A stretch of 64,000 nt of DNA from Symbiodinium sp. CCMP2592 (lineage: Eukaryota > Sar > Dinophyceae > Suessiales > Symbiodiniaceae). Both the position numbers and the translations under genes were made by a program. Positions 1 to 64,000 of the stretch are shown here, piece by piece. Every line of letters starts with the position of its first letter. Position 1 is the first letter of the stretch. The stretch spans positions 307,001-371,000 of the forward strand of contig CAJNDT010003124.1 in the NCBI GenBank assembly GCA_905221615.1, in the 5' to 3' direction. Under the pieces are notes generated by a model. The model was not told the origin of the DNA and did not search any database. It was given only the letters and a program-made list of their open reading frames with translations.

Positions 1-3000
1 TCCCTTCGTTCCCGCGTCTGCGGCCACCTCCCATGGCGCCCCTCGCGGCTCCCTGGCCCACGAGGGGCCCGGCACACGGAGGAAAAAGTGGGAGTGGCTC
101 CGCGACCAGCCGGTCCACGGAGGACCCACCGGCAGCGAAGGAAAGAGGGGTACACGCGACCTCCCGGCCCACGTGTGCCAAAGCACACCGCGAGGCGCAA
201 GAAGCCGATGGCAAGGGCCCGCGCGGCCCGTCGCAAGCTACTGGGCTACTCGTCTTGAGCCCACGCTGCGCGGCCATGTCCTGAAAGGCAGGGGGTTCAA
301 GGGGGCTGCACAGAGAGAGGGGGTAGGGCTCACACTCAGCACGACCTACACCCTGGACTACCTCACTACACCCTTGCTGCAGCACGCACGCAACGAGTAG
401 TAGCATAGAAAGGAGGTAGCGACCCACGGGCGTACAGGCCTGCGTCCGAGCTGCCCCCCACGTTCCCCCCCGAACCCCCCCGACGCGGCACACTAAGACC
501 CCGAACCCTAACCTAGACCCCGCGGTCAAGACACAAGCGGTCAAGACGAACACAAGCGAGTTAGGGTATAGGGCTCTTGTGGGGTGGTTAGTGTCCGTTA
601 GGGATTCATCGTGTTTTGCTTTTGCTTTAGGCGCGACCTTCCGGTCCGCGTCAGGCGGACTGGAGCTCGAGCCGTCGCGGCCTCGAGCGCCTAAGGCTTC
701 AAGGGCGGAAGCGGCGGTCTGAGGCGCGGAGCGGCTGCCCTTCCGGCACGCCGTCCTTATCTCCTCCTCTGCCTCCGCATCCGTGAGGAAACGGCCGTCA
801 ACGACCCTACCTGTACGAACCGTCAGGTCGTCGACATAGGCCACCCATTCCTTAGTGAACCTAAGCCTTCGATTGCGACCCGGCGCATACGCGCGGTCCA
901 CGACGTAGTTAAAATCGTCGGGACCATTGACAGGCCCGAAGGTAAGCCCAATAGGGAGGTACTTACCGCTACGCGCAACAATGGCAAGAACCTCCCTGGC
1001 ACGCTTCGTGTTGCGGATCTGATTGAACCCGGAAACCGCATCAACGAAGCTATACCAGACTGATCCTACCGCTGCAGCGAGCACATCCGTGCTCCGCCGG
1101 CAGTAGTAAGTGGATCTCTTCACCCTGGCGTTTACCCTGCGGTAATCTACCACCAAGCGGCGTTTCCTCGCCCGCTTGTGGGAAGGCATCTCCTTCGTAG
1201 GGAAAGGGGCCGAACCCCAGGCCGAAGGGCCTCGCACAAGCTGCCCTCTCTGGACCTCCTCCTCAAGCCGGTCATCAACCCACTGCGCCGCTTCCCCGCG
1301 GAGCGCATGGGGCTGAGAGCTGACCGGAGGCCCCGTAGGGACGCAGTCGTGCGCAAACTTCCGGACCGTGGTACGCGCCGTACCTTCGACCCAGAATGCA
1401 GCGGCCTTCCGGCCCACCGTCTCCTTAATGGCTGCGAGATCAGCCTCGGTGAGCCCCGGACGGTTCTCCGTAGGGCCCAACCTGAGGCCTTCAATGACCT
1501 GCGCCTTATACTCTGGCGTACGGCGGGGATCGGCAGCCACAGCCTGGCCTGCCAACGCATAGACCTCCAGGTCCGCGAAGACACCATCCCAATCCTTGGC
1601 GTCTGCCTTCGACCGCCAGTGAGCATCCATCTTCCTGGAGAACTCCAGAACTTCAGCCTCCATCTTCGCTCTCTCTTGAGGGGAGAGGTCCTCGCCAGAC
1701 TTAACGTCCGGCAACGGTACCTCCGGAGCGGAAGGCTTCGCAGGCTCAGCCGGCGGCTGGCCGCTCACTGAGCAAATGCTGTCGTAGCAAGGGGGCTGGT
1801 CGCCCCTCAGACCAGCATCCGCCAGGCAACGGCACAAGGCCGGAGCGAGCACCCTCGAAGAGGTCCGGGCCTTCGCGTGCTGATGGGCTACCCTGCCCAA
1901 AGCGTCAGGCTTTGCACAGCGAACGCAAACCGAATCCATCTTGAAGTTGGAAAGACAGATCAGCGCTCCTTCCGAATGCTTAGAACCCCTAGGAACTGAT
2001 CCCAAGAGCTGACATCGATCAGCTCGGCCGAAAGCCCAAGGGAACTTCGGTTCCGAAAGCGTCCCAAACACGGGAGCCCACCCCTGGGCCTCCCAAGGCT
2101 CCCAAAGTCCTTCCTGATCTGAGATAGTAACAAGCATCTGGCGCCCCTTCTCGGCCACCATTGCTCCCCACCTACTGACCAGGGAGAGGAACTCCTTGGG
2201 GATACCCTTACCGGATAGGCCCACAACGAGGCACTTGGGGTCGAGCGTATCGACCAGAAGGCTCAGGGCTTGCCGGTCCTCCTCTGAGGAGAAGTCCCAG
2301 CGGATCCCGTAGGAGCTGGCTCCTTGAACCGCAGCAGGAGGGCTACGCAGGCCTCCTGCCTTACTGACCTGAGTAAGCGAGTGCTCCGACACCGCTACTT
2401 CGACAAGGTCCACGTCCATACCCTCTAGGTGATCTCTGATCCACCCCTGGACCGCGGCACAGGAGCTACCTCTACCGACGATCAAGGAGGGCGCGGGAGC
2501 CTCAGCAAGGAGCTCCTTCAACGCAGCAGGGACGTCAATCGGGGAAGCTGCCACACCCACTCGGTCCGGCACGGACTCTTGCAAGGAGTAACCGGCCTTA
2601 TCGAGCTTCCGGGCAGAAGACGCAGCGAGAACCCCATCCCTACTAAGATCCACCTTGGAGATAATCTCCTTCACGGTGATGGACTCTATGGCCTGTCTCG
2701 TCCCTTCGCGGGTCAGAGAACCGCCTTCGTCCAAAAACGCAAGGTGCCACCGGACTCTGAGTCCTGAGGCGTCGGGGATGTACCGGTGGACGCCCACCTG
2801 TGCCCTGGCTTCGTCCACTTGCGTGACCTTGCCTAGGCGACAGGTTTTAGGGCCCACTCGGGCGCCATGGTACGCAACATGGTCACCAATACGCAACACG
2901 AAGTTGCGGCCCCGGCGCTTGACAGTAAACTCGACCTGCTTAGCTTCACCGGCCGCTTGCTGACCCAATGAAGGCGGCTGATGCTCTGGCTCGTCGAAAA

Positions 3001-6000
3001 ACTCTATGGGGTCCCTCTTCTCGGGCACCTCCGCATCTTCCGGCACGAGCACTACATCCTCCGCGTGGGCTTCACATTGCCGGCCTGGCGCCTCACCAGG
3101 GCCACCAGGAACAAGTTCGAGTTGCAGCCTATGGCCTTTAACCGCCACTATCCTCCAAGGGCCGGTCAGACCAGGCTTCCAAGGGACACGCCCCGCCCCC
3201 TCTGGCCGGGGCTTGGGGGAATTCCAGACAACTCTGTCCCCCACGCGGAGCTCAACTGTGCGACGCGACCGATTAGCAAGTCGGGCACGCGCCTCACTGC
3301 TCGCGTCCCAATGGCGCCGCACAGCGGCCGCCAAGTCGGAAAACTGCTTGAACTGGGAACGGGCCCAGTCCGTGATGGGCTCGAATTGGAGGGCCTCGCG
3401 GAGAACGTCCTTCTCCAACGGCAAGGCGAGGCTCCAGGACCGTTCCAGGTCCCTGGGGGTGTACCCATGCGCCCCCGGGGTATTATCCAACACATACTCG
3501 GCGACCATGAGCCATTCGCTCCAGTTCTCCATGGAGCCGCCGATATGCCGGATGAGGTTACCCAGAACCTTCTGGACCTCTTGGTGGACCCTCTCGTTGG
3601 ACCCCATCTCACAAGGCCTGAGAGCCATACTGAACTGCTGAGTTGTCCCAAGCATGGAGCACAACTCCAGCATCATGGCATTCTTGAACTCAGTGCCTCG
3701 ATCAGATCGGATGAGGCGGGGCAGGGTGCGTGATCTCAGCACGCACCGCAGAAATGCCCTACGCACATCCGTATGCGTAAGTGTCTTCATGGGTTCCAGA
3801 AGCACTGCGTGGCTAAGGCAATCAAAGTACGTAATACTGTATCGGAAGCCATCGCGGTCCTCCCGATTAGGACCCTCGCAGTCGACGGAAACTTCCTGCC
3901 AACACGCTTCCGCGAGACATTTGACAGGTTTCGCTTCGACCTTCGTGGCTCGGGCCCTGCCCTTAACACACGCCAGGCATTTGGACACCCACAACTTAAC
4001 GTCTGGTTCCATTCCTGGCCACCAGACGGCCCTTTCAAGGAGACGGAACGTGACCTCCGCCGAACGGTGCGCCCCCAGGAGGCCACAATGCACAGTCATG
4101 TAGCATGACTTCCGCCACGTGACGCCATTGGGCCCGGCGATACCGTTCGGGACGACCGGGACGACCACCGTCTGGCCAGTCTTGATGGTCACTTCCCTCT
4201 CCAAGACTCCGTCCGAGCCAAGCTTGAAAGGGGCTTCCGGCTTCTTGACCGAAGCCGTAAGGGACGGATCTCTCCGTTGAGCCTCGTGCCAAGCCGTGCG
4301 AAGAGCTGGCGTGACGCCGAACTCGCAGAGCCCGGCGCCATCCCTGGCCGCCAAGGCCAGCTTTTCTCTCTGACTCTCCGGGCTGTCCTTGTCCGACAGC
4401 ACAGGGAAAGAACCGAGGCTGAGGGGACCAGAACCCCCGGACGCGGACACCTTAACCCGGCAAGTCCGCACGGAATGTGACTTGACACAAAAGGGCCGGT
4501 GGGAGGAGTACAACTCCACAACCACCCGTGGGGCCTTGGTAGCGGACCCCACAAAAGCCAGGGTCCTGCTAAGCTCTCCTTCCTTGACCTCGATCTTCTT
4601 CGAGAGCTGGACGGCCATCCAATGGCCTTCCTCTCCTGAACACTGGAAGGCGGCGATGACAGGCGAAGCCCTGAGCGACTTCCGATGCCCAAGGGACTGG
4701 ATGCCGTCCCCATCATTCCAACCTTCCACGCGGTCCACCTCTCCCTTGAGACCAAGGAGACACGCAAAGGATTCCCGGAGGCGAACTTCGCCCTCCTGGA
4801 GATTCCATATGCGTTCGCACTCAGAATTAACCACATGCCTGTGGCTGTGCCAGTTGGGCTCGACAGCCCAGTTGAGCGAGCTCGGCCCGCTCAGGCAGGA
4901 CGGGAAGGCCTGGTGCCCTTGCAGGACTTCACCAGAGGCGTTCACGACCCAGGAACTCCACAAAGAAGGGCCGTCCTTCTCGCACCCCTCGACTGGAAGC
5001 TCCAGGTCGCCCCCAGTCCAGACCCTCGCCTTAATCCTGCCGTACACCGTGGGCAGGAGCCCTTCCACGGGCTTTTGGAGGAAACCTTTGGCCCATGCTC
5101 GGATGAGGTCCGTATCAATGTCCACCGAACCATCAGCAAGGCTGGCGGACAAGAGGGCGTTCACCTCGAGTGACACGCTCGGGTCGGCAGACTCCGGGCC
5201 CTCAGCGGCCTCCTTTTCGGCTTGGGCCTCAGCAACCTCCAGAGCTGTTTCCTCCGCCTCCTGCCGGATGCACGAAGGACACCTTGAAAATAGGTATGTC
5301 CTCTTTCCGCAGGCGCAGACTCCTTCGTGATCCCAAAGCTCCCGAGAGGGCGCGTCAACGAGACCACGCAAGGAAACATCCGCGACTTTGGAGATCCCTT
5401 CTAGCTTCAGGGACGAAAGGACCTCAGCGGAAGCGGCAATCTTGCCCACTATCCCATATCCTGGTATAGGGGGCTCGGGAAACTCACGCCCCATCTCTGG
5501 GCACGCCTCAGCCACCTCAGCATGAGTAGAGTGCGCCTTCCAGACCTTAGGCTTAAGGCTCCAGATACCCTTGATCCCTGCCCAAGCGAGGCCCGCGACG
5601 CGGGCTTCCTTGCGCTGCAGGTTGCGAGCCTGGAGGGTGACTTCAACCACCAGCGGCCACCGCAAGGCAGCGGTGACAACTCCTCCTTGGCCAAGTCCTA
5701 CCAGAAAGGTAGGGGAAAACGCAGCGGCTTCCCGAAGTACCTTCGCACAGGACGTAAGCAGGTCGACGCGGAGCTTCTTGACCTTCTTGGGCCCGGTAAG
5801 CTTACCGGTCATACCGTCGAAGTGGGACGCCACTCCGTCATCGTCCTCAAAAGGGCCCCAGCAGCCTCTCACCGCAATGGAGTGCCCCGGGATTCCCGAG
5901 ACGAAGACTTCACGGATCTCCGTGAGCGCCCTTTCCTGCTCCGTCCAAGGGGCATAATCGAAAACAATCATAACGCGGACAGGGGGACCGCCCGCGACCC

Positions 6001-7240
6001 CGACCGGCACCGCAGCCGCGGTCGCCGGGGCAACCTGCGTCGCGTGATCGGGAACCGCGTCTTCCCCTACTGCCCAGGGAACAGGACCGTCACCTTCGGT
6101 CCCTTCTCCAAGGTACTGGTCCAGGTCGAACCCCTTCAGCTGGCCAGTCATCCCGACCAAGTCCTTGGTCCGGGCGGCCAAGAGCTCGTCCCGACCCTTC
6201 GGGTTCCTGGAAAAGGAGTCCCCCAGCGTCGCACTGCGACCACTGAGACTCCTGATCTCAGACCCATCCATCAAGATCTCCGCAACCCATCGAACCAGTT
6301 TCTGGTCGGAGCCGATATCAGAGGACTGCGCTCTCGTAAGATTGGCATGGTCCGTCCAACACAGGGTTCGGATAGTTCCGAAGACCTTTCGGGTTGCTCG
6401 CTTGACTTCGAGCTGTGCGAAGGCTTCTTGAATCAGCGGGGGCCAATTTTGCTGCGCAGGGGTCAGACTCTTGGAGTGAGTCATAAGAACCTTAATCCTT
6501 GAGAGGTCCCTGCTCATTTGCACCACCGAGCCCCCTACCGCAATCCCGCTGGCGTCCGCTATCTGCTCAAGCGGGCAAGAGCCATCAGCAGCCGACGCCT
6601 CATCGAAGGCCGCCAGGCTGATATGGTGGCTCATCATCTTCTTGATGGCCTTGAAAGCCTTGCAGCCGGCAGTGGTGCCTGTCCCCAGGCCACCTTCCGG
6701 AAACTCCGCTCCCGGTTTCTGCCATTGGCCCAAAACCTTAGCAGCATGGCCATATTCCGCTGGCAGATAGCCCCGAAGCCAGTTCGCACACCCAAGGAAT
6801 TGCTGGATGTGGAGCTTTTCCTTAAGCGGCGGGAAATCCACGACCGCTTGGCATCGCTCCTCGTCGGGCGCACTCCCGTGCCGCCCGATCCGGTGCCCGA
6901 GGAGCTTACCCTCTGACACACAGATCTCAGCCTTGGCGACACCAAAGGAGAACCCAAAGAGGATGCTCTTGTCGAGGAAAGCTTCCAAAGAGACCAGGTG
7001 ATCGAGAAGGTGCGGGCAAGCACCCTTGTGCCTCGCACCCATATCCTCCCGCAGCTTGTCGTAGTAGTAGTCGGAGGGAGGTTCCTCGATCATCTTCTCA
7101 ATGTCGGCCGATTCCACTATGTGGTACACCGGCTCGTTCCTAGTGTCCACTCTGGAACCACTAGTGACGTCTCGGCCGTGGCTTCCTCCAAGCCCCCTCG
7201 TAGCGGAACCCGCATCCCATCCTGCCCAAACGCGGCCCCG
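1..7240 (-). CDS. Pol polyprotein: RT thumb, RNase H, integrase, then RT fingers/palm (partial)
   Basis: On the minus strand this frame has no stop from about 7990 down to position 1, so it runs off the window. Landmarks, in reading order: an RT thumb/connection (7080-6730) with the Ty3-like block LHIQQFLGCANWLRGYLP; RNase H with acidic residues at 6602-6604 (AFDE), 6350-6352 (CWTDH) and 6218-6220 (GDSFSR); an unassigned 2 kb stretch; integrase H2C2 finger (His at 4090 and 4069, Cys at 3979 and 3970); catalytic Asp 3881-3883, Asp 3701-3703 (SDRGTEF) and Glu 3593-3595, exactly 35 residues after the second Asp; an SH3-like integrase tail (about 3265-3100, GDRVVWN); a possible BAH-like segment (2900-2690); an unassigned region; then RT fingers (RLVVDYRRVN, about 1160), FVDAVSGF, LPIGLTFGP and YVDD at 827-838. 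Expression probably needs a +1 frameshift from gag. The frame beyond about 600 may be non-coding. Confidence 0.85.
780..1260 (-). other. RT fingers and palm domain, located C-terminal to integrase
   Basis: Codon-by-codon translation gives, in order, PFPTKEM, RRLVVDYRRVNARV, WYSFVDAVSGFNQI, YLPIGLTFGPVNGPDDFNY and EWVAYVDDLTVRTG. These match RT motifs 1, 2/A, B and C (YxDD) of LTR-retrotransposon reverse transcriptases. The YVDD codons are at 827-838, in the same frame as the integrase triad. The thumb and RNase H that should follow directly are instead 6 kb upstream in reading order, at the N-terminus of pol. After YVDD the frame continues with an acidic stretch and then low-complexity sequence. 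Confidence 0.88.
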
Positions 7241-10200
7241 TCTTCGTCCTGAAGACCGCGAGATCGGACGTGACGGGCACGGTCGACCAGTCGACAGACT
7301 CGGGCCAAAGCCTGAGGTCCCTAGTCTGCCACAACCGCCACGGGCCGCCAGAAGACTTCAAGAGGCAAGTCTCGTACGGAAGCCTTTCGACATCCGGCCG
7401 ATTCTCCGGGTCACCTTCCTGGGGCCTGCCGCTCCAAAGGCCAGCCATTCCTCCCTTCGTCTGCCACCACTGGCCCTCAGTGGGGATGGAGGAGAGGAAG
7501 GACACGGCATCCGGATCCGTAACCACGGACTCCGTGGCCCAAGGCCCTCCTAGGACCGTGCTTACGGCGGCAAGGGCGAAAACCGCCCAAACCCTCAGGC
7601 CCTTACGCCAACCCCTGCTGTGCGAGCATGCGCCGCAGCCTTGCAGGCCACAGACGGCGGTCCTCTCGGTGGACCCGCACGCAAAGCATCCAGGGAAGGT
7701 CGAGTCTTCGGCAGTGCCTAATCCGCAGTTCCCACACGGGTCACCACTCGCGTCCGTAAAGAGGGTCTCAACCCCTCCGCATTCACACGCGGTGGTCTGC
7801 GCGAGCCCGGTCCGGACCTCGCCGACGACGGCACCCGGAGAGACAGTCGTGTCCTCTTCGGCTACCAGCAAGATCGAACCTTCCTCGGCTCCTGTGGGCC
7901 ACAGCCCAGGCACTGCTTCGCAGTTGGCGGACTCTACCGGGAGGACAGCCTCCGTAAGGGAGCCATCCTGGCCTCCACTGCCTTCCCTCTTCACAGGTGC
8001 GATGACCCCATCTCCGGCCAAGAGCTCCAGCGGGTTCTCCCCGCTGTACCGGAGCAGGTCCCTGCCTCCGGTACCCGGCTCAAAGCACAGAGCACCGTCG
8101 AGACTAGAAAGCCTGGACTCGAAGGCGTAGGCGCGGTCCTTCCGCGACCTACTGTAGTCTTCGCACCTGGGGATCTTAATCCCAAGGGTTTCCAGGGAGT
8201 GGCAGTCAGGAAGGGGCTTGAAGCCCAAGCCCTGCCGTCCCGAGCAATCCAAGGCGCGGCCGCCAAGGATGAGCCCATGCCAATCCGAGGTTCCTTTCGC
8301 GGCTATTTTACAGCGCACGAATATCTCTGGACCCTCGCTGCAGTTGTCGGGGGAGAGCCCCTCCAGAAAGCGGACTCTCAGCACGACGGCCCCCTTCAGG
8401 GGCACCGGCTTCCCTGCAGCGATCCCATGGACGAACTCCGGATGCACCCAGCGTTCGAACTTCACGACAGGAAACCTCCGGTCCTCCGTGCCGATCCCCA
8501 AGGCAGCAGCCCGGTTGAGGATCCCACAGAGGAGTTCCTCCGTGATGTGGTTCGAGCCTGCACACCCGTCCAGCATGCATTCCACCATGCCGTCGATGAC
8601 CTGCACGACTGTTCTGTACTGGTACCCCCCGACCTCGTTCTCGCAGAGGTGCCACCAGTCCTGAGGCAGCTCGTCCAACGAGCTGAACTTCGACGACGAG
8701 CTCTTGGCAAGCGGGAAAGCGGAGGAGTTCGCCGCAACAACCGTGCCAGCGCTCCAAATCTGGATGGAGAGCGTAGCGAAGGGATTCACCATCCCGGCGC
8801 CACTCGGGGCCGCCCAGTTCGAAGGCAACGCGGCTCCCCCAGTGGCGGGAAGCGAATGGACCATGTCACAGTCCGCTCCCTTACGGCACGACCCGTTCTT
8901 ATTGAAGAAAGGGCAGATAGTCCCTGGCGGCTTCGCGCCCGCCTTGGACTTCGCCTTGGGCTTGGCCTTGGCCTTGCCTTTGGGCTGCCCTCCGGGTCCA
9001 CCCGTGCCCTTGCCCTTGCCCTTCCCCGGCGTTGTCGCCAGGGTGGACGCGTCCCGCTCCTTCTTGGCCGCGAGGGCCTTTTTGCGGAGCTCCTTGTCGT
9101 GCGAGTAAGGGCACGAGTCCCCTTTTGGGCAGTTCCCGTGGTCGCGGAAATGGAAACAGATAGGCTTACCTTTTCCATTTCCTTTCGGACCAGCGGCAAG
9201 CGTGGAAGAGGCGGCCGCCTTGGCCGCGTCCTTAGAAGCCTTGAGCTCCGTCCTCAGCTTCTCGACCTCCTTCCGCGCGGCGGACAGGGCTGGGTCTTCC
9301 GTCGAACCTGCGTACACGCTATTAGCCGTCACCCGATGCGCAGCCTCACGCTGCTCATATTCGAGGACGACCTTATGCGCTTCTTCCCAGGTAGAAGGGC
9401 CTCGAAGCCCTGCGGATGCGCCGTCGCTAGGCCACAACCGCTTATCACCGCGGATCTCCTTCTGGAGATGTGGAGGCATCTTGCGCAAGTAGCTTAGGAA
9501 GAGCTCCCTCGCTGTCTTGCCAAGACCCACACTCTCCAGCTCCGCGATGGAGGCCTCAAACAGGGGCTCGAACTGGTGCCATGTGAGACGGCCCTTAGTG
9601 AGGGCGACGTGCTCCGCGTCCACCCTCATCTCCTTCTCTTCTCGGCTCTCGCCGAAGACAAGGTGCCGCTGCTTGATCCTTTCGTAAACGGCTTGGGGAT
9701 TCTCAGTAACTTCCCCGGTCTTGGAGGCAGCCTTGTACACGTTAGTAAAGGTCTTAAGCCTCGAGCCGCGGCAGCGAGCACGAAGGGCGATGCGTTTCTC
9801 CCGGAAATTCATCCCCTTGCAGTTGTTGGCAAGGCCACAGACGTCCTCGAACTCTTCGTAGAACTGGACCACGTCCCGGATGTCGGAGCGATCGTCGGTG
9901 AGCGAGGGCCATTGGAGGTCCGTCCTCACGGTCGTGATCGACGTCTGACCTCCGCGAGACGCCAAGGCCTCCTTGAGCGCCTCGGTCTGGGCCGCCAAAG
10001 CTGCAGCGAGCTCTCCGGCTCCGCCGCTGGCGGAGTGAGCCTCGCCGGGCTTATCCTTCTTAAGCCCTTCGAGCTCTATCTCCAGAGCCGCAAGGCGGGA
10101 CTTCAGGGGTGAGTCCCCCGGACCAGGTTGCGGATCCTCAGGGATCGCGAGCTGAAGGTCCACCGGGAGAGGCGCCGGTGCTCCGGACTTAGAGCCCGAC

Positions 10201-10841
10201 TCCGCAACGGCGCCCGTCCGGGACGCCAGGGCCGGGACAGAAGAAGGAGTGCTCCAAACCTTCTCGGGATCGCCGCTGCTCTTGCCTCCCAGGGCCAAGA
10301 TCAGCTCGCCGAGGCACGAGATCTCCTTCTCGACCTCCTCTCGGTCTTCCGACCCAAGAGAAACCGCGGCAACGGTAAACCTGGTGCGCAGGGCACGCAC
10401 CATCCTGGCAGGGTGCCAGTCACCTCCCATTTTGCCGTATTCCTCGGCAAGGATGGTGGCCTTGGTAGTGATCTTCTCAAGATCCTCCACCGTGACCTCT
10501 GCCTGGTGCGCCTTCAAGGCCACAACCAGCCTTGAAACCCGCGTCAGGTAATCCGCGACCGGTTCCTGGTCGGGACGGTAGAGCTCCCGCAGGTCCGCCT
10601 GCCGGGTCTCCGCCGTGACGGGACCACCCGTCCCAGCAGACGAGGGAGGCCCGGAACGGGCCGGGCCGCCGGCCACCGGCGAGAGAGCAAGCGCACCAAC
10701 ACGGCGCGCCGTCTCGGCCACGTCCGCCGGCGCAGCGGCAGGACGCGGAGCCGGTACCCCGGCCTCCGGCAGAAGCTCTCCAGAGCTGGGGCCCGGATCG
10801 CCATCCTGAGCACCCGGGCCCGCTTCCGCAGCTGGAGCTTC
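7161..10841 (-). CDS. Gag-like polyprotein with two CCCH zinc fingers and protease-like segment (5' end missing)
   Basis: The frame begins inside an N gap, so the true start is unknown; residues predicted across the gap and from the (AGT)n beyond it are artefacts. From the N-terminus: an Ala/Pro-rich part, a helical gag-like core (about 9900-9400), a Lys/Gly-rich stretch and two CCCH fingers with C-x8-C-x5-C-x3-H spacing at 9158-9099 and 8915-8856. Next comes a segment with DGCAGSNHI (about 8580) and GLILGGRALD (about 8260), which resembles the DTG and second-lobe motifs of retropepsins; this is tentative. Toward the C-terminus there is a Cys-rich patch and one hydrophobic segment (about 7600-7540). 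The stop is at 7161-7163. The pol frame overlaps this end one base ahead. CCCH fingers probably bind the genomic RNA, replacing the usual CCHC knuckle. Confidence 0.8.
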   Translation of the reverse strand, partial: EAPAAEAGPGAQDGDPGPSSGELLPEAGVPAPRPAAAPADVAETARRVGALALSPVAGGPARSGPPSSAGTGGPVTAETRQADLRELYRPDQEPVADYLTRVSRLVVALKAHQAEVTVEDLEKITTKATILAEEYGKMGGDWHPARMVRALRTRFTVAAVSLGSEDREEVEKEISCLGELILALGGKSSGDPEKVWSTPSSVPALASRTGAVAESGSKSGAPAPLPVDLQLAIPEDPQPGPGDSPLKSRLAALEIELEGLKKDKPGEAHSASGGAGELAAALAAQTEALKEALASRGGQTSITTVRTDLQWPSLTDDRSDIRDVVQFYEEFEDVCGLANNCKGMNFREKRIALRARCRGSRLKTFTNVYKAASKTGEVTENPQAVYERIKQRHLVFGESREEKEMRVDAEHVALTKGRLTWHQFEPLFEASIAELESVGLGKTARELFLSYLRKMPPHLQKEIRGDKRLWPSDGASAGLRGPSTWEEAHKVVLEYEQREAAHRVTANSVYAGSTEDPALSAARKEVEKLRTELKASKDAAKAAASSTLAAGPKGNGKGKPICFHFRDHGNCPKGDSCPYSHDKELRKKALAAKKERDASTLATTPGKGKGKGTGGPGGQPKGKAKAKPKAKSKAGAKPPGTICPFFNKNGSCRKGADCDMVHSLPATGGAALPSNWAAPSGAGMVNPFATLSIQIWSAGTVVAANSSAFPLAKSSSSKFSSLDELPQDWWHLCENEVGGYQYRTVVQVIDGMVECMLDGCAGSNHITEELLCGILNRAAALGIGTEDRRFPVVKFERWVHPEFVHGIAAGKPVPLKGAVVLRVRFLEGLSPDNCSEGPEIFVRCKIAAKGTSDWHGLILGGRALDCSGRQGLGFKPLPDCHSLETLGIKIPRCEDYSRSRKDRAYAFESRLSSLDGALCFEPGTGGRDLLRYSGENPLELLAGDGVIAPVKREGSGGQDGSLTEAVLPVESANCEAVPGLWPTGAEEGSILLVAEEDTTVSPGAVVGEVRTGLAQTTACECGGVETLFTDASGDPCGNCGLGTAEDSTFPGCFACGSTERTAVCGLQGCGACSHSRGWRKGLRVWAVFALAAVSTVLGGPWATESVVTDPDAVSFLSSIPTEGQWWQTKGGMAGLWSGRPQEGDPENRPDVERLPYETCLLKSSGGPWRLWQTRDLRLWPESVDWSTVPVTSDLAVFRTKTGPRLGRMGCGFRYEGAWRKPRPRRH

Positions 10842-10941
10842 NNNNNNNNNNNNNNNNNNNNNNNNNNNNNNNNNNNNNNNNNNNNNNNNNNNNNNNNNNN
10901 NNNNNNNNNNNNNNNNNNNNNNNNNNNNNNNNNNNNNNNNN
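10842..10941. other. Assembly gap of 100 N
   Basis: Exactly 100 unknown bases, the usual placeholder for a gap of unknown size. It lies between the gag coding sequence and an (AGT)n tract, so the microsatellite probably broke the assembly. The 5' end of the left retroelement is lost here. Whether the left and right blocks are truly adjacent is unproven. Confidence 0.99.
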
Positions 10942-10986
<45 letters not shown>

Positions 10987-10988
10987 TG
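10942..10988. repeat. (AGT)n microsatellite at left edge of plus-strand block
   Basis: About 15 perfect AGT units directly after the N gap. The same AGT phase on the same strand reappears as a much longer tract at 26945, just beyond the plus-strand gene block. Confidence 0.95.
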
Positions 10989-11289
10989 GTAGTAAAGCCG
11001 CCACAAGTGCTCAAGCGGCCGCGCTGAATGAGAGGTTTCGAACAGGCTTGGGGCGCAACTGCTGTGCTAGAGGTTCCAACCGGGCCCTTTTCTGAACAGT
11101 AAAGGTTTGTGCCTCCTTCTACGCCATGGTCCTCTCCCTTTTCTCACAGTAGCTGCTTTGAGCCGCCAGGTCCCAATTCCTGGGCCCAGACTCTGTTTAA
11201 AACATTGCAACACTGGGTAGGCGGTAGGGTTTCCACCTCCGCGCGGTGGAGGGAGTCATTAGGCTTCTGTCTCTTGACGAAAGTAGCGG
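10989..11289. other. Leader region without recognised gene
   Basis: About 300 bases between the AGT tract and the first long plus-strand frame. I see no convincing open frame, hairpin or promoter motif in it. It may hold the 5' untranslated region of the non-LTR element. Confidence 0.5.
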
Positions 11290-14200
11290 ATGGCGCAATT
11301 GCCAGTGCACTCACAAAACTTTGCATCTCTTCGTAAGAATTCTTTCAAGACAGCATGTAGAAGGACAGTCCGTAGTGACGGGCCCGTACCATACCGAGGG
11401 CAGGTTCTGACACCTACCCTGGTTGATCGTCTGGGGGTGCGCCCCCCACCCACTCGAAGAGAGCTTCAGTCACAGACGGCTGACTCCCCTGCATATGGCA
11501 CAGCCTCCCGCAGGGCAGGAAGGTTGGAAAGATCCATTCGAGTTCTTTCGTGGAACGCGGGCCACCTAGGCCAACAGCAATGGGGCGAACTCAAAACATG
11601 GCTGGCAGCTGAAGCCTCTCATCACTGCGACATCCTCATATTGCAGGAAACGCACTGGACTGAGACCAGCGAATTCAGCGTTTCTGGGTGGTACTGTATC
11701 TCCTCAGCCTCGGAGTCTACCAAACCCAACACCCGGCCTAAACAAGCAGCGACGCGAAACACTCGGCAAGAACCGCGAGCTCCATCCACGACTCGCGCTG
11801 ATGGAGTCATGATCCTATTCTCTCCCAAGTTCGTCCCCAAGAGCTTACGCTGGAAGGCGTGGAGCCCGGGTAGAGTCTTAGAAGCTCGTGCGGACATTGC
11901 AGGTACTCGGCTGGTTGTTGTCGCGGTGTACCAACACGCTTGGTCTTCTGCCAAGACCATCCAGTCCAATAAGGACGACCGTGCTAAGGTACTATCTGTC
12001 ATGTCCAAGGTGATCAAGCAGGTGCCTAAGAGGGACTCCCTTATTGTAGCAGGCGATTTTAACACCTCCCTGCGTCCGAGCTCTCCATTGGTGGGGGTGG
12101 GAACGCACGTGAAGCCACCCACTGAGGACCGCCCTGACGAATCCAACTTGTTCAATCTGCTGCTCAGGCTGCGTTTGGTTGCCCTTAACACCTGGCAATG
12201 TGACCATATAGCTACCTTCTCACAAGGAGGCGTGGAGTCGCAAATTGACTTCATTCTAACCAAAGAATCTACGGCGGGAGGCAAAGCCAAACGGTCAGCT
12301 CCTTGGGTGGACTGTCCGTTGGGCAGCTGGAAGAAAGGAGGGCATTACCCACTCAAGGCTGACGTACCCCTCCAACACCACTGGCTGCTCCCGTCCCACA
12401 AACCCAGCACGCGCCGGTATGATTCACTAGCTCTACAAGCCTCAGTCAGGGAGGAGGACGATACGGCCAAGGCCCTGCACAACTGGATCGCTTCCAGAAT
12501 CGACACCTGCCAGGACCCCAAGGCATGGAATGCGTTGCTTTTGGAAGGTGCAGAACGCTTTTTCCCCAAAATTCCCAAAAGAAGACCGATCCCGCTGGAA
12601 TCGGAAACCCGTCGCATGTGGCGGGCCCGCACCCATGACAGGGCTGCGAATACCACTCCCTCAGCACAGCTGATCGAGTCACCTAAAGCAATGGCACAGC
12701 CTCCTAATCAGAACACGCCACGTCCGCCGGAAACAGAAGCTGAGCTGGCACAAGTGGCACATCGCCAAGCTGTGAAACAAGCAAAGAAAGATCGAATTGC
12801 GAGTTTCATATCGGAGGTGGATGCGAGTCTAGCTGAAGGTGATCAACATATCTCCTTCCAGACCCTCAAAAAGCTGCAGCCTTGGCAGCCCGCGCGCAGA
12901 GCTCAGCTAAAGGACAACACAGGACATCTCCTAGGTCCAGCGCAGGAACTAGCAGCCCTCAGGGACTATGCCAATCAGGTATTTGCGGCCCACCCACCGT
13001 TACGGACAATGCATGGAGCTTTCCCTGCTTTGGAGCCGCCCAAACTAGCAGCTCACATACATTCCATCAAGCCGAACAAAGCTGTTCCTGACGGAGCGGC
13101 ACCAGCGGCTGTATGGAGGCTGTGTAGCGATCTCGTTGCACCGGTCCTCTCCGAACACGTAGCATCCAAGCAGGCCGAGGACAGTCTAGAATCCGACCTC
13201 GTAGACGCAGATCTCTGTTTAATACCCAAGCCGGGCAAGCCCTCTGACAAACCCGCAAACCTGAGACCCCTGGGCATCCTTAGACCTGACGCAAAGGGAC
13301 TGGCGGGAGCGGCCAGAGAAGCGCTTCAACCACTGACACGCTCGTTCCTCAAGCACATGCCACAGTTCGCTTATCTACCAGGTCGGGGGCTGTCAGACGC
13401 GCTAGAACGCGTGGTGCATCACTTGCGAGAGGCTCGATCCCTGTTAGAACAGGCTCACCCCACGAGACACGCCTTGCAACAAGGCACACAGGCCCCAGCC
13501 TTAGTCGGCGGCCTCACCTTTGCTCTTGACCTCAGCCAAGCGTTTGACACTGTCTCTCGACAAGAGATCATCGACCTTCTTCAGAGAGAAGGGGCCGATC
13601 AGGACACAGTCCACCTTGTTCAGGCTCTACATGACGGGTCTCGTTATGTTCTTCACGCGCAGGGATATTCCACCTCTGTTGAAACCACAGCAGGCATTAA
13701 ACAAGGATGTAAGCTCGCCCCCACACTCTTCTCGTTCCTTACAGGTGACCTTTTCCGCTCTCTGGTCGACCTTTTCGGAGCTGAGCAGGTCTTGAAGTTC
13801 CTGACTGGCTATGCCGATGATCTCACGCTCCATCGGACTATCCGCTCTGAAAAGGACCTCAGGGCCATTCATGCTCTCATCGCAGCGCTACTTGAAGAGG
13901 TCCGCAGACATCGTCTTCGCGTCAACATTAGCAAGTGCGTCATCTTAGTGAAGCTAGCGGGAAGAGAATCCCAAAACGTGTTGAACAAACATGGCTGCTG
14001 GATCACCAACTCAAAGGGCGAGCAGGTTCGCGGATGGCGCATAGGGCCCAACAAATCTTTCCCCGCCTTCCAGTGGGTCTCCTGTAGCAAGTATCTGGGG
14101 GTTATGATTTCCTACAACCACTTCGAGCTGCAGTCCTTGCATTACCGCATTGGGGAAGCCAAGCAAAAGCTGCATCAAGTCCGCCAGTTTGTCTACAATC

Positions 14201-16146
14201 GCCGGCACGCGAGCACTATGTCGAGACTTAAGGTTTGGCAAAGCACAGTCCTGAGCACACTGACTACAGGCCTTTCAGACGTCGGACTTAGCGAGGAGTC
14301 GGCCAAGCAGCTACGTAGTTGGCATGCTTACAAGGTGCGATCAGTGCTGAACTTGCCAGCACACACCAGCCGCATCACCACTAAGGACCTCTTCCAGCTT
14401 TATAGCATTCAGGACCCAGTTCAAGCGATGCAGGTCAAGCTCAGGAAGCGTCTCCGCAAACTTGAGCGGCGTGCAGCCAGAAGCCCAGATATCACAACCG
14501 ATCCTGCTGTCCTGCAAGTCATCCGGGACAAGCTGCATTTCATGTCACAGCTCCCAGAAACAGTCGAGCGCCCTGTAGCCCTACATGCATGCACACTCTG
14601 CGATGCCTCTTTTGAGACAGCAAATGGGTTACACTTACACAAGTCGAGAGTGCATCCAGCCAGCATTGACCGATTTGTGCCATCAAGCTTCGATCGGCAA
14701 CTCCACGCGGTGGATGGGATGCCGCAATGTGCCGCTTGCATGCGCAAATTCCATCAATGGAAAGGTCTACGTGACCACCTGTTGTCAGGAGCATGTCCGG
14801 AACCCCAGAAGCTTCGAACTCTGAACGTGACTGACAAGCACTCCAGTCACCCTGAGGTAAGGACCCTGTCCCAGCTGCGTCAGGACATTGCCCAACTCCC
14901 ACAACATCGAATAGCGGTGATCTCAAAGACACCGGAGGCCCGGATCCTGATCCATAGGTGCCTCACGTGTGACTTCTGGACTTTCGATCACACTAAAGTC
15001 AAGTCACACTTTCGTCAGGCGCATCCTAAGGACTGGTCAAGGCTGCACAAACGCGCAGTCTCTATATGTCAGGGTTTCTCACCTCACCTCGCCAAGGGAC
15101 ACCCGTGCTCATTCTGCGGCTATAAGGTCTATGATCGTCGACTGCACCCGGAACAATGCCCCGTACTTTATCAGGTGAGTACACAGTGGCTGCGAGGGCA
15201 ACCGGAGGCAGAGGAAGCCGTTACCGCTCCCCCCTCCAAGCCCCACGAACGGTCACTGACCCACTTCTTTAAGCCCCGGTCGAATGGCACAGCCTCCAAT
15301 CAGTCGAGCACAGCTCGTCACACTCCGGCAGACAAGCAGGCGCCTGATCCGCAGTCCTCAGGACAAGCGGAAATTAGACCCGAAGGAGTGCACAAACGCG
15401 CTCTGACTAACACGTCCAACTCGTGTTACGCTAATGCCCTGTTTCAGGCTCTGCATCAGATCTCGAGCTTTGGGTATGATCTGGGTGCTTTCCAGTCTGT
15501 CCTCTCCCATCTAGGCGACGAGCGAGCCCCCAGATTACTGAACCTGTTAGGCTTGTTTGAATTTCGCCATGCCATCTCAGGCTGGCGACTTGACGGCAGA
15601 CAGCATGATGTCTCGGAGCTGCTTCTGCATATGCAGTCCAAGCCTTTCGGCTCCCTCCAACAAACCCAGTGGCAGGGTCGAACAGATGGCGAGGTTGAGG
15701 ATTCAGATGTGGGAGTCAGCCCACTCCTTCTTCCCCTTCCGCCTGGCCCTCTGTCACTCTCGGCTTGCTTACGGCTGTGGGAGTCCCAAATCTTCTCCCG
15801 CGCGCTAGTTTGGTCACCTGAACTCCTAGCAGTTGTGATTTGCCGCTGGCAGGATGGAGTCAAGAACACTCAGCCGTGTCTTTGGTCAGGCCGCACCACG
15901 GTGCCTGTATGGACCTCAAGTGATGCTCGCACTCAGCGTCACTATCAGGTCATAGCAGGAGTTGCCCACTTTGGGGACTCCCTTTTTTCTGGGCACTACC
16001 GCGCTTTTTGGCCAGAGGACCCAGCGGATACCGCCTCTCAGGTTTGGATCTCTGACGACTACAGGCTTCCGGAAAAGGCCTCAGCGGCCTTGAACCTGTC
16101 CATCTCCAGGAATGTCTACATGCTTTTCTTGCAACGAATTCGCTAG
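11290..16146 (+). CDS. Non-LTR retrotransposon polyprotein: APE endonuclease, RT, C2H2 fingers, ubiquitin-specific protease
   Basis: 1618 residues without a stop. The APE-type endonuclease starts near residue 83 (VLSWNAG) and carries LQETHW (Glu 120) and AGDFN (Asp 256). The RT carries LDLSQAFD (Asp 747), GIKQGCKLAP and YADD at 841-844. Three C2H2-type fingers follow (around residues 1101, 1150 and 1228), with a further Cys-rich motif near 1272. The C-terminus is a compact ubiquitin-specific-protease domain: Cys box NTSNSCYANALFQAL (Cys 1379), a Gln box (RQHDVSELLLHMQ), His box DSLFSGHYRAFW (His 1569) and an Asp-Asp at 1589-1590 before the final strand. It is shorter (about 240 residues) than most USPs. 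The RT would copy the element by target-primed synthesis; the peptidase could remove ubiquitin from element or host proteins. Twin hairpins fall at residues 60-72, 458-471 and 1333-1343, all between domains. The start codon is uncertain, as the first 80 residues are unassigned. Confidence 0.9.
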   Translation: MAQLPVHSQNFASLRKNSFKTACRRTVRSDGPVPYRGQVLTPTLVDRLGVRPPPTRRELQSQTADSPAYGTASRRAGRLERSIRVLSWNAGHLGQQQWGELKTWLAAEASHHCDILILQETHWTETSEFSVSGWYCISSASESTKPNTRPKQAATRNTRQEPRAPSTTRADGVMILFSPKFVPKSLRWKAWSPGRVLEARADIAGTRLVVVAVYQHAWSSAKTIQSNKDDRAKVLSVMSKVIKQVPKRDSLIVAGDFNTSLRPSSPLVGVGTHVKPPTEDRPDESNLFNLLLRLRLVALNTWQCDHIATFSQGGVESQIDFILTKESTAGGKAKRSAPWVDCPLGSWKKGGHYPLKADVPLQHHWLLPSHKPSTRRYDSLALQASVREEDDTAKALHNWIASRIDTCQDPKAWNALLLEGAERFFPKIPKRRPIPLESETRRMWRARTHDRAANTTPSAQLIESPKAMAQPPNQNTPRPPETEAELAQVAHRQAVKQAKKDRIASFISEVDASLAEGDQHISFQTLKKLQPWQPARRAQLKDNTGHLLGPAQELAALRDYANQVFAAHPPLRTMHGAFPALEPPKLAAHIHSIKPNKAVPDGAAPAAVWRLCSDLVAPVLSEHVASKQAEDSLESDLVDADLCLIPKPGKPSDKPANLRPLGILRPDAKGLAGAAREALQPLTRSFLKHMPQFAYLPGRGLSDALERVVHHLREARSLLEQAHPTRHALQQGTQAPALVGGLTFALDLSQAFDTVSRQEIIDLLQREGADQDTVHLVQALHDGSRYVLHAQGYSTSVETTAGIKQGCKLAPTLFSFLTGDLFRSLVDLFGAEQVLKFLTGYADDLTLHRTIRSEKDLRAIHALIAALLEEVRRHRLRVNISKCVILVKLAGRESQNVLNKHGCWITNSKGEQVRGWRIGPNKSFPAFQWVSCSKYLGVMISYNHFELQSLHYRIGEAKQKLHQVRQFVYNRRHASTMSRLKVWQSTVLSTLTTGLSDVGLSEESAKQLRSWHAYKVRSVLNLPAHTSRITTKDLFQLYSIQDPVQAMQVKLRKRLRKLERRAARSPDITTDPAVLQVIRDKLHFMSQLPETVERPVALHACTLCDASFETANGLHLHKSRVHPASIDRFVPSSFDRQLHAVDGMPQCAACMRKFHQWKGLRDHLLSGACPEPQKLRTLNVTDKHSSHPEVRTLSQLRQDIAQLPQHRIAVISKTPEARILIHRCLTCDFWTFDHTKVKSHFRQAHPKDWSRLHKRAVSICQGFSPHLAKGHPCSFCGYKVYDRRLHPEQCPVLYQVSTQWLRGQPEAEEAVTAPPSKPHERSLTHFFKPRSNGTASNQSSTARHTPADKQAPDPQSSGQAEIRPEGVHKRALTNTSNSCYANALFQALHQISSFGYDLGAFQSVLSHLGDERAPRLLNLLGLFEFRHAISGWRLDGRQHDVSELLLHMQSKPFGSLQQTQWQGRTDGEVEDSDVGVSPLLLPLPPGPLSLSACLRLWESQIFSRALVWSPELLAVVICRWQDGVKNTQPCLWSGRTTVPVWTSSDARTQRHYQVIAGVAHFGDSLFSGHYRAFWPEDPADTASQVWISDDYRLPEKASAALNLSISRNVYMLFLQRIR
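11469..11505 (+). repeat. Twin ACA hairpin 1 (in linker before endonuclease)
   Basis: GTC-ACA-GAC at 11469-11477 and GGC-ACA-GCC at 11497-11505. It lies inside the LINE frame, just before the endonuclease domain. Confidence 0.75.
12661..12701 (+). repeat. Twin ACA hairpin 2 (in endonuclease-RT linker)
   Basis: TCAGC-ACA-GCTGA at 12661-12673 and GGC-ACA-GCC at 12693-12701, in the linker between the endonuclease and RT domains of the LINE polyprotein. Confidence 0.8.
15286..15317 (+). repeat. Twin ACA hairpin 3 (in zinc-finger to USP linker)
   Basis: GGC-ACA-GCC at 15286-15294 and CGAGC-ACA-GCTCG at 15305-15317, in the low-complexity linker between the zinc fingers and the USP domain. Confidence 0.8.
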
Positions 16147-16370
16147 CATCATCGCTAGGTTATGCATTCCGGCCCAGCTTCGTCCTCAAGGGCACTGCGG
16201 GGCGCCCGTGCGTGAGAAGCCTATAGTCAATTGAAAGTTGGCATAGGCCACCTCACGTCAAGGCCAAGTTCGTCATGCGCGCACGCGGATATGCACATAC
16301 CGCAATACTTTTTCCTCTCAATCAGCTCGCCCTCTTTTTGTATAGCTTCCAACCCGACTACACGGCCGGC
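16147..16370. other. Intergenic region without recognised feature
   Basis: About 220 bases between the LINE stop and the preferred start of the next frame. No twin hairpin is present here, unlike at most later gene ends. Confidence 0.5.
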
Positions 16371-17165
16371 ATGACCGCTTCCCCTGTCGCAGTCAAGAGT
16401 CCGGAGCACAAACGCTCCAGAAACGGCACAGACAATGAGGACGCATCGGGAATGGATTTTTCTGAAGAGCCTCCACTCGAGTCACTTTCGCCTGCGGCCA
16501 AGGCCGCTGCCCTGCCGAGGCAGCAAGACCAGCCTCGCCGCAAATCAGTCCCGAGACAGAAAGGACCTGGTGCGGTCCAAGGGTTTGGGCAAGGCACCCA
16601 GCCTCGGGCGCAATCTGGTGCCATCCAGGCGCTGAGCCCGGAAGAGCTCACCAAAGCCTTCCTTGTGCACGATGACCAAATGAGCCTGCTGCAGCACCAG
16701 CTATCATTGGTTTACAAACTACCTCAAGACCATCAGCTTTCGAAGGCATTAGTTGCGTCTGTGAAATCCTGGCAGGGAGGCTTGAAGAAGCTGCGCCAAG
16801 GAGAACCCCACCCCGAGGGATCATGCTCGAATGCGGTCTCCCTGGTTCTCCTCCACGAACTGACCAAAGGCAACCCTCCAGCACACGTGGACAAGACGGA
16901 GTACGGCAAGCTCCTGAAAGTGGTGGACTCCATGATCAATATCACTACCGACAAGACCAAGCTAGCACAGGAAATAGTGCACTGCTCTGCTAAGCCGAAC
17001 AAGCTCAAGACGCACGTCATCCTTGACTTCAGGGTGGCAATCTACTCTGACCTCATGCCCTACCTCTCCCTCCTTGCCTCCCTCTTTGACTCCTATGATG
17101 GCTTCGAACGCCTGGGTCGCAAGGCGCCGGGAGGACTGGCTCGTAAGGCTCGAGGCCGTCCGTGA
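16371..17165 (+). CDS. Unassigned helical protein, possible ORF1/gag-like
   Basis: I do not recognise a family. The frame is open from 16275, but the ATG at 16371 (MTASPVAVKSPEHK) is preferred because the 32 residues before it are hydrophobic and look like untranslated leader. The N-terminal 90 residues are charged and Pro/Gln-rich with basic patches; the rest is predicted helical and rich in Leu and Lys. At the 3' end the frame closes with a basic tail, while the +1 frame (from about 17085, NAWVARRREDWLVRLEAVRE) reads more like protein, so a frameshift or small intron near 17090 is likely. Its place after the LINE polyprotein would fit an RNA-binding accessory protein; that is inference only. 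Confidence 0.5.
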   Translation: MTASPVAVKSPEHKRSRNGTDNEDASGMDFSEEPPLESLSPAAKAAALPRQQDQPRRKSVPRQKGPGAVQGFGQGTQPRAQSGAIQALSPEELTKAFLVHDDQMSLLQHQLSLVYKLPQDHQLSKALVASVKSWQGGLKKLRQGEPHPEGSCSNAVSLVLLHELTKGNPPAHVDKTEYGKLLKVVDSMINITTDKTKLAQEIVHCSAKPNKLKTHVILDFRVAIYSDLMPYLSLLASLFDSYDGFERLGRKAPGGLARKARGRP

Positions 17166-17181
17166 GCTTGGCCTAGTGGAA

Positions 17182-17215
17182 GCACACAGTGCACTAATTT
17201 CCTCAGCACAGCTGA
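17182..17215 (+). repeat. Twin ACA hairpin 4
   Basis: GCAC-ACA-GTGC at 17182-17192 and TCAGC-ACA-GCTGA at 17203-17215. It falls just after the stop of the preceding frame, or within its frameshifted 3' end. Confidence 0.85.
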
Positions 17216-17383
17216 TGTTCTGATCCGTCTTGCACTTTTCACTCAGGTACAGCGTGACTAGCAAGGCTGCTGATTCTTTCAACAAAGTTCCAGCTGCGCA
17301 TCAAAACGGAGCCTGTCGTGAGCAGATTACTTCGCTCCACTTCATGTCCTGAGCGTGCCAGCCTGGCTCGAGCCCTTAGCACT

Positions 17384-17635
17384 ATGGATCTCACACGGTT
17401 TGCGGACCTACCGGGCCCTGACCAAGTCCCGCATTTCCTGAATCTGGTGCATCAGCTGGACGAGATTCTCAAGCGCAAGGCCTCGCAACTCTATACAGAC
17501 CCTGGCTCGGCGTCATCTACCAGCTCTCAGACTGCCGAACGATGCACTTTGCCCTCTGGCAAGGCCCGTCCTCCCACACCGCCGGCTCCTAAACATCGAC
17601 GAACTGACGCAGCTCCAGACCAGGACGCTACGTAA
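17384..17635 (+). CDS. Small unassigned protein
   Basis: A frame of 84 residues from the ATG at 17384 (open from 17318). It has a helical N-terminal half (FLNLVHQLDEILKRK) and a Ser/Pro/Thr-rich, basic C-terminal half. It may be a separate small gene or a downstream exon of the frame ending at 17165. Coding status is uncertain. Confidence 0.35.
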   Translation: MDLTRFADLPGPDQVPHFLNLVHQLDEILKRKASQLYTDPGSASSTSSQTAERCTLPSGKARPPTPPAPKHRRTDAAPDQDAT

Positions 17636-17781
17636 TCTATTCCGAGAACTAGGCACAGTCGGCGGAGCCGGCTATCAGCGAGCAAAACTCACTGCCATGT
17701 GTCTTTCTTTAATTTGTTTCCTGCTCCTGACTCCACTGTCTTGCAACTAGGTCACAGGGCTCAAGCTACCAGTGGCAGGTA

Positions 17782-17814
17782 GCACACAGTGCAGCACGGA
17801 TTCGTCACAGACGA
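17782..17814 (+). repeat. Twin ACA hairpin 5 (directly before kinase-like gene)
   Basis: GCAC-ACA-GTGC at 17782-17792 and TCGTC-ACA-GACGA at 17802-17814. The kinase-like ATG follows 20 bases later. Confidence 0.85.
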
Positions 17815-17834
17815 TATCTCCCCCCCACGCTGTG

Positions 17835-19055
17835 ATGAATCGAGCTCCATATTCTGATGGAGTGCATGAGGCTCTCGGTCGGAGCCATATGCCCGGACTT
17901 CGACGACCGGTTGACCCCCAAGTGACTTCCGCCATCTCACCAGAGCTCTTGGGCGTGAAGATCGCAAATGGATACGCCAGCGCGGTCTTCAATTCCAGTG
18001 CTGCAAACTTTGTGCTCAAGAAAGTCACGAGACCTCAGGAAGAATACATGGCCAGAAGAGAGTTTAGCAGATTATCGAGATTCCCGCCCATCAACACCAT
18101 CATCGAGGCTTACTGGCAGCAGGGCCCAACGCTACTACTGCCACGGCTGTACCCTGCTCATATCCCCTCTATGACGACGGACCACGTCGTCAATCTCGTC
18201 GCTGACATCCGGTCTGCCCTCAACGCAGTGCATTCCAGCCAACTGGTTCACGCGGACATCCACATGGGCAACATCATGGTGCGCTACGACCCCCCCACCT
18301 ATGTCCTGATCGATTTTGGCGGCACCGCGGGGGAAAGTGTCTATCCTCTCAGCTTGGGCTACGGAGCCCTTGGCCAGGGAGGAATGCTTCATCGTCCTCC
18401 TCACGAACTTATGGAGCGACCCACCAGGACCGTCAGAGGTGACTACTACAGGCTCAGCAAGACGATCTCCGTCGAAATTGTGGGCAACAAGTGCTGGCGC
18501 GACACTGCGTCGGGTTTCCCGATGCCCCCGAAACTCCCCAAGCACCTTCGCGTCGAGCTGGCAGAATGGGAGAACCTCGCTGGCCTCACTCCACCCAAAT
18601 GGCCAGAATCTGCCTTTCCCGGAGGAAGCTGGTACGAGACTGCCATTGATCCCTCGATCACCGTGCAAGCCGGCTTGTATGATGACGCCGGCAACGTCCG
18701 ACTGGCCACCGCCGTCTTCTCCTACTCCAAGCAGCAAAAATCCAATGCATCCGGGCTCTTCGGGCCAGAAGATCCCAAACGGGCCTCTTTGGACTCCGGA
18801 AGCTGGGAGGAATCTGCTGCTTACGCTAGGTTCTTCCTATCTTGCAGGCTCAGGACCATGGGCAGCCACATCCGGACCATGTACACGGAGGTCCTGCCGT
18901 ACCAAAAGTACAGCAACCAGGATGGCTACCTCATGCTGGAGAATGCTCTCGAGCACCCTCCACCTCCACCACCTCCTCCGGCTACCAGCTCGAACGAGCC
19001 AGCGCCCTCGACTCCGGCTACTGAGCTGCAGGGCATTTGGGCGGAAATGGACTAG
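17835..19055 (+). CDS. Protein-kinase-like protein
   Basis: The frame is open from 17772, but the ATG at 17835 is preferred because the codons before it consist of twin hairpin 5. Numbered from 17772, the kinase landmarks are Lys 83 or 84 (FVLKKV), Glu 97 (REFSRL), the catalytic loop LVHADIHMGNIMV with Asp 162 and Asn 167, and the metal-binding LIDFGG with Asp 181. These are the residues needed for phosphotransfer, so an active kinase is plausible. The HADIHxxN form of the loop is seen in atypical and small-molecule kinases as well as in Ser/Thr kinases. The region after the kinase domain (260-427) is unassigned and ends in a proline run. Substrate unknown. A kinase inside a retroelement-like block is unusual. 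Confidence 0.75.
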   Translation: MNRAPYSDGVHEALGRSHMPGLRRPVDPQVTSAISPELLGVKIANGYASAVFNSSAANFVLKKVTRPQEEYMARREFSRLSRFPPINTIIEAYWQQGPTLLLPRLYPAHIPSMTTDHVVNLVADIRSALNAVHSSQLVHADIHMGNIMVRYDPPTYVLIDFGGTAGESVYPLSLGYGALGQGGMLHRPPHELMERPTRTVRGDYYRLSKTISVEIVGNKCWRDTASGFPMPPKLPKHLRVELAEWENLAGLTPPKWPESAFPGGSWYETAIDPSITVQAGLYDDAGNVRLATAVFSYSKQQKSNASGLFGPEDPKRASLDSGSWEESAAYARFFLSCRLRTMGSHIRTMYTEVLPYQKYSNQDGYLMLENALEHPPPPPPPPATSSNEPAPSTPATELQGIWAEMD

Positions 19056-19067
19056 GCTTCAATCGCA

Positions 19068-19101
19068 GGACACAGTCCACTCAGCGGCATATGGCACAGC
19101 C
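19068..19101 (+). repeat. Twin ACA hairpin 6 (12 nt after kinase stop)
   Basis: GGAC-ACA-GTCC at 19068-19078 and GGC-ACA-GCC at 19093-19101, 12 bases after the kinase stop codon. Confidence 0.85.
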
Positions 19102-19141
19102 TCCGCCACGCGGTTACTGTAACCAATTTGTCGCGGGAATA

Positions 19142-19175
19142 GGACACAGTCCACATCAGCCTGAGTCACAGACTC
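19142..19175 (+). repeat. Twin ACA hairpin 7
   Basis: GGAC-ACA-GTCC at 19142-19152 and GAGTC-ACA-GACTC at 19163-19175. It is the second pair in the same intergenic gap. Confidence 0.85.
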
Positions 19176-19323
19176 TGTTCCAGCGCCCACTGCCTACAGC
19201 ACTGGCCTCAGCCCGAGAAAACACCTGTGCATCTGTCTTGAGCGCAGTTGTCTGCACTTTCCGTTCCCGCTGCTTGAGCTCAGCTTCATCTAAGCTACTG
19301 GCTCCCAACTTGCGCGGGCGCAC

Positions 19324-20283
19324 ATGGCTGGCGAAGATGACTGCCCCATCAGGGCCATTTCCTTTCCCGCCGGGGTCTTCGCAGACTACATGGATGACTA
19401 TCTCACCCTTTCTGCGCTGAAGTTGTATTGTGCGGAGGCCCACGTGGCCCTGCCACCGGCAGCGGGAACATGGCCATCAAATGACATCACGGCATGGGCA
19501 AACAAAGCTCTCCCACCCCAACAGTGGCAGCAATTCGAGAAGTATCTCGAGTCCATGACTACCATGCCCTGCTCCGGGATGGAGGAAGGCTGCTTAGTCA
19601 ATCCCATCCCGCACGGAGGACTACTACACATGGTGCCAAAGGCAGAGCAGATAGCTAACAACTGTCTCACTTCTCGCTGTCTCTCCATCTGGTCCTCGGT
19701 CCGCCAGGTTCTGCAGCACCTACCTTTCGAGGCCCACGACAGATGGGAGCACTCTCCCAGTGCGGCTGGCTCTTCATGTGGCCAGCGCTTTCGGGTTGGT
19801 GCTTACTGCCGAGTTCTCCCTGGCCTGCTCAAGGAGACGGTCTCCCATCCCAACGTCACTCGTCTCTTCAATGCATTCGTGTGCTCATGTCATCCAAGTC
19901 ACCAGTGGACTTCGCTTGAAATCTTAGTGGATGTGCAGTCCCCACCGCACAAAGATGCTCGCAATGCTGCCTTGGGCACTCTGCTCATCCCGATTTCGAT
20001 TTACGACCAGGGCGGCCTATGGATCGAAGACCCAGACGGCTGCGACTACCAGGAGATCCCGCGCCAGCAGGGGATGACCCGGGGAAGTTGCTTTGACCTA
20101 CGGGGTCTCAGCCTTCTCTTTCGGGCGGATGCGCTGTGGCATGCAACTCTACCATGGGAAACCTATACTCGTGTCGTTTTGGCGGCCTACACGGTCAGAG
20201 GGGTCTCTCGTTTCTCACCAACGCTGCAACAGCGCCTGACCGAGCTGGGTTTTCGTCTGCCGCTAGGCACAGCAGATGATTAG
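19324..20283 (+). CDS. 2-oxoglutarate/Fe(II) oxygenase-like protein
   Basis: 319 residues. The C-terminal half has the iron-binding pattern of the double-stranded beta-helix oxygenases: His 209-x-Asp 211 (PPHKDARN), a glycine-rich strand GGLWIEDP (230-237), His 273 (LWHATLPWE) and Arg 283 ten residues later (RVVLAAYTV), which in this superfamily binds 2-oxoglutarate. The N-terminal 150 residues are unassigned. The family includes protein hydroxylases and nucleic-acid oxidases such as AlkB and TET/JBP; which type this is cannot be told by eye. It stands between the kinase-like gene and three small paralogues and is followed 7 bases after its stop by a twin hairpin. Confidence 0.7.
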   Translation: MAGEDDCPIRAISFPAGVFADYMDDYLTLSALKLYCAEAHVALPPAAGTWPSNDITAWANKALPPQQWQQFEKYLESMTTMPCSGMEEGCLVNPIPHGGLLHMVPKAEQIANNCLTSRCLSIWSSVRQVLQHLPFEAHDRWEHSPSAAGSSCGQRFRVGAYCRVLPGLLKETVSHPNVTRLFNAFVCSCHPSHQWTSLEILVDVQSPPHKDARNAALGTLLIPISIYDQGGLWIEDPDGCDYQEIPRQQGMTRGSCFDLRGLSLLFRADALWHATLPWETYTRVVLAAYTVRGVSRFSPTLQQRLTELGFRLPLGTADD

Positions 20284-20290
20284 TTCGAAT

Positions 20291-20321
20291 GGCACAGCCT
20301 TCTGAGCTGAGACACAGTCTC
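20291..20321 (+). repeat. Twin ACA hairpin 8 (7 nt after oxygenase stop)
   Basis: GGC-ACA-GCC at 20291-20299 and GAGAC-ACA-GTCTC at 20309-20321. Confidence 0.88.
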
Positions 20322-20464
20322 CGACCATCTCTGCTTGTCAGCTAAAGTTACAGCAGGTATTACAGCACATGTGCTTCTATGCATCGCAGCTACAAATCAC
20401 TGCCATTCTTCAGTCCTTTTAGGCTCCCCAGTTTGGCTCTGCCTCCATTAGCTAGCCTGCAACG

Positions 20465-21115
20465 ATGGAGGACGCATTTGTTCAGCGAATTTTCCACTTC
20501 CTGACGCCGATGCTTCTACGCCTCGACTTCTACCTGCGGCTGACAGACCAGGATCACACAGCCATCGACGACTTGAGAAGCCAGCCCAGCCTCACGGGAC
20601 CAGGCCTCACCCCAACCGAGGAAGCTTTTCGTACGGACAGGTCGATAGCAGCCAGAACAGGTCTCCTAAAACTTCTCCAGGAGTGCTTTAACCACTGGCC
20701 GGCCCTCTCCATCAACTACGTCTCTGCGCCGGACACACCGGACCTGACTGACATGCACCTTATCTACGAGGTCACGCAGCCGCGTCTAAAACAGGTCCGA
20801 CGACTTGCTACTGTCAACCGAGTATGGCATGACCTCATATCAGCCATGATCTCTGGTCAAGCCCGTATCAATACAGTGGAACTTTTGGTGGCGATGTCAC
20901 GCCTGCGCAAGACAGGCTCAGTGTCGATCCAGGAAGGCCGGGATGTCTTCTGCCTCCCGGTCTCGATGGCGTTTCGACTGCCGGTTGAGACCCTCACTTC
21001 ACCTCTGGCACGCACAGCTCCCGCCGCTGCCTACCGCGCCTCGGGCTTCAACGCTTGGCATGCGCTCCTCTTCGACAGCTACGATGACCTGCTAGCGCAC
21101 GCGCCCCAGGATTGA
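20465..21115 (+). CDS. Tandem paralogue A, F-box-like motif
   Basis: 216 residues, no family recognised with certainty. It shares its layout with the next two genes: a start followed by about 20 mostly hydrophobic residues ending in LRLDFY, a variable middle, then a helix pair (VRRLATVNRVWHDLISAMI) that resembles the core of an F-box. A is the most diverged of the three. If the motif is a true F-box it would recruit SKP1, but F-boxes usually lie near the N-terminus, whereas here the motif is central. Confidence 0.6.
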   Translation: MEDAFVQRIFHFLTPMLLRLDFYLRLTDQDHTAIDDLRSQPSLTGPGLTPTEEAFRTDRSIAARTGLLKLLQECFNHWPALSINYVSAPDTPDLTDMHLIYEVTQPRLKQVRRLATVNRVWHDLISAMISGQARINTVELLVAMSRLRKTGSVSIQEGRDVFCLPVSMAFRLPVETLTSPLARTAPAAAYRASGFNAWHALLFDSYDDLLAHAPQD

Positions 21116-21151
21116 TCAGCAGGTGAAGACTACATAGTAGCTCCCTCAGAA

Positions 21152-21189
21152 GCGCACAGCGCACCTCTGCTGGCATTAGGGCACAGCCC
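21152..21189 (+). repeat. Twin ACA hairpin 9
   Basis: GCGC-ACA-GCGC at 21152-21162 and GGGC-ACA-GCCC at 21179-21189, 36 bases after the stop of paralogue A. Confidence 0.88.
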
Positions 21190-21410
21190 ACGGCCGATAA
21201 CCGAAACATTGGCTGGTGCGACGGCCGCGCAACAGGCCTGACCGTGCCATTAAGGTTTCTAACTTTTTGAAGCTGCTCGGCATGAAAACTGGGCATCCTC
21301 CGCGCCAGCCAGAGTAAGCAGTGCGCTCGCTTTGCCTTGAGCTATCTCTTGGCATGTCCCCTACTCCCTGCCAGGCTCTGTCAGCTAGCTCCCAGCGTCC
21401 CCTAACTGCC

Positions 21411-21923
21411 ATGGACGAGCTCTCTCTGCGCCAAGCTATGAAATACCTGCTCCCAGGGGTACTGACCATCGACTCCTACGACGCCTCGCCCTATCCCACC
21501 TCCTACTGGAACGATCTGGACCTTCTTCATGATGAAGCTCGTGCCACTCGTGATCGTCTACGTGACCTCCTTCTACGTTGGGCTCGCACGGGTCCCTTCT
21601 CGCAGTACTCCATTATCGGAGACACACTCAGGATTGACCACAATGGAGTGCATGCTCAGCTCGGCATCGTCAATCTCAATCTGCTACAAGCAATTCCGCT
21701 AGCGGCGGTTTGCCGTGCGTGGTACTCCGTAACTGCCCGCCTCATCGACGGCAAACCCTGGATAGGAGTGTGGAGAGCCTACATCCAGCTGCGTAAGCAA
21801 GGTGCAGGAGTTTTCATTGAAGTGCTGCCAGATCAAGCCGGCACTCTTTCGAGCGAGGCCATCAGCGTCCACTATGAGCAGGTGCACTTCATTCCGACCT
21901 CAGTCTTGAGACGTCCTCTATAG
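21411..21923 (+). CDS. Tandem paralogue B, F-box-like motif
   Basis: The frame is open from 21321, but the ATG at 21411 (MDELSLRQAMKYLLPG) aligns with the starts of paralogues A and C and is preferred, giving 170 residues. It shares LTIDSY near residue 18 and the central block GVHAQLGI...LLQAIPLAAVCRAWYS with paralogue C, where the helix pair is again F-box-like. The C-terminal beta-rich part (GVFIEVLPDQ, EAISVHYEQVHF) also aligns with C. Function unknown. Confidence 0.65.
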   Translation: MDELSLRQAMKYLLPGVLTIDSYDASPYPTSYWNDLDLLHDEARATRDRLRDLLLRWARTGPFSQYSIIGDTLRIDHNGVHAQLGIVNLNLLQAIPLAAVCRAWYSVTARLIDGKPWIGVWRAYIQLRKQGAGVFIEVLPDQAGTLSSEAISVHYEQVHFIPTSVLRRPL

Positions 21924-21930
21924 GGCAAAG

Positions 21931-21962
21931 GGCACAGCCTTCAGACAACTGGTCACAGACCA
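21931..21962 (+). repeat. Twin ACA hairpin 10 (7 nt after paralogue B stop)
   Basis: GGC-ACA-GCC at 21931-21939 and TGGTC-ACA-GACCA at 21950-21962. Confidence 0.88.
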
Positions 21963-22107
21963 TGCGACGAGCCGGGCTTCTCCACTCTGGAAAAGGCAAA
22001 CCCGATTAGCGTTGCCCCTTAGTGTTGCGGCTCCATGTTGCGCTTCTAAGTAAGTTTCTCCGCAGTCTTTTCTAGGCTGCTCTCAGCTGCCCTGCCAACC
22101 ATTGAGG

Positions 22108-22740
22108 ATGTCTTCCCCTCTCTGCTCCGAATCATGTCGCTGCGCTCTCTCCTTCATCATTCCTGCAGTGGTGGTTGTGGATTTCTACTCGGACAACGGT
22201 TTGGACAGGGACATGTTGGCGACTGAAATCGCTGCATACAGACCCCCCTGGACTATAGTTCCCATACTGCTGCTCCGGAACGAGATCGAGGACCAAGCAC
22301 GCCTCTGGGCCTTTCGCCGATTACATAAAGGCCTAGCTGTCTTTGCGCAACGGTACGAAGACACTGACTATGACCAACAGGGTGTCCATGTCAGACTAGC
22401 GATACCGCAGCCAGACTTGCTGACAGCCATCTCACTGGCGTCGGTCAGCAAATCCTGGTGCGCAGCAGTGCTCTCCCAGGTGGAGCATAAGATCTTTGTG
22501 AGTTCACACCGCACTGCCAGGGCCGCTATGTCTCTCGGCCTACGTGTCATGGTCCAGTCCTTTGACACGCCCCAGTGGCATCTCGCGTCCGAGGAGCTTA
22601 CCATCCACATTCAACACCGCCAACAGGTCGTGGTGCAGAAGTTCCGGAACCCCCGTAACTCGGACGGACCGACGGCAACCATCAGCCGAGAAGCCGAGGA
22701 ATCCAGTGCTCTCCACGACCACTACTACAGACTTTTCTGA
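22108..22740 (+). CDS. Tandem paralogue C, F-box-like motif
   Basis: 210 residues from the ATG at 22108 (one upstream ATG at 22102 is possible). The N-terminal VVVDFY and the central GVHVRLAI...LLTAISLASVSKSWCA match paralogue B closely in layout; the C-terminal ELTIHIQHRQQVVV also aligns. No enzyme motif is visible. Three diverged copies in a row suggest duplication followed by diversification, as in recognition or adaptor proteins. Confidence 0.65.
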   Translation: MSSPLCSESCRCALSFIIPAVVVVDFYSDNGLDRDMLATEIAAYRPPWTIVPILLLRNEIEDQARLWAFRRLHKGLAVFAQRYEDTDYDQQGVHVRLAIPQPDLLTAISLASVSKSWCAAVLSQVEHKIFVSSHRTARAAMSLGLRVMVQSFDTPQWHLASEELTIHIQHRQQVVVQKFRNPRNSDGPTATISREAEESSALHDHYYRLF

Positions 22741-22784
22741 GCACTTTGGGCCATAGGCAGTTCACTGACTCAAGCAAGGAAAGT

Positions 22785-22839
22785 GGCACAGCCTCCGATT
22801 AAGTGTGGCACAGCCACCCAGCTTGTCACAGTCAGCAAC
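22785..22839 (+). repeat. Twin ACA hairpin 11 plus a broken third copy
   Basis: GGC-ACA-GCC at 22785-22793 and GTGGC-ACA-GCCAC at 22805-22817, 44 bases after the stop of paralogue C. A third CACAG at about 22835 (GTC-ACA-GTC) has lost its stem and may be a decayed arm. Confidence 0.85.
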
Positions 22840-23176
22840 GAGTGGCTCCCCTGCCCAGAGAAATCGACTTGCAGCATGCTAACACTCAGCTACTTGCATC
22901 ATTGTTTTCTCTCACCTGTGTTCTGAGTTCTGAGGTCTCGGCTACCACACGGCACCAACTCTCAGCCCGAGTGCCCTCTGCTGGTGTTCTTTGCCTAAGG
23001 TTGCCCAGCGTCGCTTGAGCTTCGTGCTTGGTCTTGAGACTATGCTAAACATTACATGTATACCGCAGCTGTCAGTTCGAACTGTTGTACCGGACGGAGC
23101 GGCAGGAGTATCGTAACAAGCATTTCAATCACGCCTTGCAGAAGCTACTTCTCGTAACAAACTGAGTCTTTACGAA
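22840..23176. other. Intergenic region without recognised gene
   Basis: About 340 bases between two twin hairpins. I see only short open frames and no conserved motif. Confidence 0.5.
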
Positions 23177-23211
23177 GAGCACAGCTCACCACTTGGCCGC
23201 GTGTCACAGAC
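23177..23211 (+). repeat. Twin ACA hairpin 12 (before glycosyltransferase)
   Basis: GAGC-ACA-GCTC at 23177-23187 and GTC-ACA-GAC at 23203-23211. The glycosyltransferase ATG is 27 bases downstream. Confidence 0.82.
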
Positions 23212-23238
23212 TCTGGCCCATCAGCTACAGCTGAGACC

Positions 23239-26200
23239 ATGGACAAACCTCCCAGTCTGGGCCCTTTTCTGGTGCTCAGCGATAGCACCTTGCAGCACAT
23301 GCTGCGGGGACACACTTACGGCGTGTTCCCGCTGCTGACGGGCCAGGTCTTAAGCTGCCCAGGCGCCGCCCTCAACATTTCTGCCGGCAGCGTCCCCTCC
23401 ATCTTGGAGCTCCTCCACTGGCAATTTGGGCTCTTTGGGCCGCACAAATTCACAGCGGCTGTGCAGAGTCCGCCGGTGGCCTCCATCTTGGAGAACCACC
23501 TCGACGGACAAATCAACGTTCGCTTCATTCCGCTGTCCCGAAGCCTGCGCCCGGAGAAGCAAATCAATTATGACTACCTGATCGATGGCAGGGTCCAATA
23601 TGGCTTCGCGGACAAGAACCTGCACAACCAAGAAATCATGGACCTTGCCCAGATGCCTGGTGTAGGAGGAGTAGAATGGCTCTACAACTCCAAGAACCTT
23701 CATTTCCGCCCCGAAGTCGCGGACATTGTCATCCCGGCGCTTGGAACCAGAGCCATCGAGGAAATGCGCAACACCCCAGGACTGCCTGTCCTCGTGGTCG
23801 CTGGTTGGAACGCTCGCGAACAGGACATGCATGTCGAAATGCTAGCTGCCCAGGCTCTGTCGCAATGCCGCAAGGTCCGTGATCTTTCAGAAGTAGCCAT
23901 GCAATACGGACATGGCCCCTGGGGAATGCGATTCACACATCTCCCAGAATGGGAAGCCGCCCCTGTCCCAGCCCTCCTCTTCCAGACCTACGTTCACGAC
24001 GAAAAGCCGGAACCGGCCCAAGTCGCGGCCAAAATGTTTGCTGGCTTCACCCGCAGATTCTGTGATGATGATGTTCTTCGGGCTACCCTGCGGCAACTCG
24101 CAGGAAAGTACGGCTCCAGTCTGCTGGATCGCCTCAGCCAACCTGCTCATCGAGCAGACGTATTCCGATACGTCTACCACTACCAGCACGGCGGCCTATA
24201 CGTCGACATCAAATGTGGCTTCGTGGTACCTTGGGAACAAGTACTTGTGTATCTCGCAGCAGATTGGAGCACAGCTCACTCAAAGAAGGCAGGTGAAGTG
24301 GGTCACAGACCCTCCCCACCTGGCCAACTCCCACAGGAGTTCATGGTCATGGCCATAGGAGTCAAAGGAGATCATATTTTTCAAGGCATCATCTATGGCA
24401 AGCCCAGACATCCCTTGATGAGGGAAGCCATACAGCACGCCTTCAGCCGTCAGGTTATGACAGCGAAGGCAAACTTGGAATACATGACCTTCTGCAAATA
24501 TCTTTGGCAGATCTTGGGTCGCGACCTTGGTCACTCCCCTCAGCCGGGATGGAATGTTTCCACCAAATTCGGCCCCATCTACCTGTTCTCAGAGCGCTGG
24601 GACAAGCGAGTGAAGAACAAGAAGTACGACAATGATGGCCACTACTTCGTGACTACCAACAACACGACCGTTGCATATACCCGTTGCTGGAAGTGGCTGA
24701 AGGGATTTCAGGGAGACCCAACCACCAAGGAACGCACAGACCGCATGCTGCAGAGCCAACTCCCTGACATCTCCCTTGAAATCCAGTCTGACAGACCTGA
24801 AGAGCACAGCTCACCACAGCCACTTAGGTCACAGACCATGGCAACCGCCTCATCGGCTCCCCCTCCTCCCACTCAGGAGGATATTGAAGCCTATGTGGCC
24901 GACAGCATCCAGTACAACTCCTTTGCAGAGATCATGGCTACGGTCCGTGCAACCCACCACTACAATCAAGACCTTACAGAGCAGGATGTGCTGGAGCTTA
25001 TCCCTAGAGGATTAGGGCAAGTGAAAGTCTCGGGGGACATGTGGCTATGCTGCTTGCACTGCCGCAAGCACAACAGGCAGGTGCAATTCAGCACTAGCCA
25101 CGGCCTTAAGAACCACTTTGTCACTCAGAAGCACAACCCAGCACTCAGTGCCACGCCAGCCCCCCACTCTCCCCCCCCTCCTCCTCCCCCCAAGCTCCCC
25201 CAGGAAATTCCTCTTCCCCCCAGCAGTACCAGGACCAAAGGTGTGGACAAAGCAGCCGGCTTTGAGCCGCCACCCTCCCCCCCTTGCCCTTTCACCTCCT
25301 CAGCAGCTGAAAAGGCGGCCTTCAAAGCAGGCCAAGCAGAAACACCGAAGGCGGCCCCAGCGCTTCCGGTTAAGGCCCCACCGCCCTTGGTGGCCACCCA
25401 AAGCCCCCCGCCCTCATCTTCATCGGCGGCACCAGCCCCCCCTCCTGCGATTCCGGTCCCCCCGATCCTTCCGCATCCCCCCAAGTCCGTCTCTCCTCCA
25501 ACCCCCGCCACCCAGGCCGCTCCGCGCTCCCACACGCCCCCTCCTCCCTCTTCCCGCCCCCCGTCAGCATATGAGCCTCCGGAATCCAATGCGGAACTCG
25601 TCGGCTATGTCCCGCAGCCGGCTCCACGGCTGACAGTACGCTACACGAGGCAGGAGTTGGCTCAGCTGCTGAGCTCCCAGTCCCATCAAGACTGGATTCG
25701 GGCCTTAGCTTCCATCAACATCCTGGTGGCCCCGGTCATTCTTGGCGGCCTCACCAACCAGGAACAACAGACCCTTTGGTCTACCAGGATGGAAGCACTC
25801 CGAGAAGTTCCGCCGCTGTTCTCTGCCATCAAGTCCGTCAGGACGCAAACCGGCCTCACATGGGACACCGCCATGTCGGTAAGGCGAGTCCTCACAAGCG
25901 ATGGGAAGGTCACCATCGCCACAGGAGCGGGCGATGCCTACCGCGAGCTGGACGCGCCAACAAAAGTGCATGGCCTTATCCATGCCTGCTTCAACAAGAT
26001 GTGGGACGAAAAGGCTTTTCAGCAACACTTCCCCTCGTGGGTCGAATTCAATATGATCGCCACCACCATAGTGGCAGTCTACAACGAGACTGCAAAATCA
26101 GCTGGACTCCCAGCTCGTGTCTTCCGGGTCAAACCTGACAAAAATGCCTACTCCATCATGAAGATGCGGATACAGCATGACAAAGGGAACGAAGAGGACA

Positions 26201-26418
26201 AGCGCATGGCCAAGCTGGCTGCTGCTGCAACTCACAAGCGCCCACAGATGCAGGAGGCAGACACAGAGGGCAAGCGGCAGCGCGATGGCCCCTCCTCATC
26301 CTCCTCGTCCCAGTGGGCCAGACAGGCACGTTCATCTCAGGACGACGACTGGGACTGGTGGCAGCAGTGGTCCTGGCACGGATACTCTCAGCAGTGGCCA
26401 AAAGGTCATGACCAGTGA
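23239..26418 (+). CDS. GT32-like glycosyltransferase fused in frame to zinc-finger, proline-rich protein
   Basis: 1059 residues. The N-terminal 230 residues are unassigned. From about 258 (ALLFQTYVHDEK) the sequence follows GT32-like sugar transferases, with RADVFRYVYHYQHGGLYVDIK carrying Asp 307 and Asp 323. The usual second Asp of the DXD metal site is replaced in DIK, a form I believe occurs in some members. A twin hairpin (24267-24312) is inserted in frame next to this domain. At residues 521-533 a second twin hairpin is read through, directly followed by an ATG (24838). The rest has a C2H2-like finger (CLHCRKHNRQ, ending HFVTQKH), a long proline-rich segment, a helical domain and a basic, Trp/Gln-rich tail. 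The frame may be one fusion or two cistrons that happen to share a frame. Confidence 0.7.
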   Translation: MDKPPSLGPFLVLSDSTLQHMLRGHTYGVFPLLTGQVLSCPGAALNISAGSVPSILELLHWQFGLFGPHKFTAAVQSPPVASILENHLDGQINVRFIPLSRSLRPEKQINYDYLIDGRVQYGFADKNLHNQEIMDLAQMPGVGGVEWLYNSKNLHFRPEVADIVIPALGTRAIEEMRNTPGLPVLVVAGWNAREQDMHVEMLAAQALSQCRKVRDLSEVAMQYGHGPWGMRFTHLPEWEAAPVPALLFQTYVHDEKPEPAQVAAKMFAGFTRRFCDDDVLRATLRQLAGKYGSSLLDRLSQPAHRADVFRYVYHYQHGGLYVDIKCGFVVPWEQVLVYLAADWSTAHSKKAGEVGHRPSPPGQLPQEFMVMAIGVKGDHIFQGIIYGKPRHPLMREAIQHAFSRQVMTAKANLEYMTFCKYLWQILGRDLGHSPQPGWNVSTKFGPIYLFSERWDKRVKNKKYDNDGHYFVTTNNTTVAYTRCWKWLKGFQGDPTTKERTDRMLQSQLPDISLEIQSDRPEEHSSPQPLRSQTMATASSAPPPPTQEDIEAYVADSIQYNSFAEIMATVRATHHYNQDLTEQDVLELIPRGLGQVKVSGDMWLCCLHCRKHNRQVQFSTSHGLKNHFVTQKHNPALSATPAPHSPPPPPPPKLPQEIPLPPSSTRTKGVDKAAGFEPPPSPPCPFTSSAAEKAAFKAGQAETPKAAPALPVKAPPPLVATQSPPPSSSSAAPAPPPAIPVPPILPHPPKSVSPPTPATQAAPRSHTPPPPSSRPPSAYEPPESNAELVGYVPQPAPRLTVRYTRQELAQLLSSQSHQDWIRALASINILVAPVILGGLTNQEQQTLWSTRMEALREVPPLFSAIKSVRTQTGLTWDTAMSVRRVLTSDGKVTIATGAGDAYRELDAPTKVHGLIHACFNKMWDEKAFQQHFPSWVEFNMIATTIVAVYNETAKSAGLPARVFRVKPDKNAYSIMKMRIQHDKGNEEDKRMAKLAAAATHKRPQMQEADTEGKRQRDGPSSSSSSQWARQARSSQDDDWDWWQQWSWHGYSQQWPKGHDQ
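24267..24312 (+). repeat. Twin ACA hairpin 13 (in-frame insertion in glycosyltransferase)
   Basis: GAGC-ACA-GCTC at 24267-24277 and GGGTC-ACA-GACCC at 24300-24312. It interrupts the glycosyltransferase shortly after the DIK motif but keeps the frame, adding roughly 15 polar residues. Confidence 0.87.
24802..24837 (+). repeat. Twin ACA hairpin 14 (ends at an ATG)
   Basis: GAGC-ACA-GCTC at 24802-24812 and GGTC-ACA-GACC at 24827-24837. The next base begins an ATG in good context (gaccATGg). Confidence 0.87.
24838..26418 (+). CDS. Alternative separate cistron: zinc-finger, proline-rich, basic-tail protein
   Basis: If translation starts at the ATG directly after twin hairpin 14, the product has 526 residues: a helical N-terminus, a C2H2-like finger (CLHC...HFVTQKH), about 200 residues rich in Pro/Ser, a helical domain and a tail with KRQRD and alternating Trp/Gln. 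The position of the hairpin matches its intergenic placement elsewhere. The finger and basic tail suggest nucleic-acid binding, perhaps a gag/ORF1-type role. Whether it is separate from the glycosyltransferase is undecided. Confidence 0.45.
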   Translation: MATASSAPPPPTQEDIEAYVADSIQYNSFAEIMATVRATHHYNQDLTEQDVLELIPRGLGQVKVSGDMWLCCLHCRKHNRQVQFSTSHGLKNHFVTQKHNPALSATPAPHSPPPPPPPKLPQEIPLPPSSTRTKGVDKAAGFEPPPSPPCPFTSSAAEKAAFKAGQAETPKAAPALPVKAPPPLVATQSPPPSSSSAAPAPPPAIPVPPILPHPPKSVSPPTPATQAAPRSHTPPPPSSRPPSAYEPPESNAELVGYVPQPAPRLTVRYTRQELAQLLSSQSHQDWIRALASINILVAPVILGGLTNQEQQTLWSTRMEALREVPPLFSAIKSVRTQTGLTWDTAMSVRRVLTSDGKVTIATGAGDAYRELDAPTKVHGLIHACFNKMWDEKAFQQHFPSWVEFNMIATTIVAVYNETAKSAGLPARVFRVKPDKNAYSIMKMRIQHDKGNEEDKRMAKLAAAATHKRPQMQEADTEGKRQRDGPSSSSSSQWARQARSSQDDDWDWWQQWSWHGYSQQWPKGHDQ

Positions 26419-26430
26419 GGGCGATAATAT

Positions 26431-26463
26431 GTCACAGACTCTATGATCCCTTATGTCACAGAC
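26431..26463 (+). repeat. Twin ACA hairpin 15 (12 nt after last stop)
   Basis: GTC-ACA-GAC at 26431-26439 and GTC-ACA-GAC at 26455-26463. This is the last copy and marks the right limit of the block. Confidence 0.8.
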
Positions 26464-26944
26464 TCAGGGAATTCGGCACTCTTCCGACGCCTAGCACATC
26501 TCTTCGGAAGACTGCGAATCGCGTGCTAGCCTCGCTTAAAACAGCACTTTGCGCTTCAGCAGATTGCCAGCATCGAAGCTGCCCCAAGACTCACGACACC
26601 GAAATTGCCTCAGGTACCAGCGGTCATCCGCACATGACCCTTACGGCCTTCTGTCTTCAACATGAGTAATCCGTGTGGGACGCCACGAGACGGATACTCC
26701 GGGTGGCGGCTTCATCTGAGGTACGGCCTATTTGTTGAGACAGGTGCACAGATGGACGCGTCTGTTCACGCCAAGGTGTCGGAGAAGGAAGCTTTTTAGT
26801 CGAAGTAGCAGTTGAAATAGTTTGTCAAGTTCGAGCTGATTAGAGAGACATGAGCGATGCATGCTAGAAGCAGTTTCACGAGTGCATGAGACCAATGGCG
26901 CCCGCAAAGCGCAGAGCACGCTCGCGCAGCGTTCAATTGAAAAA
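26464..26944. other. Region without recognised gene at right edge of block
   Basis: About 480 bases between the last hairpin and the AGT tract, with only short frames. It could be the 3' untranslated end of the block. Confidence 0.5.
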
Positions 26945-26973
26945 TAGTAGTATTAGTAGTAGTAGTAGTAGTC

Positions 26974-27015
<42 letters not shown>

Positions 27016-27028
27016 CTAGTAGTAGTAC

Positions 27029-27093
<65 letters not shown>

Positions 27094-27094
27094 A

Positions 27095-27156
<62 letters not shown>

Positions 27157-27440
27157 CAAGTAGCAGTAGTAGTCGCACTCGCAGTCGCAGTCGCCTTCGC
27201 CGTCGCCGTCGCCGTCGCAGTCGTCGTCGTCGTCGTAGTCGTAGTCGAAGGCGTAGTCGTCGTAGTAGTCAGCGTAGTAGTCGTCGCAGTCGTCGTAGTC
27301 GTCGTAGTCGTCGTTGTCGTAGTCGTCGTAGTCGTAGTCGCAGTCGGACTCGCAGCCGCAGCCGCAGTCGCAGTAGCAGTAGCAGTAGCAGTAGTAGTAG
27401 CAGTAGTAGTAGTAGTAGTAGTAGTAGTAATAATAGTAAC
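26945..27440. repeat. Long (AGT)n tract grading into CGT/AGT mixed triplets
   Basis: The part 26945-27155 is nearly pure AGT/TAG. From about 27170 to 27370 AGT alternates with CGT, CTC and GCC, then returns to AGT up to 27430. Because stops are lacking, long Ser/Arg- or Thr-rich frames appear on both strands; these are repeat artefacts. Confidence 0.95.
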
Positions 27441-28253
27441 TGCGACTGCGACTATGGTTTCGACTACGACTGCGACGACCACGAAGTGACGACGACGACT
27501 GCAGTCTTGCTCAGGTTCCTGCTGACTTTAATTTCACAAACTCCCGCTAAGAGCTTTTCTGGGGGCTGGATTAATGTAGGGTCGCAACGTGAATGGTGAC
27601 GCTTTAGAGCAGGGCTGCTCGAAGCTGGAACAGCCACAAGGCTGCAGTTGACTAACGGCCCTAAGGGGAGTATGGGAGGTCCCCCAAAACCGGAACCCCA
27701 AAGATACCTTGAAGTCTGGGAGGTCACCATGCTCGAGAGCAGCGTGCGCTGTGAGCTCGATGCCCAGGGCCGCGCCAAGAGAGACGGCTCTCGCGTGCAA
27801 GAGGCGATTCGGAGATTCAGATGTGTATGAGACCCTACCCTAAACCCTAAACCCTTTGGGGCTTTTCGCAAGGGGTAGGTTCTGAAAGGTGGAAGTATCT
27901 AGCGACTGCGAGTACTTGCTAGATGCTAGATATGGCTGTGGGAGGGTATCTCGCACCGCAATTTCCACACCATTTGCAGGGAACGTGTGCACCCGCATAA
28001 CCCTCAACCCTAAACCCCCGTACACAGCTAGCATCCTTGGCATTGTCCTCTCTGGCCATACCTGCATACGAAGTCGAGCGATTCTCTTTACATGCTTAAC
28101 GCCACGCCCTAAACCCGAAGTCTTAAGCACAATCAGCACACATCTCTGGGCTAAAGTTCCGAACTGTACAACGCCAAGAACTCAGCCACAAATGGTTGAA
28201 GCTAAACCCCAAACCATATAAACCTCACAGCCCCGAGGCCTTATAAGCCTCAT
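27441..28253. other. Unassigned region, short telomere-like motif
   Basis: Contains one short CCCTAAA run (27833-27857) and several short frames on both strands. None carries a domain I can name. Confidence 0.4.
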
Positions 28254-28307
28254 CCCTAAACCCTAAACCTAAACCCTAAACCTAAACCTAAACCCTAAAC
28301 CCTAAGC
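28254..28307. repeat. Telomere-like (CCCTAAA)n tract
   Basis: About seven units of CCCTAAA or CCTAAA. The plant/algal-type telomere repeat appears interstitially here and many more times to the right. Confidence 0.9.
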
Positions 28308-28904
28308 CTCATCGGCTCCATTCCCAGAGTCTGCCAGGTTCCGCGGGAGGGTTGCCACTACCATCTCGAGGTGGCGAGAAGTCGGGCTGTGCCGGCAGAC
28401 ATGCCTCCGGGGCTGGAGTTAGCAGGGCTTTGTTGGTTTGGGAGCTTTTGAAGAAACGGCGTAACTTCTAATTGCGCTTTAATTGCTAATGCTACGTAGT
28501 GTTGGAGGGCGAAGCTACGACTGCAACTCAGGCAGGTCTGCTGCTTGCATGTCGAAGCCGAAGGGATGGATCAAGGACCGCTCAGGGAACGGTTGTTTTG
28601 CAGTGCAGATCGGATTCAAGAAAAATCGAAGACGCATACCTTGAGATGCGGGCCTCATCGTGAGTTGGGGGCAGGTTGCTGGGAGGAAGTAGAGATATCT
28701 TGGGCCGGCATTGCGCACTACCTGTGCTGCCTGCCTTAGGCCGTTCATACCTGCATTGGCTTTGCTACTCTATGCAGGAAAGCACATGGGGCCCCATTTG
28801 ATTACAGTGGTCGTGTCACACACCTGCTGTCCGGATTGTGGGCTAAGAGACCGCGCATCAAGATGCTGCTGATAGTCAGGGTGAGCTCCAACCCCACTCG
28901 GTAC
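28308..28904. other. No gene recognised
   Basis: About 600 bases with only short frames and no clear repeat. Confidence 0.4.
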
Positions 28905-29011
28905 TATAGGGGCCTAAATAATCACTAGTAACTAGTACTAGTTGGGGGGTTCCTTATTATTAGTAGTCTGATGGGCCCCAAAACCCTAGTCTAATTATTA
29001 AGGCCCCTATA
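28905..29011. mobile_element. MITE family B copy (TATAGGGGCC termini)
   Basis: The left end TATAGGGGCCTAAATAAT is matched in inverse by the right end ATTAAGGCCCCTATA, giving about 107 bp. Related copies are at 39744-39852 and 62621-62722, and half copies at 29140-29211, 29586-29640, 34590-34640, 57955-58000 and 63835-63890. Confidence 0.75.
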
Positions 29012-29911
29012 TTAGGCTTTCCAAGTTTCTGCGTTCCATGGAGGCTGGGGCAATACTGGCGACAGCGGCCTCCTTGTCTATCTGCAGCGGAGCGGAACAC
29101 CAGGCGACTTGGAGGACAGGGCCAGGTGGCAAGGTGGTTCCTTAGTATAAGTACAGTATAACATACATTTAGTATACCCCGAAACCCTATTCTAATTGTT
29201 GAGGCCCCTATATTAGGATCTTTCGAGTGCCCTGAAAATCTTGCTGCTGTCCCTCGGTGCTCCCGAATACCGGGGAGTTTGGAAGTCTCAGGGTGAGCAG
29301 ACTGTGACACATTTCAAGAGCCCTGCCGAGGATCTCCGATTGCCAAGAGTAGTACTGTCGCCATAGTCCGTCGCGGTCGCGGCCGCTGTGGTCGTGGTCG
29401 TCGTCGTCGTCCGAGTAGTAAGTAGTGGGTCGCGGCAACAGCAGCAGCAGCAGCACGATGAAAAGCAGTTCATCACTTGGGCGTGGGACAGAAACGAGGA
29501 CGATGTCACACCCATCGTCAGTGTCGTCTACGACCGTCGACGGACTCTTCGCTGAAATATTTGGCAGCTAGCTGCTAGCTGATACAGGGGCCTTAATAAG
29601 TAGAATAGGGTCTGGGAGCAAACTATACTATAATTAGAACAAGGACCCCCCCCCCCAGAAAAGAATTCTAGTGGTATTTAAAAGGCACATGGTATTAAAT
29701 CCTTCGAGCCCTAAGGCTCATGAGGCCTAAACCGTCAAACTCCAGAACCCCTCTAAGTCTCGACACCTTAAACCGTAGCGTAACCTACCAAACCTTACTT
29801 TCGTGTAGGGTCCTTACAAGTACTCCATATAACTTCACATAGCTGTATAGTAAGAGCGTACGGTAAAGTAGCGTTTGGTAGTTTGATGTACTAAGTCAGT
29901 TTCTAATCTCT
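29012..29911. other. Degenerate MITE pieces and a CGT/GCA triplet patch
   Basis: Holds half copies of family B (29140-29211, 29586-29640), a short triplet patch (29360-29460) and a C homopolymer (29646-29657). No gene recognised. Confidence 0.45.
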
Positions 29912-30048
29912 AAGCCCTAAACCCTAAGCCCTAATGACTAAAGCCGACACCCTAAACCTTACATCCTATTCCCTAAACCCTAAGCCCTAATAACCAAACC
30001 CTAAACCATAAATCCTATTCCCTGAACCCTAAACCCTAAAGTTTAAAG
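29912..30048. repeat. Degenerate telomere-like tract
   Basis: Repeated CCCTAA(A/G) units mixed with variants such as CCTATTCCCT. Confidence 0.85.
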
Positions 30049-30416
30049 ACCTTACCCCCTGATAGCCCCAAAAGGCCCAGAGCTCCAAGGCCAAAAGCAT
30101 CAAAGCCTGGCCCTCTAAGCTCTGACAACTATGATTATGACTCTGACTATGATCAACTATTGTTCTTTCTTTTTTTCACATCTTCTTATTACTACAGTTG
30201 TTGATAGTTATATCTCGTATTATTATTGTTGTTTTTGTTGGTATTATTACTGTTGTTATTGTTGGTACTGTTATTTGCAATTATCATTGTTATTGTGACT
30301 CCCGGCAACCCAGGAGCTCAAGCCTCATGCACCGCAGTACGTCCCCATCGCTGGAGGGCCCTTATGCTCCTCAACCTGGGGACGTCTTCCAGGTCCCGGA
30401 GGGAATAGGGCTGAGA

Positions 30417-30545
30417 AGGGTTTAGAGGGGTTTCGGGGGGTTTCGGGGGGTTTAGGGTTTCGGGTTGGTTTAGGGGTTTAGTGTTTCGGGGTTTCGGGGT
30501 TGAGGGTTTAGGGGTTTGGGGTTCAGGGGTTTAGGGTTTAGCAAT
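30417..30545. repeat. Telomere-like TTTAGGG/TTTCGGGG tract
   Basis: G-rich strand on plus here, opposite in orientation to 28254 and 29912. Units vary between GGTTTAGG, GGTTTCGG and GGTTTGGG. Confidence 0.85.
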
Positions 30546-33500
30546 CTGGGGACGTCTTCCAGGCCCAACCGAGGGAATAGGGAGACCCAAAAAGTAGACC
30601 GTTTAGAAATGAGGGGTCGGGGTTTAGGGTTGTGGTCGGGTTTAGCTGGTTGTTGAAACCCATGTACTAGGATTTCGACTATAAGTCTTGCGAAACCAGG
30701 GACGGTATGGCAGTCAGGTCTTGTTGCCGCAGTGGATTTAATGTAAAACGTGTAGACCCTCACAGTTTAAGGCCTCAACATATGCAGGGCCCCTAGGTTT
30801 ATGACCCCGTATCTAGGCTCCGAGTCGTTTCGACCGCGGGCGAGCATCGGGCCTGTGAAGCTGTGAAGCAAGGCCTAAAGGCTTCAGGGTGCGGGGCTGT
30901 TTTGGGGTTGGTGGGTTTTTAGGGTGTTGGAGTGGAAGGTTCCATGTATGGTGGTGTTGAACTCCTTGGGCATAGGTTTTCGGATGGCCCCAACATTAAT
31001 TATCCATTGTTTACCCGCTGTGTTCAGGTAGTGCTGCGCTGCCCAAACTACCCGGGTTGGCGGTCGCACTGCCGCTGGAGCTATACCCTTCGGCTTCAGG
31101 GGGTTCAGAATTCTGAGGGTTCAGCGGTGAAGGGTCTAGGGCTGTATGATTTTGGTTGTGAGGTTGTGTACTTCGGGCCTCTGGGCCCGATGCCCGAAGT
31201 CCTTGCACTCATCTGTGGCTTTTTGACTTCTTTGCCCCGAATTACTATGCCCTAAAGCGCTGTACCTAAACCCAAAACCCTAAACCCAAGGCAGCCAGCC
31301 TTGTGGTTGAGCCAAGCTTCGACCAAGTGACCCTGTTGTCAGAGCTAGTCTGATCAGTCTGAACTTCGGCTTCAGGACTTAGGGCTTTAAGTGACTTAGA
31401 AAAGGTTGCTGGCAGCTGCTCGTGTTCTATAACCAACCTGCCTTACCCTAGGGATCAAAATCGCCCAAAAGCCTTACTGTATCTAGTACAGTCTTTTGGG
31501 CCCAAGTGGCCCAAGAGCCTTAACATATGAGTCCTTAGATCCGTAGCTTTAGAAGCAGCAAGTCATCGGCCCCTGGGCCTTACTTTACGCGCCCTGGGTT
31601 TGCGTTTTTTTTCGACCAGGGGCCCAGAGTAGCCCTTATTCCCTTTTTCAGGGTTTAGGTTCCCTTATAACCCCTTTTAAACCAAAAAGGGCACCCTTGC
31701 TATTCCTAGGTTGCTCTTAGAGTCGAGAGCCTTAACATTCCTCCTAGGCCGTGAAACCTGAGAGCCCCAGAGCCCCCAAGCTCCAAAACCCGAAGCCCCA
31801 AACCAGAAAATTTTGAACCTTACAAAACGTTAAAAAACCTTAACTAAATAAACGTTAAGGAACCTTAACTAAACAGCCCCAACCCCAAAAGACTATACCC
31901 TTCCAAAAACCCTGTAATCCTAAACCTTGAACCCAGAACCCTAAACCCCGTAAAGCCCCAACCCCAAACGTATACCCTTCGAGGAGACCTTTGATAGAAA
32001 GAAACCTAATCCCTAAATAGCCCCAACCCCAAACCCAATATACCCTTCGAGGAACCCCTTGATAGAAAGAAAGAGCAACCTAGTAGCAGAGTAGGTAACC
32101 CTTAACCTTTTTGGGGTAGGATAGCCCCTCTATAATCCCCATATAATCAAAAAAGGAAACCTTCAGCTCCGCATGATACCCGACAAGTAGGGCAAGAGCA
32201 TTTCCAAGGCTCACAAGTCTGTCTTGTGGCGGACTGCGAGAAGCAGTCCCAGGACGGGAAGCCGGGGGAAAGGGGCAGGTTTAGAGGGCGTGTAGTTTTA
32301 TGCTGTTCTAAGACTCTGTAAGGCTATAAGGGCTCTAGAAGGGGCCCTTGTGGGTTCTCTCAGGGCTTTGGGTTGAGGGCTTAAGGCTCTGGGTATCGGG
32401 TTGCGGGCGTCCGGGTTCATTTTTTCAGGGGTTCCGGGTTTGAGGTATCCGACTCCGATATCTGTTGAAGTGCAATATGAAGTGCTGGAAGGACACTACC
32501 AGCCCCAAATTCCTAAACCCCAAATCCAAAACCCGAAACCCCGAGCCATAATTCTTAAGCCCTAAACTCATGAGTGCTGCGGGGCAAGCTCCCAGTTTTA
32601 TGGCGACCCACTTCCTCAGCCATGCGATGGCAATGTAGCAGGATGTTGCAGGCTTTGGTGTTTCTCCTGCAAGGGGGAGCGCGTTGCGGTGGAGGGCCCG
32701 GGTGACGGTTTAAGAAAAGATGCGCCGATATCACCACCACTCTTCAGTCGTGTCTTAAGGGCCCTCTTAGACACCCTGGCGGTCGTTCTAGCACTTAGGC
32801 TCGGGTTCCGTAATCAGCATCCCAGCTGGCGACCTTAACGAGGAATTTTCATCATCGCGTGTCGGCAGCAGCGCCGAACCCCAAAATGGGAGGAGTGTTC
32901 GCAACAACAGCTCACATGTCTGGCATTCTTCTTGTAACACTAGCAAGTGAAACAGAAAGGTCAGCAGCATTGTGCATGATGGAAGTAAGAACGATTCGAG
33001 CAGCATTGACACTCGTAATTAGCCATCACAGCAATGTAGACAACAGTAGCAGTAAAACTGGAAAGAAGCATAATGAGCACAGGTGCCCGCCTAAACCCTA
33101 GGGCGTAAGTCTAATCCCAAAACCCGAGACCTAGGTGCAACACCGCCTTCTCTGGAAGAGCTTCTGCTGCCTAAGCGGACGAAAAAGGCTATCAAACAAA
33201 CGCAAGAAACTCGTAAACCCAATCGTGGGCGCACAGCTTCCAGGAAGAACTTCCTGGAGAGCTTTCGAAGGAGTGGCAGGCCAGGCTCCACAGCCGATCC
33301 CACAGACTTCGAGTTCATACGCATTTTGTGCAGGGCCCGTCGTTAGAGTTTAGGGTGTGGTATTTGGGGTTTTGGGCTCTATGAACTCTGGGTCAAATGA
33401 TGTGTACAGTGTAGGGTGCGGGACTTGGGGGTCGCAGGGCTGAACGGCTTAAATGCAGGGGTTGCTTCCCGACAGGAAACCGCGTTGAAATTTGACTTCA

Positions 33501-33600
33501 AATGTGGAAGGTACTGGACTGACCTTTGCATCCTAATCCTAATCCCAGTGCTACGGAAGCTTCGCAGGGTCTTAAGTAGCTCTGGCCTTGTTCTTGTATG
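30546..33600. other. Gene-poor region with scattered CCCTAAA-like motifs
   Basis: About 3 kb in which short AT-rich stretches alternate with degenerate CCCTAAA or CCCCAAAC motifs (for example 31256-31290 and 31900-32040). No frame carries a recognisable domain. Confidence 0.45.
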
Positions 33601-33635
33601 GTGATTGAAGTATCTGCGTACGGTCGGCCACGACA

Positions 33636-33910
33636 ATGCTGCGGACGACGAACACCAAAACAGCCGCTACCACGACCACAGCGAGCACCACGACTGCCAC
33701 GACTGCCACGAGCAGGAGTGCTACCAGCACCACGAGCATCGCGAGTACTACTGCCACTGCCACCGGCGCCGCGGCCAAACAACCACAGCGCCGCCACCAG
33801 CACCGCTGTCGCTATTGCCGCCCGCCAACGCCGTCGCTGCCCTCACGTCACCACCAGTGCCGCCACCACCACCAGCAGCACCACCACAAGCACCACCGGC
33901 GACAGGTTCA
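33636..33910. repeat. Imperfect ACC/CGC/ACG triplet region
   Basis: Three-base periodicity over about 270 bases keeps several frames open on both strands, giving Thr-, Pro- or Val-rich products. It reads as a decayed microsatellite, not a gene. Confidence 0.7.
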
Positions 33911-35778
33911 CAGCAGCAACGAAGCAGTAACCTGTGCTGTTCGTCTGGCATTGCGGGGTTTTATGGGTTGCGCTGTTCTCGTTTTTGGTCATGCCATTGC
34001 GATACTTATCAGAACCTGTCTGCCTTGTTTCTTCTGACAGTTTCCAGTACGAGTCGAATTGATGTCCTCCGGTTGCTTGCAGGCGCTGAGCGAAAATGCC
34101 TTCTACCGGCTGTGGGCTGCGCTCGGTGACGGCGAGTCCTTCCTGCACCTCGGCGCGAAACTGTCCGGACTCCGGTGAAAGGGACTTTGAAGGCGCGAGG
34201 CCTTGCAGTCTGTGAGGTCGGGGCACCTTTACCAGCAGCAGCAGCACCAGCAGCAGGAGCAGCTTTACTTGTAGTCGTTGTGAGAGAGCACCAGCGCCAG
34301 CAGCAGCTGTAGGCGAGGAGTCGGAGCAGGAGGGGGAGTAGGGGGTAGGGTAGCAGGGGGAGGGAGGGAGAGGGGTATGAAAATGGGAGTAGGAGAATGG
34401 TTTCGGCATTTTACGATCATCTGTACTTCTTCCGAGCTCAGCCAAGGTCCCTGGACTCATCGCATCTGTCCCTTGCTGGGCAGGAGCTCAACACACCCTG
34501 ACTTTGAGTTCCCATGGAGACAGTCGGGGAAGACCATCGACTGTAAGATTTGCGGGTTCGTTTTTATAACCAGAGTGTAATGGGCCGCAAAAGCTTATTC
34601 TAATTATCAAGGCCCGTATACTAATTCCCTATATTTACAATAGAACCCTGTAAGAGACGCTTTTTTGGGAACCCTTTCCTAATTGTTAAGGCCCCTATAC
34701 TAAATCCTTTCAACAGCCCTTATAGTAGCCCTTCTAGACCCCTACAAAGGAACCCTATTCTAATTCTTAAGGCCCCCATAGTATCTTTAAGGGTTCGCCC
34801 ACTGCCTCCCTCAGTGCCTTGCGGAGACTTAGCCGTTCTTTGATGCCACCAACGTACTGGAGTCTAGTCTAGTAGAATGGGTTAGGGATTCAAGGGTTTA
34901 GGGTATATAGAGTTTAGGGAAGAGGAACCTCGGTTTAGGGTGTCTAAAAAGATGGTATAATATGCTATAACATGCTATAACTGATTCTTGCGTCGGAGGA
35001 GAAGCAGAAGGTGTTCAAGGCGGCAAAGGAGACACTTAGCTGCAACATGCGAGGATCAACTAGAGCGGCCTTTGTCCTTCGGCTGGGTCTTGGGTGTCTA
35101 CTGCTGAGGGCAAGTTGACCCATGGTATGCACTGCTTATGGCTAAGACATTGACCTCTACGCCCTAAGCTTTATCGCCCCAAGCTTGAGGCATCTCGAAC
35201 TTTCGAAGATCGCCACCCCATGTGGGGCTTTAGGGTTTTGGGACTCCAAATCGCCCATTTACCATATGCTTAGCAGTGAGTCCTTTTGTTCTCTCGATCT
35301 TGGTGAATGCCAGAGATCGAGGATCACCAGTGAAGATCAGCGTGGTCCAGAGCTCTTGATGGAGCGTGTAGATCGCATTGCAAGGCCGATTTCCTGGGTT
35401 CCGAGTTGGGGTTGAGGGCTTGGGGAGGGAATCTGTTGCAGCTCCCAGGACGATGAGGTTGATGTGTTACTGTTACCGTTACTAGTATGAAAATAATCGC
35501 TGTATTTAATATCATTGTTAGCATTGGGTTCGCTGACACTCAGTTTCACTTTCGCTCGTTTTACAGCTTATTTCATTTCGTCTCGTGACACCTCGTTTTA
35601 CTTCATTCCGATTTGACTGTCTTGGTTCCATTTCAATGCAGCTGGGTGTGGTGAATCTCCTTGCCGACTGGCTTCAACGGAACTCACACGCTTCTAACAA
35701 TCCAATTTATTTTTGTTTCATGCTTAATATTATTGCCACTGAGAGGTCAATTTCGATTCTTACTACATATATCGTTTT
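33911..35778. other. No gene recognised; MITE remnants
   Basis: Contains half copies of family B at 34590-34640, 34675-34705 and 34750-34785. The GCA/CAG-rich patch at 34230-34320 is low complexity. Confidence 0.45.
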
Positions 35779-36028
35779 TCTCCCCTCCTCCCCTCCTCCC
35801 CTCCTCCCCTCCTCCCCTCCTCCCCTCCTCCCCTCCTCCCCCTCTCCCCTCCTCCCATCCTCCCCTCCCACCTCCCCTCCTCCCATCCTCCTCCTCCTCC
35901 TCCCTCCTCCCCTCTTCCATCCTTCCCTCCTTCCCTCCTTCCCTCCTTCCCTCCTTCCCTCCTTCCCTCCTTCCCTCCTTCCCTCCTTCCCTCCTTCCCT
36001 CCTCCTCCTCCTCCTCCTCCTCCTCGCC
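35779..36028. repeat. Pyrimidine tract: (CCCCTCCT)n, (CCTTCCCT)n, (CTC)n
   Basis: About 250 bases of pure C/T on plus in three successive repeat types, (CCCCTCCT)n, (CCTTCCCT)n at 35918-36000 and (CCT)n at the end. Long homopyrimidine runs can form triplex DNA. Confidence 0.95.
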
Positions 36029-36874
36029 TGAGCAGGCCATCGGCATTGCCTCGCAAAGTTCTGGAGGGCGCACGACGTCTCCTTGAGAAGCTAGCATCCT
36101 GCCAGAGGGTTACTCGGGGTCTTCGGGCGAGTGGGATTCGGGTTTAGGGCTAGCGGCTGCAGGGCTCAGCAAGTGGGGGATGGGCTGTCTGTTCAGGAGA
36201 GGCTTTCGGAACACTTGTGACCTACCGGCCCCATCGCTGAGACGAGTTTCGATTTGGGGGCTCGATTTGGGGGTTCCCTAAACACTAAAGCCTATGTGCA
36301 GCTGAGGCCCAGAACGTCTCCGTCATGGGCGCGCCGAGGGCTTCCCAAGAGAGGCTGGCGGCGCCAGGGTTTTGAGTTCAAGGTTCTGGGTTTAAGATTA
36401 GGGTTTAAGGTTTCGGGTTTAGGAGTTTAGGCCTTAGAGGTTTGGGGCTTCGTGAGGGAACGCCTCGCCGGAACACCTTGAGTTCGGGCTTCGGTGGGGG
36501 CGGAAGCTGGGAACGAGTTACTTCTCGAAGATTTGGCCCTAAACCCTACACCCTAAACCCTAGACAGTGGCTCCACGTCAGGTCGAAGAAGTATCGAGAA
36601 CTGGCTTGTTTGATCCATCAGACCTTGGATCACCTGGAGACGGATCAGCCGCAGGTTCTGCTTGGGCTTTTTGGGCTTGAGGGCATGGTTGAGAGTTCGG
36701 GGCCCTAAACCCTAAATCCTAAACCCTACAAGCCCTAAACGTCTTTAGGGTTTGAGGTTTTTTTGGTTTTCATTTGTCCCTTGGTACTGGAGTTCTCCCG
36801 GTTTGCAGTTTTGGGTGCAAGAACTCCAAACGCAGACAACGAGCCACCCGTAATTCTTTTGAAACAGTCAAGAG

Positions 36875-37207
36875 GTGCTGGAAGCAGTTTTGCGCCAGTA
36901 TGCAGAGTGTGTGGATGACTGCATCTACCGCTGGGAACGGGAGATTCACAACATGCACGACATGGTCACCGGAGAGGCAACATGCGACGATGCCTTGGAT
37001 GCAGAGGATGCCATCCTCCGCATGCTTTACAACGAGCGCCGGCAGATGGCGGAGGGAGTACTCCACTCCACCAAGGGGGCTCTCCAGAGCGCAGCAGACA
37101 TGCATTTCGAGAGCCACTTCTATGCAAGCGTCCACTTTGGCCTCGCCGAGCAGCTCACCGCACGCCAGGACCCTTTTTGCTTTGCATCGAAGCCTGCATC
37201 TACATAA
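36875..37207 (+). CDS. Probable exon or gene fragment, helical protein
   Basis: A frame of 110 residues (MLEAVLRQYAECVDD...) with a natural-looking composition: acidic helices, Cys, Trp and His, and no repeat character, unlike its surroundings. The sequence before it ends in a tract that could be an intron 3' end (cag/ag near 36871). It has no recognisable domain. It may be one exon of a larger gene whose other exons I cannot find. Confidence 0.45.
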   Translation: MLEAVLRQYAECVDDCIYRWEREIHNMHDMVTGEATCDDALDAEDAILRMLYNERRQMAEGVLHSTKGALQSAADMHFESHFYASVHFGLAEQLTARQDPFCFASKPAST

Positions 37208-37734
37208 GTACACAGAAGCCCTGCAGCCTTCGGAAGTTGCAACTTTTGAAGCTCTGCCCTATGAAAATTCAGCAACGCACGCAGCCCTCAGAAGCCCTCA
37301 GCCGAAGCCGCAAGAGGACCCACATCGGCTTACCTACTTGACCATGGACAGCGGCTTGCGGGCCGATCAGCTCAAGGCAAAGTCACGAAGTCACGCAGTG
37401 TTTAGAGGTTAAGCGGTTAAGCGTGTTTAGGGTTCAGGGTTTGGGGATCAGGGTTTCGGGGATTAGGGTTTTGGGAGTTTCCTGCGTCTTTGTACGTCGC
37501 AGTATGGCCCTAGACCCTAAACCCTAAAGAAACCCTGAACTCTAAACCCCTGCAAGGCACGGCTGCTCGCTACCTACACGCCGACCCGGATCCTGGGTTC
37601 TTCTGAAGGAACTTACTTTAAGTTACCATAACCAAGAAACCCTATTATTTAGCCAAGAAATCCCATTATTACTGTAGGTCCCTACCACGGAAACTTAGAT
37701 GATAAGTCCCTTAGCAAGAGCCCAATACCACCTA

Positions 37735-37950
37735 ATTGAGGACTCTACCTTAGATCATAAGAGAGCTTCATATGATGATTTAGGCTATATTCCCTAATTA
37801 AGGGGTATTGCGGTCTCTAAAGGACCCTAAACCCTAAACCCTAAGCCCTTAATTGAGTAACTAAGGGGTATTGGGGTCTCTGAGACCAAGAGCGTTTACT
37901 ACACATCCCTACTATGGTAACTTAAGCTATACGCCCCTTAAGAAGAGCCC
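37735..37950. mobile_element. MITE family D copies around a telomere-like run
   Basis: Inverted modules based on CCTTAATTAAGGaATAT: the segment from 37735 to 37825 and a second up to 37950 face each other across a CCCTAAA run at 37826-37850. Confidence 0.55.
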
Positions 37951-37956
37951 AATACC

Positions 37957-38048
37957 CCTCTAAACCCTAAACCCTAAGCCCTAAACCCTAAGCCCTAAAC
38001 CCTAAGCCCTAAACCCTAAACTCTAAACTCTAAACCCTAAACCCTAGG
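37957..38048. repeat. Telomere-like (CCCTAAA/CCCTAAG)n tract
   Basis: About 13 units, one of the longest interstitial runs in the window. Confidence 0.92.
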
Positions 38049-38169
38049 TATGGAGTATAAGAACAAGAGCCGAGGATCCGGGAGGTTCTGCGCCGCGAGG
38101 TCTTGGAGTCCAAGGCCAAAGGGTCCCAGGCCCCTCAGGCGAAATCCATAAAATAGAAAACGCCTTTAA

Positions 38170-38266
38170 GGTTTTGGGGCATAGGGTTCAGGGTTTCGGG
38201 TTTAGGGCATAGAGTTTAGGGCTTTGGGCATAGAGTTTAGGGTTCAGGGTTTAGGGTTTAGGGCGA
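38170..38266. repeat. Telomere-like TTTAGGG tract, opposite orientation
   Basis: GGTTCAGGG, GGTTTAGGG and GGGCATAGAG variants; the G-rich strand is on plus, facing the C-rich run at 37957. Confidence 0.85.
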
Positions 38267-38283
38267 AATCCATCAAGGGCCCT

Positions 38284-38400
38284 CCCAGAGCCCCACGACT
38301 CCCAATATCCATTAATTAAGCAATATACCCTAAACCATAGAGGAGCTTTATATTATGGCTTAAGGTATATTCCTTAATTAAAGGGTAGTGGATCTCTGGG
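38284..38400. mobile_element. MITE family D copy
   Basis: About 117 bp with terminal inverted repeats of about 50 bases: CCCAGAG at the left end pairs with CTCTGGG at the right end, and both arms carry TTAATTAAG(C/G)AATATACC. Confidence 0.75.
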
Positions 38401-38810
38401 TTGGACACTTATACTGTTTTGGGGGAGCTCCTTAGTATAAATATAGTATCACGGGCCCCAAAACCCTAGTGCAGTATCGAGCTCTTACAAAGTGTGCCTG
38501 CAAGGGACCTTAGAGCGAAACCTAAGTGCAGAGGTTTAGATTCTAGGAGCCTAAAACCCCTAAACCCCCAAACCCCTAAACTCCTAAACTCCAAAACTCC
38601 TAAACAGGCCCTAAACCCTAAGGGTTTAGGGTGTAGGGGTTCAGGAACCTTAACGGAGCCCCGAGTCCCCCAAAAGCCATGGGAAATCCGCTCCCTGCAG
38701 CTTTTCAGGCTCTCCGCGAGAAGCTCCTGGACTGGCTCAAGGTGGGTGCTTAGAAAAGGGATCTATAGAGTTCCTTAAAGGGATCTATGGGGTTTAGGGT
38801 TTAGGGTTTA

Positions 38811-38930
38811 CTTGGAGGATCAGGGGACTTAGTAAGTAAGGTTATAGGTACCCTAATTGGGGGTATAAGTAGTTATATGTATAGTTACCTTATTTAGGAC
38901 CCTAGTTACTAAGTCCCATGATCCTTTAAG
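38811..38930. mobile_element. MITE family A copy
   Basis: Inverted ends of about 26 bases: the left end carries GGATCAGGGGACTTAGTAAG, the right end is the inverse with GGATCATGGGACTTAGTAA. Length 120 bp. Other copies are at 44381-44500 and 57715-57837. Confidence 0.85.
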
Positions 38931-38956
38931 TGGTTCTCCAAACTGGTGTCCCTTTT

Positions 38957-39040
38957 GAGGGTTCAGGGTTTAGGGTTTAGGGTATGGGGTTTAGGGTTGA
39001 GGGTATAGGGTTTAGGGTTTAGGGTTGAGGGTTTAGGGCT
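38957..39040. repeat. Telomere-like TTTAGGG tract
   Basis: About 11 GGTTTAGGG or GGTTGAGGG units, directly after MITE 38811-38930. Confidence 0.9.
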
Positions 39041-39743
39041 ACAAGGCTGCCGTAGTATTTGGGGGGCCTGAGAGGGACCGTAAGTTAGAGAACTACCCAG
39101 GTGCAGGTACCTCCTGGCTTCCGCACCGAATTTTCGGAAGAAAGTCGGAGGGAGGCCTGGCTGCACAGCTACTGCCACGACGAGGAGGGGCGGATGACTT
39201 TGGGAAGTGACGAAGAAAACGCTTTCATATGTCAGGTTATGAAGAGAAGGATACTAATGTAGGGAGTCTTGTCAGGGATATATTATATTATGATATGCTA
39301 TATCATGCTTTATAAAATTCAAATCAACTGAGGACTGAGGAGGCTCTGAATTACATGCTCTGCCGCATGCATATCTTGTCTGCAGACAGCCTGGTCTATG
39401 CCACCGCGGGCCACTCCGGGGAGTTGAAGCGCCAGCTCCCCTCCACGGGACTCGAGCCTACAGGCGATCGTCACCGGTGCAGGGTGTCTTGATCCCTTGC
39501 TGGCTATGGAACTTCTTTTGAAGAGGGTTTTCAATAACCCTCTCCTGGTACAAGTACAGATTCAGAAAGAAGACGAAGTCGAAGCCCCTGGACAGACAAG
39601 TAGCTCGGCGCGGCGCGACGTACAGGTGGACCTCACCAGCGGTGCATTTCAGGCACTTTTCCTTCCTTCATCGTTTCGAAAGCAAGCTTCTGCCACTGCT
39701 TGTAGCATCTGAGCCCTGTGGGTGGCATATGCCTCGCCAGCAA

Positions 39744-39852
39744 TATAGGGGCCAGAATGCTATCCAACACTAGTCCTTGCGTTCTTTTTTATAGGTTCTA
39801 CCTAGATAATATACCCCCCCAAAGCCCCCATGTAACGATTGAGGCCCCTATA
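39744..39852. mobile_element. MITE family B copy
   Basis: TATAGGGGCC at the left end and GGCCCCTATA at the right end, 109 bp. Confidence 0.7.
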
Positions 39853-40004
39853 TGCGCCATTTTCCCCAGAGCTCAATTCGGAGAGCAGAAGCTGGTGTGA
39901 CGTGGACAGCAAAAGAGGCGTCGGGCTTCTGCATAGCTGATCAGCCAGGATCACACGCAGGGTCATCTTAAGGTTAGGATTTCGGGGGCTTTCCTGCGCC
40001 GGCT

Positions 40005-40105
40005 ACCTAAACCCTATATCCCTAAACCCTAAACCCTAAACCCTGTAACCCTAAACCCTAAACCCTGTAACCCTAAAGCCCTAAAACCCTAAAACCCTGA
40101 AGCGC
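40005..40105. repeat. Telomere-like (CCCTAAA)n tract
   Basis: About 12 units with CCCTGTAA interruptions. Confidence 0.9.
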
Positions 40106-40344
40106 CGCCAGGTGGCAATTACACCGTTTCCGTTCCCATACCACAACATCATCGCCGTCTTCCTGTGGGGAACCCGGAGTCTGAAACCATCGGGGGGACT
40201 TTTTGGAAGGAACTCAGAGCCCTAGGTCCTAGGTGCGAGGGCCAGATGAAGGACCTTCAATCCGGTATATACCCTATTACATCGGGGACGTAAGTACTAC
40301 AGGCTGGAAGTCAGATGCTTTTGTTCGAAGTTCAAGAGCTCCGT

Positions 40345-41290
40345 TGCAAGAAGCAGCAAGCACAGAAAGCAGCAACAGCAGAAGCGACAGCTATAGCAGT
40401 AGCAGCACACGTGGCAACCGCGACGGTGGGAATAGCAGCTGTAGTAGCAACTGCAGACACAGTAGCGTTACTTTCACTAGTGGCGGTGGTATGTGGATAC
40501 AGCAAAATAAACTCCAAGCCCGAAGTCCCAAGTCTTATGACAGGCAATGTAACTAAAGCCCACGAGGACAGCAAGGCCGGAGCAAGAAGATTCGCAACAA
40601 CTGTAAAAACCGTAGCAACAATCTCAAGCCACAAGAGAACAACAGTGACAGACTCAGCCAGCAAATCCGTGCAACGGCAACCTACTGTACACGTCAGGTG
40701 AACTAGCACCCAATGGCAATAACCAATAACACATAAACAAGGAACACTAACACGAGTCAAACTACTGTTGTGATGACCGCACCAGGCAATTTCAACAGCA
40801 CTTGCACAACCACAGCAACCACAGCAACCGCAACACCGACCAACAACAGCAGCAGCAACAACGCCAGCAGCAGCAACAACAGCAGCACCGCCGGGTATAC
40901 CACTCCCAGGCTAGATGACAGGATCCTTGTCATATGCATTCCTGAATACCCGACCAGAGTTTTGAGAACTCTTCAGTTTCATTTTCTCAACAGGAGTAAA
41001 AACACTCCGAGACATAGCAGACAAAGCAACAGCATCAGCATTACCAAGAACGACAGATGCACATTTCCAACCATGAGACACGGCAGGGAACAGTCCCGCC
41101 AGTGAGGGGTGCTAGTAGAAGTAGCAAACGAAGTCAACGCCGTAGTAACAGTAGCAGTTGAAGCAGTAGTCGCCGTCGCGGTGGTGGTTGAACTAGTATT
41201 GTTCGTCATCATCGTGGTAGTGGTATTGCTAGTGGTCGCGGTTTGGTAGTAGCCGTCGCAGCAATAGCAGCAGTGGAAGTTTTAGTAGCA
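40345..41290. repeat. Cluster of imperfect CAA/GCA/GTA triplet stretches
   Basis: GCA-rich 40345-40470, CAACAG-rich 40790-40895 and GTA/GTC-rich 41110-41290. They produce Thr/Ser/Ala/Val-rich frames on both strands and are best read as decayed microsatellites. Confidence 0.65.
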
Positions 41291-41302
41291 GTAGCCGTAT
41301 TT

Positions 41303-41470
41303 AGGGTTCCTATGGGCCGCACTGGTAGGGTAGAGTGGCACGAATTTCAGAAGCACATCGAGAGCCTGCCAAGGTGGATGTACACAATCCTGTGCCCCAT
41401 TTTGATCAACGGGATCATCATGGACGTGACTCTTCGAGGTCGAGACTTCAGATTTCCTTCATTTAGGGGG
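41303..41470 (+). other. Possible exon fragment (EF-hand-like)
   Basis: A short stretch with natural composition, GRVEWHEFQKHIESLPRW followed by a hydrophobic helix. GxVxWxEF resembles the second half of an EF-hand loop, but the first Asp residues are absent and TTTAGGG-like DNA precedes it. A captured exon fragment is possible. Confidence 0.25.
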
Positions 41471-41859
41471 CTTAAGGAATCAAGAGTATTCTTCCAACAT
41501 AGACCACATAACTCTATACTTAAACTACAGCATATAGTGCTAGTTTGCAGCGAGTCACTGCTCTAAGCATCCGGCGCTGGGTTCGACATGTTTCGTAGCA
41601 GCATGTCAGGCCGCATCATGAGCATGCCCACGGCAAGAACCTAGAGAGTAATATAGGAGCCATAGTCTATACCTCTAATATTTCGGGATTCCCTAGAATT
41701 ATGTCTTTTTGAGGCTCCCGTTCAGATCTTTGGCGGGGGTTCGAATTCTGTGGCATCTATCGTCACGCTCTTTCTTTCGAGGATGCAGGGGGCTGCGACT
41801 TCGGACCGAGGACTTGAGACGATCTGCGAGCTCCTAAGATTCCGGCTACGGGTCTCGGG

Positions 41860-42025
41860 TTTCGGGTTTCTGCTTTAGGTCTTGGGGCTTAGGGTTTAGG
41901 GTTTCGGGTTTCGGGTTTAGGGGTCCCTGCCATCGGTCAGGAAAGAACTCGAAGATTCAGAAAACATCATAAACTCCTATACACCCCTATGAACCCTACA
42001 CCTTAAACCCTAGACCCTAAGCACC
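41860..42025. repeat. Telomere-like tracts in opposite orientations
   Basis: TTTAGGG/TTTCGGG run (41860-41925) and CCCTAAA/CCCTAGA run (41990-42025), facing each other across about 65 bases. Confidence 0.7.
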
Positions 42026-42169
42026 CCTTTTGTCAGGGGTCTTTGTCTTCGTGTCGGTGTTCTGCTACCACGCACTGAACCACATCGGCGACAACTTGGA
42101 GGACTTGCGAAGCTGCCAATGACCATCTTCATCATCACCGACAGTCGCATCGCGCTCATAAAAGCTACG

Positions 42170-42300
42170 TGTGTGTATGTATTTACGTATCTATGTATGT
42201 ATTTAAGTAGATCTGGAAGTATGTAAGTAGGTAAGTAAGTAAGTATGTATGTATGTATGTGTACGTATGTATGCATGTATGTGTATGTATATGTATGTAT
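42170..42300. repeat. (GTAT)n-rich microsatellite
   Basis: Imperfect GTAT and GTAA tetranucleotides over about 130 bases. Confidence 0.9.
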
Positions 42301-43039
42301 AAAAATGCAAAGGCATATAAAAGTAACTACGAATGCATGTAAATATTTCTATATCGACGTTTTAAAGGTCAGTGTCAAAGAATTTCAGCTCTCGTTTCCA
42401 TCATCACTATCAGCCGCTATCAGCCTAGGGAGGGGCATGAGTATCTGGCCTTCGGAGATGCAGCTACCAGTGTGATTGCCATGCTCGACTTCATCTCCGA
42501 TCATCTTTCTGTTATTCCAGGACGAGCCATTGAAATTGCCACAAGTTATGCTCCTCCCCCCCTGCATGAGCATGGCCATATATACAAGTGTGCGTGATAC
42601 TGCAAGCATAAATACAGAATTGCGTAGTTACACACATTCCTGAATACGGGATACTGCCAACAAGATTTGAAGATCATGCTACACCTCCATTGGTTGTAGG
42701 CTACCGGTTCACTGTCATTGCAGGACATGAAAAAACCTCGAATCCCTACACTACACCCCAGAAAGCCAACAAGGAAACCATAATTTGCACCGAAACCCTG
42801 TTCAAATCAGGATAGTCCTGGTTATAACAGATATAGTTATTTTTATATTCACATCTACAGTTATATTTATCCATGTAATGAATAACAAAATTAAAACACA
42901 GTGTACATCATATGACACGATATGATATCATATAGTATAGTGTAATAAAATATGTTTGAAAATTTTGTAATGTAATGTAGCGCAATACAGTATAATATAA
43001 CACGATATGTTATGTAATCTTGAAAATATGATGTAGACT

Positions 43040-43044
43040 GTAGA

Positions 43045-43076
<32 letters not shown>

Positions 43077-43326
43077 GTGGATATACATATACACGTACAA
43101 TATTATGTATTATACAACCTAGAATGTTTGATATTTGTGTGCAAAATGTAATTTAATATACAATACAATACAGTATGTCTTAATGTGACATAGTATATTA
43201 TGTATGTACTTATAACGTGTACGAACGTTTAGCATATGTGTGTATATATATATACACATGACATATATGTTTATATGGCACATGTATACATAGCATATGT
43301 ATACAACCTATGTATATAGTGTTTAT

Positions 43327-43373
<47 letters not shown>

Positions 43374-43395
43374 AATGCCATCTCTCTCTTTATAC

Positions 43396-43443
<48 letters not shown>
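43040..43443. repeat. AT-rich region with three (TA)n runs
   Basis: (TA)n at 43046-43076, 43335-43370 and 43405-43443 within a strongly AT-rich kilobase, in contrast to the GC-rich left of the window. Confidence 0.93.
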
Positions 43444-43447
<4 letters not shown>

Positions 43448-44380
43448 ATACATAAAGTAGACCCTTCCCAGGATCCCTACCTCCCGTACGACCCCAACGA
43501 GTTGCCGCTGCACCGTCCTCGGCGCGTCGCCGCAGGGATCGGTCGTCCCACTTGGAGGTTCATGGGTAGTTATAAGGGTTCCTTTAAAGGGATCTATAGG
43601 GATTCTATAAGGATATGGGGTTTAGGGCCTATCTTGGAGGTTCATGGGTAGTTATAAGTAGGATAATTAAAGTTATAGCCTCTGTTAGGGGACATGTTCC
43701 CGCGAGAGTTGCGTCGCACGAAGCTTCTCTTGACTTTAGGGGTTTATTTTGTTCGACTTTAGGGGTTGAAACTGGGTTCGGTTTAGCATTGGCGCGGCTG
43801 CTAGCAGGAGCAGCAGCATCAGCACCACTAGCACGCATGGTAGCCTTGGTCACTGCGTTGTCTGCGAAGGGCACCATCGGCACCTCTTTTGCCACTGTCG
43901 CTGTCACTTCCATCGTCAGTAATGCAAAGTTGATCAATCTGACGACCGCATGACGCTAGACGCTGAACCACAACCCCAAGCCCAACCCGTAAACTCTATC
44001 GCGTCGCAACTCCTCCGCCTCCTGTGCCCCCTACGGACTAAGTCCGGTAGATCTTGTAGACCCTATAGACCCCTTGGACCCGGCACGCCCTCCTTCCTTG
44101 TATTCTCTTGAGGCCTGACCTCCAACACAGCGTCAACATGCGGCTCTGGGCGTCCGAAGCCCAGGGAGCCTTTTCGCTTGTTGGAGGTATACGGTTCGAG
44201 GTTTTCTTTTAAGGATTCAGGTCTCAAGGTTCAGGCTTTTGGTTCACGGTTTTGGGTTTCAGTTTTAGGCTAGGGGTATAAAGAGTTTAGGGAACTAAGA
44301 GTCGAGGGGTAGGTGAACTCAGCCAAGAAGACGCAGGAGGCTGGCCATGTTTGATATGGGAGCTTCAGGCGTTGGGTCTA

Positions 44381-44500
44381 CTTGGTGGCCCAGGCGGCTT
44401 AGTAAGTCGGTTATAAGTAGGGCTATAATTTGTGTAACTCCATTTAGGGTACTTAGAACGCTATTTATAACCTACTTACTAAGTCTGCTGGGCCTCTAAG
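44381..44500. mobile_element. MITE family A copy with 40-base inverted ends
   Basis: Left CTTGGTGGCCCAGGCGGCTT continues as AGTAAG..GGTTATAAGTAG; the right end is the inverse. Length 120 bp, the same as the copy at 38811. Half copies follow at about 44545-44582 and from 44689. Confidence 0.85.
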
Positions 44501-45999
44501 TAGCCATAATTCCTCCTTATCCATTTTAAGGGACCCTGTTAGGAACCTTACTATTTACTAAGTCTCCTGGGCTTCCAAGCAGGGTTTAGGGGCTATGCGA
44601 CTTCTTTTGCTTCAGCTGCCTAAAGCTCTTAGAAATTCAGCATTTTGCTAGAGAGTGCTCACTGACTGCGACTGCCGTAGCCGCAGTACTTGGAGGATTA
44701 TGGGACTTAAGAAGTAAGCTTATAGCTACTTTAATTGGGGTCGTCTTAAGTATAGATACCCTATGAATAACCCATAGACCCTGTAAGGAGCAACATGGGT
44801 CGTCACGGTAGCCAGCTGATTGTCAGGGAACCCCTCAAATCTGAGCTTCCCTCACTCGCCTCTGGGATGTATGGTTTAGGGTTTAGAGTTTAGGGTTCAG
44901 GGTGGCTGCAAGGGCCTTTCGAGGGGAAAGTCGGGCTCGAAGGTTTGAGTTGCGACTTGTCGCGAGTTAGAAACCTCCGGAATGCCAGCGACAGTATGTA
45001 TCTGGGCGGGTCTGCTTGAGCGGTGTTGCTCCAAGAGCTACCAGCAGCAGCATCTCCATAGTAGCCGAAGTAGCTGGCACGTCCTTGGGTCTGCGTGGCA
45101 CAGTGAGAAGTGGCTGTGCGCTTTATTTCAAGTTCTATCGTCAAAATTGCTTCGAAGCCCAGGACGTAATAACTGGAGTTGCAACCCTCTCCATCATGAT
45201 GGGCTCCAAGCTGACGCAGCAGCTGCAGCAGGTTGTTCATCATGAAAGGGTTGAACAACCTGGCAAAGCACGGAGATGATCCAGGCATTTGTCAAAAGGC
45301 TGTGTACACAACCCTCTTTACTTTACGGTCGGCATAGATCCTCAGAACATGTCTGATCGGTGTAGGGCCCTAGCGGAGCAGCCAGCTGGATATGCCTCAG
45401 CGACTGGGAGAGCCCCAAACCCCAAAACCGAAGATGGGACAGCGACATCTTGTTCGGCTTCTATTGTTCCCACTCCCTTTGTTCGCATCTTCATGCCTGC
45501 TCCCTGCTCTGGTATGTTTGCTGATGCTTGTGCCGCTGCCGCTGCCACGTCGGCTCTTGCTGTTGTTCTTTCTCTATCGCTGCTGCTGTACTGAATCATA
45601 GGGGCCCTTAGGGGGGTAGGGAGAGAGGGGGGTAGGCCCAAAATGAGGACCTAGTAAGGTCTATTTAAGGAAGTATAGACCCCTACCCTCCTCCCCCCTA
45701 CCCCCCTAAGGGTCCCTGTGACTGAAGCCTTTATCTCCTTCCTCGCCGGCTTTCCACTGCGCTGCAGGTTCGGAGTCGTGCCCAAACTCTCCGACAGTCC
45801 GCCGCCGGATGTAGTGGTCAAGGCCGATCCTGTCCTGTAGGTATCGATTTTGGATAATTTAAACTTTCCTTATTCAATGTAGAGCCTTGATTCCCTGATT
45901 GTGAACAATCTTGGGGACGGTTGAAATCGACACCTTAGTTAGTATCTGAATGGCCAAAGCTTTTGCTGCTTTTGCTCTTCGAGACGAATCCCCGAAGAC
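44501..45999. other. No gene recognised; MITE half copies and GCA-rich frames
   Basis: Family A fragments lie at about 44545-44582 and 44689-44760. Short frames at 44980-45280 on both strands look repeat-driven or are too short to judge. Confidence 0.4.
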
Positions 46000-46004
46000 C
46001 ATGC

Positions 46005-46095
46005 TCCTAAACCCCAACCCTAAACTTTAAACCCCAAACCCTAAACCCTAAAACCCTGAAGCCCCAACCCTTAGACCCTAAACCCTAACCCCTTG
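46005..46095. repeat. Telomere-like CCCTAAA/CCCCAAAC tract
   Basis: About ten degenerate units. Confidence 0.85.
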
Positions 46096-46203
46096 GAATG
46101 CCACTGGCAGGGCCGAAGGTCATCATCATATCGCTGGATCTCTTTAGTCTAGTTCTTCGAGTGACGATAGCAAGTGGTCAGTGCGACACAGGAAGATCAA
46201 GGT

Positions 46204-46275
46204 TGAGGGCTTCAGGGTTTAGGGGTTTAGGGGTTAGGGTTTAGGGTTTTAGGGTTTAGGGTTTAGGGTTTCGGC
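46204..46275. repeat. Telomere-like TTTAGGG tract, opposite orientation
   Basis: About eight TTTAGGG or GGGGTTTAG units, inverted relative to 46005. Confidence 0.88.
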
Positions 46276-46959
46276 ACAGTCAGCGATCGAGCTGCGAAGA
46301 TTGCAAACAAACTGAGAATGGTTCGATTCCTTCCAAGAATGCCGATGAACTAGCCACTGCCGACGCTTCATAAGAGTGGTAGTAGCGCCCATCCGGACTG
46401 CAGTTCTCCTTGAAGACCGGGCTTTTTGGTTTTGGGGTCTCGGGTTTAGGGGTTAGGGGGCTGAGTAGGGGTCTAGATGGGCTTGAAAGGCTCTTCATGG
46501 GCTCTACATCATTGTAGGGAGTTTAGCAGGAAGCCGGGTGGTTAACCGGAGTAATAAGCTGCACTGGCTATTCTGCGGTGCATGCGAACTTCATGCTAGA
46601 AATAATGGGATACTTACCCTAAACCCTAAACCCTAAACCCTATACATACGACTCTTGCTCCCGGCCCTGTGGCCGACGGCAGGAAGTCAACTTTACCCAG
46701 GACACGCTCAAAACCTGAGCGGTGGAGATAGGCCTGCGCCTCGTTTGCATTGAAAAGCTTTCGCTGGTTCGGACGGAACAGAAAAGTACCAGTAAAGATC
46801 GTGATGCAACGGAAACAGGACTAACCTTCGTAACCGCGACAAGCGAAAGAACGGCAACTATGGTGCGGCTTACTCGAGTCTTCCGCCAGGCGACAGCACA
46901 GTAGAGTCGAAGTCATCTTCTCACGTGGGTAGCCGGGGTAGCCATCCGCTTACCCGTGA

Positions 46960-47190
46960 CGACGGCCGCGACGACCGACTTTCGGGACGACTTCGACGAC
47001 GCCACCTGCGCCGACGACGACAACGATCCCGACCGAACTTTTGTTTAAGTTTTTCGCAGCCGACGACGACAACGACGATGTCCACACCGCCGACGACAAC
47101 GACAGCGGCGACAATATCTACGAGCTGCTGCTACTCTTACTACGACGACTGCTACGACGACGACTATGCTACTAAACGCCCGGCGCCCCG
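46960..47190. repeat. Imperfect CGA-rich triplet region
   Basis: CGACGA-type triplets over about 230 bases with interruptions. Confidence 0.7.
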
Positions 47191-49920
47191 AGCCGTTGGC
47201 ATTTGGATGAAAAATGTAGGTGGCGGATGCTGGGTTTGGAGTTTTGGGAATGGAGGAGTTTGTGACTTTGGGTTTATTCTTGTGTTGAGCTCGACATTTC
47301 AGTCGTTTGAACAGACTGTTCTACATTATTAGGTTCACCATGACATGACAACAGCACTCGTCGCTGCTGCTCGGCAGTCTATACCCTGAACCGACACTGC
47401 ACTCTCGACCCCAAGCCCGAACTTCCAAGCCGGGTGTAAAGCTTCGATGATCTACCTTGTGAGTGTCGGTTCAAAGGCTCCTTGAACTTCCTTTCCCTCT
47501 TCAGCGGCAGCAGCAGCAGAAGCAGCACAAGAGTCAAACTCGTTGGTCCCAACACCCTACATCCAGGAGCGGCCAACCCCTACTGTTTTGCACAAGCACG
47601 AGGAAACACTACACCCTGCGGAACCTACTAATGCTAGTTGAGCCCAAAGCCTAAGCCCTCAGCTCTGCAGCACTGAGCCCACAAACTACACATCACTTGC
47701 GAGGGAAGTGACCGTCGCGAAGAGTCGTAGGCGCAGTTTGGGGTGTAACGTGGCATTCCTCTCCCGAGCCGGGACAACTTGGTTTCATGTTCCTCTCGCA
47801 TGCCTGCTGCCTCCGCTCTGTCGAAGGTCCTCGTTAGCGACTTGCTGCAGCGACCCGGGCGACGCGAAGTCGGACACTTCGGGTGATGAGGGTTCATGAA
47901 ACTTTACCTAAAATACTGTAGCCGTTGTATGTTCCAGTATGCACTAGTAGCCGATATTATCAATACACATCAGCTGTAATGTTATACCCCCCACACGCAC
48001 ATGTAATGAATATATACACATACACATGTTATAACTTATACAAATATATGTAGAGATGGTTAGTCTGTGCATATGTGCGTACGTGCCTTGTTTGGTTCTA
48101 CACCGACTCTCCGTAAACCTGAATTGGGTTGGTGGCCTCCGGTGTGGCAGAGTCACGCACAAAAACAGGCTGAGGAAGATTTAGGTTGAGACTTTAGGGG
48201 TTTAGGGTTGAGGGTGGATCAAGGGTGAGGGGCCCGCTTGGACACGAAGATTCAGCATCCTGGCTGGAAGGTGAAGATATCAGTTTCATGACGGTGTAGG
48301 TGCAGGTGTGTGTGTGTGTCTCTCTGTGTGTGTATGTGGGGGGTGTGTTGTTGGTTTTGCAGGCTCAGTTGTGCCTTTGTCAGACATGTTGGGATGTGAG
48401 CTGTAGGCAGGAGGCATGCTAAGACGGATTCATGAAGTTTGCATTTCCGGGCGCGAGAAGTCCGGCATTTTCCTGCAAGCGCTGCAGCAGAGAATGTGTT
48501 CCACAAAGTGGAACGGGCGTGGACAAGAAGATATCTTGCACACTGAGTTGCTAAGCCAGCTAGTCTCAACAAAGAGCTAAGCAACGTAGCCGGAGCGGAA
48601 ACCAATGTACTAGGGCCTTGCTGAGATCCTGGCTGGGACCACGCAAGTCATGCAGCTTCTTGTCACATGTTCCCTTGCGCAAAGTTTTCCATGTTATAAG
48701 GTAGGATGGCTGTACAGCTCCGCTGTACCGAGCTTCTCAATGCCTCAGAAGAGCAGGAATGGACCAAAGCCCCCAATGCAGCGACCAATTACACACTTAA
48801 ACGCCAACAGCTCTACAAACGGTAGATAGTGGTACTTCTAATCGTGGCCGTGAGTGATAGTGCTGTGCCAACAACACTTGTGGCAAGACTATTGATGCAC
48901 TTCCATCAACTACATAGTGGTAAAGACGCAGCTTGTACAGCTCATACCAACTATAATAACGCTACGATGTATTGTATAACATCAGTTCCTTCACCGGTAG
49001 TCGGGCAGATTATGTCCATACTGAAAGAGCATGTGCTGCATGCCCCGACATCCCAGACCTATTCTGCATGGACTGGCACTTGCTTTAAATGTAAAGGAGC
49101 CGAACGACCCTGGGCCTAAACTCGAGCAAGAGCCGTGTCATCTACCACTTGACCGTCGAAGAATCGTGAGCCTCGTAGTAATTTTTATTGTTGCCATATT
49201 TGAAAGACTGCGGGACCCTAACCCCTAAACTCTAAACCTATGACTGCTAGCAGCTGGCTAACAGCCATCCTTATCCTTCAGACTGGGGCCACGGTTGCAA
49301 AGGCAAAGCTCCTTTTGTCTGGTGGGACTCTCGACCTCATGCGTCCCCGATCGCAGGGGATAGTTCGAGGGCTTCGAAGGGTCTCGAAGTCCTAAACCTA
49401 TAAGCCTTCAACCCACCTCTAAGCCTAAACAAGCAATAACCGGACCTTACATCTCAAACCGGAAACTACGTTCCGTCTAGACTGGAGAGCGAACCAGCCC
49501 CGGCAGAACTCGGACGCAAGCCTCACCGGCCTAGGCGCGCTGGGAGCTCAGATCTTCGCCAGCAAGAGCAGGGGTACCACGCGAGACCCTGTTTGCCTGA
49601 AGGGCTGGTTTAGGGTTTAGGGTCTTCGATTCAAGGCTACCCTATTCCTAAGCCCCGAGTTGAGGATCACTACGCTTAATTAAGCAGAACAGGACCTAAT
49701 CCGTGAGCCTCAAACATGGGGTTTGCAGGTTTTATGTGAATAGACTTCGGATCCTCAGGATTATCCTGGCTGGCTGAAAAAGGAGGCTGCCAAACGAAGG
49801 TTTAGGGTTTAGGGTTCAGGGGCCATGTTGCTGGAATTCGTTTCATGTTTGTTAATGCTGGTTAACCGTGGTATGCTTCTGAAGTCCAACAACAGCATCA
49901 ACAGCACGCATCTTGACTGT
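47191..49920. other. No gene recognised
   Basis: About 2.7 kb with short frames, a GTGT-rich patch (48305-48345) and scattered CCCTAAA-like motifs. Nothing supports a gene call. Confidence 0.4.
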
Positions 49921-49924
49921 TGAC

Positions 49925-50405
49925 ACCACCACCACCACGACGACTACTCCTACTCCTGATCCTAATCCCAGCTGCACTCCTACTAGTACTAGTCGCAGCA
50001 CAGTACCAGAACTGGTACTCGTGCTGGTACCCTACTAGTACTAGTTCTAGTGCTAATACTGCTGCTGCTGTTACAGCTACAGCTACAGCTACAACTACAG
50101 CTACAGCTACAGCTACTGCTACTGCTACTGCTGCTGCCACTGCCACTGCCACTGCCGCTGCCGCTGCCGCTGCCGCTGCCGCTGCCGCTGCCGCTGCCGC
50201 TGCCGCTGCCGCTGCCGCTGCCGCTGCCGCTGCCACTGCCACTGCCACTGCCACTGCCACTACTACCGCTGCTACTACTACTTCTACTTCTTCTGCTACT
50301 ACTACTACTCCTGCTACTACTACTACTACTACGACGACGACGACCACTACCACTACCACTACGACCACGACCACGACCACGACGTCGTCGGCGACGACGA
50401 CGGCC
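49925..50405. repeat. Complex triplet/hexamer repeat, GCTGCC core
   Basis: ACTCCT, then GCTACA, a core of (GCTGCC)n at about 50130-50230, then ACT/ACG triplets. All frames stay open, producing Ala-, Leu- or Ser/Gly-runs on both strands; none is a credible protein. Confidence 0.93.
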
Positions 50406-52375
50406 AAAACTCGTAGTGAGTGGGAACAATGAAGTAGCACTAGTGGTAAAGATAGTAGCAAGAATGATACTGGAACTCTGGAGATTGTACGAGTTTTATG
50501 CCGCGGCTGGGAGATTGATTTCACAATCTACACGATGGGGTAGGGAAGTTGTTTGCTCAGAGCGACAAAGCCGAGGGTGTGGTCGAACCACGAGCATAGG
50601 AGATAAAAGAAGATGGAACCTAGAATCTGCAGCAGCAGTATTCTCTTGACCAGATGCGCGTGCCCCTCACTCTTCGAAGGTTTGCCGTTTCACCCTGCAC
50701 TGCGCTGTTTGCCATGGTACATGGCGCCAGCGTTTTGCTAATTGATCGTTTGGCGATCAGAGCCTCTGATCGTTCATCAGGGCCTTATTATTAGAATAGG
50801 CTTCCTTTGAAGGGGACTTATAAGGGCTACTATACGGGGTCTATAAGGTTTGGTGTCTCACAACCATAAAACCCAAACCCTAAGCCCGAAGCCGTGGTAA
50901 TAGTCACTTTGAGACTTCAGGATTGAACAATTGCCTGGCGAAGTTAAGCGATTGGAGGGCATTGCAAATGCAGTCAGCACGGTGCGCAAGAAGATGGGGG
51001 ATGTTCCTTGTTTTCTTACGTGAGGCCTGTGGTTACTGTCAGAAGGTCGCTTGCAGCTTCTGCTCGTGCAAGACGGAAGATCCCCCACCAGTCTCACTTA
51101 GCAGCAGTTATGTGCCAAAGCAGACACGGCAAATTCGGAGAACGGCTTGCCAGCAAGCCTGCGCCCTCTAGATATTCCTCAGCGAGCTCGTAAATCCGTG
51201 ACCCTAGATTCCAGAGCCTTCTATAACCGGGACGGGGCCCAGCATTTCGGGGTGTTTTTCCGACCAGGCATACGGAACTCCAGATGTTGAGGCTGAGATG
51301 TTCGAAACTACTGCTGCTTTCAGTCTACTGAGACAAGAAGGTGACAAGGCCCCAAGACCATACCCCGAGGCACCTTAAAGCAGACGCACTCCCAACCGGA
51401 ACACCCTCAAACTCCTCACCACCATGTCCCCAAACCTTAAGTAGAATAGAAGCCCTAAAGCAAAAAGCCTTTCAGAGGCTGGCAGACCAAACCTCCGCGA
51501 AGGGTTCTCGGCCGCCGGCCGGAGCACTCCTTCTCTCGTGCCGCAAGACCCAGATGGGGAGGCAAAGGCAGTAAAATCAACGCCGTGAGGGTACGAGCTT
51601 GCTTTGAGGTCGCCAGAATATCATAAGCTACGGCATCGTGCAGCAAACTTATCTGATGCATAGTACTTGCCAGATATCCCTATCATATCGCAGGAGTACC
51701 GAGAACAATGCAGCAGTCAAGCCTTTTGCAAAAGGCTCAACGTAATACTTTTCGTGTCTCCTTCGATTCTAGTCTAGTCCCCCCAGGTATGGTTCAATAT
51801 ACCTCATTCTTTGCCTTCATAGTAGAATATGCTCACACTACAAGCAAAGCTTCAAGAGCCAGCATTTCACAGATTTTTTCGCCTTACAGTCTCAAAGCCC
51901 GACAAGTTTAACCTGACCCATCGTGGACCCTCAACTTTCCGCCCCATTCGAAAGATGGCTTAAGAAGACCTGCTGCTGCTCGAGTTCTCCTCGGTTGATT
52001 GCTTACCAACGGGAAGCGTGCGTTTAACCTTGAATCAGACTACAACCAAAACCTTTCCCTGCAGAAGACCACGACGCCCAACCTTCAGTGCTCAGTTCCC
52101 AACCAAACCAACCTCTCAAACACTCGACCCCAAAGACGCCCCAACCTAAACCCTAAGTCCTAACCATTCCCGAAAGCCACCCCGCCCACGCTGAAGCCTA
52201 CATTTTTTAAACCCCAAACCCAAGGCTCCATGTACCCATATAGTAGGAACTTAGGCCTTAAAGTACATGGAGTCTTAGGGCAAACAAGCCATCCCAGAAA
52301 AGCGCTCGCAGCCATGGATTCCGTTGAGCCTTTCAGAGCGGCGGAAGGCCACGGGTGCATGGGCTTTAAGTCTGG
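50406..52375. other. No gene recognised
   Basis: About 2 kb of mixed sequence with only short frames. Confidence 0.4.
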
Positions 52376-52675
52376 GGCTTTAGGGTTTCAGGTTTTGGTT
52401 TTAGGGTTAGCGTTTAGGGTTTGGGGTTTGGGTTAGGAGTTTCGGCTTTTCGGGTTCTCGGACTAGGCTTTAGGGTTTCGGGCCTTAGAACGGCTGTACA
52501 TAAGGGTTTAAGGGTCTACAGGGGTCTGTAAGGGGTTGGCAGGGTCTTGGGGCGTTTTAGGTTGGGTGTGCGGCGGTTCATCACCGAAGGGACCCGGGGT
52601 CAGGGGTTGTGATTTGGGGGTTGGGTTTAGGGTTTAGGGCTTATGGTTTAGGGTTTAAGGGTTTCGGGTGGGGGG
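52376..52675. repeat. Degenerate telomere-like TTTAGGG region
   Basis: Scattered TTTAGGG, TTTCGGG and TTTGGGG units; densest at 52376-52440 and 52620-52675. Confidence 0.75.
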
Positions 52676-53056
52676 TTGCGTGCTTAGGTTTTTCAGACCT
52701 TGCAGAGGGGCTGCGAGGGTCAGAAGCCAACTGGAGTGAGACCTTCGAAACTGACCAGTTTGCAGCGGATCGTGCTTAGCCTGGGCTTTGGAGTATCATA
52801 CTTTAATACTTTAATACTTTAATACCTTTTTCCTAAAGGAACCATTGCGAAATAAAAGTTTATACTTTTTCTCCCTGGGTGCTTAAAAGCTCAGTAGTGA
52901 GGAGGAAGTTGTAAACTTCACCCTAAACCCGAAACCCATCCTAGGCATGAGGCCTGGACCCGAACCCTCCCCGAAAGCCCGCTCGTCTTGAGCCCGAAGC
53001 ATTATACTCCCTAAGCCAACAGCAACATGGGACTTATAACAAGGATTCAACAACTT

Positions 53057-53095
53057 CGGGTACTATACTAGGGTCCCCTGTTTTCGGAAACTCCC
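53057..53095. mobile_element. Half copy of MITE family C
   Basis: Ends in TCGGAAACTCCC, the terminal sequence of the full copies at 58041 and 59136; the left half is missing. Confidence 0.55.
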
Positions 53096-54361
53096 ACATT
53101 AAGAATGGTCAGCAATAGGTGAAACGAAAGCACTTCACCCAGCTCTCAGGACGTCGAGGAAGAGCTGTTTTGCTTTGAAGCCCGCAGCCGATATGTAGCA
53201 CAGGTGCGCCGACAGAGTTTTCGTGGCCTTGGGTTCAGGGTCTTGGGGTTTAGGGGTACGGTGCACCTTAAGTTCTGTTTATGTCGAGCGCATGACATGA
53301 GTGATTATCAGCCCATTGCTAGCTACCAGTGCGCCAAGCTTTCGAACTCGGGCTTTATGGGTGCTGTCCTGAGTACAGCGCTTGCATTTTGGGGCTAGTG
53401 TCGTAGTTGGTCCTAGTTTGTTGTCGATCATAGTTCTTCGTGGCTACCGTTGTGACCGACGCGGCGCTTGTGTCTCTCCTGACTGTTCCTGCTCCCTGCT
53501 GTGCACATTGTGCAGCTTTTTGTCACTTCTTGCTGCAGCCTTGTCCTCGCCGTGCTTTCAATCTCAGGATCGTTAAGCACGGGTCGCTCTGAGCTTAACG
53601 ATCCAGACAGTACCCAAGCAACCTCTGTCATGATGACTTGGGGAGCGAGTGTTTAGGGTGGGGCTCAGGCCACGCAGCGGAGGAGGTGTTGTCCTTCGAA
53701 CTTCGAGCACTTCGGGAGGCAGGGTTTGGGGTAGACCACTCTGTGCGAGAATTCAACCTGCGGCCGGCGGGAAGTGAAAGCGCGAACTCGTGAATTTTGA
53801 GGTCCAATACACCAGCCTGAAATCTTGAACTTCGAGGCGGGAGGGAGCATAGGTTCGTCATCTTGGGTCCTAAGTACATGATTTCGGACACTGTGCATTT
53901 GGGGGCCGAGGGGACCATTTAGGCGTGGAGCCCACTGTGAAATCGTAAACTTACCGAGCAGCCCACGTGAAAGGCTGAATTCAGTAAGTTTGGAGCTGTG
54001 GATCTGTTTCTGAAGTACAGGTTTTGGGATTGGATGGATTGAGGATTCTGAGTGTTCTTGACCTTTGCATGACACAGCCCGTATATCTCAGTCTCTCGTT
54101 CTCAGAATTATCTGAGAAGTCCACGCAGCCCTGCAGATGTCAAGTCTCTTCCTGCACATTCCTGAGGTCCCGCAAGCCTTCAACGGGTCGTTGCAGGTCA
54201 CCGTCCCTGGGTCGGAACTATCAATTTCAGGAGTGCTAGGCGGTTGCAGAGCTGCATCGGAACACGGAGAGAACGCTGAGTGCTCGCGTTGCACAGGATG
54301 CGCCACGAAAAAATGATCTCTGGACTAAGATCTGGAAGCCACAGGAAGCTCACTGGCCGAG

Positions 54362-56672
54362 TTGGAGCAGTGCGGGATCCTAGCATGCCCCGGGCTTCGT
54401 GCTTGGGTTTGTAGTCACAAGGTGCAGACGGAGGTATGTGTTTTGAACGTGTTTCGAGCATTGTTCAGCAGTGTTTTGCTTCGCCACAAGGCCGTGCTGT
54501 TCCTTCTGCAGAAATTTAGTCTCAAGACTGCGCTGGACTGCTCCCGAAAGATGTTGGGCGCAGACAGGCCCCAGGCGTCCACTGGGTGTTCGGCCGTATT
54601 TGCCAATAATGTTTTTGCGGCCGGTGCACTCGGTTGGGCTAGCGCGCTTGGCTATTGCTTTTGGCACTATTGTTTCCAAAGTGGCTTTAGCTATGGCAAG
54701 CCGACTGAACCGGGAAGCGGCACCACGATATCGATGCCTTGCTTCAGAGGGACTGGGGGCACTTGCTGGTTGATGCCTTGTTTTGGTTGGCGTGGCAACG
54801 TTACATGCTATCAGGGGCAATGTCTGTGTGAAGCAAACACCTGCGCAGGCCCAGACGGTATATGCCACCATGTGGATGAATGAGAAAGGAACGTTGTGGC
54901 TCGGGGTGTCAAATTCTTCACTGCCAATGATTCACAGTACCTGGCAATCTCTGAGAACAGCAATTTTATGGCTCTCACTGCCGATGAAGAGAATGCTTCC
55001 AATTTCACAGTTTTCAGCTTGCCAGGAGTTGGTCAGTATGGTCAGGTCATGGTGGCAGCATCTGACAGCCCAAGCTGGATATTGTCCACCAAGATCATGT
55101 GGGACAGCTGTTCAGACCACAGGAGTCTGCAGCACTATGATGCAGATCAGAAAAAGGCAGGAGTTCAGTCTAATCTTTCTCACCTTTGACGAACGGGGCA
55201 GGGATATTCGGAGGACGCAATTATGAGTCAGAGTGGAGCGGCTACCAGCATGTTGAATCAGTCTCTTGGGTTGATTGGTGGCGCATCAATTGGTTTGCAG
55301 GGAAGCACCTGGATGGTATCGGGTACGATGGCATGTCCGTGAAGCATGAGCAATTGGCCTTGAGAAGCATCGATGACTCAGCACTGCCTTTTGACGAGCG
55401 GGTTGCACTCAAATTAGCTTGGGTGGACCAGCCGTCAGGCACGATGGGGATTCAGTTCCAGAGCGTGTTGCAGCCTCCTGAGTATCTTCCATGCATGAAC
55501 AACGTGTCTTCCTGGAGCCATACTTGTCTCTCAGCTGGCACAGGTGGTCTAGCCGAGTCTAGCCGTGAGGAACGTTGCGGCCTTCTTCCCCATTCACGCT
55601 GGCAAACTCAGCCACGTCTTCACCTTCACAAGTTCGAGACTCATGATGTGTCAAATGCGAGCTCTCGATCCTTTGCCTGTCTTGAGCGCCAGATGCTCGG
55701 ACCACAAGACACGCCACTTGGGCTGTTTCGGCTCTCATGGCTGGTTTTTGTTCCAATATCCTTTGCTTGGTACGCTTGCTATCCAAATTTCGCTTTCACA
55801 GCAACAAACTGGTGCACTCTGTATTGCCTCTGTGGCTGGGGCTACTGTGATAACTGCGTCCCGTGCCCTTGCTGCTATTGCTTTCCGTGGTCCTTCTGGG
55901 CCATAGGAAGTTTTGTCTTGATGGCGTTGTTGACTTTTGGCATTGCACTCATCGACCTGGTTTGGTATCTTGTCAACGGAATAGCTGCGGTCTGCTTGCT
56001 GCCATTGATGCCCATGCTTGAGCAAAACCACTGGCACAACATGGACCGAGCCATCCTATTCTGCGTTGATGATGTTGCCTTCACCTTCGCGGCCACACCG
56101 TTCTATCTTAGTTACATTCTCTACAACATCTACGAGCTCACCGTAAACTGGAAGGGTTGGAGGGATGCCAAAGAAGAGCAACGCATCCTCTTCGGGATCT
56201 TCCGCCCAAGCGTGGGCAGAGCATGGACCTATACTCAAGCAGTCGATGCCTTCACAGACCTGGCAGCACTGCTCGGCTACTGCTTGCACTATCCTGCATG
56301 GTTTTCCAGCCTCTGGGCAGTGACGACTTTCAACTCCTGGGCCATCATGCTGGGCGTTGCCAAAGAAAAGGTCAGCTACCCAAGCGGGCTGTTGGCATCG
56401 CTGTTAGCTGAAGACATATTCCAGGGTTTGGTTCTCTCATTCTGTTTGGCATTCGGCGTTTTGAAGAAGGACGTGAAATGGACGTCCTTCTTCAATTCGC
56501 CGAACTCATTCAGAATGAGTTCATGGTCTATTCAGCAGCATTATCCGTGCTAAGCGTGGTGAAGTCTGGAATGCTGTTGCTTTCCCGTGAATTTGCATGC
56601 CGAGAGGCTATGTACTCTGCAGTGTCTTGGGCTGCCATATCTCAGTATGAAGACCGCCTGCGTAGCATTTGA
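54362..56672 (+). pseudogene. Cysteine-rich multi-pass membrane protein gene, frameshifted
   Basis: Consecutive plus-strand frames read as one protein if small shifts are allowed. The first (54362-54883) has a Cys-rich segment: GTCWLMPCFGWRGNVTC followed by CLCEANTCAGPDGIC. After its stop the sequence continues in another frame (54896-55189, FFTANDSQYLAISEN), shifts again near 55165, and becomes the 455-codon frame 55186-56553. That part holds a Trp-rich stretch, a CxxC cluster (about 55800-55880) and several hydrophobic helices typical of a multi-pass membrane protein. Near 56490 the frame appears to shift once more, since LQFAELIQNEFMVYSAALSV in the next frame continues the helix pattern to 56672. 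At least three shifts suggest a pseudogene; unspliced introns at non-GT/AG sites, which dinoflagellates use, could explain some. Function unknown, presumably a membrane or secretory-pathway protein. Confidence 0.6.
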
Positions 56673-56796
56673 GACCTGACATTGGCCGAAGCGGCGCCAA
56701 GATCTCGAGGTCTGCATTGGACTTTTCAACGGCCGGGGCCCCGACCGTGCAGGGGGGCGGCTGAACCACATCCTAGGCCGGGGCTTTCTTCTCCTT

Positions 56797-56830
56797 TTAG
56801 GGTTTAGGGTTTAGGGTTTAGGGTTTTCTC
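56797..56830. repeat. Telomere-like (TTTAGGG)n, about four perfect units
   Basis: GGTTTAGGG units shortly after the membrane-protein remnant. Confidence 0.9.
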
Positions 56831-57459
56831 ACTCTGCAACCACAACAACGAGTGTGCGTGGCAGTCCTGGCATCAGGAGGTTGGCAAAGACTGACAGTCG
56901 TCACCGAGTCACCGAGTGCCGAAAAGGACGGCAGTCGCATCTGTCAGGCATGCGATGCTGCCGTTGCAAACCTTGCGTTGTGGCATCGCCGAGGCCGGTC
57001 CGAACATCTTCGAGACTACTGACTACTGCGAAGGTTTGGTTTGTGCAGGTGTGCTTGCTCAGCCCTCCAATGCAGGATTCCCAGGCTCTCAGAAACAGTA
57101 GCCACTACTTATTGTGACTGGCATCGTTGTTGTATCGTTGCTACGACTATGATGGGCGGGGGTTGCAGGATTTGTACTCAAATTAAGGTATACGGGGTAC
57201 AGAAATGGTTTCAGGTACCTGTCTAATTCAGGGGTCATTAGGTTCTCGTGGCCGTTAGTTTAGAGAACGTAAGTGCTGATATATTTTGGTGCTGGGCTCT
57301 AACGGTTAAGGAGTAGCAGGATTTTGGGCTACACCCCGAACACTAATCCCTGAACCGTAGGAGTCTCCAGGATCGTCCTGAGTCCTCTTCTTCCTGCAGG
57401 TGGCCGGTACGGCAAAGCCGCCATCCAGTGCAGCCCTCGGAAGTCTGCATGGGGGGGAA

Positions 57460-57500
57460 GGGTTTAGGGTTTTAAGGTTTAGGGTTTAGGGTTTAGGGTA
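57460..57500. repeat. Telomere-like (TTTAGGG)n
   Basis: About five units. Confidence 0.88.
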
Positions 57501-57714
57501 CATGGCCATGCAACATGCCCCATGGCATCTGTGACACATCTCATGCGCGAGTTGTGTATAAGATCAGAGCCATAATCGCCACCACGGCAGCCACGCCAGT
57601 ACTCTTTCCTGCCCTTACCAAGTAGTGCCACATCACTAAGTCACGACTTCTCGCCTGGGTAAGAGATCTCGTGTTCGCACTTTGAGATCGTTGCCGTAAT
57701 GTTTTCCAGGCTTG

Positions 57715-57837
57715 CTTAAAGGATCATGGGGCTTAGTAACTGGGTTATAAAAAATAAGGCAACTATACTTATCATTACTTATAACCCCCAATTAGGGTAC
57801 CTATAACCTCACTTACTAAGTCCCCTGATCCTCCAAG
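57715..57837. mobile_element. MITE family A copy
   Basis: CTTAAAGGATCATGGGGCTT at the left end and its inverse (AAGTCCCCTGATCCTCCAAG) at the right, 123 bp. Confidence 0.87.
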
Positions 57838-58040
57838 TGAGACTCTTGAATTGCTTCACCGTGCAGCCTGCTCCGCCACCCCGGCACCCCGTCCCCTAGT
57901 TCAGAGCCACTTTGACGTTCGAGCTCGGCTCCACATCACCTCGTCGGGAGTTAATATAGGGGCCTTAATGATTAGAATGGTTAGAATTGGGTTTTGGGGT
58001 CCATTTTACTCTCGATAAAAAGGAAACCCCGGCTCCTCAT

Positions 58041-58142
58041 GGGAGTTTCCGACAAGAGGGGACCCTAATATGGTACCCTAAATAGTAGGATCCGTAATAT
58101 CAGGACCCCAAAATAAGGTACCCTTAATTTTCGGAAACTCCC
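58041..58142. mobile_element. MITE family C copy, 102 bp
   Basis: Perfect 12-base inverted ends GGGAGTTTCCGA / TCGGAAACTCCC. Its reverse complement aligns along most of its length with the copy at 59136-59237, which is also 102 bp. Confidence 0.9.
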
Positions 58143-58675
58143 ACATCACCTTGTCGGAAGTTACTTGGTACCGGGTGGCAGTGTTGGATAGGGCGCAAGA
58201 TAGTGTTGCACCTGCGAAACTCAGAACTTCTTCCAGGCGATGTTGCCATACAACACGAAGACTCGCAGCCAAGTTGCCAAGTCTTTTCAGTGCATGTCGC
58301 TGCCGAGCTGGCGATCAAGCATTCTCAACCGCCAGGGTGCGAAAAGCGGCACGATGGTTGATTTAAGCTGACCTCGTTACTCTAAGCAAGCCTGTCAAAG
58401 CCTCGAGCACCAAGCTCCCCCTGTTCTGGAGCATATCTGGCGTGGCACTGTGGCGATGAATAGCAACTTTCCTTCATGCTCTACGTCTTTTTCCTGATCC
58501 ACGTCGATGTCGTAGGGATGCGATCGACCCTCAAACGTAGACCCCATAAGCCCCCAAACCCAAACCGCCAACTCCGCAAACCCGCCGCCGTTTCTCAAAA
58601 CCGTCAGTCAAAGCCTCCCTTGCTTCGAAGCTGCCGGAAAGCCCCTTCGGCCGGCGACTTGGGGCATCCTGGGCC

Positions 58676-59079
58676 CCCAGAGATCCCAAGACCCCTTAAC
58701 TAAGGAGTATGCATGAACATACCTTAACCTATATCTATAGGGTTCCTTTAAAGGCATCTATAGGGTTTAGGGTTTAGGGGACTCCAATATCCCTTAATTT
58801 AGGAATATTTGGGGTTGCTTTAAAGGGATCCTTAAGGGTTCCCTTAAGGGATCTACAAGGGATCTATAGGGTTCAGGGCTTAAGGGATTCTAATACCCCT
58901 TGATTAAGTAATATACCTCAAATAAGAGGGCTGAAGATGATGGTTTAAGGTCTATTCCTTAACTAAAGGGTATTCCCTTATTTAAGGAATATACATGAAT
59001 ATACCTTAACCTATAGGGGGCTTAAGATTATGGTTTAAGGAATAAAAAACCCTAATTGAAGGGTTTTGGGATCTCTGGG
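58676..59079. mobile_element. Array of MITE family D modules
   Basis: From CCCAGAG (58676) to CTCTGGG (59073-59079), with repeated inner modules: GGATCTATAGGGTT, ACCTTAACC and TTAATTAAGG-like palindromes. It looks like nested or serial family D insertions. Confidence 0.6.
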
Positions 59080-59135
59080 CCGATGGTCGGGCTCCAGGGC
59101 GTTTGCTATAAGAGTTACCATTAGGTCTACTATAA

Positions 59136-59237
59136 GGGAGTTTCCGAAAATTAGGGGTACCTGAATTTGGGATCCTTATAATAAGGATCCTACTATTTCG
59201 GGTATTATATTCGGGTCCTCTATTATCGGAAACTCCC
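59136..59237. mobile_element. MITE family C copy, 102 bp, opposite orientation
   Basis: GGGAGTTTCCGA and TCGGAAACTCCC ends; same length as the copy at 58041 but inverted. Confidence 0.9.
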
Positions 59238-59837
59238 AAAAGGGTTGCTGTAACGCTTGCTGCAGAGGTTGCCTTAGGGACGTTTTAGGGTTTCGGCTTT
59301 TCAGCTTGGGGTATGAGGTCTTGGGATGTCCGGCGACGACAGAATCACTTCCAACCCAGGTGCTGCAGAGGTGAAACTAGCTAGCAGGAGGGCAACAAGA
59401 CCCAGATCCTGAACACGCATGTAATGCAAGGCCTTACAGTTGCCTTTACAGTAACCCTTGTTGTCACTTATAGTCACACGTGTAGTAGTAACTAGGTGGC
59501 ACTTTGGGGGAAACTTGTTAATTTTTTTATACCGTTCCTATGCATAGATACTTGCGAGGGCTCCGAAACTACAACCCTAAACCCCAAACCCTAAGCCCTA
59601 AACCCTAAACCTCTTGTAATGAAGCTATCTGGCACCCAGAATAAGCAGGAGGTCGTCCTCCTTGACCACGGGCCTTCAAGGTTGGGGTTTAGGGGTTAGG
59701 GCTTAGGACGTAGAGTTTAGGCTTCGAGTTTGGCTTGTTGGGGTTCCTAAATCCCTATGCGTTGAGACTTTTTTGAGTTTTGTGTGGGGTTGCGGCCTTG
59801 CGGCTTTCACGGGTCTCACCAGAAAGATTATTGAGGG

Positions 59838-60394
59838 TTCCCTCTCCCTCTCCCTCTCCCTCTCCCTCTCCCTCTCCCTCTCCCTCTCCCTCTCCCTCTC
59901 CCTCTCCCTCTCCCTCTCCCTCTCCCTGCCTATCTCCTCTCTCTCTCTCTCTCCTCTCTCTCCTCTCCCCTCCCTCTCCGCTCTCCCTCTCCCTCTCCCT
60001 CTCCCTCTCCCTCTCCCCTCTCCCTCTCCCTCTCCCTCTCCCCCTCTCCCCCTCTCCCCCTCTCCCCCTCTCCCGCCCCCCCTCTCCCCCTCTCCCCCTC
60101 TCCCCTCTCTCCCCCTCTCTCTGCTCTCTCTGTCTCTCTGTCTCTCTGTCTCTGTCTCTCTGTCTCTCTGTCTCTCTGTCTCTCTGTCTCTCTGTCTCTC
60201 TGTCTCTCCCTCTGTCTCTCTGTCCCTCTGTCCCTCTGTCTCTCTGTCTCTCTGTCTCTCTGTCTCTCTGTCTCTCTGTCTCTCTGTCTCTCTGTCTCTC
60301 TGTCTCTATGTCTCTCTGTCTCTCTCTCTGTCTCTCTGTCTCTCTGTCTCTCTGTCTCTCTGTCTCTCTGTCTCTCTGTCTCTCTGTCTCTCTG

Positions 60395-60439
<45 letters not shown>

Positions 60440-60450
60440 CTCTCTCTTTC
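59838..60450. repeat. 600-base pyrimidine-rich tract: (CCCTCT)n then (TCTCTG)n
   Basis: (CCCTCT)n at 59838-59930, mixed CT at 59930-60125, then (CTGTCT)n-type to about 60410 and (CT)n at the end. Ser/Leu-rich and Arg/Glu-rich frames on both strands are repeat artefacts. Confidence 0.96.
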
Positions 60451-60594
60451 TCTATTATATTCTATATCTATATATAGATATATAGATATATAGATATATA
60501 GATATATAGATATATAGATATATAGATATATAATATTTCCATGTACAAATAACATGTGTATATACATATATATATATATATATATATACATATG

Positions 60595-60634
<40 letters not shown>

Positions 60635-60720
60635 CAATCGATCTACAGGTAGATAGACAGATAGCTAGATAGGTAGGTAGATAGAGAGATCGATAGGCAG
60701 GTAGATAGATAGATAGAACT
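60451..60720. repeat. (TAGA)n and (TA)n microsatellites
   Basis: ATAGATAT units at 60465-60530, (TA)n at 60560-60635 and (GATA)n at 60645-60716, continuous with the pyrimidine tract to the left. Confidence 0.93.
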
Positions 60721-61694
60721 AAGGATAGTTGCATATACAAATCTGATACAAAATAGTATCAGCTACATCACGTACAGTTATGGTACACACACACACGAGT
60801 GTGTGCATGTATGTATATGTATGTGTATATATATATATGTACATACAGAAGCATGCTTATCTTTCTGTCTATCTATCTACCTATCTGTCTATGTATACAT
60901 ATCTATATATATATATATATAGATACACATATGTATAAAAGTTTGCTTGCTTGGTTGATTGATTGATTTATGGATTGATTGAACTCCTTTTGGCCTTGTC
61001 TCTAAGGTCGCAGAAGCGTGCAACCATGGACAGGCGCGCGCGGGGGTCTTCCAGCATTTGCAGGGATCCGGGTTGTGGGTTTTGGGCTTTAGGTTACCGG
61101 TCACCGCTTGATGTTTCCTGGATCGGGATTCGAGGTGCTCTTCAGCTTGAGGGCTTGAGTGACTTGTGGTTGTGTCGGGCATCATTGCAACTAATTCCAG
61201 ATGTTGTTTCTCGATCTTGAGTGCATCTGGTGGCCCTCTTTGCTTCAACCCTGAGCGAGCTTTGTTCTAAGTGCGATGTGAGCGATGCAACCCCCTGTTC
61301 CGAAAATGTAGTCAGATCTGCCAACAAATCCTAGACCGCAAGACATATGCTATCCCTAAAGGTTGGGCATCGAAATCCAGAGCGATAACGCCAGGCCCCG
61401 CCGAAGCCGCATCTCCCCTTTGCCCCTGGCCGTGGCAGGGGCGCCCGGAGGGGTAGGATCTAGACGGTTTAGGGTTTAGTTCTTCGGGTTTCGGGTGAAC
61501 GGTTCAGGTTCAGGGTTTCGTGGAGCTTGTGTCAAGGAGCTTGATCTTTAAGGAGTTCTGTAGTTCACCACAGAGCCTGAGGATCCTGCCTCTACTAGCA
61601 TCTGAATACAGGTATGTGTCTATGTACACATGTTTACCACATATATGTATGCGCATAGGTATATCTGTATTTGCATATGTATAAATAAATAAGT

Positions 61695-61698
61695 AAAC

Positions 61699-61782
<84 letters not shown>

Positions 61783-61905
61783 GTGTGTGGCTTTGCACTA
61801 TCGTGCTATATATCTGTGTATGTATACGCATTTATACATGTTGTATGCATACTATGTCTCTATACGTGTGTATATATGTATATATATATATATATATATA
61901 CACAC
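61695..61905. repeat. (TA)n and (GTAT)n microsatellites
   Basis: (TA)n at 61698-61719 and 61748-61780, (GTAT)n between them, and a further (TA)n at 61870-61902. Confidence 0.93.
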
Positions 61906-62620
61906 AGAATTTTAATCTTCAGGTCAACAGACTTCCGGCCATACTCCCAGTGCGACCTACACCCCAAGCCCTGTTGGGATGTACCTCACATTTCCTGACG
62001 GTCCCTCCATAGTTTGACGTGCATTGCTTCACTAAGGGGCTTTCGAGTCTCCAGGCCCCGGGCACCCGATGTAAGGACATAATTAGATGCAAGCGAGAAG
62101 GGTCGTGAATCGGTCTGTGCGATTCTACACAGTCGAAAGTCTCCCAGGAAGTCACCCCAAGGCATTTCCAAGATACAAATTTAGCAGCATCGGACATTGT
62201 GGAAAATGATGACGATGGAAGTTGCTGAGCTTGGCAAGACCTCTCGTGAGACGGACCCTAAACCCAAGGCGACGTAAGCTGCCAATGATTCACGATGGCG
62301 GCCCAAGAATTCAAATCTCCAACCATGCCGGGGCATGAATAGTTGCAAAGGTTGTTCTTCACTTAGGGTTCCTTGCTTTAGTTGTAGTATAGTGGACCCC
62401 CCTACCCCCGTTCAATTCCAGTCATGAAGGCTCCTTGTTTACTGTGAAGCTCCTCTAAGCCCCAAGTTTCCTGTTTCCAGAAACCCTGCAAACCCTAAAC
62501 CCTAACCCTAAACCCTGAACCCGACTTACTTTGACGCCCAAAGCCCTCCCGTAAGCCAAGCAAGGCAAAGATGTTTCGATGCTTTCGTATCAGTAGCGGC
62601 CGGACGCACAATATGTATAC

Positions 62621-62722
62621 TATAGGGGCCTCAATTATTACCTAGACTATTTTAGGAGTGCCTCATCATATTTTTAGAATAATATAGCCCCAAGACACTA
62701 TTCTAAGTATTAAGGCGCCTAT
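62621..62722. mobile_element. MITE family B copy
   Basis: TATAGGGGCCTCAATTATTA at the left end; TAAGGCGCCTATA at the right end. A diverged family A copy lies at about 62846-62955. Confidence 0.7.
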
Positions 62723-63462
62723 ACTCTAGTACCCTTATGGATCCGTTGTAGTAGCCCTTATAGACCCCTTTAAAGCGATGCCTATTCTAATTATAAAGGC
62801 CCCTATAGTATAGCTGCCCTGCCCTCCGAGTATCCGACCGCAATTAAGGCACTTATGAGTAAGGTTGCATAAGTATCTTGATTGGGGTTATAAGCAATTT
62901 GAAGTATAGCTATCTTATCTATAACCTCAGCTTCTACTTGCCATGATCCGTTAAGTATAAACCCTCAACCGTAAAGAGACCCGTCCGCGGGGAAGGCAGC
63001 GCTTCTGGTGTTCCTGGTAGCGCCCCTGATGCCAACCTTCCTCCCAGCCTGGAATACGGCCGGGGACTCCGGGGAACTGCAGGCATTTGTGGTTCTGGGA
63101 CTCTTCATGTGCTAATTACGGTTCTGAGGTCTCGCCTTGTGGGTTTTTCGGATTTCAGCATGCGTGTGGTATCGAGTCCAAGGAGCCACGACCCAAAGCG
63201 AGCGTTTGCTGCACTTCTTACGATCATAGCTGTGAGCTCTTCATCGAAGGAGCCCAACCTTGACGATCCTTTAGGAGCCAAACGCGACGAACACAGCAAA
63301 ACACAACACAGGGATCGTGACTACTTAGTTCCTGAGGATTTGTTTGTTCGCAGTATCCATCTATCACAGCCGGATTTTTAGGGTCCTGGACGCCAGGAAA
63401 AGGACGCTGCACGTTAAACCCTGTACACCCCAAAACCGCAAACCCCAAACTCCAAACGCTAA

Positions 63463-63464
<2 letters not shown>

Positions 63465-63512
<48 letters not shown>
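63465..63512. repeat. (TA)n microsatellite
   Basis: About 24 perfect units embedded in telomere-like sequence. Confidence 0.97.
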
Positions 63513-63516
<4 letters not shown>

Positions 63517-63519
63517 TTA

Positions 63520-63598
63520 AAGCTTCAGCTCTAAACCCTAAGCATTAAAGCCCTAAACACCCTAAAGCCCTACAACCTAAACCCCACATCCTAAGCCT
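63520..63598. repeat. Degenerate telomere-like CCCTAAA tract
   Basis: CCCTAAGC, CCCTAAA and AACCTAAACC variants. Confidence 0.75.
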
Positions 63599-64000
63599 GT
63601 CAGGCCGGTGAGTCGAGGGTAGCGCTGAGGGCGGAAGGCGCCCCGCACGGGAGCGACTGAAGTGTTTTAGTGTAGGGGCCGAATGGGTTATAGGGGGACA
63701 AATAGGGTGCTTTAAAGGGGTCTATCAGGGCTACTACAAGGGCTATTTTTCAGGATTTAGTTTAGGGGCGGAAAAAATCTATACTATTTTGCGGGTTTAG
63801 ATCTATCTATACCATTATGCGGGTTCCTTACTCTATCAAGAGTGTAATGGGCCCCACAACCCTGTTCTAATTATCAAGGCCCCTACATTAGGGTTTCGGG
63901 ATGTAAGGATCCAAGTACCCAAATAGTAGGTGGTTACCACCAAACACCCATTCAAAGTATGGGACCTAAAACCCGAGTATTTGGGTACTCGGACCATCCC

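Follow-up and report, generated by a model that had tools for sequence, protein, structure and literature searches.

Twin ACA-loop hairpins as candidate RNA signals of a giant putative non-LTR retrotransposon in Symbiodinium

The window that we analysed, a 64-kb stretch of DNA from Symbiodinium sp. CCMP2592, contains nine open reading frames that follow one another on the + strand. ORF1 (11290..16146; 1618 aa) has Pfam matches to an apurinic-type endonuclease (Exo_endo_phos, 27.2 bits for a cut-off of 24.5) and a reverse transcriptase (RVT_1, 78.5 bits; cut-off 29.6), as well as a ubiquitin-hydrolase-like stretch with a score (UCH, 21.9 bits) under the cut-off of 23.9. It is followed by ORF2 (16371..17165; 264 aa), ORF3 (17384..17635; 83 aa), a kinase-like ORF (17835..19055; ABC1, 23.4 bits for a cut-off of 22.9, with Pkinase and APH under cut-off), ORF4 (19324..20283; 319 aa), ORF5 (20465..21115; 216 aa), ORF6 (21411..21923; 170 aa), ORF7 (22108..22740; 210 aa), and a glycosyltransferase-like ORF (23239..26418) with a proline-rich C-terminal part and a DXD-region match of 20.7 bits (cut-off 23). 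A comparison of the latter with the PDB gave one weak, uninformative match. ORFs 2-7 had no Pfam match, and no coat protein was found among the ORFs of the element. ORF6 is a paralogue of ORF7 (22% identity, E 5e-10), while ORF5 shows at most a weak likeness to it. An F-box likeness of ORFs 5-7, suspected by eye, was rejected as Pfam gave nothing at E≤10. An excess at third codon positions was observed for ORFs 1, 2, and 4-7 and for the kinase-like and glycosyltransferase-like ORFs; for ORF3, a codon-position bias was seen in the surrounding region 17240-17640. In another copy, on contig C5056, ORF7 is present twice in tandem.

The first-pass annotation had described this region as a nuclear gene block. 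This was wrong, as the region is one copy of a repeated element. With blastn, ten other copies aligned to approximately 10942-27190 at 78-98% identity, some of them gapped or incomplete. All ten 5' ends and all eight 3' ends shown carried a (TAG/AGT)n repeat, whether regular or degenerate, which places the body of the element at 10988..26900 (+ strand; outer limits approximate). The 3' end was common to the eight copies shown, while the 5' part was absent from the copies at C1:2739 kb, C596, and C5056, with a TAG/CAG-like repeat directly upstream of the truncated C5056 copy. Apart from gaps the ten copies were collinear, and they were spread over many contigs, one of them of 4.0 Mb. Because of the endonuclease and reverse transcriptase, the TAG-repeat ends, and the dispersed and 5'-truncated copies, we read the element as a dispersed non-LTR retrotransposon of ~16 kb with nine ORFs, aimed at TAG repeats. 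Insertion into a single simple repeat, as in microsatellite-targeted non-LTR elements, was indeed found. An endonuclease and truncated copies are typical of LINEs generally. In non-LTR retrotransposons the ORFs usually number one or two, and few RNA signals are known from within them. A member of ~16 kb with nine ORFs and 15 near-invariant twin hairpins would show that a virus-like complexity is attainable. The element is not organellar, since it is dispersed over many contigs of a 1.1-Gb assembly that contains 429 exact matches to the dinoflagellate spliced leader (DinoSL sequence from PMC6050394) versus 0 for the reversed sequence. The reverse-transcriptase search scored 94 matches of 3395 candidates. 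No relative was found in IMG/VR with the reverse transcriptase of the element, nor a described counterpart among the open-access titles and abstract openings listed.

Both strands of the window were scanned for CACAG words framed by arms that can pair. With stems of at least 3 bp, there were 32 hairpins on the + strand and 5 on the - strand; all but one of the former, at 3321, lay within the element. Thirty of them form 15 pairs, called T1 to T15 below, which span 11469-26463 and have the loop ACA and stems of 3-5 bp. The 15 pairs claimed from the first inspection are thus borne out, and so is their uniform orientation, 30 of 30 hairpins being in the direction of the ORFs. From loop to loop we measured 20-34 nt, compared with the spacing of 18-33 bases given then.

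Five pairs lie inside ORFs (stems are named by their 5' arms). T1 (11469..11505; GTC/GAC and GGC/GCC) precedes the endonuclease match of ORF1; its first stem is CAGTC/GACTG in other copies, the outer pairs being lost in the window copy. T2 (12661..12701; TCAGC and GGC) is situated between the endonuclease and reverse-transcriptase matches, and T3 (15286..15317; GGC and CGAGC) between the reverse-transcriptase and UCH-like matches. T13 (24267..24312; GAGC and GGGTC) and T14 (24802..24837; GAGC and GGTC) are within the glycosyltransferase-like ORF, the latter near the start of the C-terminal part. Domain matches stand on either side of T2, T3, and T14, which is not clearly the case for T1 and T13. 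The other pairs are found 3' of the stop of ORF2 (T4, 17182..17215; GCAC and TCAGC), directly 5' of the kinase-like ORF (T5, 17782..17814; GCAC and TCGTC), 3' of its stop (T6, 19068..19101; GGAC and GGC), 5' of ORF4 (T7, 19142..19175; GGAC and GAGTC), and 3' of the stops of ORF4 (T8, 20291..20321; GGC and GAGAC), ORF5 (T9, 21152..21189; GCGC and GGGC), ORF6 (T10, 21931..21962; GGC and TGGTC), and ORF7 (T11, 22785..22817; GGC and GTGGC). T12 (23177..23211; GAGC and GTC) is directly 5' of the glycosyltransferase-like ORF, and T15 (26431..26463; GTC and GTC, replaced in other families by GGC, AGGC, and TGGC) is 3' of the last stop. Neighbouring twins share their first stem in three cases, GCAC in T4 and T5, GGAC in T6 and T7, and GAGC in T12-T14.

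Within 10942-27190 there were 31 hairpins on the + strand and 0 on the - strand. In 1000 dinucleotide shuffles of this segment, hairpins numbered 2.5 on average (maximum 8) and pairs 0.008 (maximum 1). The earlier estimate of about one chance hairpin was therefore too low for single hairpins, of which 2-3 are expected, while practically no pairs are. CACAG was the commonest hairpin with a three-base loop in the element (31; runner-up 6). The fetched sequence that did not align to the element amounts to 67 kb, of which about 1.4 kb entered the count twice; it has 16 hairpins on both strands together and no pairs. In 28 kb surrounding eight other reverse-transcriptase genes, out of 150 listed, there were 5 hairpins on the + strand, 0 on the - strand, and no pairs. 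Genome-wide, a 13-base hairpin word occurred 1021 times versus 13 for the reversed word, and its spacings recurred among the matches listed. A search for a first hairpin with a GGC stem and, 9-14 nt behind it, a CACAG gave 701 matches versus 5 for the reversed pattern. Among 100 listed of these 701, the second stem was at least 4 bp long in 99, compared with 1 of 19 for a related pattern that omits most true sites; total length was constant per stem type across the four main second stems. No Rfam family matched 10942-27300 at gathering score.

The stems are extremely well conserved. With the complementary run of the window copy taken as the arms, and insertions left uncounted, the ten other copies showed no change in 1522 arm cells and 3 changes in 1295 cells of the CACAG core, all three in the loop. 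By comparison, 8.5% of cells were changed in the spacers, 9.6% in the 20-nt flanks, 7.0% in the remaining coding sequence, and 7.6% in CACAG words outside hairpins. Arms within ORFs (0/528) compare with 1.2% at second codon positions of the whole ORF1, and no whole ORF tested had so few changes at its second codon positions as the arms overall. The signal is therefore probably of great importance to the element, and whatever reads it should be findable; the conservation points to an RNA signal under strong selection.

T10 and T11 were also intact, both in 8 of 8, at eight additional loci that had been picked by their ORF7 protein rather than by hairpins, out of 150 matches scored; two of these loci are near-identical in this region. 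The flanks of intact copies differed by up to 64% (mean 39%) for T10 and up to 72% (mean 44%) for T11, values that are overstated because the comparison was ungapped and that concern only copies selected for an intact hairpin. T10 itself gave 169 exact matches in the genome versus 0 reversed, which is a number of matches and not a share of copies; its spacing was identical in 95 of 100 listed of the 169 and off by one base in the remaining 5. At some loci the T10 stem reaches 7 bp. There were exceptions. T9 was present in four and missing in four of the eight other copies reaching that region, as part of a segment of ~132 bp. L019 has a duplication inside T1, and L079 has T12 in tandem copy, while L081 has three hairpins. 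At C5056, T11 occurs twice, in one case with its second hairpin broken, and the stretch between the two ORF7 copies lacks an intact T10. Such damaged copies may be dead.

Since the stems are invariant within the ten close copies, covariation is not visible there. Between lineages, the second stem of T15 is GTC/GAC in five and GGC/GCC in five of ten loci, in addition to L029; the stems of T13 and T14 were unchanged in all ten of those loci. The second stem of T12 is GTC/GAC in the window and GGC/GCC in both tandem copies of L079, and the first stem of T15 is AGGC/GCCT or TGGC/GCCA in families with an ORF end 37-57% identical to that of L081. In an alignment of 12 T15 sequences, which are related and, one degenerate row included, were chosen for a visible hairpin pair, 81% of cells pair versus at most 46% with partners slid. 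The covariation score was 0.258 versus 0.073 after shuffling, a value reached by 0 of 500 shuffles, while two of five measures (pairs in which both partners changed, and further pair types) were not above shuffles (289/500 each). Among nine old T15 pieces (families C2258 and C4977 being left out), two had both hairpins intact, L090 had one intact and one with the loop CCA, L082, L083, and L084 had one intact hairpin each, and L085, L088, and L089 had no intact ACA hairpin. As substitutions between older families are paired, the fold, and not the sequence alone, appears to be selected.

Folding in isolation gave no such indication, the z scores of nine twins, -1.5 to +1.2, showing no advantage over shuffled sequence, and the minimum-energy fold of T1, T11, T13, and T15 differed from the twin. 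Moreover, stem sequences differ from one site to the next, yet at any one site they are frozen in most families, which recognition of structure alone would not call for. Structure alone therefore appears insufficient, and the constancy may mean that each site has its own partners.

Ten of the 15 pairs are located between ORFs or 3' of the last one, whereas non-coding sequence makes up 16% of the element (p 2e-5). For seven of the nine stop codons, the distance to the first loop of a following pair is 11-48 nt (P 0.0015 in a placement test that takes the gaps as given). Both tests were post hoc, set up after the pattern had been seen. The nearest pair downstream of the ORF3 stop is at 151 nt, and the ORF1/ORF2 junction has no pair. 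This empty junction and the five pairs inside ORFs mean that a strict rule of one pair per cistron fails. Codon-position bias indicated a single reading frame across T1-T3, T13, and T14. We rejected the excision of the stretch between the loops, because one frame is kept and the loop distances of T1, T13, and T14 (28, 34, and 25 nt) are not multiples of three.

On balance, we interpret the twin hairpins, with modest confidence, as RNA signals that act in cis in a giant retrotransposon with many cistrons, are read by a protein, and serve RNP assembly and/or control of its cistrons. Each signal consists of two short ACA stem-loops, closed by a C-G pair and 20-34 nt apart, with a spacing nearly fixed per site; most stand directly after the stop of a cistron, and those in the two long ORFs are often flanked by domains. 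One protein would recognise loop and helix and bind each pair, perhaps as a dimer; it would serve RNP assembly and cis-preference by coating the ~16-kb RNA, and/or regulate individual cistrons. We infer that RNA folds rather than single-stranded cDNA, that the reader is a protein, and that the outcome is of this kind; the element would presumably be transcribed as one RNA. The uniform strand argues for a single-stranded molecule, most simply RNA, and the nearly fixed spacing at each site suggests that both hairpins are bound together. The absence of pairs from the other sequence sampled (about 140 kb) makes it most likely that the reader is encoded by the element. Proximity to stops would fit cistron control, while the pairs inside ORFs and the missing junction would fit RNP assembly. 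The twins would offer a way to study how a retroelement packages or expresses a long RNA with several cistrons in dinoflagellates, a group with unusual gene expression. A more far-reaching version, which we regard as unlikely, is a nine-cistron RNA replicon in which the twins form a dedicated address system, most cistron borders having near-frozen stems of their own; an element-encoded reader would assemble the RNP and control the cistrons, and the twins would possibly mark the joins of cassettes.

Less probably, the pairs punctuate the cistrons, as signals for cleavage, trans-splicing, re-initiation, or internal initiation by which one RNA could yield the products of all nine ORFs, those inside ORFs being old borders of fused cistrons. 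The stop-proximal pairs, the ten pairs outside ORFs, and the position of T2, T3, and T14 between domain matches would agree with this, as would the trans-splicing of dinoflagellate mRNAs described in PMC6050394. On the other hand, a pair is lacking at the ORF1/ORF2 junction, and a cut or splice at T1 or T13, where the coding sequence upstream and downstream shares one frame, would break the ORF. A signal acting in single-stranded DNA seems improbable to us, be it hairpins in the cDNA during target-primed reverse transcription or attC-like points of cassette exchange. A uniform orientation is equally expected for cDNA, and the hairpin pair after most ORFs, the structure kept while sequence varies between sites, and the tandem ORF7 unit of C5056 are all in line with it; but no recombinase domain was matched by Pfam in any ORF, and no exchange of cassettes, as known for integron attC sites, was seen among the ten collinear copies.

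The hint of a mobile double hairpin of the organelle kind was not supported, as positions, stems, and spacing were identical where the flanks had diverged. An independent mobile element that invaded the retrotransposon is accordingly very improbable. Similar units at many sites, adjoining twins with a common first stem, the tandem T12 of L079, the three hairpins of L081, and the loss of T9 in one subfamily could be taken as its traces, but the copies and families examined keep identical sites, T9 alone being present or absent, pairs were encountered neither in the non-element sequence nor around the eight other reverse-transcriptase genes, and the hairpins changed far less than the surrounding sequence. 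The twin hairpins move because the 16-kb element moves. Of the earlier alternative that the fold is either under selection or needed for mobility, it is thus the first part that appears to stand, in view of the compensatory changes between families. Chance or protein-coding constraint has next to no probability. The stems are short and were picked by eye, but the 31 hairpins and 15 pairs far exceed the shuffles, the reversed patterns gave 0 and 5 matches versus 169 and 701, and ten pairs are non-coding while the in-ORF arms did not change at all. Chance or coding constraint alone is therefore refuted by the shuffles, the reversed controls, and the invariance of the arms.

The nearest working parallels are the tandem decay elements to which Roquin binds and the dispersed packaging signals found in RNA viruses. 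The latter are single, degenerate stem-loops and are not known to be tied to stop codons; the hairpins of the present element differ in being twin, with a near-invariant loop and near-frozen stems. As described in PMC6281560, dispersed packaging signals likewise comprise many stem-loops with a common loop motif and differing stems on one long RNA, and several stem-loops with a common motif were found here along what is presumably a single RNA. Constitutive decay elements, bound by Roquin, occur as a tandem pair in the UCP3 3'UTR, both members of which are needed; their stem sequence is free, and G-U pairs lower activity (PMC6294493). They share with the present twins the arrangement of short stem-loops with three-base loops side by side downstream of a stop, and the antisense of the present hairpins would have a UGU loop with a C-G closing pair as in the Roquin structures reported in that paper. 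As defined there, however, they have a YRN loop and a stem of 6-8 bp, and they act in animal mRNAs (PMC6294493). The hairpins of the window have the loop ACA on stems of 3-5 bp, a length that goes up to 7 bp at T10 of some loci, and the 15 pairs are in one retroelement, some of them in coding sequence. The double-hairpin elements of fungal mitochondria also have two hairpins per unit and are mostly intergenic and sometimes inside a gene; as presented in PMC10085805 and PMC5910586, they are GC-rich, thought to be mobile, and located in organelle DNA, in contrast to triloops at common sites in a nuclear retrotransposon. LINEs with a methyltransferase ORF are known from Symbiodinium (PMC5890265). 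The present element has in common with them a reverse transcriptase and an extra captured enzyme; it differs by its nine ORFs and ~16 kb, and the word 'hairpin' is absent from the main text of that report (PMC5890265).

One further hairpin of the same type, GGAC-ACA-GTCC (13602..13612, + strand), stands unpaired in the reverse-transcriptase region. It was intact in nine of the ten other copies listed, and is possibly due to chance. We also observed a T.T mismatch at the end of 9 of the 11 stems of 3 bp, and an A.A mismatch at the end of 9 of the 10 stems of 4 bp, which suggests that recognition may extend past the helix.

The element carries a ubiquitin-hydrolase-like stretch (window 15320-16143) and a kinase-like ORF (window 17835-19055), both of which showed an excess at the third codon position. 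Within the region 20465-22740, ORF6 (21411..21923) and ORF7 (22108..22740) were found to be paralogues, and the likeness of ORF5 (20465..21115) to these two was weak at most. An LAxVxxxW motif is common to all three, and no Pfam match was found for any of them.

ORF7 was present as a tandem duplicate in another copy of the element, which is without its 5' part (L060-L062; G000:C5056:257868-259339). T11, the twin hairpin after the ORF7 stop, stood behind each of the two ORF7 copies, the second T11 having a broken second hairpin. T12, the twin just before the glycosyltransferase-like ORF, was itself tandemly duplicated at L079:884-1027, with copies about 95 nt apart; in the downstream one, the loop of the first hairpin read ACT. 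The segment at window 21093-21224, which bears T9, the twin after the ORF5 stop, was missing in one subfamily (L018, L020, L021, and L025).

A lone hairpin (GGAC-ACA-GTCC, written arm-loop-arm) lies at window 13602-13612, within the reverse-transcriptase region. It was unbroken in nine of the ten other element copies listed, and is perhaps a chance occurrence. In another family, GTTGC-TGT-GCAAC (L082:65; G000:C5367, reverse strand), with a 5-bp stem and a loop complementary to ACA, adjoins an intact GGC-ACA-GCC hairpin.

A minus-strand ORF of 1281 aa (window 7161-11006), whose product has a Torus domain as well as CCCH zinc fingers, extends into the 5' edge of the element, spanning an N gap that ends at 10941. 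Downstream of the element, we observed short telomere-like CCCTAAA repeats (window 27834-27856).
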